NCBI RefSeq assembly: GCF_036373705.1
Contig: NW_027102663.1
Span: 434,001-498,000 of the forward strand
DNA: 64,000 nt
Direction of reading: 5' to 3'
From: Amia ocellicauda
Taxonomy: Eukaryota; Chordata; Actinopteri; Amiiformes; Amiidae
Made by a program: the position numbers and the translations under genes. This document shows, piece by piece, positions 1-64,000 of the stretch. Each line of letters begins with the position of its first letter. Positions within the stretch are counted from its first letter, which is position 1. The notes below the pieces were generated by a model. It saw only the letters and a list, made by a program, of their open reading frames with translations, ran no database searches and was not told the origin of the DNA.

Positions 1-694
1 CTGTTATAAACGGCTCCTTTTTCAGCTCCAGCAAAATCTCATCTATGATTTTCTGGACTTGTCCCGCAGTGACATGTATGTGGGAGTAAGACAGCGCCTT
101 GATTAGTGCCGGTTTCAGCCACGGTTTGTTCAGTCTTCTGTAAAACACGTTGAAATAGAACAGGAAATAGTAACGGTCTGGTTCAAACAAACAACTGTGT
201 CTCAACTGACTGGGGTGATTCACTTCACACCCCCGACAGACTTCTTTCAGAGCTCGGTCGATGAGAGCACTCAGAATATACACCAGGGTGCTTTTAACTA
301 CTCTGCTTACTTGGTCACATACCCCGGGCATAAATCCTGCGTATTCATCACGCCCCCGGGACAGTCCGATGCTCATTGGGTCGCCTGGTGGTTTGTGGGG
401 TGTTTCTACATCCATTGGACTGACCCCCTCCTGAGACGCACAGACGGTAGACAGTTCGGCAAAATCGAGGCCCTCCATGAGCTCCAGAGGCTGGGGATCC
501 CCGAGACTCATTTGGACATCTATCGCACCGCATGTTGTTTCGTCCTGAGGGACCGGGGTCTGAGGTCTTGGAGGGTAACCGCAGTCAGAGGGTTCCGGAG
601 TATATACAAAATCTGGGGAATAGAACCAGGGGTGATCCCGGGTTTGATGAGGCCTGTAGAGCCTGTCGACGTCCGCAGCTTTCGGGTAAGACAT
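1..694 (-). pseudogene. Accessory protein with Cys/His motif, E0 (partial at window edge)
   Basis: Part of fossil E0, cut by the window edge. It is the counterpart of 33247-34095 in E2, where the protein is described. Confidence 0.8.
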
Positions 695-789
695 TCTCTT
701 TAATTTTAAACCATGAATGAATTGTTGCGCCTTTTATCCTATCTCTTCACTACGTCACGACACACCGCCCTCTTAGAAGAGAGTAGCCC

Positions 790-1305
790 CTGAGCCGTCA
801 GACGGCGTCAAACATAATTTCAGTAACCTGTTTTTCTGGATCCTCCACACCCCCTTCAATAGGGTTTGTAATCAGGGTACTGCTAAACAAAACCTTACGA
901 TCTGTAGTTAGAGATAGACTCTTCACCACTCTACCATAGTTCTGCAAGCTTTCCCATTCACCACCTTTCAAAACCCTGAGTCGGAGACTCCATTTTGCAT
1001 TCTCTTGGACCCTCTTGCAAGCCTTCTAGAGTCTTATCCACAAGCCCCAGATCTCTCCAGGCCATCACCTTCAACCAGTCCTCATAAGAGTATTCAATTA
1101 CCGTCTCAAAAGATTCCAACGTACCCTCCTTCTCTCCCAAAGCAAAAAGCTCCACTCCAACATAGCTGGGATCCCTTTTAAAGCGGTAACCCCGTCGAGC
1201 CCCCCAGAACAACACCCAGGAGCGTTCAATCTTTAAATTGGTGAGTACAGGAACCCTTGCCCGGGATTGTTTCTTGCGGGGTTTCATGTTGATGTCGCTG
1301 GACAT
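790..1305 (-). pseudogene. Terminal accessory gene remnant, E0
   Basis: Remnant of the outermost - strand gene of the element, matching the N-terminal part of the gene at 34174-34884 in E2. Function is not recognised. Part of a broken fossil. Confidence 0.6.
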
Positions 1306-1423
1306 GTTGAAGAAGCGGGATGTTTCTGATGCTGAGAATTAAAGAGGTATTGCCTAAAAGCAGCGCGGGTTCTTAAATAGAGAGGAGAGTTTCGGGGCAT
1401 TACCTTCAGAGGGGTGGGGGTAT

Positions 1424-1608
1424 TTATGGGTGGCCTTGTTGTTCAGGGTTTTATGGGTGTACACTTTCTGACGGATATGACGTAGGAATAATTAAGGAAA
1501 TAACTCTACCTAAAATCACGCCCCCCAATTACGACGTAGGAATATTAATAAGCTTAGGGCATACATCATAACAAAATAGGCCGCGCCCAAAAAACCCTAC
1601 TATCTACT
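1424..1608. repeat. Right terminal inverted repeat of E0
   Basis: This 185-bp stretch is the inverted counterpart of the left terminus of E2 (18739-18923). It ends in CTACT, followed by the target-duplication sequence CTTATG. It contains three TACGTCA/TGACGTA-like motifs. Confidence 0.92.
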
Positions 1609-1850
1609 CTTATGTAGTTGAAGGCGCAGTATAGCTCTGATAGTCTGGTGGTGACGGAAGACCACCAGCCGTTTGAACAAGCCATTCAGCATCACCTTGT
1701 TGGGCTAAGTGCAGGCACTGTCAGAGCGCAGGGCGACCTGCCTTTGAAAGAGTTTCCTAAGTGTCCCGAAATCGGTGCACTGAGAGCGTCCGTCCGTCGA
1801 CAGGTTGAAATTGTAAACGCGGGTGTAGCCACTTTTAATTAAAATCTGAT

Positions 1851-1930
1851 GATGATGATGATGATGATGCTGTTCTTGCTGTTGTTCTTGTTGTTCTTGT
1901 TGTCGTCGTGGTCGCTGTCATTATTATTGT
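1851..1930. repeat. (GAT)n/(GTT)n microsatellite in spacer 1
   Basis: A run of GAT repeats passes into imperfect GTT/CTT repeats at the end of the A half. Its length varies between repeat units, as expected for a slippage-prone tract. Confidence 0.8.
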
Positions 1931-2260
1931 TAAAGTAAAGCAGTAGATAGATTTGTTGCTACCGTAAGGTGTAGAAGGCACAATAGCTCTGTGATTGTCT
2001 GATGGTGGCACAAGACGAGCAGCAGCTGTTTGAACAAGCCATTGAGCATCACCTTGTTGGGGTAAGTGTAAGTCTTGTCATAGCTCAGGGCGTTCTTCCT
2101 TTGAAAGAGTTTCCAAAGTGTCCTGATGTGCCTTTGAGCAATGCAAAATAGGTCAGTGAAAATAGAAACCATTATCTCACAGGCTGGCCCACGGGAAACG
2201 CCTGTGCGTGTTTTACCAGCCTGCTTCGATGGAAGCCATTCGAAACGCCAGGACGGGTTG

Positions 2261-2333
2261 GTTTCCGTAGTGTAGTGGCTATCACGTTCGCCTCACACGC
2301 GAAAGGTCCCCGGTTCGAAACCGGGCGGAAACA
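2261..2333 (+). tRNA. tRNA-Val (anticodon CAC)
   Basis: A 73-nt tRNA. The acceptor stem GTTTCCG pairs with CGGAAAC, with discriminator A. The anticodon stem TTCGC/GCGAA encloses the loop CTCACAC (anticodon CAC, decoding GUG). The T arm is CCCGG-TTCGAAA-CCGGG, which also forms the Pol III B box. The D loop has GGCT where the common vertebrate sequence has GGTT, a difference shared by all CAC copies here. There is no CCA in the DNA, as expected for a eukaryote. The first T4 run (candidate Pol III terminator) starts at 2402, rather far downstream. It looks functional. Confidence 0.95.
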
Positions 2334-2874
2334 ACCCGCGGTGCACGCGTGCCAGTACCGTGTTACCCGTCCTCATCTCCCTGCCCCAAGGCCGGCCGTC
2401 GTTTTCTCTTCCTCGGAGTGGCAAGAAATCCTGACCTTGAGAACAATCGATCGCAGAAGGGTAGCTTTGCGAGGCGCTGGAACTGACACTTTTAAAATCG
2501 ATACATCTTGTTACTGTTACAATACGACCGTAGCAGGATCGGCGACATTGCTGTTACTCTTATGTAGTTGAAGGCGCAGTATAGCTCTGATAGTCTGGTG
2601 GTGACGGAAGACCACCAGCCGTTTGAACAAGCCATTCAGCATCACCTTGTTGGGCTAAGTGCAGGCACTGTCAGAGCGCAGGGCGTCCTGCCTTTGAAAG
2701 AGTTTCCGAAGTGTCCTGATGTGCCCTTTAGCAATGCCAAACAGGTCTGTGAAAATGGCATCCTTTCGCGGCACTTCAGACGCCATCTCACAGTCTAGCC
2801 GACCTGAAATTCCTGAGCCCGTTTTACCAGCAGGCTTCAACGATAACCGTTTGAAGCAAGACGCCACGTTGTCA

Positions 2875-2947
2875 GTTTCCGTAGTGTAGCGGTTATCACG
2901 TTCGCCTAACGCGCGAAAGGTCCCCGGTTCGAAACCGGGCGGAAATA
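2875..2947 (+). tRNA. tRNA-Val (anticodon AAC)
   Basis: A 73-nt tRNA with anticodon loop CTAACGC (AAC; A34 would be read as inosine), canonical D-loop GGTT and intact T arm TTCGAAA. The last acceptor pair is G-T instead of G-C, which is tolerable. A TTTT terminator lies about 20 nt downstream (2967-2970). It looks functional, with small departures from the common vertebrate sequence. Confidence 0.93.
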
Positions 2948-3226
2948 GCCTGCTGTGGGCCGGCCCTTTTCGTCCTGCTTGCCCTCGTGGTTCCCCGGAG
3001 GCGGTGGGTGGCTTTTCTTCATTGGAGTGCCCGAAATCGGTGCACTCAGAGCGTCCGTCTGTAGACAGGTTGAAATTGTAAACACTGGTGTAGCCACTTT
3101 TAATTAAAATCTGATGATGTTGTTGTTGTTGTTCTTGTTGTTGTTCTTGTTGTCATCGTGGTCGCCGTCATTATTATTGTTAAAGTAAAGCAGTAGTTAG
3201 ATTTGTTGCTACCGTAAGGTGTAGAA

Positions 3227-3728
3227 GACAACAGTAGGTATGGCGTGTGGTATCAAAACATTCAGAATACTTTTAACGTATATAATTTATAAGCTTTGTA
3301 AAATAAACCCAAATATCTCTTTTGCGGGGATAAACGCTGTTCTGAGTAGTTTGTGACTTGTTTAATACCAAACAAAGCATCGCTATAAAAAAAAAAAAAA
3401 AAATCACTGTAAAAGCGCTAGTTATTTTTGATCTTTATGCTTATTTTCTAGGCTCAGGTTGTTTTTTAGCGCTTATAAAGGCCTGAAATATTCTTAGTGG
3501 TTGTTGACTATAGGTCTTGATGCTTAAAAATGTTTTTTTGAGAGACCAAAAGGTTCTAATAAAAGTTTAGAGTAGAGAGGAGAGAGATCGTCTCCATCTT
3601 GGTTTCTATGTGAAATTTGATGCAGTGTCATCTTATTGGTTGGTTTTGATATGTTAATTGGTAACAGGGCGGCACAAAGGCCAGACCAGAACAATGCCTT
3701 ACAAGCAGATCCGGCATGTGGCCATCAG
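3227..3728. other. Left-arm non-coding remainder, E1
   Basis: AT-rich non-coding sequence matching the inner left arm of E2 (from about 19609), including an A-homopolymer near 3388. No gene is visible. Confidence 0.8.
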
Positions 3729-3736
3729 TATAAGTA
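3729..3736 (+). promoter_or_regulatory. TATA-like box of the left accessory gene, E1
   Basis: TATAAGTA lies about 70 bp upstream of the first candidate exon and is conserved in the other copies. Confidence 0.5.
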
Positions 3737-3801
3737 TGAAGGTCTGGTCTTCAGCTCGACAGACTCATGCTGACCTTTCGATTTAAGACTAAAGATCAAC
3801 A

Positions 3802-5843
3802 ATGTCCGGAAACAACATCAGCGATTCGATTTAAACGAGTTTTTAGGCAAGTCTTCAGATTCTTTTCATTGACTCAGAGCGTGTTGTGTGCATGTATTGT
3901 AAATAAGGCTATAACATCTGTTTTAAGTTCTGTAAAATTATTTTTCAGCCAGTCAACAGGAGTTAATTCCCAACGCTGAGGAGATCATCTGGAACAACGA
4001 CGGTAAGATTTTTGTGTTTGCGCTCATGGGTTCTTATGCATGGGTGTGTGTGGTTTTGAAGCGGCTCATTAGAGTTATGAAAACGTTTTAATATATATTA
4101 ATGCCGGTCTCTTTAATTACACAGAAACTATCGAAAGGCCTGTGATTAATGTCTCCGAGGATCGACCAAGAGAAGTGGTTGTCCCTAGACAGGCTGTCTG
4201 CCGACCGGGTAAGAACTAAACCCCTGTTTGTTTGTATAACGTTTCTGTAAGATGTTTGAGTCCAGTTTTGTTAATTTTAAAAAATTATCCTGTCTAACAG
4301 TATTAAGAAACGTGGTTCGAGACAACGAAAGGCCTTCCACATCGAGGGCTTGTTTCGTTTTACCTTCGAGAACCGTAACCTTTCAAGAATCTGAAAGGCC
4401 GTCAGCCCCGGTATCTGATAGCTGTGAGTATATATCTGCAGCCTGTAAGAGGTTAAAGCTTTTTATAAAGCGGTGTGGTTAAAGGTTAAACATGTCTCTT
4501 ACCTTCACAGCGGTGCAAAAAGCTAAACCAGCCGAAAAACATAAGAAACGATTATTCTGTGGAGGTAAGTAAGATCTTTCAAACTTTAATGTTTTTAAAA
4601 GGGCTTTGTTTGCCCGTTGAGGGCTAATATTTAAGCGATGGGTGACCGTTTCCTGTAGGGCGGGGGGTTCTGGGAAAGATCTTTAGAAGTCCGGACAGGT
4701 CTATGCTTGTTTCTGGGGAACGTGTTTAGAAATGACCGATTGCCGTACCGTCTGGTTAGGAAGTAAAGCCGTCCGAAAGGGTTTAGTAAGTTGTTTGGCT
4801 TATCTCCCGCTATTATACTTCTGTTTTAAAGTGGTTGTAGGAAAAGGCTTGAAGGTGTTCATTGTATTTAATATTTAAACAGATCGTGAAAACGTTTGTG
4901 AAACAGGAAGTCCCGAGATCAGGAAGCGTTTACACTTGGAAGGTTCGTTTAAAAATGAAATGTTGTTGTGTGTGTGTGTGTTTTATTAACAATATTACAG
5001 TTTTTAAAGAAACATTTAAGAAACAGTTTATTTACAGCGGCTTCTCTGTTTTAAATTTATTATCAAGTCCTAATAAATATATTGTCTGTAAATAATAAGG
5101 CGTTGTAGTGAATGTCTAAGGCTATTTTCAAAGGTCTAAAAAAGCTAAAGGTTTTGAATGTCCTGGACATGTTGTTTTAAGTTTGATTTCTGTCGCCGTT
5201 TAAAGATGTAAATGTAATGTATATTTTTATTCTTCCCAAGACTCTTGGGATAGTCATTCTGTGAATGAGCTATTGAGGACAATTACCCCGTCTAAGTGGG
5301 ATCAAACATCTTTCCCGGTGAGATCACCGAGAGGATCCCCCACGGTGGTCTTGGAGACCCCCCAACATCTACTCAGGCCACAGCCTTCTGGGGGTAATTC
5401 AACACCCCAGATTCAGCCCGCCGCATTGTCGGGCGGAACAAATACAGGCATCCAACAACCTCAGGGGTCGCCGTCAGTCAGGGCTGACACACCACCCAAC
5501 GACGGCCTAGTTTCAACATCGTCCCCCCAGACCCGTTTCTTGGCTACCGAAACGCGGAACAGTAACCCCGCGCTTGGCCAGGGTGTCACCGCAAAGGCCT
5601 TCTTGGTCTCCGTCCATGAGTATACACTCGCTCCTTGCCTCCTTCGACCGAGATTTACCGGAGCGACCATCCTTTGAAGCTGAGCCAGGCCACCAGCCCC
5701 CGGAGCTACTTCCTGAAGGTCGGCATGAGTTGCTACATACTTTGTTACAAAATCAAAGACTTGTGTTAGTGGGGCAAAACCTGGTGATAGAGAGCCAAAA
5801 CACCCTTATTAATACCCTTACTAACGAATTGTACCGTATTTAA
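3802..5843 (+). pseudogene. Multi-exon accessory gene region, E1
   Basis: Counterpart of 20185-22219 in E2: a chain of short candidate exons followed by a longer Pro/Ser-rich last exon ending in a conserved LYRI tail. Part of a broken fossil. Confidence 0.55.
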
Positions 5844-5939
5844 TGTTTTAATAGACACAAAACGCCTTACTATTGTGGGTTGTTGGAAAAATAAAAAATA
5901 AATTAAAAAATGTCCTGACTTGGTAAAAGAACTCACAAA

Positions 5940-7861
5940 CTAAAGGATTATGAACAAGCTAGGGCCCCAAAAAGACCTTCCCGAGAGAACATCCCCGGCC
6001 CTGTTGTGAACTCCTCTGATGTCCCAATGAACCTGGAACTATTACAAATGATAAATGATTTAAATAACCCCCAATTACCACCGATAGAATGTGAATTAAC
6101 AGACTTACCGGTGAACCCCGACCTGTTACAGATGGTCAATGATCTAAATAACCACCTCCCACCGGTAGCGCTTATAGAGGTTCACCCCCTAGTTCACCCC
6201 GATTTGTTTGAAATGGTGGAGTCTTTGGAGGAGCTACCCCGACCAAATTCTGCCCCTATTATAAATGATTTGAAACAATTAGAACACAGGATGGCGGCAG
6301 AAGCAGCCATCACTATAGAGGAGGGTCTTGACATTAACCGGTTGGATATCTTTGAAGGACTTTTACAGGCTTTCAATGAGCCTCCTCAAAAAGGGGGTTT
6401 TGTAGATGTCAGCAGTGGGGGTGTTCGGAATGTGGAGGGTTCTGAGACTGATAAGGCTGTGGAGGACATGCTCTGTGAGAATGTAGGGGGTGAAGGCTTT
6501 GTTCAAAATGATGATGTGTCCAAGAGTACCAGTGATCCCGTGATTATAGATAGACCGGCCTATAACAATTTTGAAATGATTCAGCGTTTTAATTTTGCAG
6601 AACTTTTAAATTGTGACAATTATGCAGAAATATTTGTCAACATACACGAGGCCTTGCAGAAAATGCTTGAACAGGTTGCTGAAAGGGTCAGACCTCGAGA
6701 TGTTGTACAGTTAGAACTCAGAGGGGATGATTTGTTTAGCAACCTATCTGTAATGCTGAGTGGAGATAATTTAGATGTCTGGCTAAAATCGAAGCGTTAT
6801 TGCAAAGAAACGCAGCCATCTTAGCTGATGAAAGTCTGTCTCTGGTAATGAATGTGGTTCGTAACCCTGAGGGTGGGGCGCTTAGAAGACTGTCGAAATG
6901 CTTGAAGAACGACATAATTAGGACCAAGCTCAGGCAATTAGTGGTGAGTTCCAGTGGGGACAATAAGCTCTGTTTTGCTTACAGTTTAATAAAACTACTC
7001 ACCCCCGACATGCCTGAACCCCAAGCTCTGCAAGAGGCTTTAATGCTTCATCAGAGGGCCGGCTTAAACTCTCAACAGATGGTTGCCTTTTCAGACATCA
7101 CCAAGTTGCAGGAACATAACTGTAAACCCCGCCAAGAGACAAATGTCCAAACTGATTTTAAACAGTCTGTGGGGTAAGTTTGGGGAAAGAAATTACCGTC
7201 TAAACACAACCTTGATTAAAACCCCTGAACAGTTTATAGAATTTATGTTTTCCAAACAACATGCAGTATCACACTTTCAATTCTTAAATGACCACGTGGC
7301 ACAGGTCCAGTGGAGGGCCCCTAAAGATTTCCCCACCAAACAGGGGAACGTTAATGTTTTCATAGCGGTTTTTACCACGGCTTACGCCCGGCTTGAACTG
7401 TACAACTTAATGGATCAGTTGCAGGAACGCACGCTCTATCATGATACTGACTCTGTAATCTTTGTCACCAGGCCAGGGGATTGGGTCCCTCCCCTCGGGG
7501 ACTACCTTGGGGAGTTAACGAGCGAACTAGATCCTCAGGACCACATAGTGGAGTTTGTTTCAGGGGGTCCTAAGACGCATACAGAACGGCTGCGGGTAAG
7601 ACCTGTATGAAAGTTAAGGGTTTCACTCTGAACCATTGTAACAACAAGCTCATTAACATCAAGTCTCTGAAGACCCTGGTAGAAAGTTTTGTAACCGAGA
7701 AAGACGCGCCTCCTCGTGAGATTATTACAGCCGGAAATCAGATCTATCGCAATAAAAAGGGGTACACGTTGGAAAATAGATCACTAAACAAACGGTTCAG
7801 GGTGGTGTACAATAAAAGAGTGTTGAAGACTGATTATACCACTCTGCCTTATGGATATTAG
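5940..7861 (+). pseudogene. Protein-primed family B DNA polymerase remnant, E1
   Basis: A partial Polinton pPolB. The leucine/asparagine-rich N-terminal region and the C-terminal palm are recognisable, with the motif around NSLWGKFGERNY and the metal-binding YHDTDS motif. It is much shorter than the region in E2 and E3 and is broken. It ends overlapping the ATPase start. Confidence 0.85.
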
Positions 7862-8522
7862 CGGTGGTTTTGATAACAGACTTCAACACCCTTTCTCCTG
7901 TATTATAGCCGGTCCCTCCAATTCGGGGAAGAGCTATCTTATAAAGAACATCATAGAAGATGTGGACGCAACCGTGTCCCAAGCTCTTGACAACATAGTG
8001 TGGTGTTACTCTTGCTGGCAACCTCTCTACGATGATTTGGCTTCGAAAAAAAATAATCTGAAATTTGTGCAAGGTCTCCCCGCCTCGTTGTGTGACGATG
8101 ACTTGTTCCCGCCCGGTCAAACTAATCTAGTGATCCTTGATGACCTGATGGAGCAGGCCGGTGACAACAGTGAAGTGGAAAAAGCTTTCACAAAGTACAC
8201 TCATCATAGGAATTTAAGTATTCTTTATTTAGTTCAAAATCTATTTTTTCAAGGTAAAAAAAGCCGCACTATTAATTTAAATGCCAATTATATAATTCTT
8301 TTTAAAAACCCCAGAGATAAACTACAAGTCACCGTCTTGGCTCGTCAAATGTACCCTAACCAGACCAAGTTCTTTTTGGAGGCATTTGAGGATGCCACCA
8401 AAAAACCCTACGGGTACTTGATTGCAGACTTAAAAGCACAAACCCCAGAAGACTTTCGCCTCAGAACAGGTTTGTGCCCGCCCGATTGGCCGGCAGTGTA
8501 TGTGCTAAAGAAAAGGAAATAA
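7851..8522 (+). CDS. FtsK/HerA-type packaging ATPase, E1
   Basis: A 223-aa genome-packaging ATPase of the A32/Polinton group. The Walker A motif GPSNSGKS is at about residues 21-28 and the Walker B-like LVILDD at about 93-98. The ATG lies inside the end of the polymerase frame (overlap about 11 nt), a typical compact viral junction. Part of fossil E1. Confidence 0.9.
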   Translation: MDISGGFDNRLQHPFSCIIAGPSNSGKSYLIKNIIEDVDATVSQALDNIVWCYSCWQPLYDDLASKKNNLKFVQGLPASLCDDDLFPPGQTNLVILDDLMEQAGDNSEVEKAFTKYTHHRNLSILYLVQNLFFQGKKSRTINLNANYIILFKNPRDKLQVTVLARQMYPNQTKFFLEAFEDATKKPYGYLIADLKAQTPEDFRLRTGLCPPDWPAVYVLKKRK

Positions 8523-8528
8523 ATAAGA

Positions 8529-8864
8529 ATGTCTGTTCGGATTAAAAGAAATCTGCCACTTTTGCAAATGTTATTTGAGGGGAGCCCGCGCCATAGGAAA
8601 GCTGTGCTGGCAGGGGCCCCCTCGGATTTGATCGAGACCCTGTGTGAAATAGCTTTTAACATCTTACGCGGTAATATACCCCTAACCCCTTCTCAACATT
8701 CTAAACTCAAAAAACAAAAAGCGGTTATCAAGATCATCACTAATAAGAAGTATTCTATTAAAAGAAAAAGAAAGAAGATTAATCAAACCGGGGGTTTTAT
8801 AGGACCGCTGTTGAGCATAGCCGTGCCTTTCCTAACCAGTCTTCTAGCTTCCAGAGTGGGTTAA
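8529..8864 (+). CDS. Small basic pX-like protein, E1
   Basis: A 111-aa protein with a lysine/arginine-rich stretch (KRKRKK) followed by a hydrophobic C-terminal segment (FIGPLLSIAVPFLTSLL). It is the counterpart of the E2 gene at 27179. Part of fossil E1. Confidence 0.7.
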   Translation: MSVRIKRNLPLLQMLFEGSPRHRKAVLAGAPSDLIETLCEIAFNILRGNIPLTPSQHSKLKKQKAVIKIITNKKYSIKRKRKKINQTGGFIGPLLSIAVPFLTSLLASRVG

Positions 8865-8866
8865 TA

Positions 8867-9608
8867 ATGGAATATGCTCAGAAAATGTTTTTGATCCCTC
8901 AGGAGCAGCTTGAGAAACTGAGAAAAAATGTTGTCGGGCCAGAGCCCATTAGACAAACGGCCGAAAACAACCTGGACTCTGAAATGAATGCTATACAGGC
9001 CAGGGCCGATTTAAATCAGTATTCCAAAGCCCAGTTGTATACCAACACGTTACAGCGCTACCTCCGTCTGGCTAGACAGGGTGAAAAAGATCAAAACATT
9101 TTAACTTTAACCATGGCCTCTCAAGAAAATGGTTCTGGGGCTGATGCGGGGGGTACGGTTGATAAAGATGTTGCGGTGACCGAACCTGTTGAGAGTTCAG
9201 AGGGAGATGTTGTAACGGATGTTTTGAGAAACATGCCGGCCAGAAGCAAAAGACATGCACAATATATCCTGCACAAAATGGTTCAGAAACCGCGGGTAAC
9301 GGCTTGGAATGAACAGGGTGAATTTGTTTTTAAAGGACAACTGATCAAAGGTTCACACGTTTGATTTGTTGAAGAGTGTCACTAGCACTAATAAGGTACC
9401 CGATAGTCGCCGACCTGTAGGCTGGAATGCTTTCCTACAGGCGATGGCCTGTCTGAACATGCCCCAATCCACAGTTCCTAACCAGGAAACGCGACAAAAA
9501 ATCCATCTGTGTAAAGAGGTGGAGCCTGATCTGACTCCGATATCTCATTACTCTGACCGTGCTGAGCGACCATCCTCAGGATCTATCCATCGTTGGGAAG
9601 CTTATTAA
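8867..9608 (+). pseudogene. Conserved coiled-coil-like Polinton protein, E1
   Basis: Counterpart of 27517-28260 in E2, beginning MEYAQKMFLIPQEQL. Part of fossil E1. Confidence 0.7.
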
Positions 9609-9787
9609 TCTCATGTTTTTATTTGTCTCCCCTGTAAATAATGACCCGACAAACAATTTTTTATTTTATTTTTTTTATTTTCAAATGTTGTACATTTATT
9701 TATAACATAACCCGTGCTTTGTATTAGAATTGTTTTGAATAAAAACAAAACTAATGATTCAAAGGCTGTTTTCATTATTTTTTCACC
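9609..9787. terminator. Tail-to-tail poly(A) region, E1
   Basis: This AT-rich gap between convergent genes has AATAAA signals on both strands, arranged as in E2 (28261-28439). Confidence 0.6.
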
Positions 9788-10360
9788 TTAACACGCATGA
9801 CATCTTTTAAAATCCTCACAAGAACACCCCATCTGTATACATGGCTGTCTAGGGTCGTAAGTCATTGTGTTATAAGGGGGGGTCCACAGTGTACTGACAA
9901 ACTCTGCCACTTTTTTATCATTTTGGTCTAAATCCTCACTGTACAAGGCCATAATATCGGGGTATGACCTTCCTTTAGATCTATGATATAAGAAAAACAC
10001 ACAGTGTTGACCACAAGTGAAGGTCTGAAGACTTTGTACTTGACGACCGCTGTAAATGGTTTCTTGACAGTTGTTGAGCAGAAAGTTATTGATCTTCCGA
10101 GGGAAAGGTCTGAAATCCGGGGGGTTTGCATAGGAATCAAAAAATTCACCACGGTGGTCCTCCCTTAGATAAATAGCCAGCCAATGTTCTCCGGGCATAT
10201 TTTTAGGGTGTGTGTTGATTATGTACATTGCAGGTAAATTCTTGATCTTAAATTTAGGCAGCTGATCGCAGGCGTAGACTCCTTGAAACAGTTTCCGTGA
10301 GCCGGCCAGGGCATTCATGATGTGGTTGAGCTCTCTGGTGTTCATTTTAATAATAATCAT
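9788..10360 (-). CDS. Adenain-type maturation protease, E1
   Basis: A 190-aa cysteine protease of the adenain/Ulp1 fold, full length. His in GEHW, Asp in FDSY, Gln and Cys of CGQHC match the adenain catalytic set (details at the E2 copy). It overlaps the end of the capsid gene. Part of fossil E1. Confidence 0.9.
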   Translation of the reverse strand: MIIIKMNTRELNHIMNALAGSRKLFQGVYACDQLPKFKIKNLPAMYIINTHPKNMPGEHWLAIYLREDHRGEFFDSYANPPDFRPFPRKINNFLLNNCQETIYSGRQVQSLQTFTCGQHCVFFLYHRSKGRSYPDIMALYSEDLDQNDKKVAEFVSTLWTPPYNTMTYDPRQPCIQMGCSCEDFKRCHAC

Positions 10361-11609
10361 ACATAACGTTTCTCCTCTGATTCACCTCAATAATGTTGTC
10401 AAACACAGCATACACGACCATATTTACAGTGCGTGGTAGAGGCTGCTTGAAACGCATCTCCAAACGCATATTGCCCGTCTTCATCAGTGAAAAATGTTGT
10501 CCACACTCTTCATCAGGGGTCAGGTTGAAACCGTACAGGGTGTAACCGCTGCAGTATTCCCGGCGATCGATCAGCAGAGTTTGATCCTTGAGATGGCGAC
10601 CCGTAGCCAGTACTAGACTGTAATATTCACGAACCGCATTGCCGTTTTCAAAGTCAGGTTGAAAAGGTCTGGATGGAACCTGCACACCATCGACGTACAA
10701 CGCTATAAATTCCGCGTTATAATGTTTAAAGTTAAAGGGGTTCTTGTTGTAAACCCCGGTAAATGCATCATTATCCACGAGACCTATAATAACCTGTTTT
10801 GGGAGCTGTCCTAGAAACAGATTTTCCTGGTTCATCACCCGTGTCCCTGCGGGGATACTGTGGACTTTCATGTAGACTCTTTCGATCGGGTACTTGGCGT
10901 TTGCCGTCATTAACGCCTGCGTGTGTCCTAGTTTAACCGCCGGGGAGACGGACACTTTTTTCACAAACTGCGAGGCCGATAATATGGTCAGTATATATTT
11001 TTCAGTATCAGGTGTCATCAGACAAAAAGCACTTTTACTACGGATCATTTTAATTTTAATGTCTACCCCGTTGAGCATGAGTTTTTCTTGGAAAAATATG
11101 TCTGCATGGATATGCCCCATTAGCTCAAAGGTCCTCCCTTCTGTTGAAGAGGCCGTTCTTTTTTGCAAACCCTTATTGAGTCCCTCTGGATCCTTGTCGT
11201 CCATAGCTTCCGGGATGTCTTTGAAGAAAAGGCCGGGGCTGAACTGTTTGCTCAGGGTCTCCTCACTATAATTAAGGATACACTCCATCATGGCTCTATA
11301 GGGGTAAGTATTGCTGCTTTGACTAATGAGCCGATCTCCCAGGGTCACATCCACCTGTGAAAACATGGTGGCCACCGGGTAATTGATGACCCCAGCGTTG
11401 GCCGTCTTCTCGATTGCATCGCCATCCTCATCAGTCACTTTACAGTTCATTAAAATAAATGTGTTATTCAAATCAATATAATCCTCGCCATTGCCAGCTA
11501 TAAAAAACTCCAGAGGGGCCGTGTCTGAAATTTCCACGATATGTTGGAGAATGAGAGATTCTTCGATTTTTGTTAGCCACGGATCTTCGTCGCCCCCTGG
11601 TGGACACAT
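10347..11609 (-). CDS. Major capsid protein, E1
   Basis: Polinton double jelly-roll major capsid protein, counterpart of 28999-30306 in E2 and recognisable from 'APLEFFIAGNGEDYIDLNNTF' onward. Part of fossil E1; its N-terminal side differs from E2. Confidence 0.85.
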   Translation of the reverse strand: MCPPGGDEDPWLTKIEESLILQHIVEISDTAPLEFFIAGNGEDYIDLNNTFILMNCKVTDEDGDAIEKTANAGVINYPVATMFSQVDVTLGDRLISQSSNTYPYRAMMECILNYSEETLSKQFSPGLFFKDIPEAMDDKDPEGLNKGLQKRTASSTEGRTFELMGHIHADIFFQEKLMLNGVDIKIKMIRSKSAFCLMTPDTEKYILTILSASQFVKKVSVSPAVKLGHTQALMTANAKYPIERVYMKVHSIPAGTRVMNQENLFLGQLPKQVIIGLVDNDAFTGVYNKNPFNFKHYNAEFIALYVDGVQVPSRPFQPDFENGNAVREYYSLVLATGRHLKDQTLLIDRREYCSGYTLYGFNLTPDEECGQHFSLMKTGNMRLEMRFKQPLPRTVNMVVYAVFDNIIEVNQRRNVMYDYY

Positions 11610-11947
11610 GCTGATTCTTCTTTTACCCCCCTCCTCGCCATTACCATGAGACCCGAACCCTCCTGATGCTCATGGCTAGCTGCCCGGTTCATAACATTGG
11701 TGAACACGTCACTAACAATATTTTTAGCCGCTGATTTCAAGTGGGGTCTGGCTATAGCAAAGCCTCTCTTAAGCAGGGGTACGGCCATTCTAAAGAGACC
11801 ACGAAAGAGTCCTCCTAGACCGGCGCCATACATTGTGGGGGCTCCTACAATACCGGGCAAGCCGTTCCCGGCTTGCATCTTGTAATAATCCACATAGGCG
11901 CTAGGATCTACATAACCCCTCGAGGTAGCCATTTTAATAATGTACAC
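11573..11947 (-). pseudogene. pVI/pX-like basic protein, E1
   Basis: Counterpart of 30309-30812 in E2: a MATSRGYVDP start and a glycine-rich amphipathic stretch (GLGGLFRGLFRMAVPLLKRG). Part of broken fossil E1. Confidence 0.7.
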
Positions 11948-12776
11948 ACTGTTTCAGGGGTCTAAAATGTAGTTTGACATTAACTTTACCGAAGCGGAAG
12001 GGTACGTTGATATTCTGATCCGATTTTACTTCGATCGTGATGTTGTCAAAGTGGATCTTTGAGACTGCTACGTAGTGTGGTTTGTCATAAGTAATTGTGA
12101 CCATGTCATTGCTTTTACCTTTAATAAGTACATTTCTCAAAAGGGTGACATAACTATCCCCAACCCTCTGGTGGGTTATGATATCCGTATACACATAAAG
12201 AGTGTAAAAGCCGCCCCACCACTTCTGAGAACCTGCTCTCTGTGTCAGAATAGAACCCTAATATACGCCCCAGTTGGCCGCTGGTTTGAATGCTAATACC
12301 TGGTTTTGACACCTTGTACACTCTGTTTTTAATAGGGTTGTAATATAGCTTGATGTTGGGGGTGCCTTCTGAGAACTGTTTATGAATCTCATCTAATATT
12401 TTATCCACATTGTCATAATAACCTCCTTGTATCGTGAATGTCCATTGATTTTAACATCATCAAAAATGGCGAAGGTGGCATCCTTATCTTGTAAAACAGC
12501 CCAAGTGTAAGGATACTGTATTTCCGCCAACCCCACTTCCCACGACCCCCTTAGATCTATAGATTTTCCAAATTGTACCGTGTAACTGGATATTTCATTT
12601 TTAGGGTATATATCGAGAGAGGCGTTACTGGGTAGAGTCACGTAGAAGCCTCCTGATTCCATCTTGAGTACCGAAAGTAATGCCCCCATCACACCCGCGG
12701 GCATGTTGTTATAAGGATTGAATATCGCAAACCTGTTGTTCCGGGACCCAACTATTGAACTTTTCAGGCCGTCCAA
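11934..12776 (-). pseudogene. Penton-like minor capsid protein, E1
   Basis: Counterpart of 30799-31645 in E2, with the FYVTLPSNASLDIYP signature. Part of broken fossil E1. Confidence 0.75.
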
Positions 12777-13818
12777 GCCATTTCACCAACACATATTTTT
12801 TCCGGTTCTGGGTCTTTTCAGCTAATATCTTTTCAACTCTGTATACACTGTCTTTACCCACAATCATTTTTTGTAACTCGGCTTCGTAAAACGTTCCTTC
12901 TATATCCTCCCCGTCATAGTCTTTTAACCGGTACACGGGGGGGTCTCTAGCCAACTGTTCGGTAACTGTAAAATATTCGTCAGAAAATGTTTGTTCATAA
13001 CCTTTGGCAAAAGTACTCCTTAGCTTTGAAACGCGAACCACATCACCGATGTTGAACTTATAAGTAGTTTTTCCCTTCTTAATAAACGGTCCGTATAATT
13101 CTATATAGACCTTAAAAGAATTACTTTGATCAACATCTATAGGCTTCATTTTAATACTGGTGTGATACCCTTGGTTGTAAGCATCGATAAAATCCTGAAC
13201 TTTATCAAAATACTTGAACGTGTTGACCGCTGTAAAATATCTCCAGATTTTGGTCTTTATGGTGCGGTTAAACCTCTCCACTACCGATGCCTTAAGCTCA
13301 TTACCGGTGGTGAAATGATATATTTTGTGTCTCTTCAGTAGATTCTGAAATTCTCTGTTGAGAAACTCTTTTCCTTTATCAGTCTGCAGTTTTTTAGGAC
13401 ATCGACCCTGGGACAATATATCCTCAAAGGCCCTTGTCACCGCCCGACCTGTTTTATTATGTAGAATGCGAGCCCAGGCATATTTTGATAACACATCGAT
13501 ACACATCAACATCAATTTGTGACCATTATTATGTTTTGATAAATTTGACATATCGACTAGATCCATTTGCCATTGTGAGTCTATGTCAGTTGCATATACG
13601 CGGTTTCTTTTAAAGTTAATCCTGAGAGGTTTATGTAAGGTATAGGCGTCTTGTTCCCGTAACCATTCTGAAACAACCACATCATTAACCTTCACTCCGG
13701 CCTCAGCGAATCCTCTTTGAAAACCCTTCTTACCCGCCAAACCCCCAATCTTGGCTGGGTTGTAGTATAGTTCCTGCATTTGGGGAGCTTGCCGAGTCAT
13801 TCTGTCAAATAACCACAC
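12709..13818 (-). CDS. Chromodomain integrase, E1
   Basis: A 369-aa retrovirus-type integrase with DDE residues (D in WQMDLVD, D in LQTDKGKEF, E in VVERFNRT) and a C-terminal chromodomain (VYRVEKIL...KYVLVKWLG...SWVPEQQ). It is full length and belongs to fossil E1. Confidence 0.93.
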   Translation of the reverse strand: MWLFDRMTRQAPQMQELYYNPAKIGGLAGKKGFQRGFAEAGVKVNDVVVSEWLREQDAYTLHKPLRINFKRNRVYATDIDSQWQMDLVDMSNLSKHNNGHKLMLMCIDVLSKYAWARILHNKTGRAVTRAFEDILSQGRCPKKLQTDKGKEFLNREFQNLLKRHKIYHFTTGNELKASVVERFNRTIKTKIWRYFTAVNTFKYFDKVQDFIDAYNQGYHTSIKMKPIDVDQSNSFKVYIELYGPFIKKGKTTYKFNIGDVVRVSKLRSTFAKGYEQTFSDEYFTVTEQLARDPPVYRLKDYDGEDIEGTFYEAELQKMIVGKDSVYRVEKILAEKTQNRKKYVLVKWLGRPEKFNSWVPEQQVCDIQSL

Positions 13819-13972
13819 AGACCCACACTATGCGCAAAGTTTTTATACAAGGTTTTTTATTCAACTTCAGGAGAGCAGATACCCCTTTTTACACATTTGA
13901 GAAAAGTATAACATACACAACAATTTTTTCTACGGTCCAGACAAAAAGAAATCAGATGATTGGTTACTTGAT

Positions 13973-14370
13973 CTATATCAACAAATATACCTGTTTCTTT
14001 ATCTTGTAGGCACACACCTCAGTTACATATGTAAATAAAAAACCAATATGACCTATTTTAAAAGTAAACAGAGGTGTATTAAACATGCTCAGTAAAAGGT
14101 CATTCAGATGTTGATGAAATGGCCTAATATCATTCTTGGCCCCCTTGAGCGCTTCATCCCAGTGTTCGTACCCTCCGGTCTTTGTTACAGCAGCCATTAA
14201 CTTTTCCAGGTTTGAAAGTTGATCCTCATCGATGGTTAAATCTGTAGAGAAAAGGCTCGCTATGGCTACTTTTCTGTCAAGCACATGGTGTAATAGCGCT
14301 CTCAGGTTAGCTGCATGGTTAGCTGTTGATGACAGAACCAGTTGCAGAAGCAGTCCAGAACATTCCCCAT
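13973..14370 (-). CDS. Accessory protein of about 132 aa, possible Bcl-2-like, E1
   Basis: Counterpart of 32842-33234 in E2, where it is described. Part of fossil E1. Confidence 0.5.
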
Positions 14371-14382
14371 GTTCAAAGTCCC

Positions 14383-15231
14383 TTAGTTCAGGTCAGAGTC
14401 TGAATCAGTGGCGTAGATGTCGAATTCTTCGTCGCTGCCCCCAGCTTTAACTTCTTTACGGAAGAAATAAGCTTTTAGCTTGCCAGCGGTTTTTCTACTC
14501 GGCTCATCCAGGTCATTGAGCAGCTGCCCAAGTTTCTCTGTTATAAACGGCTCCTTTTTCAGCTCCAGCAAAATCTCATCTATGATTTTCTGGACTTGTC
14601 CCGCAGTGACATGTATGTGGGAGTAAGACAGCGCCTTGATTAGTGCCGGTTTCAGCCACGGTTTGTTCAGTCTTCTGTAAAACACGTTGAAATAGAACAG
14701 GAAATAGTAACGGTCTGGTTCAAACAAACAACTGTGTCTCAACTGACTGGGGTGATTCACTTCACACCCCCGACAGACTTCTTTCAGAGCTCGGTCGATG
14801 AGAGCACTCAGAATATACACCAGGGTGCTTTTAACTACTCTGCTTACTTGGTCACATACCCCGGGCATAAATCCTGCGTATTCATCACGCCCCCGGGACA
14901 GTCCGATGCTCATTGGGTCGCCTGGTGGTTTGTGGGGTGTTTCTACATCCATTGGACTGACCCCCTCCTGAGACGCACAGACGGTAGACAGTTCGGCAAA
15001 ATCGAGGCCCTCCATGAGCTCCAGAGGCTGGGGATCCCCGAGACTCATTTGGACATCTATCGCACCGCATGTTGTTTCGTCCTGAGGGACCGGGGTCTGA
15101 GGTCTTGGAGGGTAACCGCAGTCAGAGGGTTCCGGAGTATATACAAAATCTGGGGAATAGAACCAGGGGTGATCCCGGGTTTGATGAGGCCTGTAGAGCC
15201 TGTCGACGTCCGCAGCTTTCGGGTAAGACAT
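14383..15231 (-). CDS. Accessory protein with Cys/His motif, E1
   Basis: A 282-aa protein of unknown function, full length here and the counterpart of 33247-34095 in E2. It has the conserved CRGCEVNHPSQLRHSCL block and an acidic tail (TDSDSDLN). Part of fossil E1. Confidence 0.75.
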   Translation of the reverse strand: MSYPKAADVDRLYRPHQTRDHPWFYSPDFVYTPEPSDCGYPPRPQTPVPQDETTCGAIDVQMSLGDPQPLELMEGLDFAELSTVCASQEGVSPMDVETPHKPPGDPMSIGLSRGRDEYAGFMPGVCDQVSRVVKSTLVYILSALIDRALKEVCRGCEVNHPSQLRHSCLFEPDRYYFLFYFNVFYRRLNKPWLKPALIKALSYSHIHVTAGQVQKIIDEILLELKKEPFITEKLGQLLNDLDEPSRKTAGKLKAYFFRKEVKAGGSDEEFDIYATDSDSDLN

Positions 15232-15329
15232 TCTCTTTAATTTTAAACCATGAATGAATTGTTGCGCCTTTTATCCTATCTCTTCACTACGTCACGACAC
15301 ACCGCCCTCTTAGAAGAGAGTAGCCCCTG

Positions 15330-15842
15330 AGCCGTCAGACGGCGTCAAACATAATTTCAGTAACCTGTTTTTCTGGATCCTCCACACCCCCTTCAATAGG
15401 GTTTGTAATCAGGGTACTGCTAAACAAAACCTTACGATCTGTAGTTAGAGATAGACTCTTCACCACTCTACCATAGTTCTGCAAGCTTTCCCATTCACCA
15501 CCTTTCAAAACCCTGAGTCGGAGACTCCATTTTGCATTCTCTTGGACCCTCTTGCAAGCCTTCTAGAGTCTTATCCACAAGCCCCAGATCTCTCCAGGCC
15601 ATCACCTTCAACCAGTCCTCATAAGAGTATTCAATTACCGTCTCAAAAGATTCCAACGTACCCTCCTTCTCTCCCAAAGCAAAAAGCTCCACTCCAACAT
15701 AGCTGGGATCCCTTTTAAAGCGGTAACCCCGTCGAGCCCCCCAGAACAACACCCAGGAGCGTTCAATCTTTAAATTGGTGAGTACAGGAACCCTTGCCCG
15801 GGATTGTTTCTTGCGGGGTTTCATGTTGATGTCGCTGGACAT
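15330..15842 (-). pseudogene. Terminal accessory gene remnant, E1
   Basis: Matches part of the gene at 34174-34884 in E2 and belongs to broken fossil E1. A TATTTAAG box lies upstream on the - strand. Confidence 0.6.
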
Positions 15843-15960
15843 GTTGAAGAAGCGGGATGTTTCTGATGCTGAGAATTAAAGAGGTATTGCCTAAAAGCAG
15901 CGCGGGTTCTTAAATAGAGAGGAGAGTTTCGGGGCATTACCTTCAGAGGGGTGGGGGTAT

Positions 15961-16145
15961 TTATGGGTGGCCTTGTTGTTCAGGGTTTTATGGGTGTACA
16001 CTTTCTGACGGATATGACGTAGGAATAATTAAGGAAATAACTCTACCTAAAATCACGCCCCCCAATTACGACGTAGGAATATTAATAAGCTTAGGGCATA
16101 CATCATAACAAAATAGGCCGCGCCCAAAAAACCCTACAATCTACT
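15961..16145. repeat. Right terminal inverted repeat of E1
   Basis: 185 bp matching the inverted left end of E2, followed by CTTATG (16146-16151) and the A half of the tRNA repeat. Confidence 0.92.
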
Positions 16146-16797
16146 CTTATGTAGTTGAAGGCGCAGTATAGCTCTGATAGTCTGGTGGTGACGGAAGACC
16201 ACCAGCCGTTTGAACAAGCCATTCAGCATCACCTTGTTGGGCTAAGTGCAGGCACTGTCAGAGCGCAGGGCGACCTGCCTTTGAAAGAGTTTCCTAAGTG
16301 TCCCGAAATCGGTGCACTCAGAGCGTCCGTCCGTCGACAGGTTGAAATTGTAAACGCGGGTGTAGCCACTTTTAATTAAAATCTGATGATGATGATGATG
16401 ATGATGCTGTTCTTGCTGTTGTTCTTGTTGTTCTTGTTGTCGTCGTGGTCGCTGTCATTATTATTGTTAAAGTAAAGCAGTAGATAGATTTGTTGCTACC
16501 GTAAGGTGTAGAAGGCACAATAGCTCTGTGATTGTCTGATGGTGGCACAAGACAAGCAGCAGCTGTTTGAACAAGCCATTGAGCATCACCTTGTTGGGGT
16601 AATTGTAAGTCTTGTCACAGCTCAGGGCGTTCTTCCTTTGAAAGAGTTTCCAAAGTGTCCTGATGTGCCCTTGAGCAATGCAAAATAGGTCAGTGAAAAT
16701 AGAAACCTTTATCTCACAGGCTGGCCCACGGGAAACGCCTGTGTGCGTTTTACCAGCCGGCTTCGATAGGAGTTATTCGAAACACCAGGACGGGTCG

Positions 16798-16870
16798 TTT
16801 TCCGTAGTGTAGTGGCTATCACGTTCGCCTCACACGCGAAAGGTCCCCGGTTCGAAACCGGGCGGAAACA
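16798..16870 (+). tRNA. tRNA-Val (CAC), first base altered
   Basis: A 73-nt tRNA with intact anticodon (loop CTCACAC) and T arms. The first base is T instead of G, so the first acceptor pair (1-72) is lost. Transcription by Pol III could still occur because the A and B boxes are intact; charging and processing are doubtful. Confidence 0.85.
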
Positions 16871-17477
16871 ACCCGTGGTGCACGCGTGCCAGTGCCGTGT
16901 TACCCGTCCCCCATCTCTCTGCCCCAAGGGTGGCTGTAGTTTTCTCTTCCTCGGAGTGGCAAGAAATCCTGACCTTGAGAACAAACGATGTAAGAAGGGT
17001 AGCTTTGCGAGGCGCTGCAACTGACACTTTTAAAATCGATACATGTTGTTGCTGTTACAATACGACCGTAGCAGGATCGGCGACATTGCTGTTACTCTTA
17101 TGTAGTTGAAGGCGCAAAATAGCTCTGATAGTCTGGTGGTGACGGAAGACCACCAGCCGTTTGAACAAGCCATTCAGCATCACCTTGTTGGGCTAAGTGC
17201 AGGCACTGTCTGATCGCAGGGCGTCCTGCCTTTGAAAGAGTTTCCGAAGTATCCCGAAATCGGTGCACTCAGAGCGTCCGTCCGTCGACAGGATGAAATT
17301 GTAAACGCTGGTGTAGCCACTTTTAATTAAAATCTGATGATGATGATGATGATGATGTTGTTGTTCTTGTTGATGTTGTTGTTCTTGTTGTTGTTCTTGT
17401 TGTCGTCGTGGTCGCCGTCATTATTATTGTTAAAGTAAAGCAGTAGTTAGATTTGTTGCTACCGTAAGGTGTAGAAG

Positions 17478-18159
17478 GCACAATAGCTCTGATAGTCTGG
17501 TGGTGAAGGAAGACCACCAGCCGTTTGAACATGCCATTCAGCATCACCTTGTTGGGCTAAGTGCAGGCACTGTCAGAGCGCAGGGCGTCCTGCCTTTGAA
17601 AGAGTTTCCAAAGTGTCCTGATGTGCCCTTGAGCAATGCAAAATAGGTCAGTGAAAATAGAAACCTTTATCTCACAGGCTGGCCCACGGGAAACGCTTGT
17701 GCGCGTTTTACCAGCCTGCTTCGATGGGAGCCATTCGAAACGCCAGGACGGGTCGGTTTTACCAGCAGTCTCCAACGGTAACCGTTCTAAGCAAGAGGTG
17801 ACGGTGTCAGTTTCCGAAGTGTAGCGGTTATCACGTTCTCCTAACGCACGAAAGGTCCCCGGTTTGAAACCGGGCGGAAAGAGCCTGCTGTGGGCCGGCC
17901 CTTTTCGTCCTGCTTGCCCTCGTGGTTCCCCGGAGGCGGTAGGTGGCTTTTCTTCATTGGAGTTTCCGAAATTGGTGGACTCAGAGCGTCCGTCCGTCGA
18001 CAGGTTGAAATTGTAAACGCTGGTGTAGCCACTTTTAATTAAAATCTGATGATGATGTTATTGTTCTTGTTGTTGTTGTTGTTGTTCTTGTTTTTCTTTT
18101 TGTCGTCGAGGTCGCCGTCATTATTATTGTTAAAGTAAAGCTACCGTAAGGTGTAGAAG
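17478..18159. repeat. Hybrid B/A tRNA-repeat unit
   Basis: The unit begins with an A-type leader, switches to a B-type leader (LOCUS text 'CAGGCTGGCCCACGGG'), and at the point where tRNA-Val(CAC) should begin switches back to the A-type sequence that precedes tRNA-Val(AAC). The switch falls at GTTTTACCAG-like sequence shared by both halves. This is direct evidence for unequal recombination inside the array. Confidence 0.75.
17810..17882 (+). pseudogene. Degenerate tRNA-Val (AAC)
   Basis: It aligns over all 73 nt to the AAC tRNAs and keeps the anticodon AAC. The anticodon stem is disrupted (TTCTC against GCACG-type sequence), the T loop is GGTTTGAAACC instead of GGTTCGAAACC (weakening the B box), and the last acceptor base no longer pairs with the first. 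It is probably a tRNA pseudogene. Confidence 0.8.
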
Positions 18160-18442
18160 GCACAATAGCTCTGTGATTGTCTGATGGTGGCACAAGATGA
18201 GCAGCAGCTGTTTGAACAAGCCAGTGAGCATCACCTTGTTGGGGTAAGTCTAAGTCTTGTCATAGCTCAGGGCGTTCTTCCTTTGAAAGAGTTTCCAAAG
18301 TGTCCTGATGTGTCCTTGAGCAATGCAAAATAGGTCAGTGAAAATAGAAACCTTTATCTCACAGGCTGGCCCACGGGAAACGCCTGTGCGCGTTTTACCA
18401 GCCGGCTTCGATGGGAGCCATTCGAAACACCAGGACAGGTCG

Positions 18443-18515
18443 GTTTCCGTAGTGTAGTGGCTATCACGTTCGCCTCACACGCGACAGGTCCCTGGTTCGA
18501 AACCGGGCGGAAACA
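18443..18515 (+). tRNA. tRNA-Val (CAC), mildly altered
   Basis: A 73-nt tRNA with anticodon CAC and an intact acceptor stem. One anticodon-stem pair is lost (TTCGC against GCGAC) and a T-stem pair is a G-U wobble. It lies 223 bp upstream of the left end of E2, so it is the tRNA nearest the insertion. Function is possible. Confidence 0.87.
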
Positions 18516-18732
18516 ACCCGCGGTGCACGCGTGCTAGTGCTTTGTTATCTGTCCCTGTAACGCGGCCGGCCATCGTTTTCTCTTCCTCGGAGTGTCAAGA
18601 AATCCTGACCTTGAGAACAAACGATCACAGAAGGGTAGCTTTGCGAGGCGCTGGAACTGACAGTTTTAAAATCGATACATGTTGTTGCTGTTACAATACG
18701 ACCGTAGCAGGATCGGCGACATTGCTGTTACT

Positions 18733-18738
18733 CTTATG
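18733..18738. repeat. Left 6-bp target-site duplication of E2
   Basis: CTTATG immediately precedes the element terminus AGTAGATAG. The same six bases follow the right end at 35187. An uninterrupted repeat junction (for example 17097-17108) reads CTTATGTAGTTG once, giving the empty-site form. Confidence 0.93.
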
Positions 18739-18923
18739 AGTAGATAGTAGGGTTTTATGGGCGCGGCCTATTTTGTTATGACGTATGCCCTAAGCTTATT
18801 AATATTCCTACGTCATAATTGGGGGGCGTGATTTTAGGTAGAGTTATTTCCTTAATTATTCCTACGTCATATCCGTCAGAAAGTGTACACCCATAAAACC
18901 CTGAACAACAAGGCCGCCCATAA
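18739..18923. repeat. Left terminal inverted repeat of E2
   Basis: 185 bp, inverted at 35003-35186 with only a few differences. It starts AGTAGATAGTAGGG, fitting the 5'-AG termini known for Polintons. It contains three TGACGTA/TACGTCA motifs resembling ATF/CREB sites and a GGGGGGCGTG box resembling an Sp1/KLF site. Confidence 0.95.
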
Positions 18924-20111
18924 CCTGTTGTTCTTGTTGTTCTTGTTGGTCAACTGTAGAGTGTGAATGGGTCGGCTCTTCCTGTAGTGTTTGGGGGTCT
19001 TTTTAAAATATACATGTAATGGTTTAGTAAATCTAAACCGTTATAAGATCAACAAGTTCTGTTGTCTGTAATGGTCCCAGGTCTTAACAATGCCAGTTTT
19101 GAATAGTGCGTTTATCATATTCACACTGTCTCTGTGTGTCTCTCTCTCTCTCTCGCCCAATCATTTTATAAGATCAACAAGTTCTGTTGTCTGTTATGAT
19201 CCCAGGTCCTAACAATGCCTGTTTTGCATAGGGTACTTATGTTATCCACACTGTATCTGGCTCTGTCTCTCCCCTCAAATTTAATTAAAAATAAAATTAA
19301 AAAAGAGGGTGTGTGTGTGGGTGTTTGTGTGTATAGGTTAATTGTTTAAAAAAAAAAAAAAAAAAAGCTGTGGTTATATTTTATCTCTCACATAATGTGT
19401 TCAGTCGTTTTACTTAAATACATTCTAGGGTCTTAAAGCTCATAAGAGTTAGACTTAAGATAAGGATATGCTTTTAAGGTATTTTAGCAGTCTCAATCCC
19501 TGATGATAAGGAATCGTTTAAAAAATAAAAACAACTGATCACTCAATGCTAAATAGATCACAACACTCAAGGCTAAATCACTCACACCATGGGTGGCGGG
19601 GGTGGGCTCAGACAACAGTACGTATGGCATGTGGTATCAAAACATTCAGAATACTTTTAACCTACATAATTTATAAGCTTTGTAAAATAAACCCAAATAT
19701 CTCTTTTGCGGGGATAAACGCTGTTCTGAGTAGTTTGTGACTTGTATAATACAAAACAAAGCATCGCTATTAAAAAAAAAAAAAAATCACTGTAAAAGCG
19801 CTAGTTATTTTAGATCTTTATAGTTATTTTCTTCGCTCAGGTTGTTTTTTAGCGCTTATAAAGGCCTGAAATATTCTTAGTGGTTTGTTGACTATAGGTC
19901 ATGATGCTTAAAAATATTTTTTTGAGAGACCTAAAGGTTCTAATAAAAGTTTAGAGTAGAGAGGAAGAGATCGTCTCCATCTTGGTTTCTATTTGAAATT
20001 TGATGCAGTGTCATTTTATTGGTTGGTTTTGATATGTTAATTGGTAACAGGGCGGCACAAAGGCCAGACCAGAACAATGCCTTACAAGCAGATCCGGCAT
20101 GTGGCCATCAG
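18924..20111. other. Non-coding left arm of E2
   Basis: AT-rich arm without a credible gene. It holds a 125-bp tandem duplication, CT and GT microsatellites, A-homopolymers near 19349 and 19770, and a cluster of short repeats (ATCACTCAA / GCTAAAT) near 19540-19590. An origin or regulatory role is possible but cannot be shown here. Confidence 0.7.
19043..19290. repeat. 125-bp tandem duplication in the E2 left arm
   Basis: Two diverged copies begin at 19043 and 19168, each starting ATAAGATCAACAAGTTCTG and running through a CT-rich tract. The same pair occurs in E3, so it predates amplification. Confidence 0.8.
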
Positions 20112-20119
20112 TATAAGTA
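20112..20119 (+). promoter_or_regulatory. TATA-like box, left accessory gene of E2
   Basis: TATAAGTA lies about 70 bp before the first candidate exon. It is flanked by an inverted pair (AGACCAGA upstream, TCTGGTCT downstream) conserved in all copies. Confidence 0.55.
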
Positions 20120-20184
20120 TGAAGGTCTGGTCTTCAGCTCGACAGACTCATACTGACCTTTCGATTTAAGACTAAAGATCAACA

Positions 20185-22219
20185 ATGTCCGGAAACAACA
20201 TCAGCGACTTCGATTTAAACGAGTTTTTAGGCAAGTCTTCAGATTCTTTTCATTGACTCAGAGCGTGTTGTGTGCATGTATTGTAAATAAGGCTATAACA
20301 TCTGTTTTAAGTTCTGTAAAATTATTTTTCAGCCAGTCAACAGGAGTTAATTCCCAACGCTGAGGAGATCATCTGGAACAACGACGGTAAGATTTTTGTG
20401 TTTAAGCTCATGGGTTCTTATGTATGGGTGTGTGTGGTTTTGAAGCGGCTCATTAGAGTTATGAAAACGTTTTAATATATATTAATGCCGGTCTCTTTAA
20501 TTACACAGAAACTATCGAAAGGCCTGTGATTAATGTCTCGACCAAGAGAAGTAGTTGTCCCTAGACAGGCTGTCTGCCGACCGGGTAAGAACTAAACCCC
20601 TGTTTGTTTGTATAACGTTTCTGTAAGATGTTTGAGTCCAGTTTTGTTAATTTTAAAAAAATTATCCTGTCTAACAGTATTAAGAAACGTGGTTCGAGAC
20701 AACGAAAGGCCTTCTACATCGAGGGCTTGTTTCGTTTTACCTTCGAGAACCGTAACCTTTCAAGAATCTGAAAGGCCGTCAGCCCCGGTATCTGATAGCT
20801 GTGAGTATATGTCTGCAGCCTGTAAGAGGTAAAAGCTTTTTATAAAGCGGTGTGGTTAAAGGTTAAACATGTCTCTTACCTTCACAGCGGTGCAAAAAGC
20901 TAAACCAGCCGAAAAACATAAGAAACGATTATTCTGTGGAGGTAAGTAAGATCTTTCAAACTTTAATGTTTTTAAAAGGGCTTTGTTTGCCCGTTGAGGG
21001 CTAATATTTAAGCGATGGGTGACCGTTTCCTGTAGGGCGGGGGGTTCTGGGAAAGATCTTTAGAAGTCCGGACAGGTCTATGCTTGTTTCTGGGGAACGT
21101 GTTTAGAAATGACCGATTGCCGTACCGTCTGGTTAGGAAGTAAAGCCGTCCGAAAGGGTTTAGTAAGTTGTTTGGCTTATCTCCCGCTATTATACTTCTG
21201 TTTTAAAGTGGTTGTAGGAAAAGGCTTGAAGGTGTTCATTGTATTTAATATTTAAACAGATTGTGAAAACGTTTGTGAAACAGGAAGTCCCGGGATCAGG
21301 AAGCGTTTACACTTGGAAGGTTCGTTTAAAAATGAAATGTTGTTGTGTGTGTGTGTGTTTTATTAACAATATTACAGTTTTTAAAGAAACATTTAAGAAA
21401 CAGTTTATTTACAGCGGCTTCTCTGTTTTACATTTATTATCAAGTCCTAATAAATATATTGTCTGTAAATAATAAGGCGTTGTAGTGAATGTCTAAGGCT
21501 ATTTTCAAAGGTCTAAAAAAGCTAAAGGTTTTGAATGTCCTGGACATGTTGTTTTAAGTTTGATTTCTGTCGCCGTTTAAAGATGTAAATGTAATGTATA
21601 TTTTTATTCTTCCCAAGACTCTTGGGATAGTCATTCTGTGGATGAGCTATTGAGGACAATTACCCCGTCTAAGTGGGATCAAACATCTTCCCCGGTGAGA
21701 TCACCGAGAGGATCCCCCACGGTGGTCTTGGAGACCCCCCAACATCTACTCAGGCCACAGCCTTCTGGGGGTAATTCAACACCCCAGATTTAGCCCGCCG
21801 CATTGTCGGGCGGAACAAATACAGGCATCCAACAACCTCAGGGGTCGCCGTCAGTCAGGGCTGACACACCACCCAACGACGGCCTGGTTTCAACATCGTC
21901 CCCCCAGACCCGTTTCTTGGCTACAGAAACGCGGAACAGTACCCCGCGCTTGGCCAGGGTGTTACCGCAAAGGCCTTCTTGGTCTCCGTCCATGAGTATA
22001 CGCTCGCTCCCTGCCTCCTTCGACCGAGATTTACCGGAGCGACCATCCTTTGAAGCTGAGCCAGGCCACCAGCCCCCGGAGCTACTTCCTGAAGGTCGGC
22101 ATGAGTTGCTACATACTTTGTTACAAAATCAAAGACTTGTGTTAGTGGGGCAAAACCTGGTGATAGAGAGCCAAAACACCCTTATTAATACCCTTACTAA
22201 CGAATTGTACCGTATTTAA
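20185..22219 (+). CDS. Multi-exon accessory gene region, E2
   Basis: Function not recognised. About seven short candidate exons separated by introns with GT(or GC)-AG borders can be seen, starting with a short acidic N-terminus (MSGNNISDFDLNEF). The last exon is long, Pro/Ser/Thr-rich, and ends in a leucine/asparagine-rich segment with tail ELYRI. The internal exons appear to share one intron phase (phase 1), so skipping any of them would keep the frame. Several carry an ERP tripeptide. AATAAA follows at about 22266. Cellular-type introns in early accessory genes are known for adintovirus-class elements. RNA evidence would be needed to fix the exon borders. Confidence 0.55.
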
Positions 22220-22285
22220 TGTTTTAATTGACACAAAACGCCTTACTATTGTGGGTTGTTGGAAAAATAAAAAATAAATTAAAAA

Positions 22286-25200
22286 ATGTCCTGACTTGGT
22301 AAAAGAACTCACAAACTAAAGGATTATGAACAAGCTAGGGCCCCAAAAAGACCTTCCCGAGAGAACATCCCCGGCCCTGTTGTGAACTCCTCTGATGTCC
22401 CAATGAACCTGGAACTATTACAAATGATAAATGATTTAAATAACCCCCAATTACCACTGATAGAATGTGAATTAACAGACTTACCGGTGAACCCCGACCT
22501 GTTACAGATGGTCAATGATCTAAATAACCACCTCCCACCGGTAGCGCTTATAGAGGTTCACCCCCTAGTTCACCCCGATTTGTTTGAAATGGTGGAGGCT
22601 TTGGAGGAGCTACCCCGACCAAATTCTGCCCCTATTATAAATGATTTGAGACAATTAGAACACAGGATGGCGGCAGAAGCAGCCATCACTATAGAGGAGG
22701 GTCTTGACATTAACCGGTTGGATATCTTTGAAGGACTTTTACAGGCTTTAAATGAGCCTCCTCAAAAAGGGGGTTTTGTAGATGTCAGCAGTGGGGGTGT
22801 TCGGAATGTGGAGGGTTCTGAGACTGATAAGGCTGTGGAGGACATGCTCTGTGAGAATGTAGGGGGTGAAGGCTTTGTTCAAAATGATGATGTGTCCAAG
22901 AGTACCAGTGATCCCGTGATTATAGATAGACCGGCCTATAACAATTTTGAAATGATTCAGCGTTTTAATTTTGCAGAACTTTTAAATTGTGACAATTATG
23001 CAGAAATATTTGTCAACATACACGAGGCCTTGCAGAAAATGCTTGAACAGGTTGCTGAAAGGGTCAGACCTCGAGATGTTGTACAGTTAGAACTCAGAGG
23101 GGATGATTTGTTTAGCAACCTATCTGTAATGCTGAGTGGAGATAATTTAGATGTCTGGCTAAAATCGAAGCGTTATTGCAAAGTAACGCAGCCATCTTAG
23201 CTGATGAAAGTCTGTCTCTGGTAATGAATGTGGTTCGTAACCCTGAGGGTGGGGCGCTTAGAAGACTGTCGAAATGCTTGAAGAACGACATAATTAGGAC
23301 CAAGCTCAGGCAATTAGTGGTGAGTTCCAGTGGGGACAATAAGCTCTGTTTTGCTTACAGTTTAATAAAACTACTCACCCCCGACATGCCTGAACCCCAA
23401 GCTCTGCAAGAGGCTTTAATGCTTCATCAGAGGGCCGGCTTAAACTCTCAACAGATGGTTGCCTTTTCAGACATCACCAAGTTTGAGGAGTTGTTGTCTT
23501 TAAAAATTGTTTTGTGGTACCGTTGTGAGGTAAAGGAAGTATTTGTGAAATTTCAGATACATCCTGAAACCCATACACAGACACTGTTTCTCTTCCTAAG
23601 TGATAGTCATTACTTTGGAATAAAGAGTTTGACGGCTTTTTTGGGTTGTTCGTATGTTTGTCATTGGTGTTATAAGGCCTTCAATGATAAGCTTAAGCAC
23701 CGCTGTGACGGTTACTGTAACGTCTGTTTCAATCCGCAATGTCGTAAGGGTTTGGCCCCTACCATCCGATGTAAAGATTGCTTAAGGATTTGTCTCTCAG
23801 CGTTCTGTTTTTCCGAGCATAAGGTACAGAGGGCCGCTGCTGAGGGGGTTAAAAAACGGAGTTATTGTGATCAAACTAAATATTGCCCGCAGTGTTGCCT
23901 CCAGTACCGTTTTCATGAGGTTAAACCACACAAATGTCTGGAGCCGAGATGCAGGATCTGTAATGCTGATTTAACCCCGGGGTCCGAACACCAGTGCTTT
24001 ATTCAGCCGGTTAAAAAGGAGCCGCCGCACAACCGGTATGTCTTTTTTGCTTTTGAATGCCGGCAAGAAAACGGGGTCCACGTTGCTAATTATATACACT
24101 GTATTGACATGTTGGATCGTGAGTGGTCAGCTAGCGGTGAGAGTTGTGTCAGGGATTTCTTTACGCGGTATCGCGGTCCAAAATACCTCAATTACACATT
24201 TATTGCCCACAATGCTAAGGGTTATGATTCTTACATTTTGATGAAGTATCTGGTGGAAAATGGGGTGACCCCAAAAATAATAGCTCAGGGTAGCAAGATC
24301 ATGTGTTTCACCGACGAAGCTTTCAACTAACGTTACATAGACTCGTTAAATTTCCTCCCCATGAAATTGAGCGCTTTGCCTAAGGCTCTGGGTTTTGAGG
24401 CTCAGAAGAAAGGTTGGTTCTGCCATTTTTTTAATACTAAGGACACTCAAAATTATCGAGGGTCCTACCCGCCCGCCTCTTATTATGGGGTTGATACTAT
24501 GATGTCTCATGAGAGGGAGGAATTCTTTAAATGGTACAATACGGTTAAGGGAGGTGTTTTTGATTTCCGAGAAGAGATGGCCGCTTATTGTAAAAATGAT
24601 GTGGTGATCCTTAAAGAATCCTGTGTGCGTTTCCGCGCCGAGGTTATCAACACATCGGGTCTCGACCCTTTGCAAAGTGTGACCATAGCGTCTCTCTGCA
24701 TGAAAATGTATCGGTCCAATTTCTTGCAGAAAAACACTATAGCGGTCACCACTTCTGACAACTATCGTGCTAGACAAAAGAACTTTTCGACTGTCTCCAT
24801 ACAGTGGCTGGAATACCTGAGTGCCCGGGATAACATCTTCATCAGACATGCTTTAAATCAAGGGGAAGTCAAAATGGGGCCTTATGACTTAGACGGTTTT
24901 AGCGACGTGTCCGGGCGGCGTACCGCTTATGAGTTTGCAGGTTGTATTTACCATGGCTGTCCTCAGTGCTTCGACCCAAACACCTTTAACCCCGTAACAC
25001 AAAAACTCTGCGGTGATATGTACTATGATTTCCAGGAACGAATTGAAACTTTAAAAAACACCTATGGTTTGAACGTGCTGGTGATTTGGAAACACGAGTG
25101 GACGACCCTGAAGCAACAGGAAGCGGGGGTACAACGGTTTATGGAAACCTTGGACTTTCCTGAACGTCTAGAGCCCCGGGATGCGTTATTTGGGGGTCGT

Positions 25201-26511
25201 ACCAACGCCCTCTGTTTACATTATGAGGTAAAGGAGGGTGAGAGAGTAGATTACTATGATTTCACCAGTCTGTACCCTTATGTCAACAAGACCAAAATGT
25301 ACCCGGTGGGGTGTCCAACCATTGTTTATCGTGACTTTCTCGAAATCGGACATTACTTTGGTTTGATCAAAGTCACCATGTACCCTCCTCGCGAGCTGTT
25401 CTTACCCGTGTTGCCTTACAGGTGTTCGGGAAAATTGATGTTCCCTCTGTGTAGAACGTGTGTGGAAACTGAAAATCAAACTACCTCTTGTCTGCACAGT
25501 GATGAAGAGAGAGCGCTGACGGGTGTCTGGTGTAGCATTGAGCTTGACAAGGCGGTGGAGAAAGGTTACAGTTGGTAAGGTGAATGAGGTTTGGCATTTT
25601 TCTGAAAAATCTGATACTCTTTTTGCTGATTACATTATGACCCATCTGAAAGGGAAACAGGAGGCATCGGGCTATCCCTCATGGTGTGTTGACTCCGCGG
25701 CCAAAGAGCGATACGTTCAGCAATATTTTGAAAAGGAAGGGATCCGTCTAGAGCCGGGGAACATAACTGTAAACCCCGCCAAGAGACAAATGTCCAAACT
25801 GATTTTAAACAGTCTGTGGGGTAAGTTTGTGGAAAGAAATTACCGTCTAAACACAACCTTGATTAAAACCCCTGAACTGTTCATAGAATTTATGTTTTCC
25901 AAACAACATGCAGTATCACACTTTCAATTCTTAAATGACCACGTGGCACAGGTCCAGTGGAGGGCCCCTAAAGATTTCCCCACCAAACAGGGGAACGTTA
26001 ATGTTTTCATAGCGGTTTTTACCACGGCTTACGCCCGGCTTGAACTGAACAACTTAATGGATCAGTTGCAGGAACGCACGCTCTATCATGATACTGACTC
26101 TGTAATCTTTGTCACCAGGCCAGGGGATTGGGTCCCTCCCCTCGGGGACTACCTTGGGGAGTTAACGAGCGAACTAGATCCTCAGGACCACATAGTGGAG
26201 TTTGTTTCAGGGGGTCCTAAGACTTACGCATACAGAACGGCTGCGGGTAAGACCTGTATGAAAGTTAAGGGTTTCACTCTGAACCATTGTAACAACAAGC
26301 TCATTAACATCAAGTCTCTGACGACCCTGGTAGAAAGTTATGTAACGAGAAAGACGCGCCTCCTCGTGAGATTATTACAGCCGGAAATCAGATCTATCGC
26401 AATAAAAAGGGGTACACGTTGGAAAATAGATCACTAAACAAACGGTTCAGAGTGGTGTACAATAAAAGAGTGTTGAAGACTGATTATACCACTCTGCCTT
26501 ATGGATATTAG
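22286..26511 (+). pseudogene. Protein-primed family B DNA polymerase (pPolB), E2
   Basis: The replication polymerase of the Polinton class copies the linear element by protein priming. In order one sees an N-terminal region rich in leucine/asparagine repeats (LLQMINDLNN-like), a cysteine-rich putative zinc-binding region (CHWCYKAF...HRCDGYCNVC), exonuclease motifs (FFAFECRQE, FIAHNAKGYDSY, YCKNDVVILKE), polymerase motif A (YDFTSLYPYVN), the motif around NSLW GKF, and motif C (YHDTDSVIF). Total length of about 1,350 codons fits the family. It is broken in this fossil. Its end overlaps the ATPase start. Confidence 0.92.
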
Positions 26512-27172
26512 CGGTGGTTTTGATAACAGACTTCAACACCCTTTCTCCTGTATTATAGCCGGTCCCTCCAATTCGGGGCAGAGCTATCTTATAAAGAACA
26601 TCATAGAAGATGTGGACGCAACCGTGTCCCAAGCTCTTGACAACATAGTGTGGTGTTACTCTTGCTGGCAACCTCTCTACGATGATTTGGCTTCGAAAAA
26701 AAATAATCTGAAATTTGTGCAAGGTCTCCCCGCCTCGTTGTGTGGTGATGACTTGTTCCCGCCCGGTCAAACTAACCTAGTGATCCTTGATGACCTGATG
26801 GAGCAGGCCGGTGACAACAGTGAAGTGGAAAAAGCTTTCACAAAGTACACTCATCATAGGAATTAAAGTATTATTTATTTAGTTCAAAATCTATTTTTTC
26901 AAGGTAAAAAAAGCCGCACTATTAATTTATATGCCAATTATATAATTCTTTTTAAAAACCCCAGAGATAAACTACAGGTCACCGTCTTGGCTCGTCTAAT
27001 GTACCCTAACCAGACCAAGTTCTCTTTGGAGGCATTTGAGGATGCCACCAAAAAACCCTACGGGTACTTGATTGCGGACTTAAAAGCACAAACCCCAGAA
27101 GACTTTCGCCTCAGAACAGGTTTGTGCCCGCCCGATTGGCCGGCAGTGTATGTGCTAAAGAAAAGGAAATAA
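26501..27172 (+). pseudogene. FtsK/HerA-type packaging ATPase, E2
   Basis: ATPase thought to drive DNA into the capsid, of the A32/Polinton family (about 223 aa). The Walker A (GPSNSG...S) region is near residue 21, Walker B-like LVILDD near residue 95, and the C-terminal tail is basic (KKRK). The start ATG sits within the polymerase terminus. Part of broken fossil E2. Confidence 0.85.
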
Positions 27173-27178
27173 ATAAGA

Positions 27179-27514
27179 ATGTCTGTTCGGATTGAAAGAA
27201 ATCTGCCGCTTTTGCAAATGTTATTTGAGAGGAGCCCGCGCCATAGGAAAGCTGTGCTGGCAGGGGCCCCCTCGGATTTGATCGAGACCCTGTGTGAAAT
27301 AGCTTTTAACATCTTACGCGGTAATATACCCCTAACCCCTTCTCAACATTCTAAACTCAAAAAACAAAAAGCGGTTATCAAGATCATCGCTAATAAGAAG
27401 TATTCTATTAAAAGAAAAAGAAAGAAGATTAATCAAACCGGGGGTTTTATAGGACCGCTGTTGAGCATAGCCGTGCCTTTCCTAACCAGTCTTCTAGCTT
27501 CCAGAGTGGGTTAA
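27179..27514 (+). CDS. Small basic pX-like protein, E2
   Basis: A 111-aa protein whose start lies 6 nt after the ATPase stop. The N-terminal half contains a helix-rich 'SPRHRKAVL...SDLIETLCEIAFNIL' block seen next to packaging ATPases in many animal Polintons. The middle is strongly basic (KKQKAVIK, KRKRKK). The C-terminus is glycine/hydrophobic (GGFIGPLLSIAVPFLTSLL), reminiscent of adenovirus core protein X and related virion peptides. A role in DNA condensation or membrane interaction is inferred from composition only. Confidence 0.7.
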   Translation: MSVRIERNLPLLQMLFERSPRHRKAVLAGAPSDLIETLCEIAFNILRGNIPLTPSQHSKLKKQKAVIKIIANKKYSIKRKRKKINQTGGFIGPLLSIAVPFLTSLLASRVG

Positions 27515-27516
27515 TA

Positions 27517-28260
27517 ATGGAATATGCTCAGAAAATGTTTTTGATCCCTCAGGAGCAGCTTGAGAAACTGAGAAAAAATGTTGTCGGGCCAGAGCCCATT
27601 AGACAAACGGCCGAAAACAACCTGGACTCTGAAATGAAAGCTATACAGGCCAGGGCCGATTTAAATCAGTATTCCAAAGCCCAGTTGTATACCAACACGT
27701 TACAGCGCTACCTCCGTCTGGTTAGACAGGGTGAAAAAGATCAAAACATTTTAACTTTAACCATGGCCTCTCAAGAAAATGGTTCTGGGGCTGATGCGGG
27801 GGGTACGGTTGATAAAGATGTTGCGGTGACCGAACCTGTTGAGAGTTCAGAGGGAGATGTTGTAACGGATGTTTTGAGAAACATGCCGGCCAGAAGCAAA
27901 AGACATGCAGAATATATCCTGCACAAAATGGTTCAGAAACCGCGGGTAACGGCTTGGAATGAACAGGGTGAATTTGTTTTTAAAGGACAACTGATCAAAG
28001 GTTCACACATGTTTGATTTGTTGAAGAGTGTCACTAGCACTAATAAGGTACCCGATAGTCGCCGACCTGTAGGCTGGAATGCTTTCCTACAGGCGATGGC
28101 CTGTCTGAACATGCCCCAATCAACAGTTCCTAACCAGGAAACGCTACAAAAAATCCGTCTGTGTAAAGAGGTGGAGCCTGATCTGACTCCGATATCTCAT
28201 TACTCTGACCGTGCTGAGCGACCATCCTCAGGATCTATCCATCGTTGGGAAGCTTATTAA
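27517..28260 (+). CDS. Conserved coiled-coil-like Polinton protein, E2
   Basis: A 247-aa protein starting 3 nt after the pX-like stop. The N-terminus MEYAQKMFLIPQEQLEKLRKN and the following heptad-like leucine/glutamine pattern are typical of a conserved but uncharacterised animal Polinton protein found in this position. The middle is acidic, and the C-terminal domain (about 130-225) starts with SKRHAEYILHKM. It is probably a virion or assembly factor by context; no enzymatic motif is seen. Confidence 0.7.
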   Translation: MEYAQKMFLIPQEQLEKLRKNVVGPEPIRQTAENNLDSEMKAIQARADLNQYSKAQLYTNTLQRYLRLVRQGEKDQNILTLTMASQENGSGADAGGTVDKDVAVTEPVESSEGDVVTDVLRNMPARSKRHAEYILHKMVQKPRVTAWNEQGEFVFKGQLIKGSHMFDLLKSVTSTNKVPDSRRPVGWNAFLQAMACLNMPQSTVPNQETLQKIRLCKEVEPDLTPISHYSDRAERPSSGSIHRWEAY

Positions 28261-28439
28261 TCTCATGTTTTTATTTGTCTCCCCTGTAAATAATGACCCG
28301 ACAAACATTTTTTTATTTTTATTTTTTATTTTTCAAATGTTGTACATTTATTTATACCATAACCCCTGCTTTGTATAAGAATTGTGTTGAATAAAAACAA
28401 AACTAATGATTCAAAGGCTGTTTTCATTATTTTTTCACC
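28261..28439. terminator. Tail-to-tail poly(A) region, E2
   Basis: AATAAA on + is at 28390-28395 and AATAAA on - reads at 28270-28275. Each signal lies past the other, so the convergent transcripts should overlap by more than 100 nt. Very AT-rich. Confidence 0.65.
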
Positions 28440-29012
28440 TTAACACGCATGACATCTTTTAAAATCCTCACAAGAACACCCCATCTGTATACACGGCTGG
28501 CTAGGGTCGTAAGTCATTGTGTTATAAGGGGGGATCCACAGTGTCCTGACAAACTCTGCCACTTTTTTATCATTTTGGCCTAAATCCTCACTGTACAAGG
28601 CCATAATATCGGGGTATGACCTTCCTTTAGATCTATGATATAAGAAAAACACACAGTGTTGACCACAAGTGAAGGTCTGAAGACTTTGTACTTGACGACC
28701 GCTGTAAATGGTTTCTTGACAGTTGTTGAGCAGAAAGTTATTGATCTTCCGAGGGAAAGGTCTGAAATCCGGGGGGTTTGCATAGGAATCAAAAAATTCA
28801 CCACGGTGGTCCTCCCTTAGATAAATAGCCAGCCAATGTTCTCCGGGCATATTTTTAGGGTGTGTGTTGATTATGTACATTGCAGGTAAATTCTTGACCT
28901 TAAATTTAGTCAGCTGATCGCAGGCGTAGACTCCTTGAAACAGTTTCCGTGAGCTGGCCAGGGCATTCATGATGTGGTTGAGCTCTCTGGTGTTCATTTT
29001 AATAATAATCAT
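28440..29012 (-). CDS. Adenain-type maturation protease, E2
   Basis: A 190-aa cysteine protease of the adenovirus-protease/Ulp1 (C48/C5-like) fold that processes virion proteins. Visible catalytic residues are His59 in GEHWLAIYL, Asp75 in FDSYA, Gln109, and Cys116 in TCGQHC. The Gln-to-Cys spacing of seven matches adenain. The C-terminal end is cysteine-rich (CSCEDFKRCHAC). Translation may begin at Met6 (MNTREL) because the first residues overlap the capsid gene end by 14 nt. Full length. Confidence 0.92.
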   Translation of the reverse strand: MIIIKMNTRELNHIMNALASSRKLFQGVYACDQLTKFKVKNLPAMYIINTHPKNMPGEHWLAIYLREDHRGEFFDSYANPPDFRPFPRKINNFLLNNCQETIYSGRQVQSLQTFTCGQHCVFFLYHRSKGRSYPDIMALYSEDLGQNDKKVAEFVRTLWIPPYNTMTYDPSQPCIQMGCSCEDFKRCHAC

Positions 29013-30306
29013 ACATAACGTTTCTCCTCTGATTCACCTCAATAATGTTGTCAAACACTGCATACACGACCATATTAACAGTGCGTGGTAGAGGCTGCTT
29101 GAAACGCATCTCCAAACGCATATTGCCCGTCTTCATCAGTGAAAAATGTTGCCCACACTCTTCGTCAGGGGTCAGGTTGAAACCGTACAGGGTGTAACCG
29201 CTGCAGTATTCCCGGCGATCGATCAGCAGAGTTTGATCCTTGAGATGGCGACCCGTAGCCAGTACTAGACTGTCATATTCACGAACCGCATTGCCGATTT
29301 CAAAGTCAGGTTGAAAAGGTCTGGATGGAACCTGCACACCATCGACGTACAACACTATAAATTCCGCGTTATAATGTTTAAAGTTAAAGGGGTTCTTGTT
29401 GTAAACCCCGGTAAATGCATCATTATCCTCGAGACCTATAATAACCTGTTTTGGGAGCTGTCCAAGAAACAGATTTTCCTGGTTCATCACCCGTGTCCCT
29501 GCGGGGATACTGTGGACTTTCATATAGACTCTTTCGATCGGGTACTCGGCGTTTTCCGTCATTAACGCCTGCGCGTGTCCTAGTTTAACCGCCGGGAAGA
29601 CGGACACTTTTTTCACAAACAGCGAGGCCGATAATATGGTCAGTTTATATTTTTCCGTATCAGGGGTCATCAGACAAAAAGCACTTTTACTACGGATCAT
29701 TTTAATTTTAATGTCTACCCCGTTGAGCATGAGTTTTTCTTGGAAAAATATGTCTGCATGGATATGCCCCATTAGCTCAAAGGTCCTCCCTTCTGTTGAA
29801 GAGGCCGTTCTTTTTTGCAAACCCTTATTGAGTCCCTCTGGATCCTTATCGTCCATAGCTACCGGGATGTCTTTGAAGAAAAGGCCGGGGCTGAACTGTT
29901 TGCTTAGGGTCTCCTCACTATAATTAAGGATACACTCCATCATGGCTCTATAGGGGTAAGTATTGCTGCTTTGACTAATGAGCCGATCTCCAAGGGTCAC
30001 ATCCACCTGTGAAAACATGGTGGCCACCGGGTAATTGATGACCCCAGCGTTGGCCGTCTTCTCGATTGCATCGCCATCCTCATCAGTCACTTTACAGTTC
30101 ATTAAAATAAATGTGTTATTCAAATCAATATAATCCTCGCCATTGCCAGCTATAAAAAACTCCAGAGGGGCCGTGTCTGAAATTGCAGAAAGAGGGGGAA
30201 TCTCTACATATATGATCTTATCTATACTCGTTTGAGTGTATGGAACTGTAAACAGATCCAGTTCTGATTTGACGCATTCTTCCGATAGACTGTGGACAAA
30301 AGACAT
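28999..30306 (-). CDS. Double jelly-roll major capsid protein, E2
   Basis: A 435-aa Polinton hexon-like protein. Signature blocks are SDTAPLEFFIAGNGEDYIDL near residue 42, 'SSNTYPYRAMMECILNYSEETL', 'GRTFELMGHIHADIFFQEKLMLNGVDIKIKMIRS' and the C-terminal 'MRLEMRFKQPLPRTVNMVVYAVFDNIIEV'. Length fits the family. It is placed between the protease and the pVI/pX-like gene, the usual virion cluster. Confidence 0.92.
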   Translation of the reverse strand: MSFVHSLSEECVKSELDLFTVPYTQTSIDKIIYVEIPPLSAISDTAPLEFFIAGNGEDYIDLNNTFILMNCKVTDEDGDAIEKTANAGVINYPVATMFSQVDVTLGDRLISQSSNTYPYRAMMECILNYSEETLSKQFSPGLFFKDIPVAMDDKDPEGLNKGLQKRTASSTEGRTFELMGHIHADIFFQEKLMLNGVDIKIKMIRSKSAFCLMTPDTEKYKLTILSASLFVKKVSVFPAVKLGHAQALMTENAEYPIERVYMKVHSIPAGTRVMNQENLFLGQLPKQVIIGLEDNDAFTGVYNKNPFNFKHYNAEFIVLYVDGVQVPSRPFQPDFEIGNAVREYDSLVLATGRHLKDQTLLIDRREYCSGYTLYGFNLTPDEECGQHFSLMKTGNMRLEMRFKQPLPRTVNMVVYAVFDNIIEVNQRRNVMYDYY

Positions 30307-30308
30307 GT

Positions 30309-30812
30309 TTAAAAGATGTATCCTGAGGCTCTATTTTTCTTTCTTTGAGACTTTCTTTTTGCAGGTTTTTTCTTGTGCTGCTTCCTTCTCCGAGTGTATC
30401 CACGATATGTTGGAGAATGAGAGATTCTTCGTTTTTTGTTAGCCACGAATCTTCGTCGCCCTGGTGGACACATGCTGTTTCTTCTTTTACCCCCCCTCCT
30501 CGCCATTACCATGAGACCCGAACCCTCCTGATGCTCATGGCTAGCTGCCCGGTTCATAACATTGGTGAACACGTCACTAACAATATTTTTAGCCGCTGAT
30601 TTCAAGTGGGGTCTGGCTATAGCAAAGCCTCTCTTAAGCAGGGGTACGGCCATTCTAAAGAGACCACGAAAGAGTCCCCCTAGACCGGCGCCATACATTG
30701 TGGGGGCTCCTACAAAACCGGGCAAGCCGTTCCCGGCTTGCATCTTGTAATAATCCACATAGGCGCTAGGATCTACATAACCCCTCGAGGTAGCCATTTT
30801 AATAATGTACAC
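30309..30812 (-). CDS. pVI/pX-like basic virion protein, E2
   Basis: About 162-167 aa; the likely start is the inner ATG (MATSRGYVDPSAYVDYY) because the upstream codons overlap the penton region. A glycine-rich amphipathic segment (GLGGLFRGLFRMAVPLLKRGFAIARPHLKSAAKNIV) is followed by a very basic tail (RRRKQHKKKPAKRKSQRKK). This architecture resembles the adenovirus internal proteins VI/X proposed for adintoviruses. The role in DNA packing or membrane lysis is inferred. Confidence 0.72.
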   Translation of the reverse strand: MYIIKMATSRGYVDPSAYVDYYKMQAGNGLPGFVGAPTMYGAGLGGLFRGLFRMAVPLLKRGFAIARPHLKSAAKNIVSDVFTNVMNRAASHEHQEGSGLMVMARRGGKRRNSMCPPGRRRFVANKKRRISHSPTYRGYTRRRKQHKKKPAKRKSQRKKNRASGYIF

Positions 30813-31645
30813 ACTGTTTCAGGGGTCGAAAATGTAGTTTGACATTAACTTTACCGAAGCGGAAGGGTACGTTGATATTCTGATCCGATTTTACTTCGAT
30901 CGTGATGTTGTCAAAGTGGGTCTTTGAGACTGGTACGTAGTGTGGTTTGTCATAAGTAATTGTGACCATGTCATTGCTTTTACCTTTAATAAGTACATTT
31001 CTCAAAAGGGGGACATAACTATCCCCGACCCTCTGGTGGGTTATGATATCCGTATACACATAAAGAGTATAAAAGCCGCCCCACCACTTCTGAGAACCTG
31101 CTCTCTGTGTCAGAATAGAACCCTAATATACGCCCCAGTTGGCCGCTGGTTTGAATGCTAATACCTGGTTTTGACACCTTGTACACTCTGTTTTTAATAG
31201 GGTTGTAATATAGCTTGATGTTGGGGGTGCCTTCTGAGAACTGTTTATGCATCTCATCTAATATTTTATCCACATTGTCATAATAACCTCCTTGTATCGT
31301 GAATGTCCATTGACTCTTTTTAACATCATCAAAAATGGCGAAGGTGGCATCCTTATCTTGTAAAACAGCCCAAGTGTAAGGATACTGTATTTCCGCCAAC
31401 CCCACTTCCCACGACACCCTTAGATCTATAGATTTTCCAAATTGTACCGTGTAACTGGATATTTCATTTTTAGGGTATATATCGAGAGAGGCGTTACTGG
31501 GTAGAGTCACGTAGAAGCCTCCTGATTCCATCTTGAGAATCGAAAGTAATGCCCCCAACACACCCGCGGGCATGTTGTTATAAGGATTGAATATCGCAAA
31601 CCTGTTGTTCCGGGACCCAACTATTGAACTTTTCAGGCCATCCAA
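30799..31645 (-). pseudogene. Penton-like minor capsid protein, E2
   Basis: Single jelly-roll minor capsid (penton base-like) protein of Polintons. The block GGFYVTLPSNASLDIYPKNEISSYTVQFGKSIDL followed by WEVGLAEIQYPYTW is characteristic, and the C-terminal part has the NINVPFRFGKVNVKLHFRPL strand-rich end. Broken in this fossil. It overlaps the integrase gene start-to-end on its right side. Confidence 0.8.
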
Positions 31646-32687
31646 GCCATTTCATCAACACATATTTTTTCCGGTTCTGGGTTTTTTCATCTAATATCTT
31701 TTCAACTCTGTATACACTGTCTTTACCCACAATAATTTTTTGTAACTTGGCTTCGTAAAACGTTCCTTCTATATCCTCCCCGTCATAGTCTTTTAACCGG
31801 TACACGGGGGGGTCTCTAGCCAACTGTTCGGTAACTGTAAAATATTCGTCAGAAAATGTTTGTTCATAACCTTTGGCAAAAGTACTCCTTAGCTTTGAAA
31901 CGCGAACCACATCACCGATGTTGAACTTATAAGTAGTTTTTCCCTTCTTAATAAATGGTCCGTATAATTTTTTATAGACCTTAAAAGAATTACTTTGATC
32001 AACATCTATAGGCTTCATTTTAATACTGGTGTGATACCCTTGGTTGTAAGCATTGATAAAATCTTGAACTTTATCAAAATACTTGAACGTGTTGACCGCT
32101 GTAAAATATCTCCACATTTTGGTCTTCATGGTGCGGTTAAACATCTCCACTACCGATGCCTTAAGCTCATTACCGGTGGTGAAATGATGTATTTTGTGTC
32201 TCTTCAGTAGATTCTGAAATTCTCTGGTGAGAAACTCTTTTCCTTTATCAGTCTGCAGTTTTTTAGGACATCGACCCTGGGACAATATATCCTCAAAGGC
32301 CCTTGTCACCGCCCGACCTGTTTTATTATGTAGAATGCGAGCCCAGGCATATTTTGATAACACATCGATACACATCAACATCAATTTGTGACCATTGTTA
32401 TGTTTTGATAAATTTGACATATCGACTAGATCCATTTGCCATTGTGAGTCTATGTCAGTTGCATATACGCAGTTTCTTTTAAAGTTAATCCTGAGAGGTT
32501 TATGTAAGGTATAGGCGTCTTGTTCCCGTAACCATTCTGAAACAACCACATCATTAACCTTCACTCCGGCCTCAGCGAGTCCTCTTTGAAAACCCTTCTT
32601 ACCCGCCAAACCCCCAATCTTGGCTGGGTTGTAGTATAGTTCCTGCATTTGGGGAGCTTGCCGAGTCATTCTGTCAAATAACCACAC
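31578..32687 (-). CDS. Chromodomain integrase, E2
   Basis: A 369-aa retrovirus-like integrase that inserts the element with a 6-bp target duplication. The rve core has D86 (QWQMDLVD), D147 (LQTDKGKEF) and E181 (KASVVE), with about 33 residues between the last two. A basic SH3-like stretch (about 255-310) precedes a C-terminal chromodomain (about 318-365: VYRVEKIL, KYVLMKWLGWPEKFNSWVPEQQV), which could read histone marks and guide target choice. Full length. Confidence 0.93.
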   Translation of the reverse strand: MWLFDRMTRQAPQMQELYYNPAKIGGLAGKKGFQRGLAEAGVKVNDVVVSEWLREQDAYTLHKPLRINFKRNCVYATDIDSQWQMDLVDMSNLSKHNNGHKLMLMCIDVLSKYAWARILHNKTGRAVTRAFEDILSQGRCPKKLQTDKGKEFLTREFQNLLKRHKIHHFTTGNELKASVVEMFNRTMKTKMWRYFTAVNTFKYFDKVQDFINAYNQGYHTSIKMKPIDVDQSNSFKVYKKLYGPFIKKGKTTYKFNIGDVVRVSKLRSTFAKGYEQTFSDEYFTVTEQLARDPPVYRLKDYDGEDIEGTFYEAKLQKIIVGKDSVYRVEKILDEKTQNRKKYVLMKWLGWPEKFNSWVPEQQVCDIQSL

Positions 32688-32841
32688 AGACCCACACTAT
32701 GCGCAAAGTTTTTATACAAGGTTTTTTATTCAACTTCAGGAGAGCAGATACCCCTTTTTAGACATTTGAGAAAAGTATAACATACACAACAATTTTTTCT
32801 ACGGTCCAGACAAAAAGAAATCAGATGATTGGTTACTTGAT

Positions 32842-33234
32842 CTATATCAACAAATATACCTGTTTCTTTATCTTGTAGGCACACACCTCAGTTACATATG
32901 TAAATAAAACAACAATATGACCTATTTTAAAAGTAAACAGAGGTGTATTAAACATGCTCAGTAAAAGGTCATACAGATGTTGATGAAATGGCCTAATATC
33001 ATTCTTGGCCCCCTTGAGCGCTTCATCCCAGTGTTCGTACCCCCCGGTCTTTGTTACAGCAGCCATTAACTTTTCCAGGTTTGAAAGTTGATCCTCATCG
33101 ATGGTTAAATCTGTAGAGAAAAGGCTCGCGTTGGCTACTTTTCTGTCAAGCACATGGTGTAATAGCGCTCTCAGGTTAGCTGCAGAGTGTTGATGACAGA
33201 ACCAGTTGCAGAAGCAGTCCAGAACATTCCCCAT
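32842..33234 (-). CDS. Accessory protein of about 131 aa, possible Bcl-2-like, E2
   Basis: Not firmly recognised. It is alpha-helical in character, with Trp in GGYEHWDEALKGAKNDIRPFHQHLYDLLLSMF followed by FKIGHIVVLFTYVTEVCAYKIKK. This last block resembles the BH1 region of Bcl-2 proteins (pattern GRIVxxFxFxxxxC), but BH3 and BH2 are not clear. A GTATAT donor-like sequence at the C-terminus could mean a further exon. An AATAAA on the - strand near 32726 serves this gene. It sits in the accessory block where animal adintoviruses carry host-interaction genes. Confidence 0.45.
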   Translation of the reverse strand: MGNVLDCFCNWFCHQHSAANLRALLHHVLDRKVANASLFSTDLTIDEDQLSNLEKLMAAVTKTGGYEHWDEALKGAKNDIRPFHQHLYDLLLSMFNTPLFTFKIGHIVVLFTYVTEVCAYKIKKQVYLLI

Positions 33235-33246
33235 GTTCAAAGTCCC

Positions 33247-34095
33247 TTAGTTCAGGTCAGAGTCTGAATCAGTGGCGTAGATGTCGAATTCTTCGTCGCT
33301 GCCCCCAGCTTTAACTTCTTTACGGAAGAAATAAGCTTTTAGCTTGCCAGCGGTTTTTCTACTCGGCTCATCCAGGTCATTGAGCAGCTGCCCAAGTTTC
33401 TCTATTATAAACGGCTCCTTTTTCAGCTCCAGCAAAATCTCATCTATGATTTTCTGGACTTGTCCCGCAGTGACATGTATGTGGGAGTAAGACAGCGCCT
33501 TGATTAGTGCCGGTTTCAGCCACGGTTTGTTCAGTCTTCTGTAAAACACGTTGAAATAGAACAGGAAATAGTAACGGTCTGGTTCAAACAAACAACTGTG
33601 TCTCAACTGACTGGGGTGATTCACTTCACACCCCCGACAGACTTCTTTCAGAGCTTGGTCGATGAGAGCACTCAGAATATACACCAGGGTGCTTTTAACC
33701 ACTCTGCTTACTTGGTCACATACCCCGGGCATAAATCCTGCGTCTTCATCACGCCCCCGGGACAGTCCGATGCTCATTGGGTCGCCTGGTGGTTTGTGGG
33801 GTGTTTCTCCATCCATTGGACTGACCCCCTGCTGAGACGCACAGACGGTAGACAATTCGGCAAAATCGAGGCCCTCCATGAGCTCCAGAGGCTGGGGATC
33901 CCCGAGACTCATTTGGACATCCATCGCACCGCATGTTGTTTCGTCCTGAGGGACCGGGGTCTGAGGTCTTGGAGAGTAACCGCAGTCAAAGGGTTCCAGA
34001 GTGTATACAAAATCTGGGGAATAGAACCAGGGGTGATCCCGGGTTTGAAGAGGCCTGTAGAGCCTGTCGACGTCCGCAGCTTTCAGGTAAGACAT
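33247..34095 (-). CDS. Accessory protein with Cys/His motif and acidic tail, E2
   Basis: A 282-aa protein of unknown function. The N-terminal 110 residues are Pro-rich and probably disordered. A central domain begins near residue 125 with VVKSTLVYILSALIDQALKEVCRGCEVNHPSQLRHSCL, which looks like a small metal-binding Cys/His cluster, followed by an aromatic-rich block (RYYFLFYFNVFYRRLNKPWL). The tail is acidic (GGSDEEFDIYATDSDSDLN), with serines in casein kinase 2-like context. A TATA-like ATAAAAGG and a CRE-like TGACGTAG lie upstream at 34131-34160. By position it is an early regulatory-type gene; function is inferred. Confidence 0.72.
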   Translation of the reverse strand: MSYLKAADVDRLYRPLQTRDHPWFYSPDFVYTLEPFDCGYSPRPQTPVPQDETTCGAMDVQMSLGDPQPLELMEGLDFAELSTVCASQQGVSPMDGETPHKPPGDPMSIGLSRGRDEDAGFMPGVCDQVSRVVKSTLVYILSALIDQALKEVCRGCEVNHPSQLRHSCLFEPDRYYFLFYFNVFYRRLNKPWLKPALIKALSYSHIHVTAGQVQKIIDEILLELKKEPFIIEKLGQLLNDLDEPSRKTAGKLKAYFFRKEVKAGGSDEEFDIYATDSDSDLN

Positions 34096-34126
34096 TCTCT
34101 TTAATTTTCAACCATGATTGAATTGT

Positions 34127-34160
34127 TGCGCCTTTTATCCTATCTCTTCACTACGTCACG
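34127..34160 (-). promoter_or_regulatory. Promoter of the Cys/His accessory gene, E2
   Basis: On the - strand, GGATAAAAGG (TATA-like, 34131-34140) is preceded by CGTGACGTAG (34151-34160), an ATF/CREB-like site. Both are kept in E0, E1 and E3. Confidence 0.55.
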
Positions 34161-34173
34161 ACACACCGCCCTC

Positions 34174-34884
34174 TTAGAAGAGAGTAGCCCCTGAGCCGTC
34201 AGACCCCCCTCCAAAACCCCACACGTCGTCTGTTTTATCATCGTCGTCGTCATTCAAGGGGGATATATAATCCATAATCCAGCATTTTCTCCTTCTAACC
34301 AAATCCAGTTGCGAACATTTGGTCAAGATGTCAAAACCATCATTTATACAGTTTATGACCTCTTTCAAGAACGGCCAGTCCACGGCGTCAAACATAATTT
34401 CAGTAACCTGTTTTTCTGGATCCTCCACACCCCCTTCAATAGGGTTTGTAATCAGGGTACTGCTAAACAAAACCTTACGATCTGTAGTTAGAGATAGACT
34501 CTTCACCACTCTACCGTAGTTCTGCAAGCTTTCCCATTCACACCTTTCAAAACCCTGAGTCGGAGACTCCATTTCGCATTCTCTTGGACCCTCTTGCAAG
34601 CCTTCTAGAGTCTTATCCACAAGCCCCAGATCTCTCCAGGCCATCACCTTCAACCAGTCCTCATAAGAGTATTCAATTACCGTCTCAAAAGGTTCCAACG
34701 TACCCTCCTTCTCTCCCAAAGCAAAAAGCTCCACTCCAACATAGCTGGGATACCTTTTAAAGCGGTAACCCCGTCGAGCCCCCCAGAACAACACCCAGGA
34801 GCGTTCAATCTTCAAAATGGTGAGTACAGGAACCCTTGCCCGGGATTGTTTCTTGCGGGGTTTCATGTTGATGTCGCTGGACAT
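34174..34884 (-). CDS. Terminal accessory protein (236 aa), E2
   Basis: Not recognised. The N-terminus is basic (KPRKKQSRARVPV), followed by a region with conserved tryptophans (SWVLFWGARRGYRFK, YSYEDWLKVMAW) and a C-terminus with an acidic run (NDDDDDKTDDVWGFGGG). It is the outermost - strand gene, next to the right terminal repeat. A TATTTAAG box lies about 67 bp upstream (34951-34960). E2 has the longest version of this gene in the window. Confidence 0.65.
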   Translation of the reverse strand: MSSDINMKPRKKQSRARVPVLTILKIERSWVLFWGARRGYRFKRYPSYVGVELFALGEKEGTLEPFETVIEYSYEDWLKVMAWRDLGLVDKTLEGLQEGPRECEMESPTQGFERCEWESLQNYGRVVKSLSLTTDRKVLFSSTLITNPIEGGVEDPEKQVTEIMFDAVDWPFLKEVINCINDGFDILTKCSQLDLVRRRKCWIMDYISPLNDDDDDKTDDVWGFGGGSDGSGATLF

Positions 34885-34950
34885 GTTGAAGAAGCGGGAT
34901 GTTTCTGATGCTGAGAATTAAAGAGGTATTGCCTAAAAGCAGCGCGGGTT

Positions 34951-34960
34951 CTTAAATAGA
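34951..34960 (-). promoter_or_regulatory. TATA-like box of the terminal accessory gene, E2
   Basis: TCTATTTAAG on the - strand, about 67 bp before the ATG and about 45 bp inside the right terminal repeat. Confidence 0.5.
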
Positions 34961-35002
34961 GAGGAGAGTTTCGGGGCGTTGCCTTCAGAGGGGTGGGGGT
35001 AT

Positions 35003-35186
35003 TTATGGGTGGCCTTGATGTTCAGGGTTTTATGGGTGTACACTTTCTGACGGATATGACGTAGGAATAATTAAGGAAATAACTCTACCTAAAATCACGC
35101 CCCCCAATTATGACGTAGGAATATTAATAAGCTTAGGGCATACGTCATAACAAATAGGCCGCGCCCAAAAAACCCTACTATCTACT
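35003..35186. repeat. Right terminal inverted repeat of E2
   Basis: Inverted counterpart of 18739-18923, ending CTATCTACT. It is followed by CTTATG (35187-35192), the right target duplication. Confidence 0.95.
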
Positions 35187-35662
35187 CTTATGTAGTTGAA
35201 GGCGCAGTATAGCTCTGATAGTCTGGTGGTCTTTTAATTAAAATCTGATGATGATGATGATGATGATGATATTGTTGTTGTTGTTGTTGTTGTTGTTCTT
35301 GTTGTCGTCGTAGTCGCCGTCATTATTATTGTTAAAGTAAAGCAGTAGTTAGATTTGTTGCTACCGTAAGGTGTAGAAGGCACAATAGCTCTGTGATTGT
35401 CTGATGGTGGCACAAGACGAGCAGCAACTGTTTGAACAAGCCATTGAGCATCACCTTGTTGGGAAAAGTGTAAGTCTTGTCATAGCTCAGGGCGTTCTTC
35501 CTTTGAAAGAGTTTCCAAAGTGTCCTGATGTGCCCTTGAGCAATGCAAAATAGGTCAGTGAAAATAGAAACCTTTATCTCACAGGCTGGCCCACGGGAAA
35601 CGCCTGTGTGCGTTTTACCAGCCGGCTTCGATGGGAGCCATTCGAAACTCCAGGACGGGTCG

Positions 35663-35735
35663 GTTTCCGTAGTGTAGTGGCTATCACGTTCGCCTCACAC
35701 GCGAAAGGTCCCCGGTTCGAAACCGGGCGGAAACA
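35663..35735 (+). tRNA. tRNA-Val (CAC)
   Basis: All stems are intact, with anticodon loop CTCACAC and T loop TTCGAAA; identical to the copy at 2261. It looks functional. Confidence 0.95.
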
Positions 35736-36630
35736 ACCCGCGGTGCATGCGTGCCAGTGCTGTGTTACCCGTCCCCATCTCTCTGCCCCGAGGCTGGCCG
35801 TCGTTTTCTCTTGCTCGGAGTGGCAAGAAATCCTGACCTTGAGAACAAACGATCGCAGAAGGGTAGCTTTGCGAGGCGCTGGAACTGACACTTTTAAAAT
35901 CGATACATGTTGTTGCTGTTACAATACGACCGTAGCAGGATCGGCGACATTGCTGTTACTCTTATGTAGTTGAAGGCGCAGTATAGCTCTGATAGTCTGG
36001 TGGTGACGGAAGACCACCAGCCGTTTGAACAAGCCATTCAGCATCACCTTGTTGGGCTAAGTGCAGGCACTGTCTGAGCGCAGGGCGTCCTGCCTTTGAA
36101 AGAGTTATCGAAGTGTCCCGAAATCGGTGCACTCAGAGCGTCCGTCCGTCGACAGGTTGAAATTGTTAACGCTCGTGTAGCCACTTTTAATTAAAATCTA
36201 ATGATAATGATGATGATGATGATGATGTTGTTGTTCTTGTTGATGTTGTTGTTGTTCTTGTTGTTCTTGTTGTCGTCGTAGTCGCCGTCATTATTATTGT
36301 TAAAGTAAAGCAGTAGTTAGATTTGTTGCTACCGTAAGGTGTAGAAGGCACAATAGCTCTGTGATTGTCTGATGGTGGCACAAGACGAGCAGCAGCTGTT
36401 TGAACAAGCCATTGAGCATCACCTTGTTGGGGTAAGTGTAAGTCTTGTCATAGCTCAGGACGTTCTTCCTTTGAAAGAGTTTCCAAAGTGTCCTGATGTG
36501 CCCTTGAGCAATGCAAAATAGGTCAGTGAAAATAGAAACCTTTATCTCACAGGCTGGCCCACGGGAAACGCCTGTGCACGTTTTACCTGCCGGCTTCGAT
36601 GGGAGCCATTCGAAACACCAGGACGGGTTG

Positions 36631-36703
36631 GTTTCTGTAGTTTAGTGGCTATCAAGTTTGCCTCACACGCGAAAGGTCCCTGGTTTGAAACCGGGCGGAA
36701 ACA
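36631..36703 (+). pseudogene. Degenerate tRNA-Val (CAC)
   Basis: Full-length match to the CAC tRNAs with the anticodon kept. The acceptor stem (GTTTCTG), the A-box region (TTTAG), the anticodon stem (TTTGC) and the T loop (GGTTTGAAACC) all carry changes. It is probably a pseudogene. Confidence 0.8.
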
Positions 36704-36928
36704 ACCCGCGGTGCACGCGTGCCAGTGCCGTGTTACCTGTCCCCATCTCTCTGCCCCAAGGCTGGATGTCGTTTTCTCTTCCTCGGAGTGGCAAGAAATC
36801 CTGACCTTGAGAACAAACGATCACAGAAGGGTAGCTTTGCGAGGCGCAGGAACTGACACTTTTAAAATCGATACATGTTGTTGCTGTTACAATACGACCG
36901 TAGCAGGATCGGCGACATTGCTGTTACT

Positions 36929-36934
36929 CTTATG
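36929..36934. repeat. Left 6-bp target-site duplication of E3
   Basis: CTTATG directly precedes AGTAGATAG and is repeated at 52949-52954. It is the same hexamer at the same repeat position as for E2. Confidence 0.93.
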
Positions 36935-37119
36935 AGTAGATAGTAGGGTTTTTTGGGCGCGGCCTATTTTGTTATGACGTATGCCCTAAGCTTATTAATA
37001 TTCCTACGTCATAATTGGGGGGCGTGATTTTAGGTAGAGTTATATCCTTAATTATTCCTACGTCATATCCGTCAGAAAGTGTACACCCATAAAACCCTGA
37101 ACAACAAGGCCGCCCATAA
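36935..37119. repeat. Left terminal inverted repeat of E3
   Basis: 185 bp, nearly identical to 18739-18923 and inverted at 52764-52948. Confidence 0.95.
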
Positions 37120-38312
37120 CCTGTTGTTCTTGTTGTTCTTGTTGGTCAACTGTAGAGTGTGAATGGGTCGGCTCTTCCTGTAGTGGTTGGGGGTCTTTTT
37201 TAAATATACATGTAATGGTTTAGTAAATCTAAACCGTTATAAGATCAACAAGTTCTGTTGTCTGTAATGGTCCCAGGTCTTAACAATGCCAGTTTTGAAT
37301 AGTGCGTTTATCATATTCACACTGTCTCTGTCTGTCTCTCTCTCTATCTCGCCCAATCATTTTATAAGATTAACAAGTTCTGTTGTCTGTTATGATCCCA
37401 GGTCCTATCAATGCCTGTTTTGCATAGGGTATTTATGTTATCCACACTGTATCTGGCTCTGTCTCTCCCCTCAAATTTAATTAAAAATAAAATTAAAAAA
37501 GAGGGTGTGTGTGTGGGTGTTTGTGTGTATAGGTTAATTGTTTTTGTAAAAAAAAAAAAAAAAAGCTGTGGTTATATTTTATCTCTCACATAATGTGTTC
37601 AGTCGTTTTACTTAAATACATTCTAGGGTCTTAAAGCTCATAAGAGTTAGACTTAAGATAAGGATATGCTTTTAAGGTATTTTAGCAGTCTCAATCCCTG
37701 ATGATAAGGAATCGTTTAAAAAATAAAAACAACTGATCACTCAATGCTAAATAGATCACAACACTCAAGGCTAAATCACTCACACCATGGGGGGCGGGGG
37801 TGGGCTCAGACAACAGTAGGTATGGCGTGTGGTATCAAAACATTCAGAATACTTTTAACCTATATAATTCATAAGCTTTGTAAAGTAAACCCAAATATCT
37901 CTTTTGCGGGGATAAACTCTGTTCTGAGTAGTTTGTGACTTGTTTAATACCAAACAAAGCATCGCTATTAAAAAAAAAAAAAAAAAATCACTGTAAAAGC
38001 GCTAGTTATTTTAGATCTTTATGGTTATTTTCTTGGCTCAGGTTGTTTTTTAGCGCTTATAAAGGCCTAAAATATTCTTAGTGGTTGTTGACTATAGGTC
38101 TTGATGCTTAAAAATGTTTTTTTGAGAGACCAAAAGGTTCTAATAAAAGTTTAGAGTAGAGAGGAGAGAGATCGTCTCCATCTTGGTTTCTATTTGAAAT
38201 TTGATGCAGTGTCATTTTATTGGTTGGTTTTGATATGTTAATTGGTAACAGGGCGGCACAAAGGCCAGACCAGAACAATGCCTTACAAGAAGATCCGGCA
38301 TGTGGACATCAG
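37120..38312. other. Non-coding left arm of E3
   Basis: Same content as the E2 left arm: the 125-bp duplication (from 37239 and 37364), CT and GT tracts and A-homopolymers near 37549 and 37972. No gene is visible. Confidence 0.7.
37239..37485. repeat. 125-bp tandem duplication in the E3 left arm
   Basis: Two copies starting ATAAGAT(C/T)AACAAG, as in E2. Confidence 0.78.
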
Positions 38313-38320
38313 TATAAGTA
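38313..38320 (+). promoter_or_regulatory. TATA-like box, left accessory gene of E3
   Basis: TATAAGTA in the same context as in E2. Confidence 0.5.
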
Positions 38321-38384
38321 TGAAGGTCTGGTCTTCAGCTCGACAGACTCATACTGACCTTTCGATTTAAGACTAAAGATCAAC

Positions 38385-40427
38385 AGTGTCCGGAAACAAC
38401 ATCTGCGACTTCGATTTAAACGAGTTTTTTGGTAAGTCTTCAGATTATTTTCACTGACTCAGAGCGTGTTGTGTGCATGTATTGTAAATAAGGCTATAAC
38501 ATCTGTTTTAAGTTCTGTAAAATTATTTTTCAGCCAGTCAACAGGAGTTAATTCCCAACGCTGAGGAGATCATCTGGAACAACAACGGTAAGATTTTTGT
38601 GTTTGCGCTCATGGGTTCTTATGTATGGGTGTGTGTGGTTTTGAAGCGGCTCATTAGAGTTATGAAAACGTTTTAATACATATTAATGCCGGTCTCTTTA
38701 ATTACACAGAAACTATCGAAAGGCCTGTGATTAATGTCTCCGAGGATCGACCAAGAGAAGTGGTTGTCCCTAGACAGGCTGTCTGCCGACCGGGTAAGAA
38801 CTAAACCCCTGTTTGTTTGTATAACGTTTCTGTAAGATGTTTGAGTCCAGTTTTGTTAATTTTAAAAAATTATCCTGTCTAACAGTATTAAGAAACGTGG
38901 TTCGAGACAACGAAAGGCCTTCCACATCAAGGGCTTGTTTCGTTTTACCTTCGAGAACCGTAACCTTTCAAGAATCTGAAAGGCCGTCAGCCCCGGTATC
39001 TGATAGCTGTGAGTATATATCTGCAGCCTGTAAGAGGTTAAAGCTTTTTATAAAGCGGTGTGGTTAAAGGTTAAACATGTCTCTTACCTTCACAGCGGTG
39101 CAAAAAGCTAAACCAGCCGAAAAACTTAAGAAACGATTATTCTGTGGAGGTAAGTAAGATCTTTCAAACTTTAATGTTTTTAAAAGGGCTTTGTTTGCCC
39201 GTTGAGGGCTAATATTTAAGCGATGGGTGCCCGTTTCCTGTAGGGCGGGGGGTTCTGGGAAAGATCTTTAGAAGTCCGGACAGGTCTAGGCTTGTTTCTG
39301 GGGAACGTGTTTAGAAATGACCGATTGCCGTACCGTCTGGTTAGGAAGTAAAGCCGTCCGAAAGGGTTTAGTAAGTTGTTTGGCTTATCTCCCGCTATTA
39401 TACTTCTGTTTTAAAGTGGTTGTAGGAAAAGGCTTGAAGGTGTTCATTGTATTTAATATTTAAACAGATCGTGAAAACGTTTGTGAAACAGGAAGTCCCG
39501 GGATCAGGAAGTGTTTACACTTGGAAGGTTCGTTTAAAAATGAAATGTTGTTGTGTGTGTGTGTGTTTTATTAACAATATTACAGTTTTTAAAGAAACAT
39601 TTAAGAAACAGTTTATTTACAGTGGCTTCTCTGTTTTACATTTATTATCAAGTCCTAATAAATATATTGTCTGTAAATAATAAGGCGTTGTAGTGAATGT
39701 CTAAGGCTATTTTCAAAGGTCTAAAAAAGCTAAAGGTTTTGAATGTCCTGGACATGTTGTTTTAAGTTTGATTTCTGTCGCCGTTTAAAGATGTAAATGT
39801 AATGTATATTTTTATTCTTCCCAAGACTCTTGGGATAGTCATTCTGTGGATGAGCTATTGAGGACAATTACCCCGTCTAAGTGGGATCAAACATCTTCCC
39901 CGGTGAGATCACCGAGAGGATCCCCCACGGTGGTCTTGGAGACCCCCCAACATCTACTCAGGCCACAGCCTTCTGGGGGTAATTCAACACCCCAGATTCA
40001 GCCCGCCGCATTGTCGGGCGGAACAAATACAGGCATCCAACAACCTCAGGGGTCGCCGTCAGTCAGGGCGGTCACACCACCCAACGACGGCCTGGTTTCA
40101 ACATCGTCCCCCCAGACCCGTTTCTTGGCTACAGAAACGCGGAACAGTACCCCGCGCTTGGCCAGGGTGTCACCGCAAAGGCCTTCTTGGTCTCCGTCCA
40201 TGAGTATACGCTCGCTCCCTGCCTCCTTCGACCGAGATTTACCGGAGCGACCATCCTTTGAAGCTGAGCCAGGCCACCAGCCCCCGGAGCTACTTCCTGA
40301 AAGTCGCCATGAGTTGCTACATACTTTGTTACAAAATCAAAGACTTGTGTTAGTGGGGCAAAACCTGGTGATAGAGAGCCAAAACACCCTTATTAATACC
40401 CTTACTAACGAATTGTACCGTATTTAA
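38385..40427 (+). pseudogene. Multi-exon accessory gene region, E3
   Basis: Counterpart of 20185-22219. The last exon (about 39830-40427) is complete, with the Pro/Ser-rich segment and ELYRI tail. Part of broken fossil E3. Confidence 0.55.
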
Positions 40428-40489
40428 TGTTTTAATAGACACAAAACGCCTTACTATTGTGGGTTGTTGGAAAAATAAAAAATAAATTA

Positions 40490-43400
40490 AAAAATGTCCT
40501 GACTTGGTAAAAGAACTCACAAACTAAAGGATTATGAACAAGCTAGGGCCCCAAAAAGACCTTCCCGAGAGAACATCCCCGGCCCTGTTGTGAACTCCTC
40601 TGATGTCCCAATGAACCTGGAACTATTACAAATGATAAATGATTTAAATAACCCCCAATTACCACCGATAGAATGTGAATTAACAGACTTACCGGTGAAC
40701 CCCGACCTGTTACAGATGGTCAATGATCTAAATAACCACCTCCCACCGGTAGCGCTTATAGAGGTTCACCCCCTAGTTCACCCCGATTTGTTTGAAATGG
40801 TGGAGGCTTTGGAGGAGCTACCCCAACCAAATTCTGCCCCTTTTATAAATGATTTGAGACAATTAGAACACAGGATGGCGGCAGAAGCAGCCATCACTAT
40901 AGAGGAGGGTCTTGGATATCTTTGAAGGACTTTTACAGGCTTTAAATGAGCCTCCTCAAAAAGGGGGTTTTGTAGATGTCAGCAGTGGGGGTGTTCGGAA
41001 TGTGGAGGGTTCTGAGACTGATAAGGCTGTGGAGGACATGCTCTGTGAGAATGTAGGGGGTGAAGGCTTTGTTCAAAATGATGATGTGTCCAAGAGTACC
41101 AGTGATCCCGTGATTATAGATAGACCGGCCTATAACAATTTTGAAATGATTCAGCGTTTTAATTTTGCAGAACTTTTAAATTGTGACAATTATGCAGAAA
41201 TATTTGTCAACATACACGAGGCCTTGCAGAAAATGCTTGAACAGGTTGCTGAAAGGGTCAGACCTCGAGATGTTGTACAGTTAGAACTCAGAGGGGATGA
41301 TTTGTTTAGCAACCTATCTGTAATGCTGAGTGGAGATAATTTAGACGTCTGGCTAAAATCGAAGCGTTATTGCAAAGTAACGCAGCCATCATAGCTGATG
41401 AAAGTCTGTCTCTGGTAATGAATGTGGTTCGTAACCCTGAGGGTGGGGCGCTTAGAAGACTGTCGAAATGCTTGAAGAACGACATAATTAGGACCAAGCT
41501 CAGGCAATTAGTGGTGAGTTCCAGTGGGGACAATAAGCTCTGTTTTGCTTACAGTTTAATAAAACTACTCACCCCCGACATGCCTGAACCCCAAGCTCTG
41601 CAAGAAGCTTTAATGCTTCATCAGAGGGCCGGCTTAAACTCTCAACAGATGGTTGCCTTTTCAGACATCACCAAGTTTGAGGAGTTGTTGTCTTTAAAAA
41701 TTGTTGTGTGGTACCGTTGTGAGGTAAAGGAAGTATTTGTGAAATTTCAGACACATCCTGAAACCCATACACAGACACTGTTTCTCTTCCTAAGTGATAG
41801 TCATTACTTTGGAATAAAGAGTTTGACGGCTTTTTTGGGTTGTTCGTATGTTTGTCATTGGTGTTATAAGGCCTTCAATGATAAGCTTAAGCACCGCTGT
41901 GACGGTTACTGTAACGTCTGTTTCAATCCGCAATGTCGTAAGGGTTTGGCCCCTACCATCCGATGTAAAGATTGCTTAAGGATTTGTCTCTCAGCGTTCT
42001 GTTTTTCCGAGCATAAGGTACAGAGGGCCGCTGCTGAGGGGGTTAAAAAACGGAGTTATTGTGATCAAACTAAATATTGCCCGCAGTGTTGCCTCCAGTA
42101 CCGTTTTCATGAGGTTAAACCACACAAATGTCTGGAGCCGAGATGCAGGATCTGTAATGCTGATTTAACCCCGGGGTCCGAACACCAGTGCTTTATTCAG
42201 CCGGTTAAAAAGGAGCCGCCGCACAACCGGTATGTCTTTTTTGCTTTTGAATGCCGGCAAGAAAACGGGGTCCACGTTGCTAATTATATACTCTGTATTG
42301 ACATGTTGGATCGTGAGTGGTCAGCTAGCGGTGAGAGTTGTGTCAGGGATTTCTTTACGCGGTATCGCGGTCCAAAATACCTCAATTACACATTTATTGC
42401 CCACAATGCTAAGGGTTATGATTCTTACATTTTGATGAAGTATCTGGTGGAAAATGGGGTGACCCCAAAAATAATAGCTCAGGGTAGCAAGATCATGTGT
42501 TTCACCGACGAAGCTTTCAACTAACGTTACATAGACTCGTTAAATTTCCTCCCCATGAAATTGAGCGCTTTGCCTAAGGCTCTGGGTTTTGAGGCTCAGA
42601 AGAAAGGTTGGTTCTGCCATTTTTTTAATACTATGGACACTCAAAATTATCGAGGGTCCTACCTGCCCGCCACTTATTATGGGGTTGATACTATGATGTC
42701 TCATGAGAGGGAGGAATTCTTTAAATGGTACAATACGGTTAAGGGAGGTGTTTTTGATGACCGAGAAGAGATGGCTGCTTATTGTAAAAATGATGTGGTG
42801 ATCCTTAAAGAAGCCTGTGTGCGTTTCCGCGCCGAGGTTATCAACACATCGGGTCTCGACCCTTTGCAAAGTGTGACCATAGCGTCTCTCTGCATGAAAA
42901 TGTATCGGTCCAATTTCTTGCAGAAAAACACTATAGCGGTCACCACTTCTGACAACTATCGTGCTAGACAAAAGAACTTTTCGACTGTCTCCATACAGTG
43001 GCTGGAATACCTGAGTGCCCGGGATAACATCTTCATCAGACATGCTTTAAATCAAGGGGAAGTCAAAATGGGGCCTTACTACTTAGACGGTTTTAGCGAC
43101 GTGTCCGGGCGGCGTACCGCTTATGAGTTTGCAGGTTGTATTTACCATGGCTGTCCTCAGTGCTTCGACCCAAACACCTTTAACCCCGTAACACAAAAAC
43201 TCTGCAGTGATATGTACTATAATTTCCAGGAACGAATTGAAACTTTAAAACACACCTATGGTTTGAACGTGCTGGTGATTTGGGAACACGAGTGGACGAC
43301 CCTGAAGCAACAGGATGCGGGGGTACAACGGTTTATGGAAACCTTGGACTTTTCTGAACGTCTTGAGCCCCGGGATGCGTTATTTGGGGGTCGTACCAAC

Positions 43401-44708
43401 GCCCTCTGTTTACATTATGAGGTAAAGGAGGGTGAGAGAGTAGATTACTATGATTTCACCAGTCTGTACCCTTATGTCAACAAGACCAAAATGTACCCGG
43501 TGGGGCGTCCAACCATTGTTTATCGTGACTTTCTCGAAATCGGACATTACTTTGGTTTGATCAAAGTCACCATGTACCCTCCTCGCGAGCTGTTCTTACC
43601 CGTGTTGCCTTACAGGTGTTCGGGAAAATTGATGTTCCCTCTGTGTAGAACGTGTGTGGAAACTGAAAATCAAACTACCTCTTGTCTGCACAGTGATGAA
43701 GAGAGAGCGCTGACGGGTGTCTGGTGTAGCATTGAGCTTGACAAGGCGGTGGAGAAAGGTTACAGAGTCGGTAAGGTGTATGAGGTTTGGCATTTTTCTG
43801 AAAAATCTGATACTCTTTTTGCTGATTACATTATGACCCATCTGAAAGGGAAACAGGAGGCATCGGGCTATCCCTCATGGTGTGTTGACTCCGCGGCCAA
43901 AGAGCGATACGTTTAGCAATATTTTGAAAAGGAAGGGATCCGTCTAGAGCTGGGGAACATAACTGTAAACCCCGCCAAGAGACAAATGTCCAAACTGATT
44001 TTAAACAGTCTGTGGGGTAAGTTTGGGGAAAGAAATTACCGTCTAAACACAACCTTGATTAAAACCCCTGAACAGTTTATAGAATTTATGTTTTCCAAAC
44101 AACATGCAGTATCACACTTTCAATTCTTAAATGACCACGTGGCACAGGTCCAGTGGAGGGCCCCTAAAGATTTCCCCACCAAACAGGGGAACGTTAATGT
44201 TTTCATAGCGGTTTTTACCACGGCTTACGCCCGGCTTGAACTGTACAACTTAATGGATCAGTTGCAGGAACGCACGCTCTATCATGATACTGACTCTGTA
44301 ATCTTTGTCACCAGGCCAGGGGATTGGGTCCCTCCCCTCGGGGACTACCTTGGGGAGTTAACGAGCGAACTAGATCCTCAGGACCACATAGTGGAGTTTG
44401 TTTCAGGGGGTCCTAAGACTTACGCATACAGAACGGCTGCGGGTAAGACCTGTATGAAAGTTAAGGGTTTCACTCTGAACCATTGTAACAACAAGCTCAT
44501 TAACATCAAGTCTCTGACGACCCTGGTAGAAAGTTTTGTAACCGAGAAAGACGCGCCTCCTCGTGAGATTATTACAGCCGGAAATCAGATCTATCGCAAT
44601 AAAAAGGGGTACACGTTGGAAAATAGATCACTAAACAAACGGTTCAGGGTGGTGTACAATAAAAGAGTGTTGAAGACTGATTATACCACTCTGCCTTATG
44701 GATATTAG
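40490..44708 (+). pseudogene. Protein-primed family B DNA polymerase, E3
   Basis: Same domain order and motifs as the E2 polymerase: cysteine-rich region, exonuclease blocks, YDFTSLYPYVN, NSLWGKFGERNY and YHDTDS, ending TTLPYGY. Broken in this fossil. Confidence 0.92.
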
Positions 44709-45369
44709 CGGTGGTTTTGAAAACAGACTTCAACACCCTTTCTCCTGTATTATAGCCGGTCCCTCCAATTCGGGGAAGAGCTATCTTATAAAGAACATCA
44801 TAGAAGATGTGGACGCAACCGTGTCCCAAGCTCTTGACAACATAGTGTGGTGTTTCTCTTGCTGGCAACCTCTCTACGATGATTTGGCTTCGAAAAAAAA
44901 TAATCTGAAATTTGTGCAAGGTCTCCCCGCCTCGTTGTGTGACGATGACTTGTTCCCGCCCGGTAATACTAACCTAGTGATCCTTGATGACCTGATGGAG
45001 CAGGCCGGTGACAACAGTGAAGTGGAAAAAGCTTTCACAAAGTACACTCATCATAGGAATTTAAGTATTATTTATTTAGTTCAAAATCTATTTTTTCAAG
45101 GTAAAAAAAGCCGCACTATTAATTTATATGCCAATTATATAATTCTTTTTAAAAACCCCAGAGATAAACTACAGGTCACCGTCTTGGCTCGTCAAATGTA
45201 CCCTAACCAGACCAAGTTCTTTTTGGAGGCATTTGAGGATGCCACCAAAAAACCCTACGGGTACTTGATTGCGGAATTAAATGCACAAACCCCAGAAGAC
45301 TTTCCCCTAAGAACAGGTTTGTGCCCGCACGATTGGCCGGCAGTCTATGTGCTAAAGAAAAGGAAATAA
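44698..45369 (+). CDS. FtsK/HerA-type packaging ATPase, E3
   Basis: 223 aa, full length, with Walker A GPSNSGKS and Walker B-like LVILDD. Start ATG overlaps the polymerase end. Part of fossil E3. Confidence 0.9.
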   Translation: MDISGGFENRLQHPFSCIIAGPSNSGKSYLIKNIIEDVDATVSQALDNIVWCFSCWQPLYDDLASKKNNLKFVQGLPASLCDDDLFPPGNTNLVILDDLMEQAGDNSEVEKAFTKYTHHRNLSIIYLVQNLFFQGKKSRTINLYANYIILFKNPRDKLQVTVLARQMYPNQTKFFLEAFEDATKKPYGYLIAELNAQTPEDFPLRTGLCPHDWPAVYVLKKRK

Positions 45370-45375
45370 ATAAGA

Positions 45376-45711
45376 ATGTCTGTTCGGATTAAAAGAAATC
45401 TGCCGCTTTTGCAAATGTTATTTGAGAGGAGCCCGCGCCATAGGAAAGCTGTGCTGGCAGGGGCCCCCTCGGATTTGATCGAGACCCTGTGTGAAATAGC
45501 TTTTAACATCTTACGCGGTAATATACCCCTAACCCCTTCTCAACATTCTAAACTCAAAAAACAAAAAGCGGTTATCAAGATCATCGCTAATAAGAAGTAT
45601 TCTATTAAAAGAAAAAGAAAGAAGATTAATCAAACCGGGGGTTTTATAGGACCGCTGTTGAGCATAGCCGTGCCTTTCCTAACCAGTCTTCTAGCTTCCA
45701 GAGTGGGTTAA
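45376..45711 (+). CDS. Small basic pX-like protein, E3
   Basis: 111 aa, the same as at 27179. Part of fossil E3. Confidence 0.7.
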   Translation: MSVRIKRNLPLLQMLFERSPRHRKAVLAGAPSDLIETLCEIAFNILRGNIPLTPSQHSKLKKQKAVIKIIANKKYSIKRKRKKINQTGGFIGPLLSIAVPFLTSLLASRVG

Positions 45712-45713
45712 TA

Positions 45714-46292
45714 ATGGAATATGCTCAGAAAATGTTTTTGATCCCTCAGGAGCAGCTTGAGAAACTGAGAAAAAATGTTGTCGGGCCAGAGCCCATTAGA
45801 CAAACGGCCGAAAACAACCTGGACTCTGAAATGAAAGCTATACAGGCCAGGGCCGATTTAAATCAGTATTCCAAAGCCCAGTTGTATACCAACACGTTAC
45901 AGCGCTACCTCCGTCTGGTTAGACAGGGTGAAAAAGATCAAAACATTTTAACTTTAACCATGGCCTCTCAAGAAAATGGTTCTGGGGCTGATGCGGGGGG
46001 AACGGTTGATAAAGATGTTGCGGTGATCAAAGGTTCACACATGTTTGATTTGTTGAAGAGTGTCACTAGCACTAATAAGGTACCCGATAGTCGCCGACCT
46101 GTAGGCTGGAATGCTTTCCTACAGGCGATGGCCTGTCTGAACATGCCCCAATCAACAGTTCCTAACCAGGAAACGCGACAAAAAATCCGTCTGTGTAAAG
46201 AGGTGGAGCCTGATCTGACTCCGATATCTCATTATTCTGACCATGCTGAGCGACCATCCTCAGGATCTATCCATTGTTGGGAAGCTTATTAA
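45714..46292 (+). CDS. Conserved coiled-coil-like Polinton protein, E3
   Basis: Counterpart of 27517-28260, shorter in this copy (192 aa). Part of fossil E3. Confidence 0.65.
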   Translation: MEYAQKMFLIPQEQLEKLRKNVVGPEPIRQTAENNLDSEMKAIQARADLNQYSKAQLYTNTLQRYLRLVRQGEKDQNILTLTMASQENGSGADAGGTVDKDVAVIKGSHMFDLLKSVTSTNKVPDSRRPVGWNAFLQAMACLNMPQSTVPNQETRQKIRLCKEVEPDLTPISHYSDHAERPSSGSIHCWEAY

Positions 46293-46471
46293 TCTCATGT
46301 TTTTATTTGTCTCCCCTGTAAATAATGACCCGACAAACAATTTTTTATTTTTATTTTTTATTTTTCAAATGTTGTACATTTATTTATACCATAACCCCTG
46401 CTTTGTATAAGAATTGTGTTGAATAAAAACAAAACTAATGATTCAAAGGCTGTTTTCATTATTTTTTCACC
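46293..46471. terminator. Tail-to-tail poly(A) region, E3
   Basis: AATAAA signals on both strands between convergent genes, as in E2. Confidence 0.6.
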
Positions 46472-47044
46472 TTAACACGCATGACATCTTTTAAAATCCT
46501 CACAAGAACACCCCATCTGTATACACGGCTGGCTAGGGTCGTAAGTCATTGTGTTATAAGGGGGGGTCCACAGTGTCCTGACAAACTCTGCCACTTTTTT
46601 ATCATTTTGGCCTAAATCCTCACTGTACAAGGCCATAATATCGGGGTATGACCTTCCTTTAGATCTATGATATAAGAAAAACACACAGTGTTGACCACAA
46701 GTGAAGGTCTGAAGACTTTGTACTTGACGACCGCTGTAAATGGTTTCTTGACAGTTGTTGAGCAGAAAGTTATTGATCTTCCGAGGGAAAGGTCTGAAAT
46801 CCGGGGGGTTTGCATAGGAATCAAAAAATTCACCACGGTGGTCCTCCCTTAGATAAATAGCCAGCCAATGTTCTCCGGGCATATTTTTAGGGTGTGTGTT
46901 GATTATGTACATTGCAGGTAAATTCTTGATCTTAAATTTAGGCAGCTGATCGCAGGTGTAGACTCCTTGAAACAGTTTCCGTGAGCTGGCCAGGGCATTC
47001 ATGATGTGGTTGAGCTCTCTGGTGTTCATTTTAATAATAATCAT
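46472..47044 (-). CDS. Adenain-type maturation protease, E3
   Basis: 190 aa, full length, with the same His, Asp, Gln and Cys set as the E2 copy. Part of fossil E3. Confidence 0.9.
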   Translation of the reverse strand: MIIIKMNTRELNHIMNALASSRKLFQGVYTCDQLPKFKIKNLPAMYIINTHPKNMPGEHWLAIYLREDHRGEFFDSYANPPDFRPFPRKINNFLLNNCQETIYSGRQVQSLQTFTCGQHCVFFLYHRSKGRSYPDIMALYSEDLGQNDKKVAEFVRTLWTPPYNTMTYDPSQPCIQMGCSCEDFKRCHAC

Positions 47045-48346
47045 ACATAACGTTTCTCCTCTGATTCACCTCAATAATGTTGTCAAACACTGCATACACG
47101 ACCATATTTACAGTGCGTGGTAGAGGCTGCTTGAAACGCATCTCCAAACGCATATTGCCCGTCTTCATCTGTGAAAAATGTTGTCCACACTCTTCGTCAG
47201 GGGTCAGGTTGAAACCGTACAGGGTGTAACCGCTGCAGTATTCCCGGCGATCGATCAGCCGGGAGTTTGATCCTTGAGATGGCGACCCGTAGCCAGTACT
47301 AGACTGTCATATTCACGAACCGCATTGCCGTTTTCAAAGTCAGGTTGAAAAGGTCTGGATGGAACCTGCACACCATCGACGTACAACGCTATAAATTCCG
47401 CGTTATAATGTTTAAAGTTAAAGGGGTTCTTGTTGTAAACCCCGGTAAATGCATCATTATCTTCGAGACCTATAATAACCTGTTTTGGGAGCTGTCCTAG
47501 AAACAGATTTTCCTGGTTCATCACCCGTGTCCCTGCGGGGATACTGTGGACTTTCATATAGACTCTTTCGATCGGGTACTTGGTGTTTGCCGTCATTAAC
47601 GCCTGCGCGTGTCCTAGTTTAACCGCCGGGGAGACGGACACTTTTTTCACAAACAGCGAGGCCGATAATATGGTCAGTTTATATTTTTCAGTATCAGGGG
47701 TCATCAGACAAAAAGCACTTTTACTACGGATCATTTTAATTTTAATGTCTACCCCGTTGAGCATGAGTTTTTCTTGGAAAAATATGTCTGCATGGATATG
47801 CCCCATTAGCTCAAAGGTCCTCCCTTCTGTTGAAAAGGCCGTTCTTTTTTGCAAACCCTTATTGAGTCCCTCTGGATCCTTGTCGTCCATAGCTTCCGGG
47901 ATGTCTTTGAAGAAAAGGCCGGGGCTGAACTGTTTGCTTAGGGTCTCCTCACTATAATTAAGTATACACTCCATCATGGCTCTATAGGGGTAAGTATTGC
48001 TGCTTTGACTAATGAGCCGATCTCCCAGGGTCACATCCACCTGTGAAAACATGGTGGCCACCGGGTAATTGATGACCCCAGCGTTGGTCGTCTTCTCGAT
48101 TGCATCGCCATCCTCATCAGTCACTTTACAGTTCATTAAAATAAATGTGTTATTCAAATCAATATAATCCTCGCCATTGCCAGCTATAAAAAACTCCAGA
48201 GGGGCCGTGTCTGAAATTGCAGAAAGAGGGGGAATCTCTACATATATGATCTTATCTATACTCGTTTGAGTGTATGGAACTGTAAACAGATCCAGTTCTG
48301 ATTTGACGCATTCTTCCGATAGACTCTTCCGATGGACAAAAGACAT
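47031..48346 (-). pseudogene. Major capsid protein, E3
   Basis: Double jelly-roll capsid gene with the same signature blocks as in E2. Part of broken fossil E3. Confidence 0.88.
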
Positions 48347-48348
48347 GT

Positions 48349-48839
48349 TTAAAAGATGTATCCTGAGGCTCTATTTTTCTTTCTTTGAGACTTTCTTTTT
48401 GCAGGTTTTTTCTTGTGCTGCTTCCTTCTCCGAGTGTTTCCACGATATGTTGGAGAATGAGAGATTCTTCGTTTTTTGTTAGCCACGGATCTTTGTCGCC
48501 CCCTGGTGGACACATGCTGTTTCTTCTTTTACCCCCCCCTCCTCGCCATTACCATGAGACCCGAACCCTCCTGATGCTCATGGCTAGCTGGCCGGTTCAT
48601 AACATTGGTGAACACGTCACTAACAATATTTTTAGCCGCTGATTTCAAGTGGGGTCTGGCTATAGCAAAGCCTCTCTTAAGCAGGGGTATGGCCATTCTA
48701 AAGAGACCACGAAAGAGTCCTCCTAGACCGGCGCCATACATTGTGGGGGCTCCTACAATACCGGGCAAGCCGTTCCATCTTGCATCTTGTAATAATCCAC
48801 ATAGGCGCTAGGATCTACATAACCCCTCGAGGTAGCCAT
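48349..48839 (-). pseudogene. pVI/pX-like basic protein, E3
   Basis: Counterpart of 30309-30812, with MATSRG start and GLGGLFRGLFRMA segment. Part of broken fossil E3. Confidence 0.68.
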
Positions 48840-48840
48840 T

Positions 48841-49687
48841 TTAATAATGTACAAACTGTTTCAGGGGTCGAAAATGTAGTTTGACATTAACTTTACTGAA
48901 GCGGAAGGGTACGTTGATATTCTGATCCGATTTTACTTCGATCGTGATGTTGTCAAAGTGGGTATTTGAGACTGGTACGTAGTGTGGTTTGTCATAAGTA
49001 ATTGTGACCATGTCATTGCTTTTACCTTTAATAAGTACATTTCTCAAAAGGGGGACATAACTATCCCCGACCCTCTGGTGGGTTATGATATCCGTATACA
49101 CATAAAGAGTGTAAAAGCCGCCCCACCACTTCTGAGAACCTGCTCTCTGTGTCAGAATAGAACCCAAATATACGCCCCAGTTGGCCGCTGGTTTGAATGC
49201 TAATACCTGGTTTTGACACCTTGTACACTCTGTTTTTAATAGGGTTGTAATATAGCTTGATGTTGGGGGTGCCTTCTGAGAACTGTTTATGCATCTCATC
49301 TAATATTTTATCCACATTGTCATAATAACCTCCTTGTATCGTGAATGTCCATTGACTCTTTTTAACATCATCAAAAATGGCGAAGGTGGCATCCTTATCT
49401 TGTAAAACAGCCCAAGTGTAAGGATACTGTATTTCCGCCAACCCCACTTCCCACGACCCCCTTAGATCTATAGATTTTCCAAATTGTACCGTGTAACTGG
49501 ATATTTCATTTTTAGGATATATATCGAGAGAGGCATTACTGGGTAGAGTCACGTAGAAGCCTCCTGATTCCATCTTGAGAATCGAAAGTAATGCCCCCAA
49601 CACACCCGCGGGCATGTTGTTATAAGGATTGAATATCGCAAACCTGTTGTTCCGGGACCCAACTATTGAACTTTTCAGACCATCCAA
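48841..49687 (-). pseudogene. Penton-like minor capsid protein, E3
   Basis: Counterpart of 30799-31645, with FYVTLPSNASLDIYP and WEVGLAEIQYPYTW. Part of broken fossil E3. Confidence 0.78.
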
Positions 49688-50729
49688 GCCATTTCATCAA
49701 CACATATTTTTTCCGGTTCTGGGTTTTTTCAGCTAATATCTTTTCAACTCTGTATACACTGTCTTTACCCACAATAATTTTTTGTAACTCGGCTTCGTAA
49801 AACGTTCCTTCTATATCCTCCCTGTCATAGTCTTTTAACCGGTACACGGGGGGGTCTCTAGCCAACTGTTCGGTAACTGTAAAATATTCGTCAGAAAATG
49901 TTTGTTCATAACCTTTGGCAAAAGTACTCCTTAGCTTTGAAACGCGAACCACATCACCGATGTTGAACTAATAAGTAGTTTTTCCCTTCTTAATAAATGG
50001 TCGGTATAATTTTTTATAGACCTTAAAAGAATTACTTTGATCAACATCTAAAGGCTTCATTTTAATACTGGTGTGATACCCTTGGTTGTAAGCATCGATA
50101 AAATCCTGAACTTTATCAAAATACTTGAACGTGTTGACCGCTGTAAAATATCTCCACATTTTGGTCTTTATGGTGCGGTTAAACCTCTCCACTACCGATG
50201 CCCTAAGCTCATTACCGGTGGTGAAATGATGTATTTTGTGTCTCTTCAGTAGATTCTGAAATTCTCTGTTGAGAAACTCTTTTCCTTTATCAGTCTGCAG
50301 TTTTTTAGGACATCGACCCTGGGACAATATATCCTCAAAGGCCCTTGTCACCGCCCGACCTGTTTTATTATGTAGAATGCGAGCCCAGGCATATTTTGAT
50401 AACACATCGATACACATCAACATCAATTTGTGACCATTGTTATGTTTTGATAAATTTGACATATCGACTAGATCCATTTGCCATTGTGAATCTATGTCAG
50501 TTGCATATACGCGGTTTCTTTTAAAGTTAATCCTGAGAGGTTTATGTAAGGTATAGGCGTCTTGTTCCCGTAACCATTCTGAAACAACCACATCATTAAC
50601 CTTCACTCCGGCCTCAGCGAGTCCTCTTTGAAAACCCTTCTTACCCGCCAAACCCCCAATCTTGGCTGGGTTGTAGTATAGTTCCTGCATTTGGGGAGCT
50701 TGCCGAGTCATTCTGTCAAATAACCACAC
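49620..50729 (-). pseudogene. Chromodomain integrase, E3
   Basis: Same rve core and C-terminal chromodomain as the E2 integrase. Part of broken fossil E3. Confidence 0.9.
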
Positions 50730-50883
50730 AGACCCACACTATGCGCAAAGTTTTTATACAAGGTTTTTTATTCAACTTCAGGAGAGCAGATACCCCTTTT
50801 TAGACATTTGAGAAAAGTATAACATACACAACAATTTTTTCTACGGTCCAGACAAAAAGAAATCAGATGATTGGTTACTTGAT

Positions 50884-51276
50884 CTATATCAACAAATATA
50901 CCTGTTTCTTTATCTTGTAGGCACACACCTCAGTTACATATGTAAATAAAACAACAATATGACCTATTTTAAAAGTAAACAGAGGTGTATTAAACATGCT
51001 CAGTAAAAGGTCATACAGATGTTGATGAAATGGCCTAATATCATTCTTGGCCCCCTTGAGCCCTTCATCCCAGTGTTCGTACCCCCCGGTCTTTGTTACA
51101 GCAGCCATTCACTTTTCCAGGTTTGAAAGTTGATCCTCATCGATGGTTAAATCTGTAGAGAAAAGGCTCGCGTTGGCTACTTTTCTGTCAAGCACATGGT
51201 GTAATAGCGCTCTCAGGTTAGCTGCTGAGTGTTGATGACAGAACCAGTTGCAGAAGCAGTCCAGAACATTCCCCAT
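50884..51276 (-). pseudogene. Accessory protein of about 131 aa, possible Bcl-2-like, E3
   Basis: Counterpart of 32842-33234. Part of broken fossil E3. Confidence 0.45.
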
Positions 51277-51288
51277 GTTCAAAGTCCC

Positions 51289-52137
51289 TTAGTTCAGGTC
51301 AGAGTCTGAATCAGTGGCGTAGATGTCGAATTCTTCGTCGCTGCCCCCAGCTTTAACTTCTTTACGGAAGAAATAAGCTTTTAGCTTGCCAGCGGTTTTT
51401 CTACTCGGCTCATCCAGGTCATTGAGCAGCTGCCCAAGTTTCTCTATTATAAACGGCTCCTTTTTCAGCTCCAGCAAAATCTCATCTATGATTTTCTGGA
51501 CTTGTCCCACAGTGACATGTATGTGGGAGTAAGAGAGCGCCTTGATTAGTGCCGGTTTCAGCCACGGTTTGTTCAGTCTTCTGTAAAACACGTTGAAATA
51601 GAACAGGAAATAGTAACGGTCTGGTTCAAACAAACAACTGTGTCTCAACTGACTGGGGTGATTCACTTCACACCCCCGACAGACTTCTTTCAGAGCTCGG
51701 TCGATGAGAGCACTCAGAATATACACCAGGGTGCTTTTAACCACTCTGCTTACTTGGTCACATACCCCGGGCAAGAATCCTGCGTCTTCATCACGCCCCC
51801 GGGACAGTCCGATGCTCATTGGGTCGCCTGGTGGTTTGTGGGGTGTTTCTCCATCCATTGGACTGACCCCCTCCTGAGACGCACAGACGGTAGACAATTC
51901 GGCAAAATCGAGGCCCTCCATGAGCTCCAGAGGCTGGGGATCCCCGAGACTCATTTGGACATCCATCGCACCGCATGTTGTTTCGTCCTGAGGGACCGGG
52001 GTCTGAGGTCTTGGAGAGTAACCACAGTCAAAGGGTTCCAGAGTGTATACAAAATCTGGGGAATAGAACCAGGGGTGATCCCGGGTTTGAAGAGGCCTGT
52101 AGAGCCTGTCGACGTCCGCAGCTTTCGGGTAAGACAT
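51289..52137 (-). CDS. Accessory protein with Cys/His motif, E3
   Basis: 282 aa from the ATG at 52137, full length, with CRGCEVNHPSQLRHSCL and an acidic tail. Part of fossil E3. Confidence 0.75.
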   Translation of the reverse strand: MSYPKAADVDRLYRPLQTRDHPWFYSPDFVYTLEPFDCGYSPRPQTPVPQDETTCGAMDVQMSLGDPQPLELMEGLDFAELSTVCASQEGVSPMDGETPHKPPGDPMSIGLSRGRDEDAGFLPGVCDQVSRVVKSTLVYILSALIDRALKEVCRGCEVNHPSQLRHSCLFEPDRYYFLFYFNVFYRRLNKPWLKPALIKALSYSHIHVTVGQVQKIIDEILLELKKEPFIIEKLGQLLNDLDEPSRKTAGKLKAYFFRKEVKAGGSDEEFDIYATDSDSDLN

Positions 52138-52240
52138 TCTCTTTAATTTTAAACCATGAATGAATTGTTGCACCTTTTATCCTATCTCTTCACTACGTCA
52201 CGACACACCGCCCTCTTAGAAGAGAGTAGCCCCTGAGCCG

Positions 52241-52645
52241 TCAGACCCCCCTCCAAAACCCCACACGTCGTCTGTCGTAGTTCTGCAAGCTTTCCCATTC
52301 ACACCTTTCAAAACCCTGAGTCGGAGACTCCATTTCGCATTCTCTTGGACCCTCTTGCAAGCCTTCTAGAGTCTTATCCACAAGCCCCAGATCTCTCCAG
52401 GCCATCACCTTCAACCAGTCCTCATAAGAGTATTCAATTACCGTCTCAAAAGGTTCCAACGTACCCTCCTTCTCTCCCAAAGCAAGAAGCTCCACTCCAA
52501 CATAGCTGGGATCCCTTTTAAAGCGGTTACCCCGTCGAGCCCCCCAGAACAACACCCAGGAGCGTTCAATCTTCAAATTGGTGAGTACAGGAACCCTTGC
52601 CCGGGATTGTTTCTTGCGGGGTTTCATGTTGATGTCGCTGGACAT
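52241..52645 (-). pseudogene. Terminal accessory gene, E3 (short form)
   Basis: Shares the basic, tryptophan-containing N-terminal half with 34174-34884. Part of broken fossil E3. Confidence 0.6.
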
Positions 52646-52763
52646 GTTGAAGAAGCGGGATGTTTCAGAAGCTGAGAATTAAAGAGGTATTGCCTAAAAG
52701 AAGCGCGGGTTCTTAAATAGAGAGGAGAGTTTCGGGGCATTGCCTTCAGAGGGGTGGGGGTAT

Positions 52764-52948
52764 TTATGGGTGGCCTTGTTGTTCAGGGTTTTATGGGTGC
52801 ACACTTTCTGACGGATATGACGTAGGAATAATTAAGGAAATAACTCTACCTAAAATCACGCCCCCCAATTATGACGTAGGAATATTAATAAGCTTAGGGC
52901 ATACGTCATAACAAAATAGGCCGCGCCCAAAAACCCCTACTATCTACT
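52764..52948. repeat. Right terminal inverted repeat of E3
   Basis: 185 bp, inverted match to 36935-37119, followed by CTTATG. Confidence 0.95.
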
Positions 52949-53612
52949 CTTATGTAGTTGAAGGCGCAGTATAGCTCTGATAGTCTGGTGGTGACGGAGG
53001 ACCTCCAGCCGTTTGAACAAGCCATTCAGCATCACCTTGTTGGGCTAAGTGCAGGCACTGTCAGAGCGCAGGGCGACCTGCCTTTGATAGAGTTTCCTAA
53101 GTGTCCCGAAATTGGTGCACTCAGAGCGTCCGTCCGTCGACAGGTTGAAATTGTAAACGCTGGTGTAGCCACTTTTAATTGAAATATGATGATGATGATG
53201 ATGATGTTGTTGTTCTTGTTCTTGTTGTTGTTGTTGTTCTTGTTTTTCTTGTTGTCGTCGTGGTCGCCGTCATTATTATTGTTAAAGTAAAGCAGTAGTT
53301 AGATTTGTTGCTACCGTAAGGTGTAGAAGGCACAATAGCTTTGTGATTGTCTGATGGTGGCACAAGACGAGCAGCAGCTGTTTGAACAAGCCATTGAGCA
53401 TCACCTTGTTGGGGTAAGTGTAAGTCTTGTCATAGCTCAGGGCGTTCTTCCTTTGAAAGAGTTTCCAAAGTGTCCTGATGTGCCCTTGAGCAATGCAAAA
53501 TAGGTCAGTGAAAATAGAAACCTTTATCTCACATGCTGGCCCACGGGAAACCCCTGTGCGCGTTTTACCAGCCGGCTTCGATGGGAGCCATTTGAAACAC
53601 CAGGACGGGTCG

Positions 53613-53685
53613 GTTTCCGTAGTGTAGTGGCTATCACGTTCGCCTCACACGCGAAAGGTCCCTGGTTCGAAACCGGGCGGAAACA
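53613..53685 (+). tRNA. tRNA-Val (CAC)
   Basis: 73 nt with intact acceptor and anticodon stems (loop CTCACAC) and T loop TTCGAAA. One T-stem pair is a G-U wobble. It looks functional. Confidence 0.93.
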
Positions 53686-54556
53686 ACCCGCGGTGCACGC
53701 GTGCCAGTGCCGTGTTACCCGTCGCCATCTCTCTGCCCCAAGGCCGGCCGTCCTTTTCTCTTCCTCGGCGTGGCAAGAAATCCTGACCTTGAGAACAAAC
53801 GATCGCAGAAGGGTAGCTTTGCGAGGCACTGGAACTGACACTTTTAAAATCGATACATGTTGTTGCGTTACAATACGACCGTAGCAGGATCGGCGACATT
53901 GCTGTTACTCTTATGTAGTTGAAGGCGCAGTATAGCTCTGATAGTCTGGTGGTGACGGAAGACCACCAGCCGTTTGAACAAGCCATTCAGCATCACCTTG
54001 TAGGGCTAAACGCAGGCACTGTCAGAGCGCAGGTCGTCCTGCCTTTGAAAGAGTTTCCGAAGTGTCCCGAAATCCGTGCACTCAGAGCGTTCGTCCATCG
54101 ACAGGTTGAAATTGTAAACGCTGGTGTAGCCACTTTTAATTAAAATCTGATGATGATGATGTTGTTGTTGTTATTCTTGTTGTCGTCGTAGTCGCCGTCA
54201 TTATTAATGTTAAAGTAAAGCAGTAGTTAGATTTGTTGCTACCGTAAGGTGTAGAAGGCACAATAGCTCTGATAGTCTGGTGGTGAAGGAAGACCACCAG
54301 ACGTTTGAACAAGCCATTCAGCATCACCTTGTTGGGTTAAGTGCAGGCACTGTCAGAGCGCAGGGCGTCCTGCCTTTAAAAGAGTTTCCGAAGTGTCCTG
54401 ATGTGCCCTTTAGCAATGCCAAACAGGTCAGTGAAAATGGCATCCTTTCGCCGCACTTCAGACGCCATCTCACAGCCTAGCCGACCTGAAACACCTGAGC
54501 CCGTTTTACCAGCAGGCTTTAACGGTAACCATTTGAAGCAAGAGGCAGCGGTGTCA

Positions 54557-54629
54557 GTTTCCGTAGTGTAGCGGTTATCACGTTCGCCTAACGCGCGAAA
54601 GGTCCCCGGTTCGAAACCGGGTGGAAACA
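54557..54629 (+). tRNA. tRNA-Val (AAC)
   Basis: 73 nt with anticodon loop CTAACGC, canonical D loop GGTT, an acceptor stem with one G-U pair and intact T arm. A TTTT terminator follows within about 25 nt. It looks functional. Confidence 0.93.
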
Positions 54630-54928
54630 GCCTACTGTGGGCTGGCCCTTTTCGTCATTCTTGCCCTCGTGGTTCCCCGGAGGCGGTGGGTGTCTTTTCT
54701 TCATTGGAGTGCCCGCAATCGATGCACTCAGAGCGTCCGTCCGTCGACAGGTTGAAATTGTAAACGCTGGTGTAGGCACTTTTAATTAAAATCTGATGAT
54801 GATGATGATGATGATGTTGTTGTTGTTGTTGTTCTTGTTGTTGTTGTTCTTGTTGTCATCGTGGTCGCCGTCATTATTATTGTTAAAGTAAAGCAGTAGT
54901 TAGATTTGTTGCTACCGTAAGGTGTAGA

Positions 54929-55429
54929 AGACAACAGTTGGTATGGCGTGTGATATCAAAACATTCAGAATACTTTTAACCTATATAATTTATAAGCTTT
55001 GTAAAATAAACCCAAATATATCTTTTGCGGGGATAAACGCTGTTCTGAGTAGTTTGTGACTTGTTTAATACCAAACAAAGCATCGCTATAAAAAAAAAAA
55101 AAAATCACTGTAAAAGCGCTAGTTATTTTTGATCTTTATAGTTATTTTCTAGGCTCAGGTTGTTTTTTAGTGCTTATAAAGGCCTGAAATATTCTTAGTG
55201 GTTGTTGACTATAGGTCTTGATGTTTAAAAATGTTTTTTTGAGAGACCAAAAGGTTCTAATAAAAGTTTAGAGTAGAGAGGAGAGAGATCGTCTCCATCT
55301 TGGTTTCTATTTGAAATTTGATGCAGTGTCATTTTATTGGTTGGTTTTGATATGTTAATTGGTAACAGGGCGGCACAAAGGCCAGACCAGAACAATGCCT
55401 TACAAGCAGATCCGGCATGTGGCCATCAG
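54929..55429. other. Left-arm non-coding remainder, E4
   Basis: Matches 3227-3728; AT-rich with an A-homopolymer near 55090. No gene is visible. Confidence 0.78.
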
Positions 55430-55437
55430 TATAAGTA
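55430..55437 (+). promoter_or_regulatory. TATA-like box, left accessory gene of E4
   Basis: TATAAGTA in the same context as in E1 and E2. Confidence 0.5.
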
Positions 55438-55502
55438 TGAGGGTCTGGTCTTCAGCTCGACAGACTCATACTGACCTTTCGATTTAAGACTAAAGATCAA
55501 CA

Positions 55503-57543
55503 ATGTCCGGAAACAACATCAGCGATTCGATTTAAACGAGTTTTTAGGCAAGTCTTCAGATTCTTTTCATTGACTCAGAGCGTGTTGTGTGCATGTATTG
55601 TAAATAAGGCTATAACATCTGTTTTAAGTTCTGTAAAATAATTTTTCAGCCAGTCAACAGGAGTTAATTCCCAACGCTGAGGAGATCATCTGGAACAACG
55701 ACGGTAAGATTTTTGTGTTTGCGCTCATGGGTTCTTATGCATGGGTGTGTGTGGTTTGAAGCGGCTCATTAGAGTTATGAAAACGTTTTAATATATATTA
55801 ATGCCGGTCTCTTTAATTACACAGAAACTATCGAAAGGCCTGTGATTAATGTCTCCGAGGATCGACCAAGAGAAGTGGTTGTCCCTAGACAGGCTGTCTG
55901 CCGACCGGGTAAGAACTAAACCCCTGTTTGTTTGTATAACGTTTCTGTAAGATGTTTGAGTCCAGTTTTGTTAATTTAAAAAAATTATCCTGTCTAACAG
56001 TATTAAGAAACGTGGTTCGAGACAACGAAAGGCCTTCCACATCGAGGGCTTGTTTCGTTTTACCTTCGAGAACCGTAACCTTTCAAGAATCTGAAAGGCC
56101 GTCAGCCCCGGTATCTGATAGCTGTGAGTATATATCTGCAGCCTGTAAGAGGTTAAAGCTTTTTATAAAGCGGTGTGGTTAAAGGTTAAACATGTCTCTT
56201 ACCTTCACAGCGGTGCAAAAAGCTAAACCAGCCGAAAAACATAAGAAACGATTATTCTGTGGAGGTAAGTAAGATCTTTCAAACTTTAATGTTTTTAAAA
56301 GGGCTTTGTTTGCCCGTTGAGGGCTAATATTTAAGCGATGGGTGACCGTTTCCTGTAGGGCGGGGGGTTCTGGGAAAGATCTTTAGAAGTCCGGACAGGT
56401 CTATGCTTGTTTCTGGGGAACGTGTTTAGAAATGACCGATTGCCGTACCGTCTGGTTAGGAAGTAAAGCCGTCCGAAAGGGTTTAGTAAGATGTTTGGCT
56501 TATCTCCCGCTATTATACTTCTGTTTTAAAGTGGTTGTAGGAAAAGGCTTGAAGGTGTTCATTGTATTTAATATTTAAACAGATCGTGAAAACGTTTGTG
56601 AAACAGGAAGTCCCGGGATCAGGAAGCGTTTACACTTGGAAGGTTCGTTTAAAAATGAAATGTTGTTGTGTGTGTGTGTGTTTTATTAACAATATTACAG
56701 TTTTTAAAGAAACATTTAAGAAACAGTTTATTTACAGCGGCTTCTCTGTTTTAAATTTATTATCAAGTCCTAATAAATATATTGTCTGTAAATAATAAGG
56801 CGTTGTAGTGAATGTCTAAGGCTATTTTCAAAGGTCTAAAAAAGCTAAAGGTTTTGAATGTCCTGGACATGTTGTTTTAAGTTTGATTTCTGTCGCCGTT
56901 TAAAGATGTAAATGTAATGTATATTTTTATTCTTCCCAAGACTCTTGGGATAGTCATTCTGTGAATGAGCTATTGAGGACAATTACCCCGTCTAAGTGGG
57001 ATCAAACATCTTTCCCGGTGAGATCACCGAGAGGATCCCCCACGGTGGTCTTGGAGACCCCCCAACATCTACTCAGGCCACAGCCTTCTGGGGGTAATTC
57101 AACACCCCAGATTCAGCCCGCCGCATTGTCGGGCGGAACAAATACAGGCATCCAACAACCTCAGGGGTCGCCGTCAGTCAGGGCTGACACACCACCCAAC
57201 GACGGCCTAGTTTCAACATCGTCCCCCCAGACCCGTTTCTTGGCTACCGAAACGCGGAACAGTAACCCCGCGCTTGGCCAGGGTGTCACCGCAAAGGCCT
57301 TCTTGGTCTCCGTCCATGAGTATACACTCGCTCCTTGCCTCCTTCGACCGAGATTTACCGGAGCGACCATCCTTTGAAGCTGAGCCAGGCCACCAGCCCC
57401 CGGAGCTACTTCCTGAAGGTCGGCATGAGTTGCTACATACTTTGTTACAAAATCAAAGACTTGTGTTAGTGGGGCAAAACCTGGTGATAGAGAGCCAAAA
57501 CACCCTTATTAATACCCTTACTAACGAATTGTACCGTATTTAA
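55503..57543 (+). pseudogene. Multi-exon accessory gene region, E4
   Basis: Counterpart of 20185-22219 in E2 and nearly identical to 3802-5843 in E1. Part of broken fossil E4. Confidence 0.55.
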
Positions 57544-57639
57544 TGTTTTAATAGACACAAAACGCCTTACTATTGTGGGTTGTTGGAAAAATAAAAAATA
57601 AATTAAAAAATGTCCTGACTTGGTAAAAGAACTCACAAA

Positions 57640-59561
57640 CTAAAGGATTATGAACAAGCTAGGGCCCCAAAAAGACCTTCCCGAGAGAACATCCCCGGCC
57701 CTGTTGTGAACTCCTCTGATGTCCCAATGAACCTGGAACTATTACAAATGATAAATGATTTAAATAACCCCCAATTACCACCGATAGAATGTGAATTAAC
57801 AGACTTACCGGTGAACCCCGACCTGTTACAGATGGTCAATGATCTAAATAACCACCTCCCACCGGTAGCGCTTATAGAGGTTCACCCCCTAGTTCACCCC
57901 GATTTGTTTGAAATGGTGGAGTCTTTGGAGGAGCTACCCCGACCAAATTCTGCCCCTATTATAAATGATTTGAAACAATTAGAACACAGGATGGCGGCAG
58001 AAGCAGCCATCACTATAGAGGAGGGTCTTGACATTAACCGGTTGGATATCTTTGAAGGACTTTTACAGGCTTTCAATGAGCCTCCTCAAAAAGGGGGTTT
58101 TGTAGATGTCAGCAGTGGGGGTGTTCGGAATGTGGAGGGTTCTGAGACTGATAAGGCTGTGGAGGACATGCTCTGTGAGAATGTAGGGGGTGAAGGCTTT
58201 GTTCAAAATGATGATGTGTCCAAGAGTACCAGTGATCCCGTGATTATAGATAGACCGGCCTATAACAATTTTGAAATGATTCAGCGTTTTAATTTTGCAG
58301 AACTTTTAAATTGTGACAATTATGCAGAAATATTTGTCAACATACACGAGGCCTTGCAGAAAATGCTTGAACAGGTTGCTGAAAGGGTCAGACCTCGAGA
58401 TGTTGTACAGTTAGAACTCAGAGGGGATGATTTGTTTAGCAACCTATCTGTAATGCTGAGTGGAGATAATTTAGATGTCTGGCTAAAATCGAAGCGTTAT
58501 TGCAAAGAAACGCAGCCATCTTAGCTGATGAAAGTCTGTCTCTGGTAATGAATGTGGTTCGTAACCCTGAGGGTGGGGCGCTTAGAAGACTGTCGAAATG
58601 CTTGAAGAACGACATAATTAGGACCAAGCTCAGGCAATTAGTGGTGAGTTCCAGTGGGGACAATAAGCTCTGTTTTGCTTACAGTTTAATAAAACTACTC
58701 ACCCCCGACATACCTGAACCCCAAGCTCTGCAAGAGGCTTTAATGCTTCATCAGAGGGCCGGCTTAAACTCTCAACAGATGGTTGCCTTTTCAGACATCA
58801 CCAAATTGCAGGAACATAACTGTAAACCCCGCCAAGAGACAAATGTCCAAACTGATTTTAAACAGTCTGTGGGGTAAGTTTGGGGAAAGAAATTACCGTC
58901 TAAACACAACCTTGATTAAAACCCCTGAACAGTTTATAGAATTTATGTTTTCCAAACAACATGCAGTATCACACTTTCAATTCTTAAATGACCACGTGGC
59001 ACAGGTCCAGTGGAGGGCCCCTAAAGATTTCCCCACCAAACAGGGGAACGTTAATGTTTTCATAGCGGTTTTTACCACGGCTTACGCCCGGCTTGAACTG
59101 TACAACTTAATGGATCAGTTGCAGGAACGCACGCTCTATCATGATACTGACTCTGTAATCTTTGTCACCAGGCCAGGGGATTGGGTCCCTCCCCTCGGGG
59201 ACTACCTTGGGGAGTTAACGAGCGAACTAGATCCTCAGGACCACATAGTGGAGTTTGTTTCAGGGGGTCCTAAGACGCATACAGAACGGCTGCGGGTAAG
59301 ACCTGTATGAAAGTTAAGGGTTTCACTCTGAACCATTGTAACAACAAGCTCATTAACATCAAGTCTCTGAAGACCCTGGTAGAAAGTTTTGTAACCGAGA
59401 AAGACGCGCCTCCTCGTGAGATTATTACAGCCGGAAATCAGATCTATCGCAATAAAAAGGGGTACACGTTGGAAAATAGATCACTAAACAAACGGTTCAG
59501 GGTGGTGTACAATAAAAGAGTGTTGAAGACTGATTATACCACTCTGCCTTATGGATATTAG
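57640..59561 (+). pseudogene. Protein-primed family B DNA polymerase remnant, E4
   Basis: Partial pPolB of the same form as in E1, with the NSLWGKFGERNY and YHDTDS palm motifs. Broken. Confidence 0.85.
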
Positions 59562-60222
59562 CGGTGGTTTTGATAACAGACTTCAACACCCTTTCTCCTG
59601 TATTATAGCTGGTCCCTCCAATTCGGGGAAGAGCTATCTTATAAAGAACATCATAGAAGATGTGGACGCAACCAAGTCCCAAGCTCTTGACAACATAGTG
59701 TGGTGTTACTCTTGCTGGCAACCTCTCTACGATGATTTGGCTTCGAAAAAAAATAATCTGAAATTTGTGCAAGGTCTCCCCGCCTCGTTGTGTGACGATG
59801 ACTTGTTCCCGCCCGGTCAAACTAATCTAGTGATCCTTGATGACCTGATGGAGCAGGCCGGTGACAACAGTGAAGTGGAAAAAGCTTTCACAAAGTACAC
59901 TCATCATAGGAATTTAAGTATTCTTTATTTAGTTCAAAATCTATTTTTTCAAGGTAAAAAAAGCCGCACTATTAATTTAAATGCCAATTATATAATTATT
60001 TTTAAAAACCCCAGAGATAAACTACAAGTCACCGTCTTGGCTCGTCAAATGTACCCTAACCAGACCAAGTTCTTTTTGGAGGCATTTGAGGATGCCACCA
60101 AAAAACCCTACGGGTACTTGATTGCAGACTTAAAAGCACAAACCCCAGAAGACTTTCGCCTCAGAACAGGTTTGTGCCCGCCCGATTGGCCGGCAGTGTA
60201 TGTGCTAAAGAAAAGGAAATAA
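59551..60222 (+). CDS. FtsK/HerA-type packaging ATPase, E4
   Basis: 223 aa, full length, with Walker A GPSNSGKS. Part of fossil E4. Confidence 0.9.
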   Translation: MDISGGFDNRLQHPFSCIIAGPSNSGKSYLIKNIIEDVDATKSQALDNIVWCYSCWQPLYDDLASKKNNLKFVQGLPASLCDDDLFPPGQTNLVILDDLMEQAGDNSEVEKAFTKYTHHRNLSILYLVQNLFFQGKKSRTINLNANYIIIFKNPRDKLQVTVLARQMYPNQTKFFLEAFEDATKKPYGYLIADLKAQTPEDFRLRTGLCPPDWPAVYVLKKRK

Positions 60223-60228
60223 ATAAGA

Positions 60229-60564
60229 ATGTCTGTTCGGATTAAAAGAAATCTGCCACTTTTGCAAATGTTATTTGAGGGGAGCCCGCGCCATAGGAAA
60301 GCTGTGCTGGCAGGGGCCCCCTCGGATTTGATCGAGACCCTGTGTGAAATAGCTTTTAACATCTTACGCGGTAATATACCCCTAACCCCTTCTCAACATT
60401 CTAAACTCAAAAAACAAAAAGCGGTTATCAAGATCATCGCTAATAAGAAGTATTCTATTAAAAGAAAAAGAAAGAAGATTAATCAAACCGGGGGTTTTAT
60501 AGGACCGCTGTTGAGCATAGCCGTGCCTTTCCTAACCAGTCTTCTAGCTTCCAGAGTGGGTTAA
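60229..60564 (+). CDS. Small basic pX-like protein, E4
   Basis: 111 aa, as in the other copies. Part of fossil E4. Confidence 0.7.
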   Translation: MSVRIKRNLPLLQMLFEGSPRHRKAVLAGAPSDLIETLCEIAFNILRGNIPLTPSQHSKLKKQKAVIKIIANKKYSIKRKRKKINQTGGFIGPLLSIAVPFLTSLLASRVG

Positions 60565-60566
60565 TA

Positions 60567-61308
60567 ATGGAATATGCTCAGAAAATGTTTTTGATCCCTC
60601 AGGAGCAGCTTGAGAAACTGAGAAAAAATGTTGTCGGGCCAGAGCCCATTAGACAAACGGCCGAAAACAACCTGGACTCTGAAATGAATGCTATACAGGC
60701 CAGGGCCGATTTAAATCAGTATTCCAAAGCCCAGTTGTATACCAACACGTTACAGCGCTACCTCCGTCTGGTTAGACAGGGTGAAAAAGATCAAAACATT
60801 TTAACTTTAACCATGGCCTCTCAAGAAAATGGTTCTGGGGCTGATGCGGGGGGTACGGTTGATAAAGATGTTGCGGTGACCGAACCTGTTGAGAGTTCAG
60901 AGGGAGATGTTGTAACGGATGTTTTGAGAAACATGCCGGCCAGAAGCAAAAGACATGCACAATATATCCTGCACAAAATGGTTCAGAAACCGCGGGTAAC
61001 GGCTTGGAATGAACAGGGTGAATTTGTTTTTAAAGGACAACTGATCAAAGGTTCACACGTTTGATTTGTTGAAGAGTGTCACTAGCACTAATAAGGTACC
61101 CGATAGTCGCCGACCTGTAGGCTGGAATGCTTTCCTACAGGCGATGGCCTGTCTGAACATGCCCCAATCCACAGTTCCTAACCAGGAAACGCGACAAAAA
61201 ATCCATCTGTGTAAAGAGGTGGAGCCTGATCTGACTCCGATATCTCATTACTCTGACCGTGCTGAGCGACCATCCTCAGGATCTATCCATCGTTGGGAAG
61301 CTTATTAA
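60567..61308 (+). pseudogene. Conserved coiled-coil-like Polinton protein, E4
   Basis: Counterpart of 27517-28260, in the same state as in E1. Part of fossil E4. Confidence 0.68.
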
Positions 61309-61487
61309 TCTCATGTTTTTATTTGTCTCCCCTGTAAATAATGACCCGACAAAGAATTTTTTATTTTATTTTTTTTATTTTCAAATGTTGTACATTTATT
61401 TATAACATAACCCCTGCTTTGTATTAGAATTGTTTTGAATAAAAACAAAACTAATGATTCAAAGGCTGTTTTCATTATTTTTTCACC
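61309..61487. terminator. Tail-to-tail poly(A) region, E4
   Basis: AATAAA signals on both strands, as in E2. Confidence 0.6.
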
Positions 61488-62060
61488 TTAACACGCATGA
61501 CATCTTTTAAAATCCTCACAAGAACACCCCATCTGTATACATGGCTGTCTAGGGTCGTAAGTCATTGTGTTATAAGGGGGGGTCCACAGTGTACTGACAA
61601 ACTCTGCCACTTTTTTATCATTTTGGCCTAAATCCTCACTGTACAAGGCCATAATATCGGGGTATGACCTTCCTTTAGATCTATGATATAAGAAAAACAC
61701 ACAGTGTTGACCACAAGTGAAGGTCTGAAGACTTTGTACTTGACGACCGCTGTAAATGGTTTCTTGACAGTTGTTGAGCAGAAAGTTATTGATCTTCCGA
61801 GGGAAAGGTCTGAAATCCGGGGGGTTTGCATAGGAATCAAAAAATTCACCACGGTGGTCCTCCCTTAGATAAATAGCCAGCCAATGTTCTCCGGGCATGT
61901 TTTTAGGGTGTGTGTTGATTATGTACATTGCAGGTAAATTCTTGATCTTAAATTTAGGCAGCTGATCGCAGGCGTTGACTCCTTGAAACAGTTTCCGTGA
62001 GCCGGCCAGGGCATTCATGATGTGGTTGAGCTCTCTGGTGTTCATTTTAATAATAATCAT
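61488..62060 (-). CDS. Adenain-type maturation protease, E4
   Basis: 190 aa, full length, with the adenain catalytic set as in E2. Part of fossil E4. Confidence 0.9.
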   Translation of the reverse strand: MIIIKMNTRELNHIMNALAGSRKLFQGVNACDQLPKFKIKNLPAMYIINTHPKNMPGEHWLAIYLREDHRGEFFDSYANPPDFRPFPRKINNFLLNNCQETIYSGRQVQSLQTFTCGQHCVFFLYHRSKGRSYPDIMALYSEDLGQNDKKVAEFVSTLWTPPYNTMTYDPRQPCIQMGCSCEDFKRCHAC

Positions 62061-63309
62061 ACGGAACGTTTCTCCTCTGATTCACCTCAATAATGTTGTC
62101 AAACACAGCATACACGACCATATTTACAGTGCGTGGTAGAGGCTGCTTGAAACGCATCTCCAAACGCATATTGCCCGTCTTCATCAGTGAAAAATGTTGT
62201 CCACACTCTTCATCAGGGGTCAGGTTGAAACCGTACAGGGTGTAACCGCTGCAGTATTCCCGGCGATCGATCAGCAGAGTTTGATCCTTGAGATGGCGAC
62301 CCGTAGCCAGTACTAGACTGTAATATTCACGAACCGCATTGCCATTTTCAAAGTCAGGTTGAAAAGGTCTGGATGGAACCTGCACACCATCGACGTACAA
62401 CGCTATAAATTCCGCGTTATAATGTTTAAAGTTAAAGGGGTTCTTGTTGTAAACCCCGGTAAATGCATCATTATCCACGAGACCTATAATAACCTGTTTT
62501 GGGAGCTGTCCTAGAAACAGATTTTCCTGGTTCATCACCCGTGTCCCTGCGGGGATACTGTGGACTTTCATGTAGACTCTTTCGATCGGGTACTTGGCGT
62601 TTGCCGTCATTAACGCCTGCGTGTGTCCTAGTTTAACCGCCGGGGAGACGGACACTTTTTTCACAAACTGCGAGGCCGATAATATGGTCAGTATATATTT
62701 TTCAGTATCAGGTGTCATCAGACAAAAAGCACTTTTACTACGGATCATTTTAATTTTAATGTCTACCCCGTTGAGCATGAGTTTTTCTTGGAAAAATATG
62801 TCTGCATGGATATGCCCCATTAGCTCAAAGGTCCTCCCTTCTGTTGAAGAGGCCGTTCTTTTTTGCAAACCCTTATTGAGTCCCTCTGGATCCTTGTCGT
62901 CCATAGCTTCCGGGATGTCTTTGAAGAAAAGGCCGGGGCTGAACTGTTTGCTTAGGGTCTCCTCACTATAATTAAGGATACACTCCATCATGGCTCTATA
63001 GGGGTAAGTATTGCTGCTTTGACTAATGAGCCGATCTCCCAGGGTCACATCCACCTGTGAAAACATGGTGGCCACCGGGTAATTGATGACCCCAGCGTTG
63101 GCCGTCTTCTCGATTGCATCGCCATCCTCATCAGTCACTTTACAGTTCATTAAAATAAATGTGTTATTCAAATCAATATAATCCTCGCCATTGCCAGCTA
63201 TAAAAAACTCCAGAGGGGCCGTGTCTGAAATTTCCACGATATGTTGGAGAATGAGAGATTCTTCGTTTTTTGTTAGCCACGGATCTTCGTCGCCCCCTGG
63301 TGGACACAT
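62047..63309 (-). CDS. Major capsid protein, E4
   Basis: Double jelly-roll capsid protein in the same form as E1 (10347-11609). Part of fossil E4. Confidence 0.85.
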   Translation of the reverse strand: MCPPGGDEDPWLTKNEESLILQHIVEISDTAPLEFFIAGNGEDYIDLNNTFILMNCKVTDEDGDAIEKTANAGVINYPVATMFSQVDVTLGDRLISQSSNTYPYRAMMECILNYSEETLSKQFSPGLFFKDIPEAMDDKDPEGLNKGLQKRTASSTEGRTFELMGHIHADIFFQEKLMLNGVDIKIKMIRSKSAFCLMTPDTEKYILTILSASQFVKKVSVSPAVKLGHTQALMTANAKYPIERVYMKVHSIPAGTRVMNQENLFLGQLPKQVIIGLVDNDAFTGVYNKNPFNFKHYNAEFIALYVDGVQVPSRPFQPDFENGNAVREYYSLVLATGRHLKDQTLLIDRREYCSGYTLYGFNLTPDEECGQHFSLMKTGNMRLEMRFKQPLPRTVNMVVYAVFDNIIEVNQRRNVPYDYY

Positions 63310-63647
63310 GCTGTTTCTTCTTTTACCCCCCTCCTCGCCATTACCATGAGACCCGAACCTTCCTGATGCTCATGGCTAGCTGCCCGGTTCATAACATTGG
63401 TGAACACGTCACTAACAATATTTTTAGCCGCTGATTTCAAGTGGGGTCTGGCTATAGCAAAGCCTCTCTTAAGCAGGGGTACGGCCATTCTAAAGAGACC
63501 ACGAAAGAGTCCTCCTAGACCGGCGCCATACATTGTGGGGGCTCCTACAATACCGGGCAAGCCGTTCCCGGCTTGCATCTTGTAATAATCCACATAGGCG
63601 CTAGGATCTACATAACCCCTCGAGGTAGCCATTTTAATAATGTACAC
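63273..63647 (-). pseudogene. pVI/pX-like basic protein, E4
   Basis: Same form as in E1. Part of broken fossil E4. Confidence 0.7.
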
Positions 63648-64000
63648 ACTGTTTCAGGGGTCGAAAATGTAGTTTGACAATAACTTTACCGAAGCGGAAG
63701 GGTACGTTGATATTCTGATCCGATTTTACTTCGATCGTGATGTTGTCAAAGTGGGTCTTTGAGACTGGTACGTAGTGTGGCTTGTCATAAGTAATTGTGA
63801 CCATGTCATTGCTTTTACCTTTAATAAGTACATTTCTCAAAAGGGGGACATAACTATCCCCGACCCTCTGGTGGGTTATGATATCCGTATACACATAAAG
63901 AGTGTAAAAGCCGCCCCACCACTTCTGAGAACCTGCTCTCTGTGTCAGAATAGAACCCTAATATACGCCCCAGTTGGCCGCTGGTTTGAATGCTAATACC
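63634..64000 (-). pseudogene. Penton-like minor capsid protein, E4 (cut by window edge)
   Basis: C-terminal part only, matching the same region in E1 and E2. The N-terminal part lies beyond the window. Confidence 0.75.

Follow-up and report, generated by a model that had tools for sequence, protein, structure and literature searches.

Introduction

R2 in rDNA and Dada in tRNA and U genes target multicopy RNA genes, which they enter at a fixed base by means of site-specific enzymes. Tandem tRNA arrays lie near the chromosome ends of Entamoeba, where they are hard to assemble. Chromosome 14 of the blue catfish carries tandem tRNA genes near its end that also resist assembly, a setting like that of the locus described here; the passages of that report on the array leave a virus-like passenger unmentioned (PMC10071708).

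Vertebrate Mavericks, or Polintons, are about 17 kb long, have terminal inverted repeats (TIRs), 6-bp target duplications and PolB and integrase genes, and are mostly present as defective copies (PMC8097293). Axolotl and tuatara hold hundreds of defective Maverick copies, which that study terms perplexing; its passages on these elements describe neither a tandem tRNA context nor amplification as a passenger (PMC8097293). For cryptophytes, the passages concerned report no tRNA genes close to Polinton-like insertions (PMC12220804). Among the literature matches listed, PMC7116210 included, the matching text contained no report of a Polinton or Maverick amplified with a tRNA array or satellite.

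The closest known case is that of the HERV-K (HML-2) proviruses K111 and K222, which lie in human pericentromeric repeats, K111 with the target duplication GAATTC (PMC4425911). The Amia locus resembles it, as far as the cited text goes, in having a virus-derived element with one target duplication, flanked by satellite, seemingly multiplied by recombination of the repeat region, and in having shared truncations and recombinant copies with swapped flanks (PMC4425911). K111/K222, however, is a retrovirus in centromeric satellite with copies across many chromosomes, whereas here a Polinton lies in tRNA genes and the array places found are chromosome C11 and contigs C12-C17 (PMC4425911). At one chromosome end, a single virus-like Polinton that inserted among tandem tRNA-valine genes seems to have reached hundreds of copies as a passenger of the tRNA repeat, which seems to have grown around it to several million bases. 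The original prediction took a virus fossil amplified in this way to be undescribed; since the passages on K111/K222 already describe one as a satellite passenger (PMC4425911), the apparent novelty is confined to the pairing of a Polinton with tRNA genes and to the scale reached.

Results

Five Polinton copies alternate with tRNA-Val spacers

The stretch of DNA analysed (the window) comprises 64 kb of the 541-kb contig C16 in a 988-Mb assembly. Self-BLAST and the reading of junctions agree with the prediction that five copies of a single Polinton family alternate with tRNA-Val spacers, and show all five in identical orientation (Table 1). The four spacers measure 1.6-2.6 kb each and together contain eight tRNA-Val genes (ARAGORN). 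Rfam, used with gathering scores and fast filters, listed two of these eight, and a sensitive search of one spacer recovered both of its tRNAs (64.1 and 59.2 bits).

The prediction had also placed E2 and E3 at the same base of the repeat with the same CTTATG duplication, which we find on both sides of each, and had all four visible right ends abut one sequence, which proves to be CTTATGTAGTTGAAGG in every case. Each spacer also retains an uninterrupted insertion site. Two features had been overlooked. E1 and E4 have a common left truncation, in which the unit start GGTGTAGA is joined to element position 872, together with two common internal deletions; and the array continues beyond the window.

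Table 1. Polinton copies, spacers and genes in the window
Feature	Position	Strand	Details
E0, Polinton, right end only	1-1608	+	Right TIR about 1424-1608; self-BLAST, junction reading
Spacer S0, tRNA-Val units	1609-3225	+	tRNAs 2261-2333 (CAC), 2875-2947 (AAC); empty CTTATG site 2559-2564
E1, Polinton	3226-16145	+	Left-truncated at element position 872; internal deletions as in E4; right end complete
Spacer S1, tRNA-Val units	16146-18738	+	tRNAs 16798-16870, 18443-18515; empty site 17097-17102
Left target duplication of E2, in S1	18733-18738
E2, Polinton with both termini	18739-35186	+	16,448 bp; left TIR 18739-18923, right TIR about 35003-35186
Family B DNA polymerase gene, E2	24361-26437	+	Two ORFs, 24361-25578 and 25523-26437; PF03175, E 3.3e-25 and 1.9e-6
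Putative adenain-like cysteine protease, E2	28440-29012	-	PF00770, 20.4 bits, just under the Pfam cut-off of 21.3
rve integrase with C-terminal chromodomain, E2	31578-32687	-	PF00665, E 7.2e-12; PF00385, E 3.1e-8
Spacer S2, tRNA-Val units	35187-36934	+	tRNAs 35663-35735, 36631-36703; empty site 35961-35966
Right target duplication of E2, in S2	35187-35192
Left target duplication of E3, in S2	36929-36934
E3, Polinton with both termini	36935-52948	+	16,014 bp; TIRs 36935-37119 and about 52764-52948
Putative A32-like packaging ATPase, E3	44698-45369	+	PF04665, 20.3 bits, under the Pfam cut-off of 22.8
Spacer S3, tRNA-Val units	52949-54928	+	tRNAs 53613-53685 (CAC), 54557-54629 (AAC); empty site 53910-53915
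E4, Polinton	54929-64000	+	Continues past window end; left truncation identical to E1

The element is a decayed Polinton

E2 and E3 fall within the 15-20 kb length of Polintons/Mavericks and have long, AG-initial TIRs of about 185 bp, starting AGTAGATAGTAGGG. The 6-bp target duplication of these elements is found as CTTATG at E2 and E3 and as various sequences in 19 of 20 sampled dispersed copies (see below). In its TIRs, its 6-bp target duplications and its PolB and integrase genes, the Amia element is like the vertebrate Mavericks; its terminus, AGTAGATAGT, is no exact match to the (AG)3 or (AGT)2 motif given in the text cited (PMC8097293).

The genes of E2 are decayed, and pN/pS is near-neutral (0.75 over 10 ORFs). 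No Pfam capsid family matched any of the 20 ORFs scanned, and a single-sequence structure of ORF 28999-30306, predicted without an alignment, has a pLDDT of 32, too low for use. In viral_contigs, we found neither relatives of the integrase nor a match to the spacer pattern.

The array extends over megabases

The five-copy array of the prediction is correct within the window, but the array reaches far outside it. Nearly all of C16:1-200000 is the same array, in which tRNA-Val spacers separate 14 Polinton copies of one orientation, the ends of the segment cutting off two of them. The 19 copies read on C16 have one orientation throughout, and every intact end has the same insertion base and CTTATG duplication. 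All 19 samples from the first ~1.06 Mb of chromosome C11 and from contigs C12-C17, together ~5.85 Mb, contain array sequence. Exact assembly-wide counts give 304 right junctions, 158 left junctions and 259 empty sites, and the copy number is probably several hundred, compared with five in the window. Contigs C12-C17 have no chromosome placement; they would be part of C11. Since seven of eight sampled C11 loci match C16 along their full length at 99.6-100%, the total of ~5.85 Mb may count both haplotypes.

The same near-identity, and the missing placement of the contigs, could suggest that misassembly multiplied a single tRNA-Polinton junction. We regard such an artefact as extremely improbable: neighbouring copies mostly differ by ~1-2% and carry private deletions, the spacings of the window's free sites reappear nearly or exactly on C11 and C13, and on C11 the array gives way, via free tRNA units, to other DNA at ~1,057,300. 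The assembled end of C11 begins within the array and lacks telomere repeats.

Copies share scars and blocks that cross the element junction

One left truncation junction is common to eight copies (b, e, g, j, l, n, E1 and E4), one right truncation junction is common to three (c, j and l) to the base, and internal deletions are common to subsets of copies. Stop positions are shared as well, after residue 253 of the integrase in d, f, m and E3 and after residue 121 of the ATPase in l, m and E2 (13 copies each), and after residue 63 of polB in d and f (10 copies).

Identity continues across the junction between element and satellite. In 500-bp bins, E2 and copy m are 99.4-100% identical over a block that starts in the spacer at 17646, crosses the left junction and ends at ~27600, compared with 97.4-99.4% beyond that point and 94.0% and 98.6% in the two bins preceding 17646. 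Periods between left junctions, taken by hand as differences from the position listing, include an exact 49,621 bp four times on C14 and, on C11, an exact 67,003 bp twice and 103.23-103.24 kb three times.

The copying process was probably unequal crossing-over. A replication-based or extrachromosomal process, for example rolling-circle copying of the element plus tRNA unit followed by re-entry into the array, would change this copying step only. The exact 49,621-bp tandem repeats are compatible with it and equally with unequal crossing-over, but unequal exchange ordinarily yields the varied unit sizes and reassorted flanks seen here, and we consider the replication-based or extrachromosomal route unlikely.

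Dispersed copies use many different targets

The same Polinton family is also dispersed in the genome. Twenty sampled dispersed copies represent 17 distinct sites, and 19 of the 20 pairs show perfect 6-bp duplications, of 15 different sequences, in a sample drawn from an exact-match listing that left out duplications starting with C. We found no tRNA-Val spacer sequence in their flanks, of which ~40 bases were examined for most copies. Because the duplications have 15 different sequences, the integrase is not site-specific. As with R2 and Dada, array copies sit at the same base of a multicopy RNA gene unit; unlike these, the family uses many targets elsewhere, and its insertion point lies within the tRNA-Val unit, the closest tRNA gene ending about 220 bases away.

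These data bear on the idea of repeated targeted insertion, in which the tRNA-Val unit is recognised by the rve-plus-chromodomain integrase and receives new copies at the same base each time. All junctions found do use one base and CTTATG, a chromodomain could in principle steer integration, and flanks are more diverged than elements, with uncorrelated distances in left-complete copies (see below). Nevertheless, the dispersed duplications and flanks speak against such targeting, as does the single orientation of all array copies read on C16, and the shared truncations, deletions and stops and the junction-crossing identity block would demand block copying anyway. Repeated targeted insertion as the main process is thus largely refuted by the dispersed target duplications, and we judge it very improbable.

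Flanks and elements diverge differently

Agreement between spacer and element trees, proposed earlier as a check on block duplication, is only partial. Flank distances follow element distances in left-truncated copies (r 0.69, p 0.0008); no correlation is seen in left-complete copies (r 0.06, p 0.50) or at right ends (r 0.15, p 0.18). Disagreement of this sort had been named by the original prediction as a possible refutation; we read the missing correlation as later reassortment of flanks.

Alternatively, the same base could have been hit independently two or three times before block amplification set in. In left-complete copies, flanking units are up to 8.7% apart and elements at most 3.1%; the left flank groups {c,k}, {d,m,E2} and {f,E3} differ by 5.3-8.7%. 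Moreover, the last 670 bp hold seven fixed differences between the array and five close dispersed copies, at which an outlying copy has the array state in four and the dispersed state in none. The fixed differences therefore mark the dispersed group, and the tree of this segment, which at first sight suggests array monophyly, does not show it; this polarisation, too, is in keeping with several insertions. Against them, a non-specific integrase would have had to strike a single base of the repeat more than once and always in the same orientation. An 8-bp flank deletion is present in five of eight element-adjacent left flanks, compared with two of 26 free ones. In the first 150 bp from the junction, flanks diverge to an element-like degree (1.9-2.9%, slightly under the 2.8-3.9% of free units), and they diverge more at 150-300 bp, as if crossovers had swapped the outer flanks, an argument that is weak because free units rise similarly. 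On balance, several founding insertions seem improbable.

Two further comparisons were set aside. Right-flank variants do not make up a clade distinct from free units, as the GACC/CCTAAG variant both adjoins elements and occupies free sites. TIR-to-TIR divergence cannot serve as a test of single versus multiple insertions, the difference between left and right TIRs within a copy being about that between copies.

Discussion

The original prediction proposed one insertion, followed by unequal exchange with the element as passenger. Given the shared truncations, deletions and stops, the junction-crossing identity block, the long-period repeats and the varied target duplications of dispersed copies, we conclude that the array very probably arose from one insertion through block amplification and unequal exchange, and we infer that all array copies descend from that insertion. 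The single orientation of the copies read on C16, the near-neutral pN/pS and the recurrence of the window's free-site spacings on C11 and C13 also speak for this reading.

A single 16-kb Polinton/Maverick would have integrated into a tandem tRNA-Val unit directly behind GCTGTTACT, duplicating CTTATG. Unequal homologous exchange, or another block-copying process, would then have expanded the tRNA array in exchanged units that included the element, with the Polinton supplying extra homology. Copies would have decayed, lost pieces and been shuffled, and units with truncated copies would have been duplicated again. The outcome would be a composite satellite of about 5.85 Mb, located at an end of chromosome C11 and built of higher-order units that contain several Polintons.

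It is conceivable, if doubtful, that the Polinton was not a mere passenger but drove the growth of the satellite and now belongs to the structure of the chromosome end. In that event, 16 kb of near-identical sequence added to a ~1-kb tRNA unit would have created a fast-recombining composite satellite at the tip of C11.

With one insertion and block amplification, host tRNA genes and a 16-kb virus-like element would have been amplified together into a multi-megabase satellite, whose history the shared scars make readable. This is a concrete route by which broken virus-like elements may reach hundreds of copies without transposing. Such copying bears on the defective Mavericks of axolotl and tuatara, a point left open in the passages on them (PMC8097293). 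For Polinton copy counts, and for inferences of activity drawn from them, array copies must be kept apart from real insertions.

Five Polinton copies alternating with tRNA-Val spacers

Self-BLAST of the window identified five copies of one element family: E0, represented by its right end only, and E1 to E4. Between them lie four spacers of 1.6–2.6 kb each, which contain all eight tRNA-Val genes found by ARAGORN. Rfam with fast filters reported two of the eight; a sensitive search of spacer S0 recovered both of its tRNAs (64.1 and 59.2 bits). The uninterrupted repeat reads GCTGTTACT-CTTATG-TAGTTGAAGG. The terminal inverted repeats of E2 and E3 are about 185 bp long and begin with AGTAGATAGTAGGG, and all four right ends in the window adjoin CTTATGTAGTTGAAGG. 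Self-BLAST, ARAGORN and the junctions thus bear out the original prediction of one family alternating with tRNA-Val spacers, with E2 and E3 at the same repeat base, a CTTATG duplication and one common right-hand sequence. Since tRNA-less units follow the CAC unit, the basic repeat combines modules that bear a tRNA with modules that do not, and contains TGT/TGA microsatellites.

Coordinates of element copies and associated features
Feature	Position	Observation
E2	window 18739-35186	breaks repeat after CTTATG; CTTATG at either side
E3	window 36935-52948	breaks repeat after CTTATG; CTTATG at either side
Short units without tRNA	window 17097-17467, 35961-36337, 53910-54247	~340-380 bp, after CAC unit
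Periodic left junctions	C14:373404-490720	49,621-bp tandem periodicity
Stretch unmatched by element or spacer references	C16:98664-99838 (L018:8664-9838); C16:108309-109483 (L019:8309-9483)	1,175 bp, in each copy of a ~9.6-kb tandem block
Array tRNA	C16:187672-187744 (L027:7672-7744)	identified as tRNA-Gly (ACC); presumably derived by mutation from a tRNA-Val (AAC) copy
Array tRNA	L024:3536	anticodon damaged
Family copies	C1:22661271, 22739126, 22903179, 23046888 (L064, L065, L068, L070-L072)	four copies, one left flank in common
Family copies	C3:46026073, 46107039 (L075, L076, L095, L096)	two copies, left flank in common
Close-set family ends	C1:61436304/61440890, C6:42493257/42500140, C6:43164269/43171419	separated by 4.6-7.2 kb; probably relatives that are non-autonomous or have internal deletions

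The family is a Polinton/Maverick. Pfam identified a DNA polymerase B and an rve integrase with chromodomain in the element; an A32-like ATPase and an adenovirus-type protease matched under their cut-offs, and the scan identified no capsid genes. Pairwise pN/pS over 10 ORFs is 0.75 (range 0.49–1.27), which is close to neutral.

Shared scars and block copying

In E1 and E4 the element begins at one and the same internal base (position 872 of E2), which abuts an identical position in a tRNA unit, and the two have two internal deletions in common; such sharing is not expected under independent insertions. Among array copies, this left truncation is identical to the base in eight and a right truncation in three, and groups of copies carry stops at one position, for example after integrase residue 253 in E3 and in copies d, f and m elsewhere on C16, the contig of the window. 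Compared in 500-bp bins, E2 and copy m are 99.4–100% identical from spacer position 17646 across the left junction to about 27600; the two preceding bins show 94.0% and 98.6%, and identity beyond about 27600 is 97.4–99.4%. Over four internal segments copies are 0–2.5% apart, in a mosaic that varies from segment to segment.

Differences taken by hand between left-junction positions reveal exact periods: 49,621 bp occurs four times on contig C14, and on C11 there are two differences of 67,003 bp and three of about 103.24 kb. The exact periodicity on C14 suggests that a unit of several Polintons expanded very recently. The spacings of free sites (uninterrupted repeat units) in the window, 14,538, 18,864 and 17,949, reappear reversed on C13 (17,946, 18,873, 14,538) and, nearly so and again reversed, on C11 (17,949, 18,864, 14,883). 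Copying may have proceeded by unequal crossing-over or, less probably, by a replication-based process.

Dispersed copies and target choice

A search for the element end followed by any base but C, with up to one mismatch, gave 913 matches, which include array ends because C there counts as one mismatch; a backwards control gave 15. The 100 exact matches listed lie on C1–C11 and C18–C20, with none on C12–C17. By eye, we recognised 24 minus/plus end pairs 14.3–17.4 kb apart among the matches listed and retrieved both ends for 20. Of these 20 copies, 19 are flanked by perfect 6-bp duplications, comprising 15 sequences in all, so the family integrates at many targets; judged from their flanks, the 20 represent 17 distinct sites. 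tRNA-Val spacer sequence was not found in the flanks (~1.5 kb at eight loci, about 40 bases elsewhere), the sole hits being a 22-bp simple-repeat match within two elements.

The three copies of the C1 group whose right end was compared also share their right flank and an ACTGAC duplication; in this group too, on a smaller scale, host duplication has carried a Polinton along. One C3 copy has no target duplication at its right end, owing to the absence of a few flank bases.

One insertion or several

Within a set of 14 array copies (13 on C16, one on C14), divergence in the last 670 bp averages 1.24% and reaches 2.54% at most. Against five closely related dispersed copies it is 1.8–3.8%, and seven differences are fixed between the two groups. 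The five cluster with a support of 0.999; three of them (L064, L065 and L068), which have a common left flank, may stem from a single insertion by duplication. A sixth dispersed copy, about 15% away, agrees with the array at four of the seven sites and with the five dispersed copies at no site; at the other three it matches neither. The sites therefore mark the five dispersed copies and are no proof of a single array founder. We consider it very likely that the array derives from one insertion, a confidence lowered because of the sixth copy's array states.

The predicted congruence of flank and element distances holds for eight left-truncated copies (r 0.69, p 0.0008), but not for seven left-complete copies (r 0.06, p 0.50), where flanks differ by up to 8.7% and elements by at most 3.1%, nor for 13 right ends (r 0.15, p 0.18; E2 right flank only 48 bp). 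The latter two sets count against a simple history of one insertion, and two or three insertions at one base of the repeat have a low probability. Element-adjacent left flanks diverge by 2.1, 1.9 and 2.9% in the three 50-bp bins nearest the element, by 16.3, 6.7 and 6.6% at 150–300 bp and by 4.2 and 3.2% at 300–500 bp; free units begin at 2.9, 2.8 and 3.9% and likewise rise, to 9.2% at 150–200 bp. Crossovers and conversion within units would swap outer flanks after insertion. We read the flank pattern as such post-insertion exchange, although the flank data alone are insufficient to settle the matter.

Extent of the array

The assembly comprises 988 Mb in 385 contigs, and the window corresponds to C16:434001-498000. 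Element or spacer sequence covers 197.4 kb of C16:1-200000, with 14 element copies, all in plus orientation, of which two are interrupted by the interval boundaries; four stretches, two 1,175 bp long and two 68 bp long, have no such coverage. The assembled sequence of C11 (38.0 Mb) opens within the array, which gives way to other DNA at about 1,057,300 by way of tRNA units that lack an element. Contigs C12–C17 (976,547; 972,357; 936,678; 868,108; 541,252; 497,696 bp) stand between C11 and C18 in the assembly list. Together with C11 they sum to 42.8 Mb. A chromosome of that length would rank between C10 (44.2 Mb) and C18 (42.3 Mb) by size, and from this we infer that C12–C17 belong to the C11 chromosome as unlocalised sequence. 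All 19 samples of 800 bases from the C11 array region and C12–C17 are array; the single sample from the far end of C11 is not. TTAGGG-type repeats occur at the start of C10, C18 and C25.

The array totals about 5.85 Mb over the C11 start and C12–C17. The assembly holds at least 304 exact right junctions, 158 exact left junctions and 259 exact empty sites; among the first 100 matches listed for each, right junctions and empty sites fall on C11–C13 and left junctions on C11–C15. At 14 element copies and 34 tRNA-like genes per 200 kb, this one assembly extrapolates to roughly 400 copies and 1,000 tRNA genes if its contigs contain no haplotype duplication. The condition matters because seven of eight sampled C11 loci have full-length matches in C16 at 99.6–100% (longest piece of the eighth, 97.3%).

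Relation to known systems

Vertebrate Mavericks are described as bearing 6-bp duplications and as being for the most part defective, and the large numbers of defective copies in axolotl and tuatara have been termed perplexing (PMC8097293). In blue catfish, tRNA arrays are mentioned close to a chromosome end (PMC10071708). A literature search of limited depth found no Polinton amplified within a tRNA array. The K111/K222 HERV-K proviruses, as described in PMC4425911, multiplied in human pericentromeres by the same logic as the Polinton/tRNA-Val array here. Given this precedent, the passenger logic is already known, and the array represents a known kind of process in which the partners and the scale are unusual.
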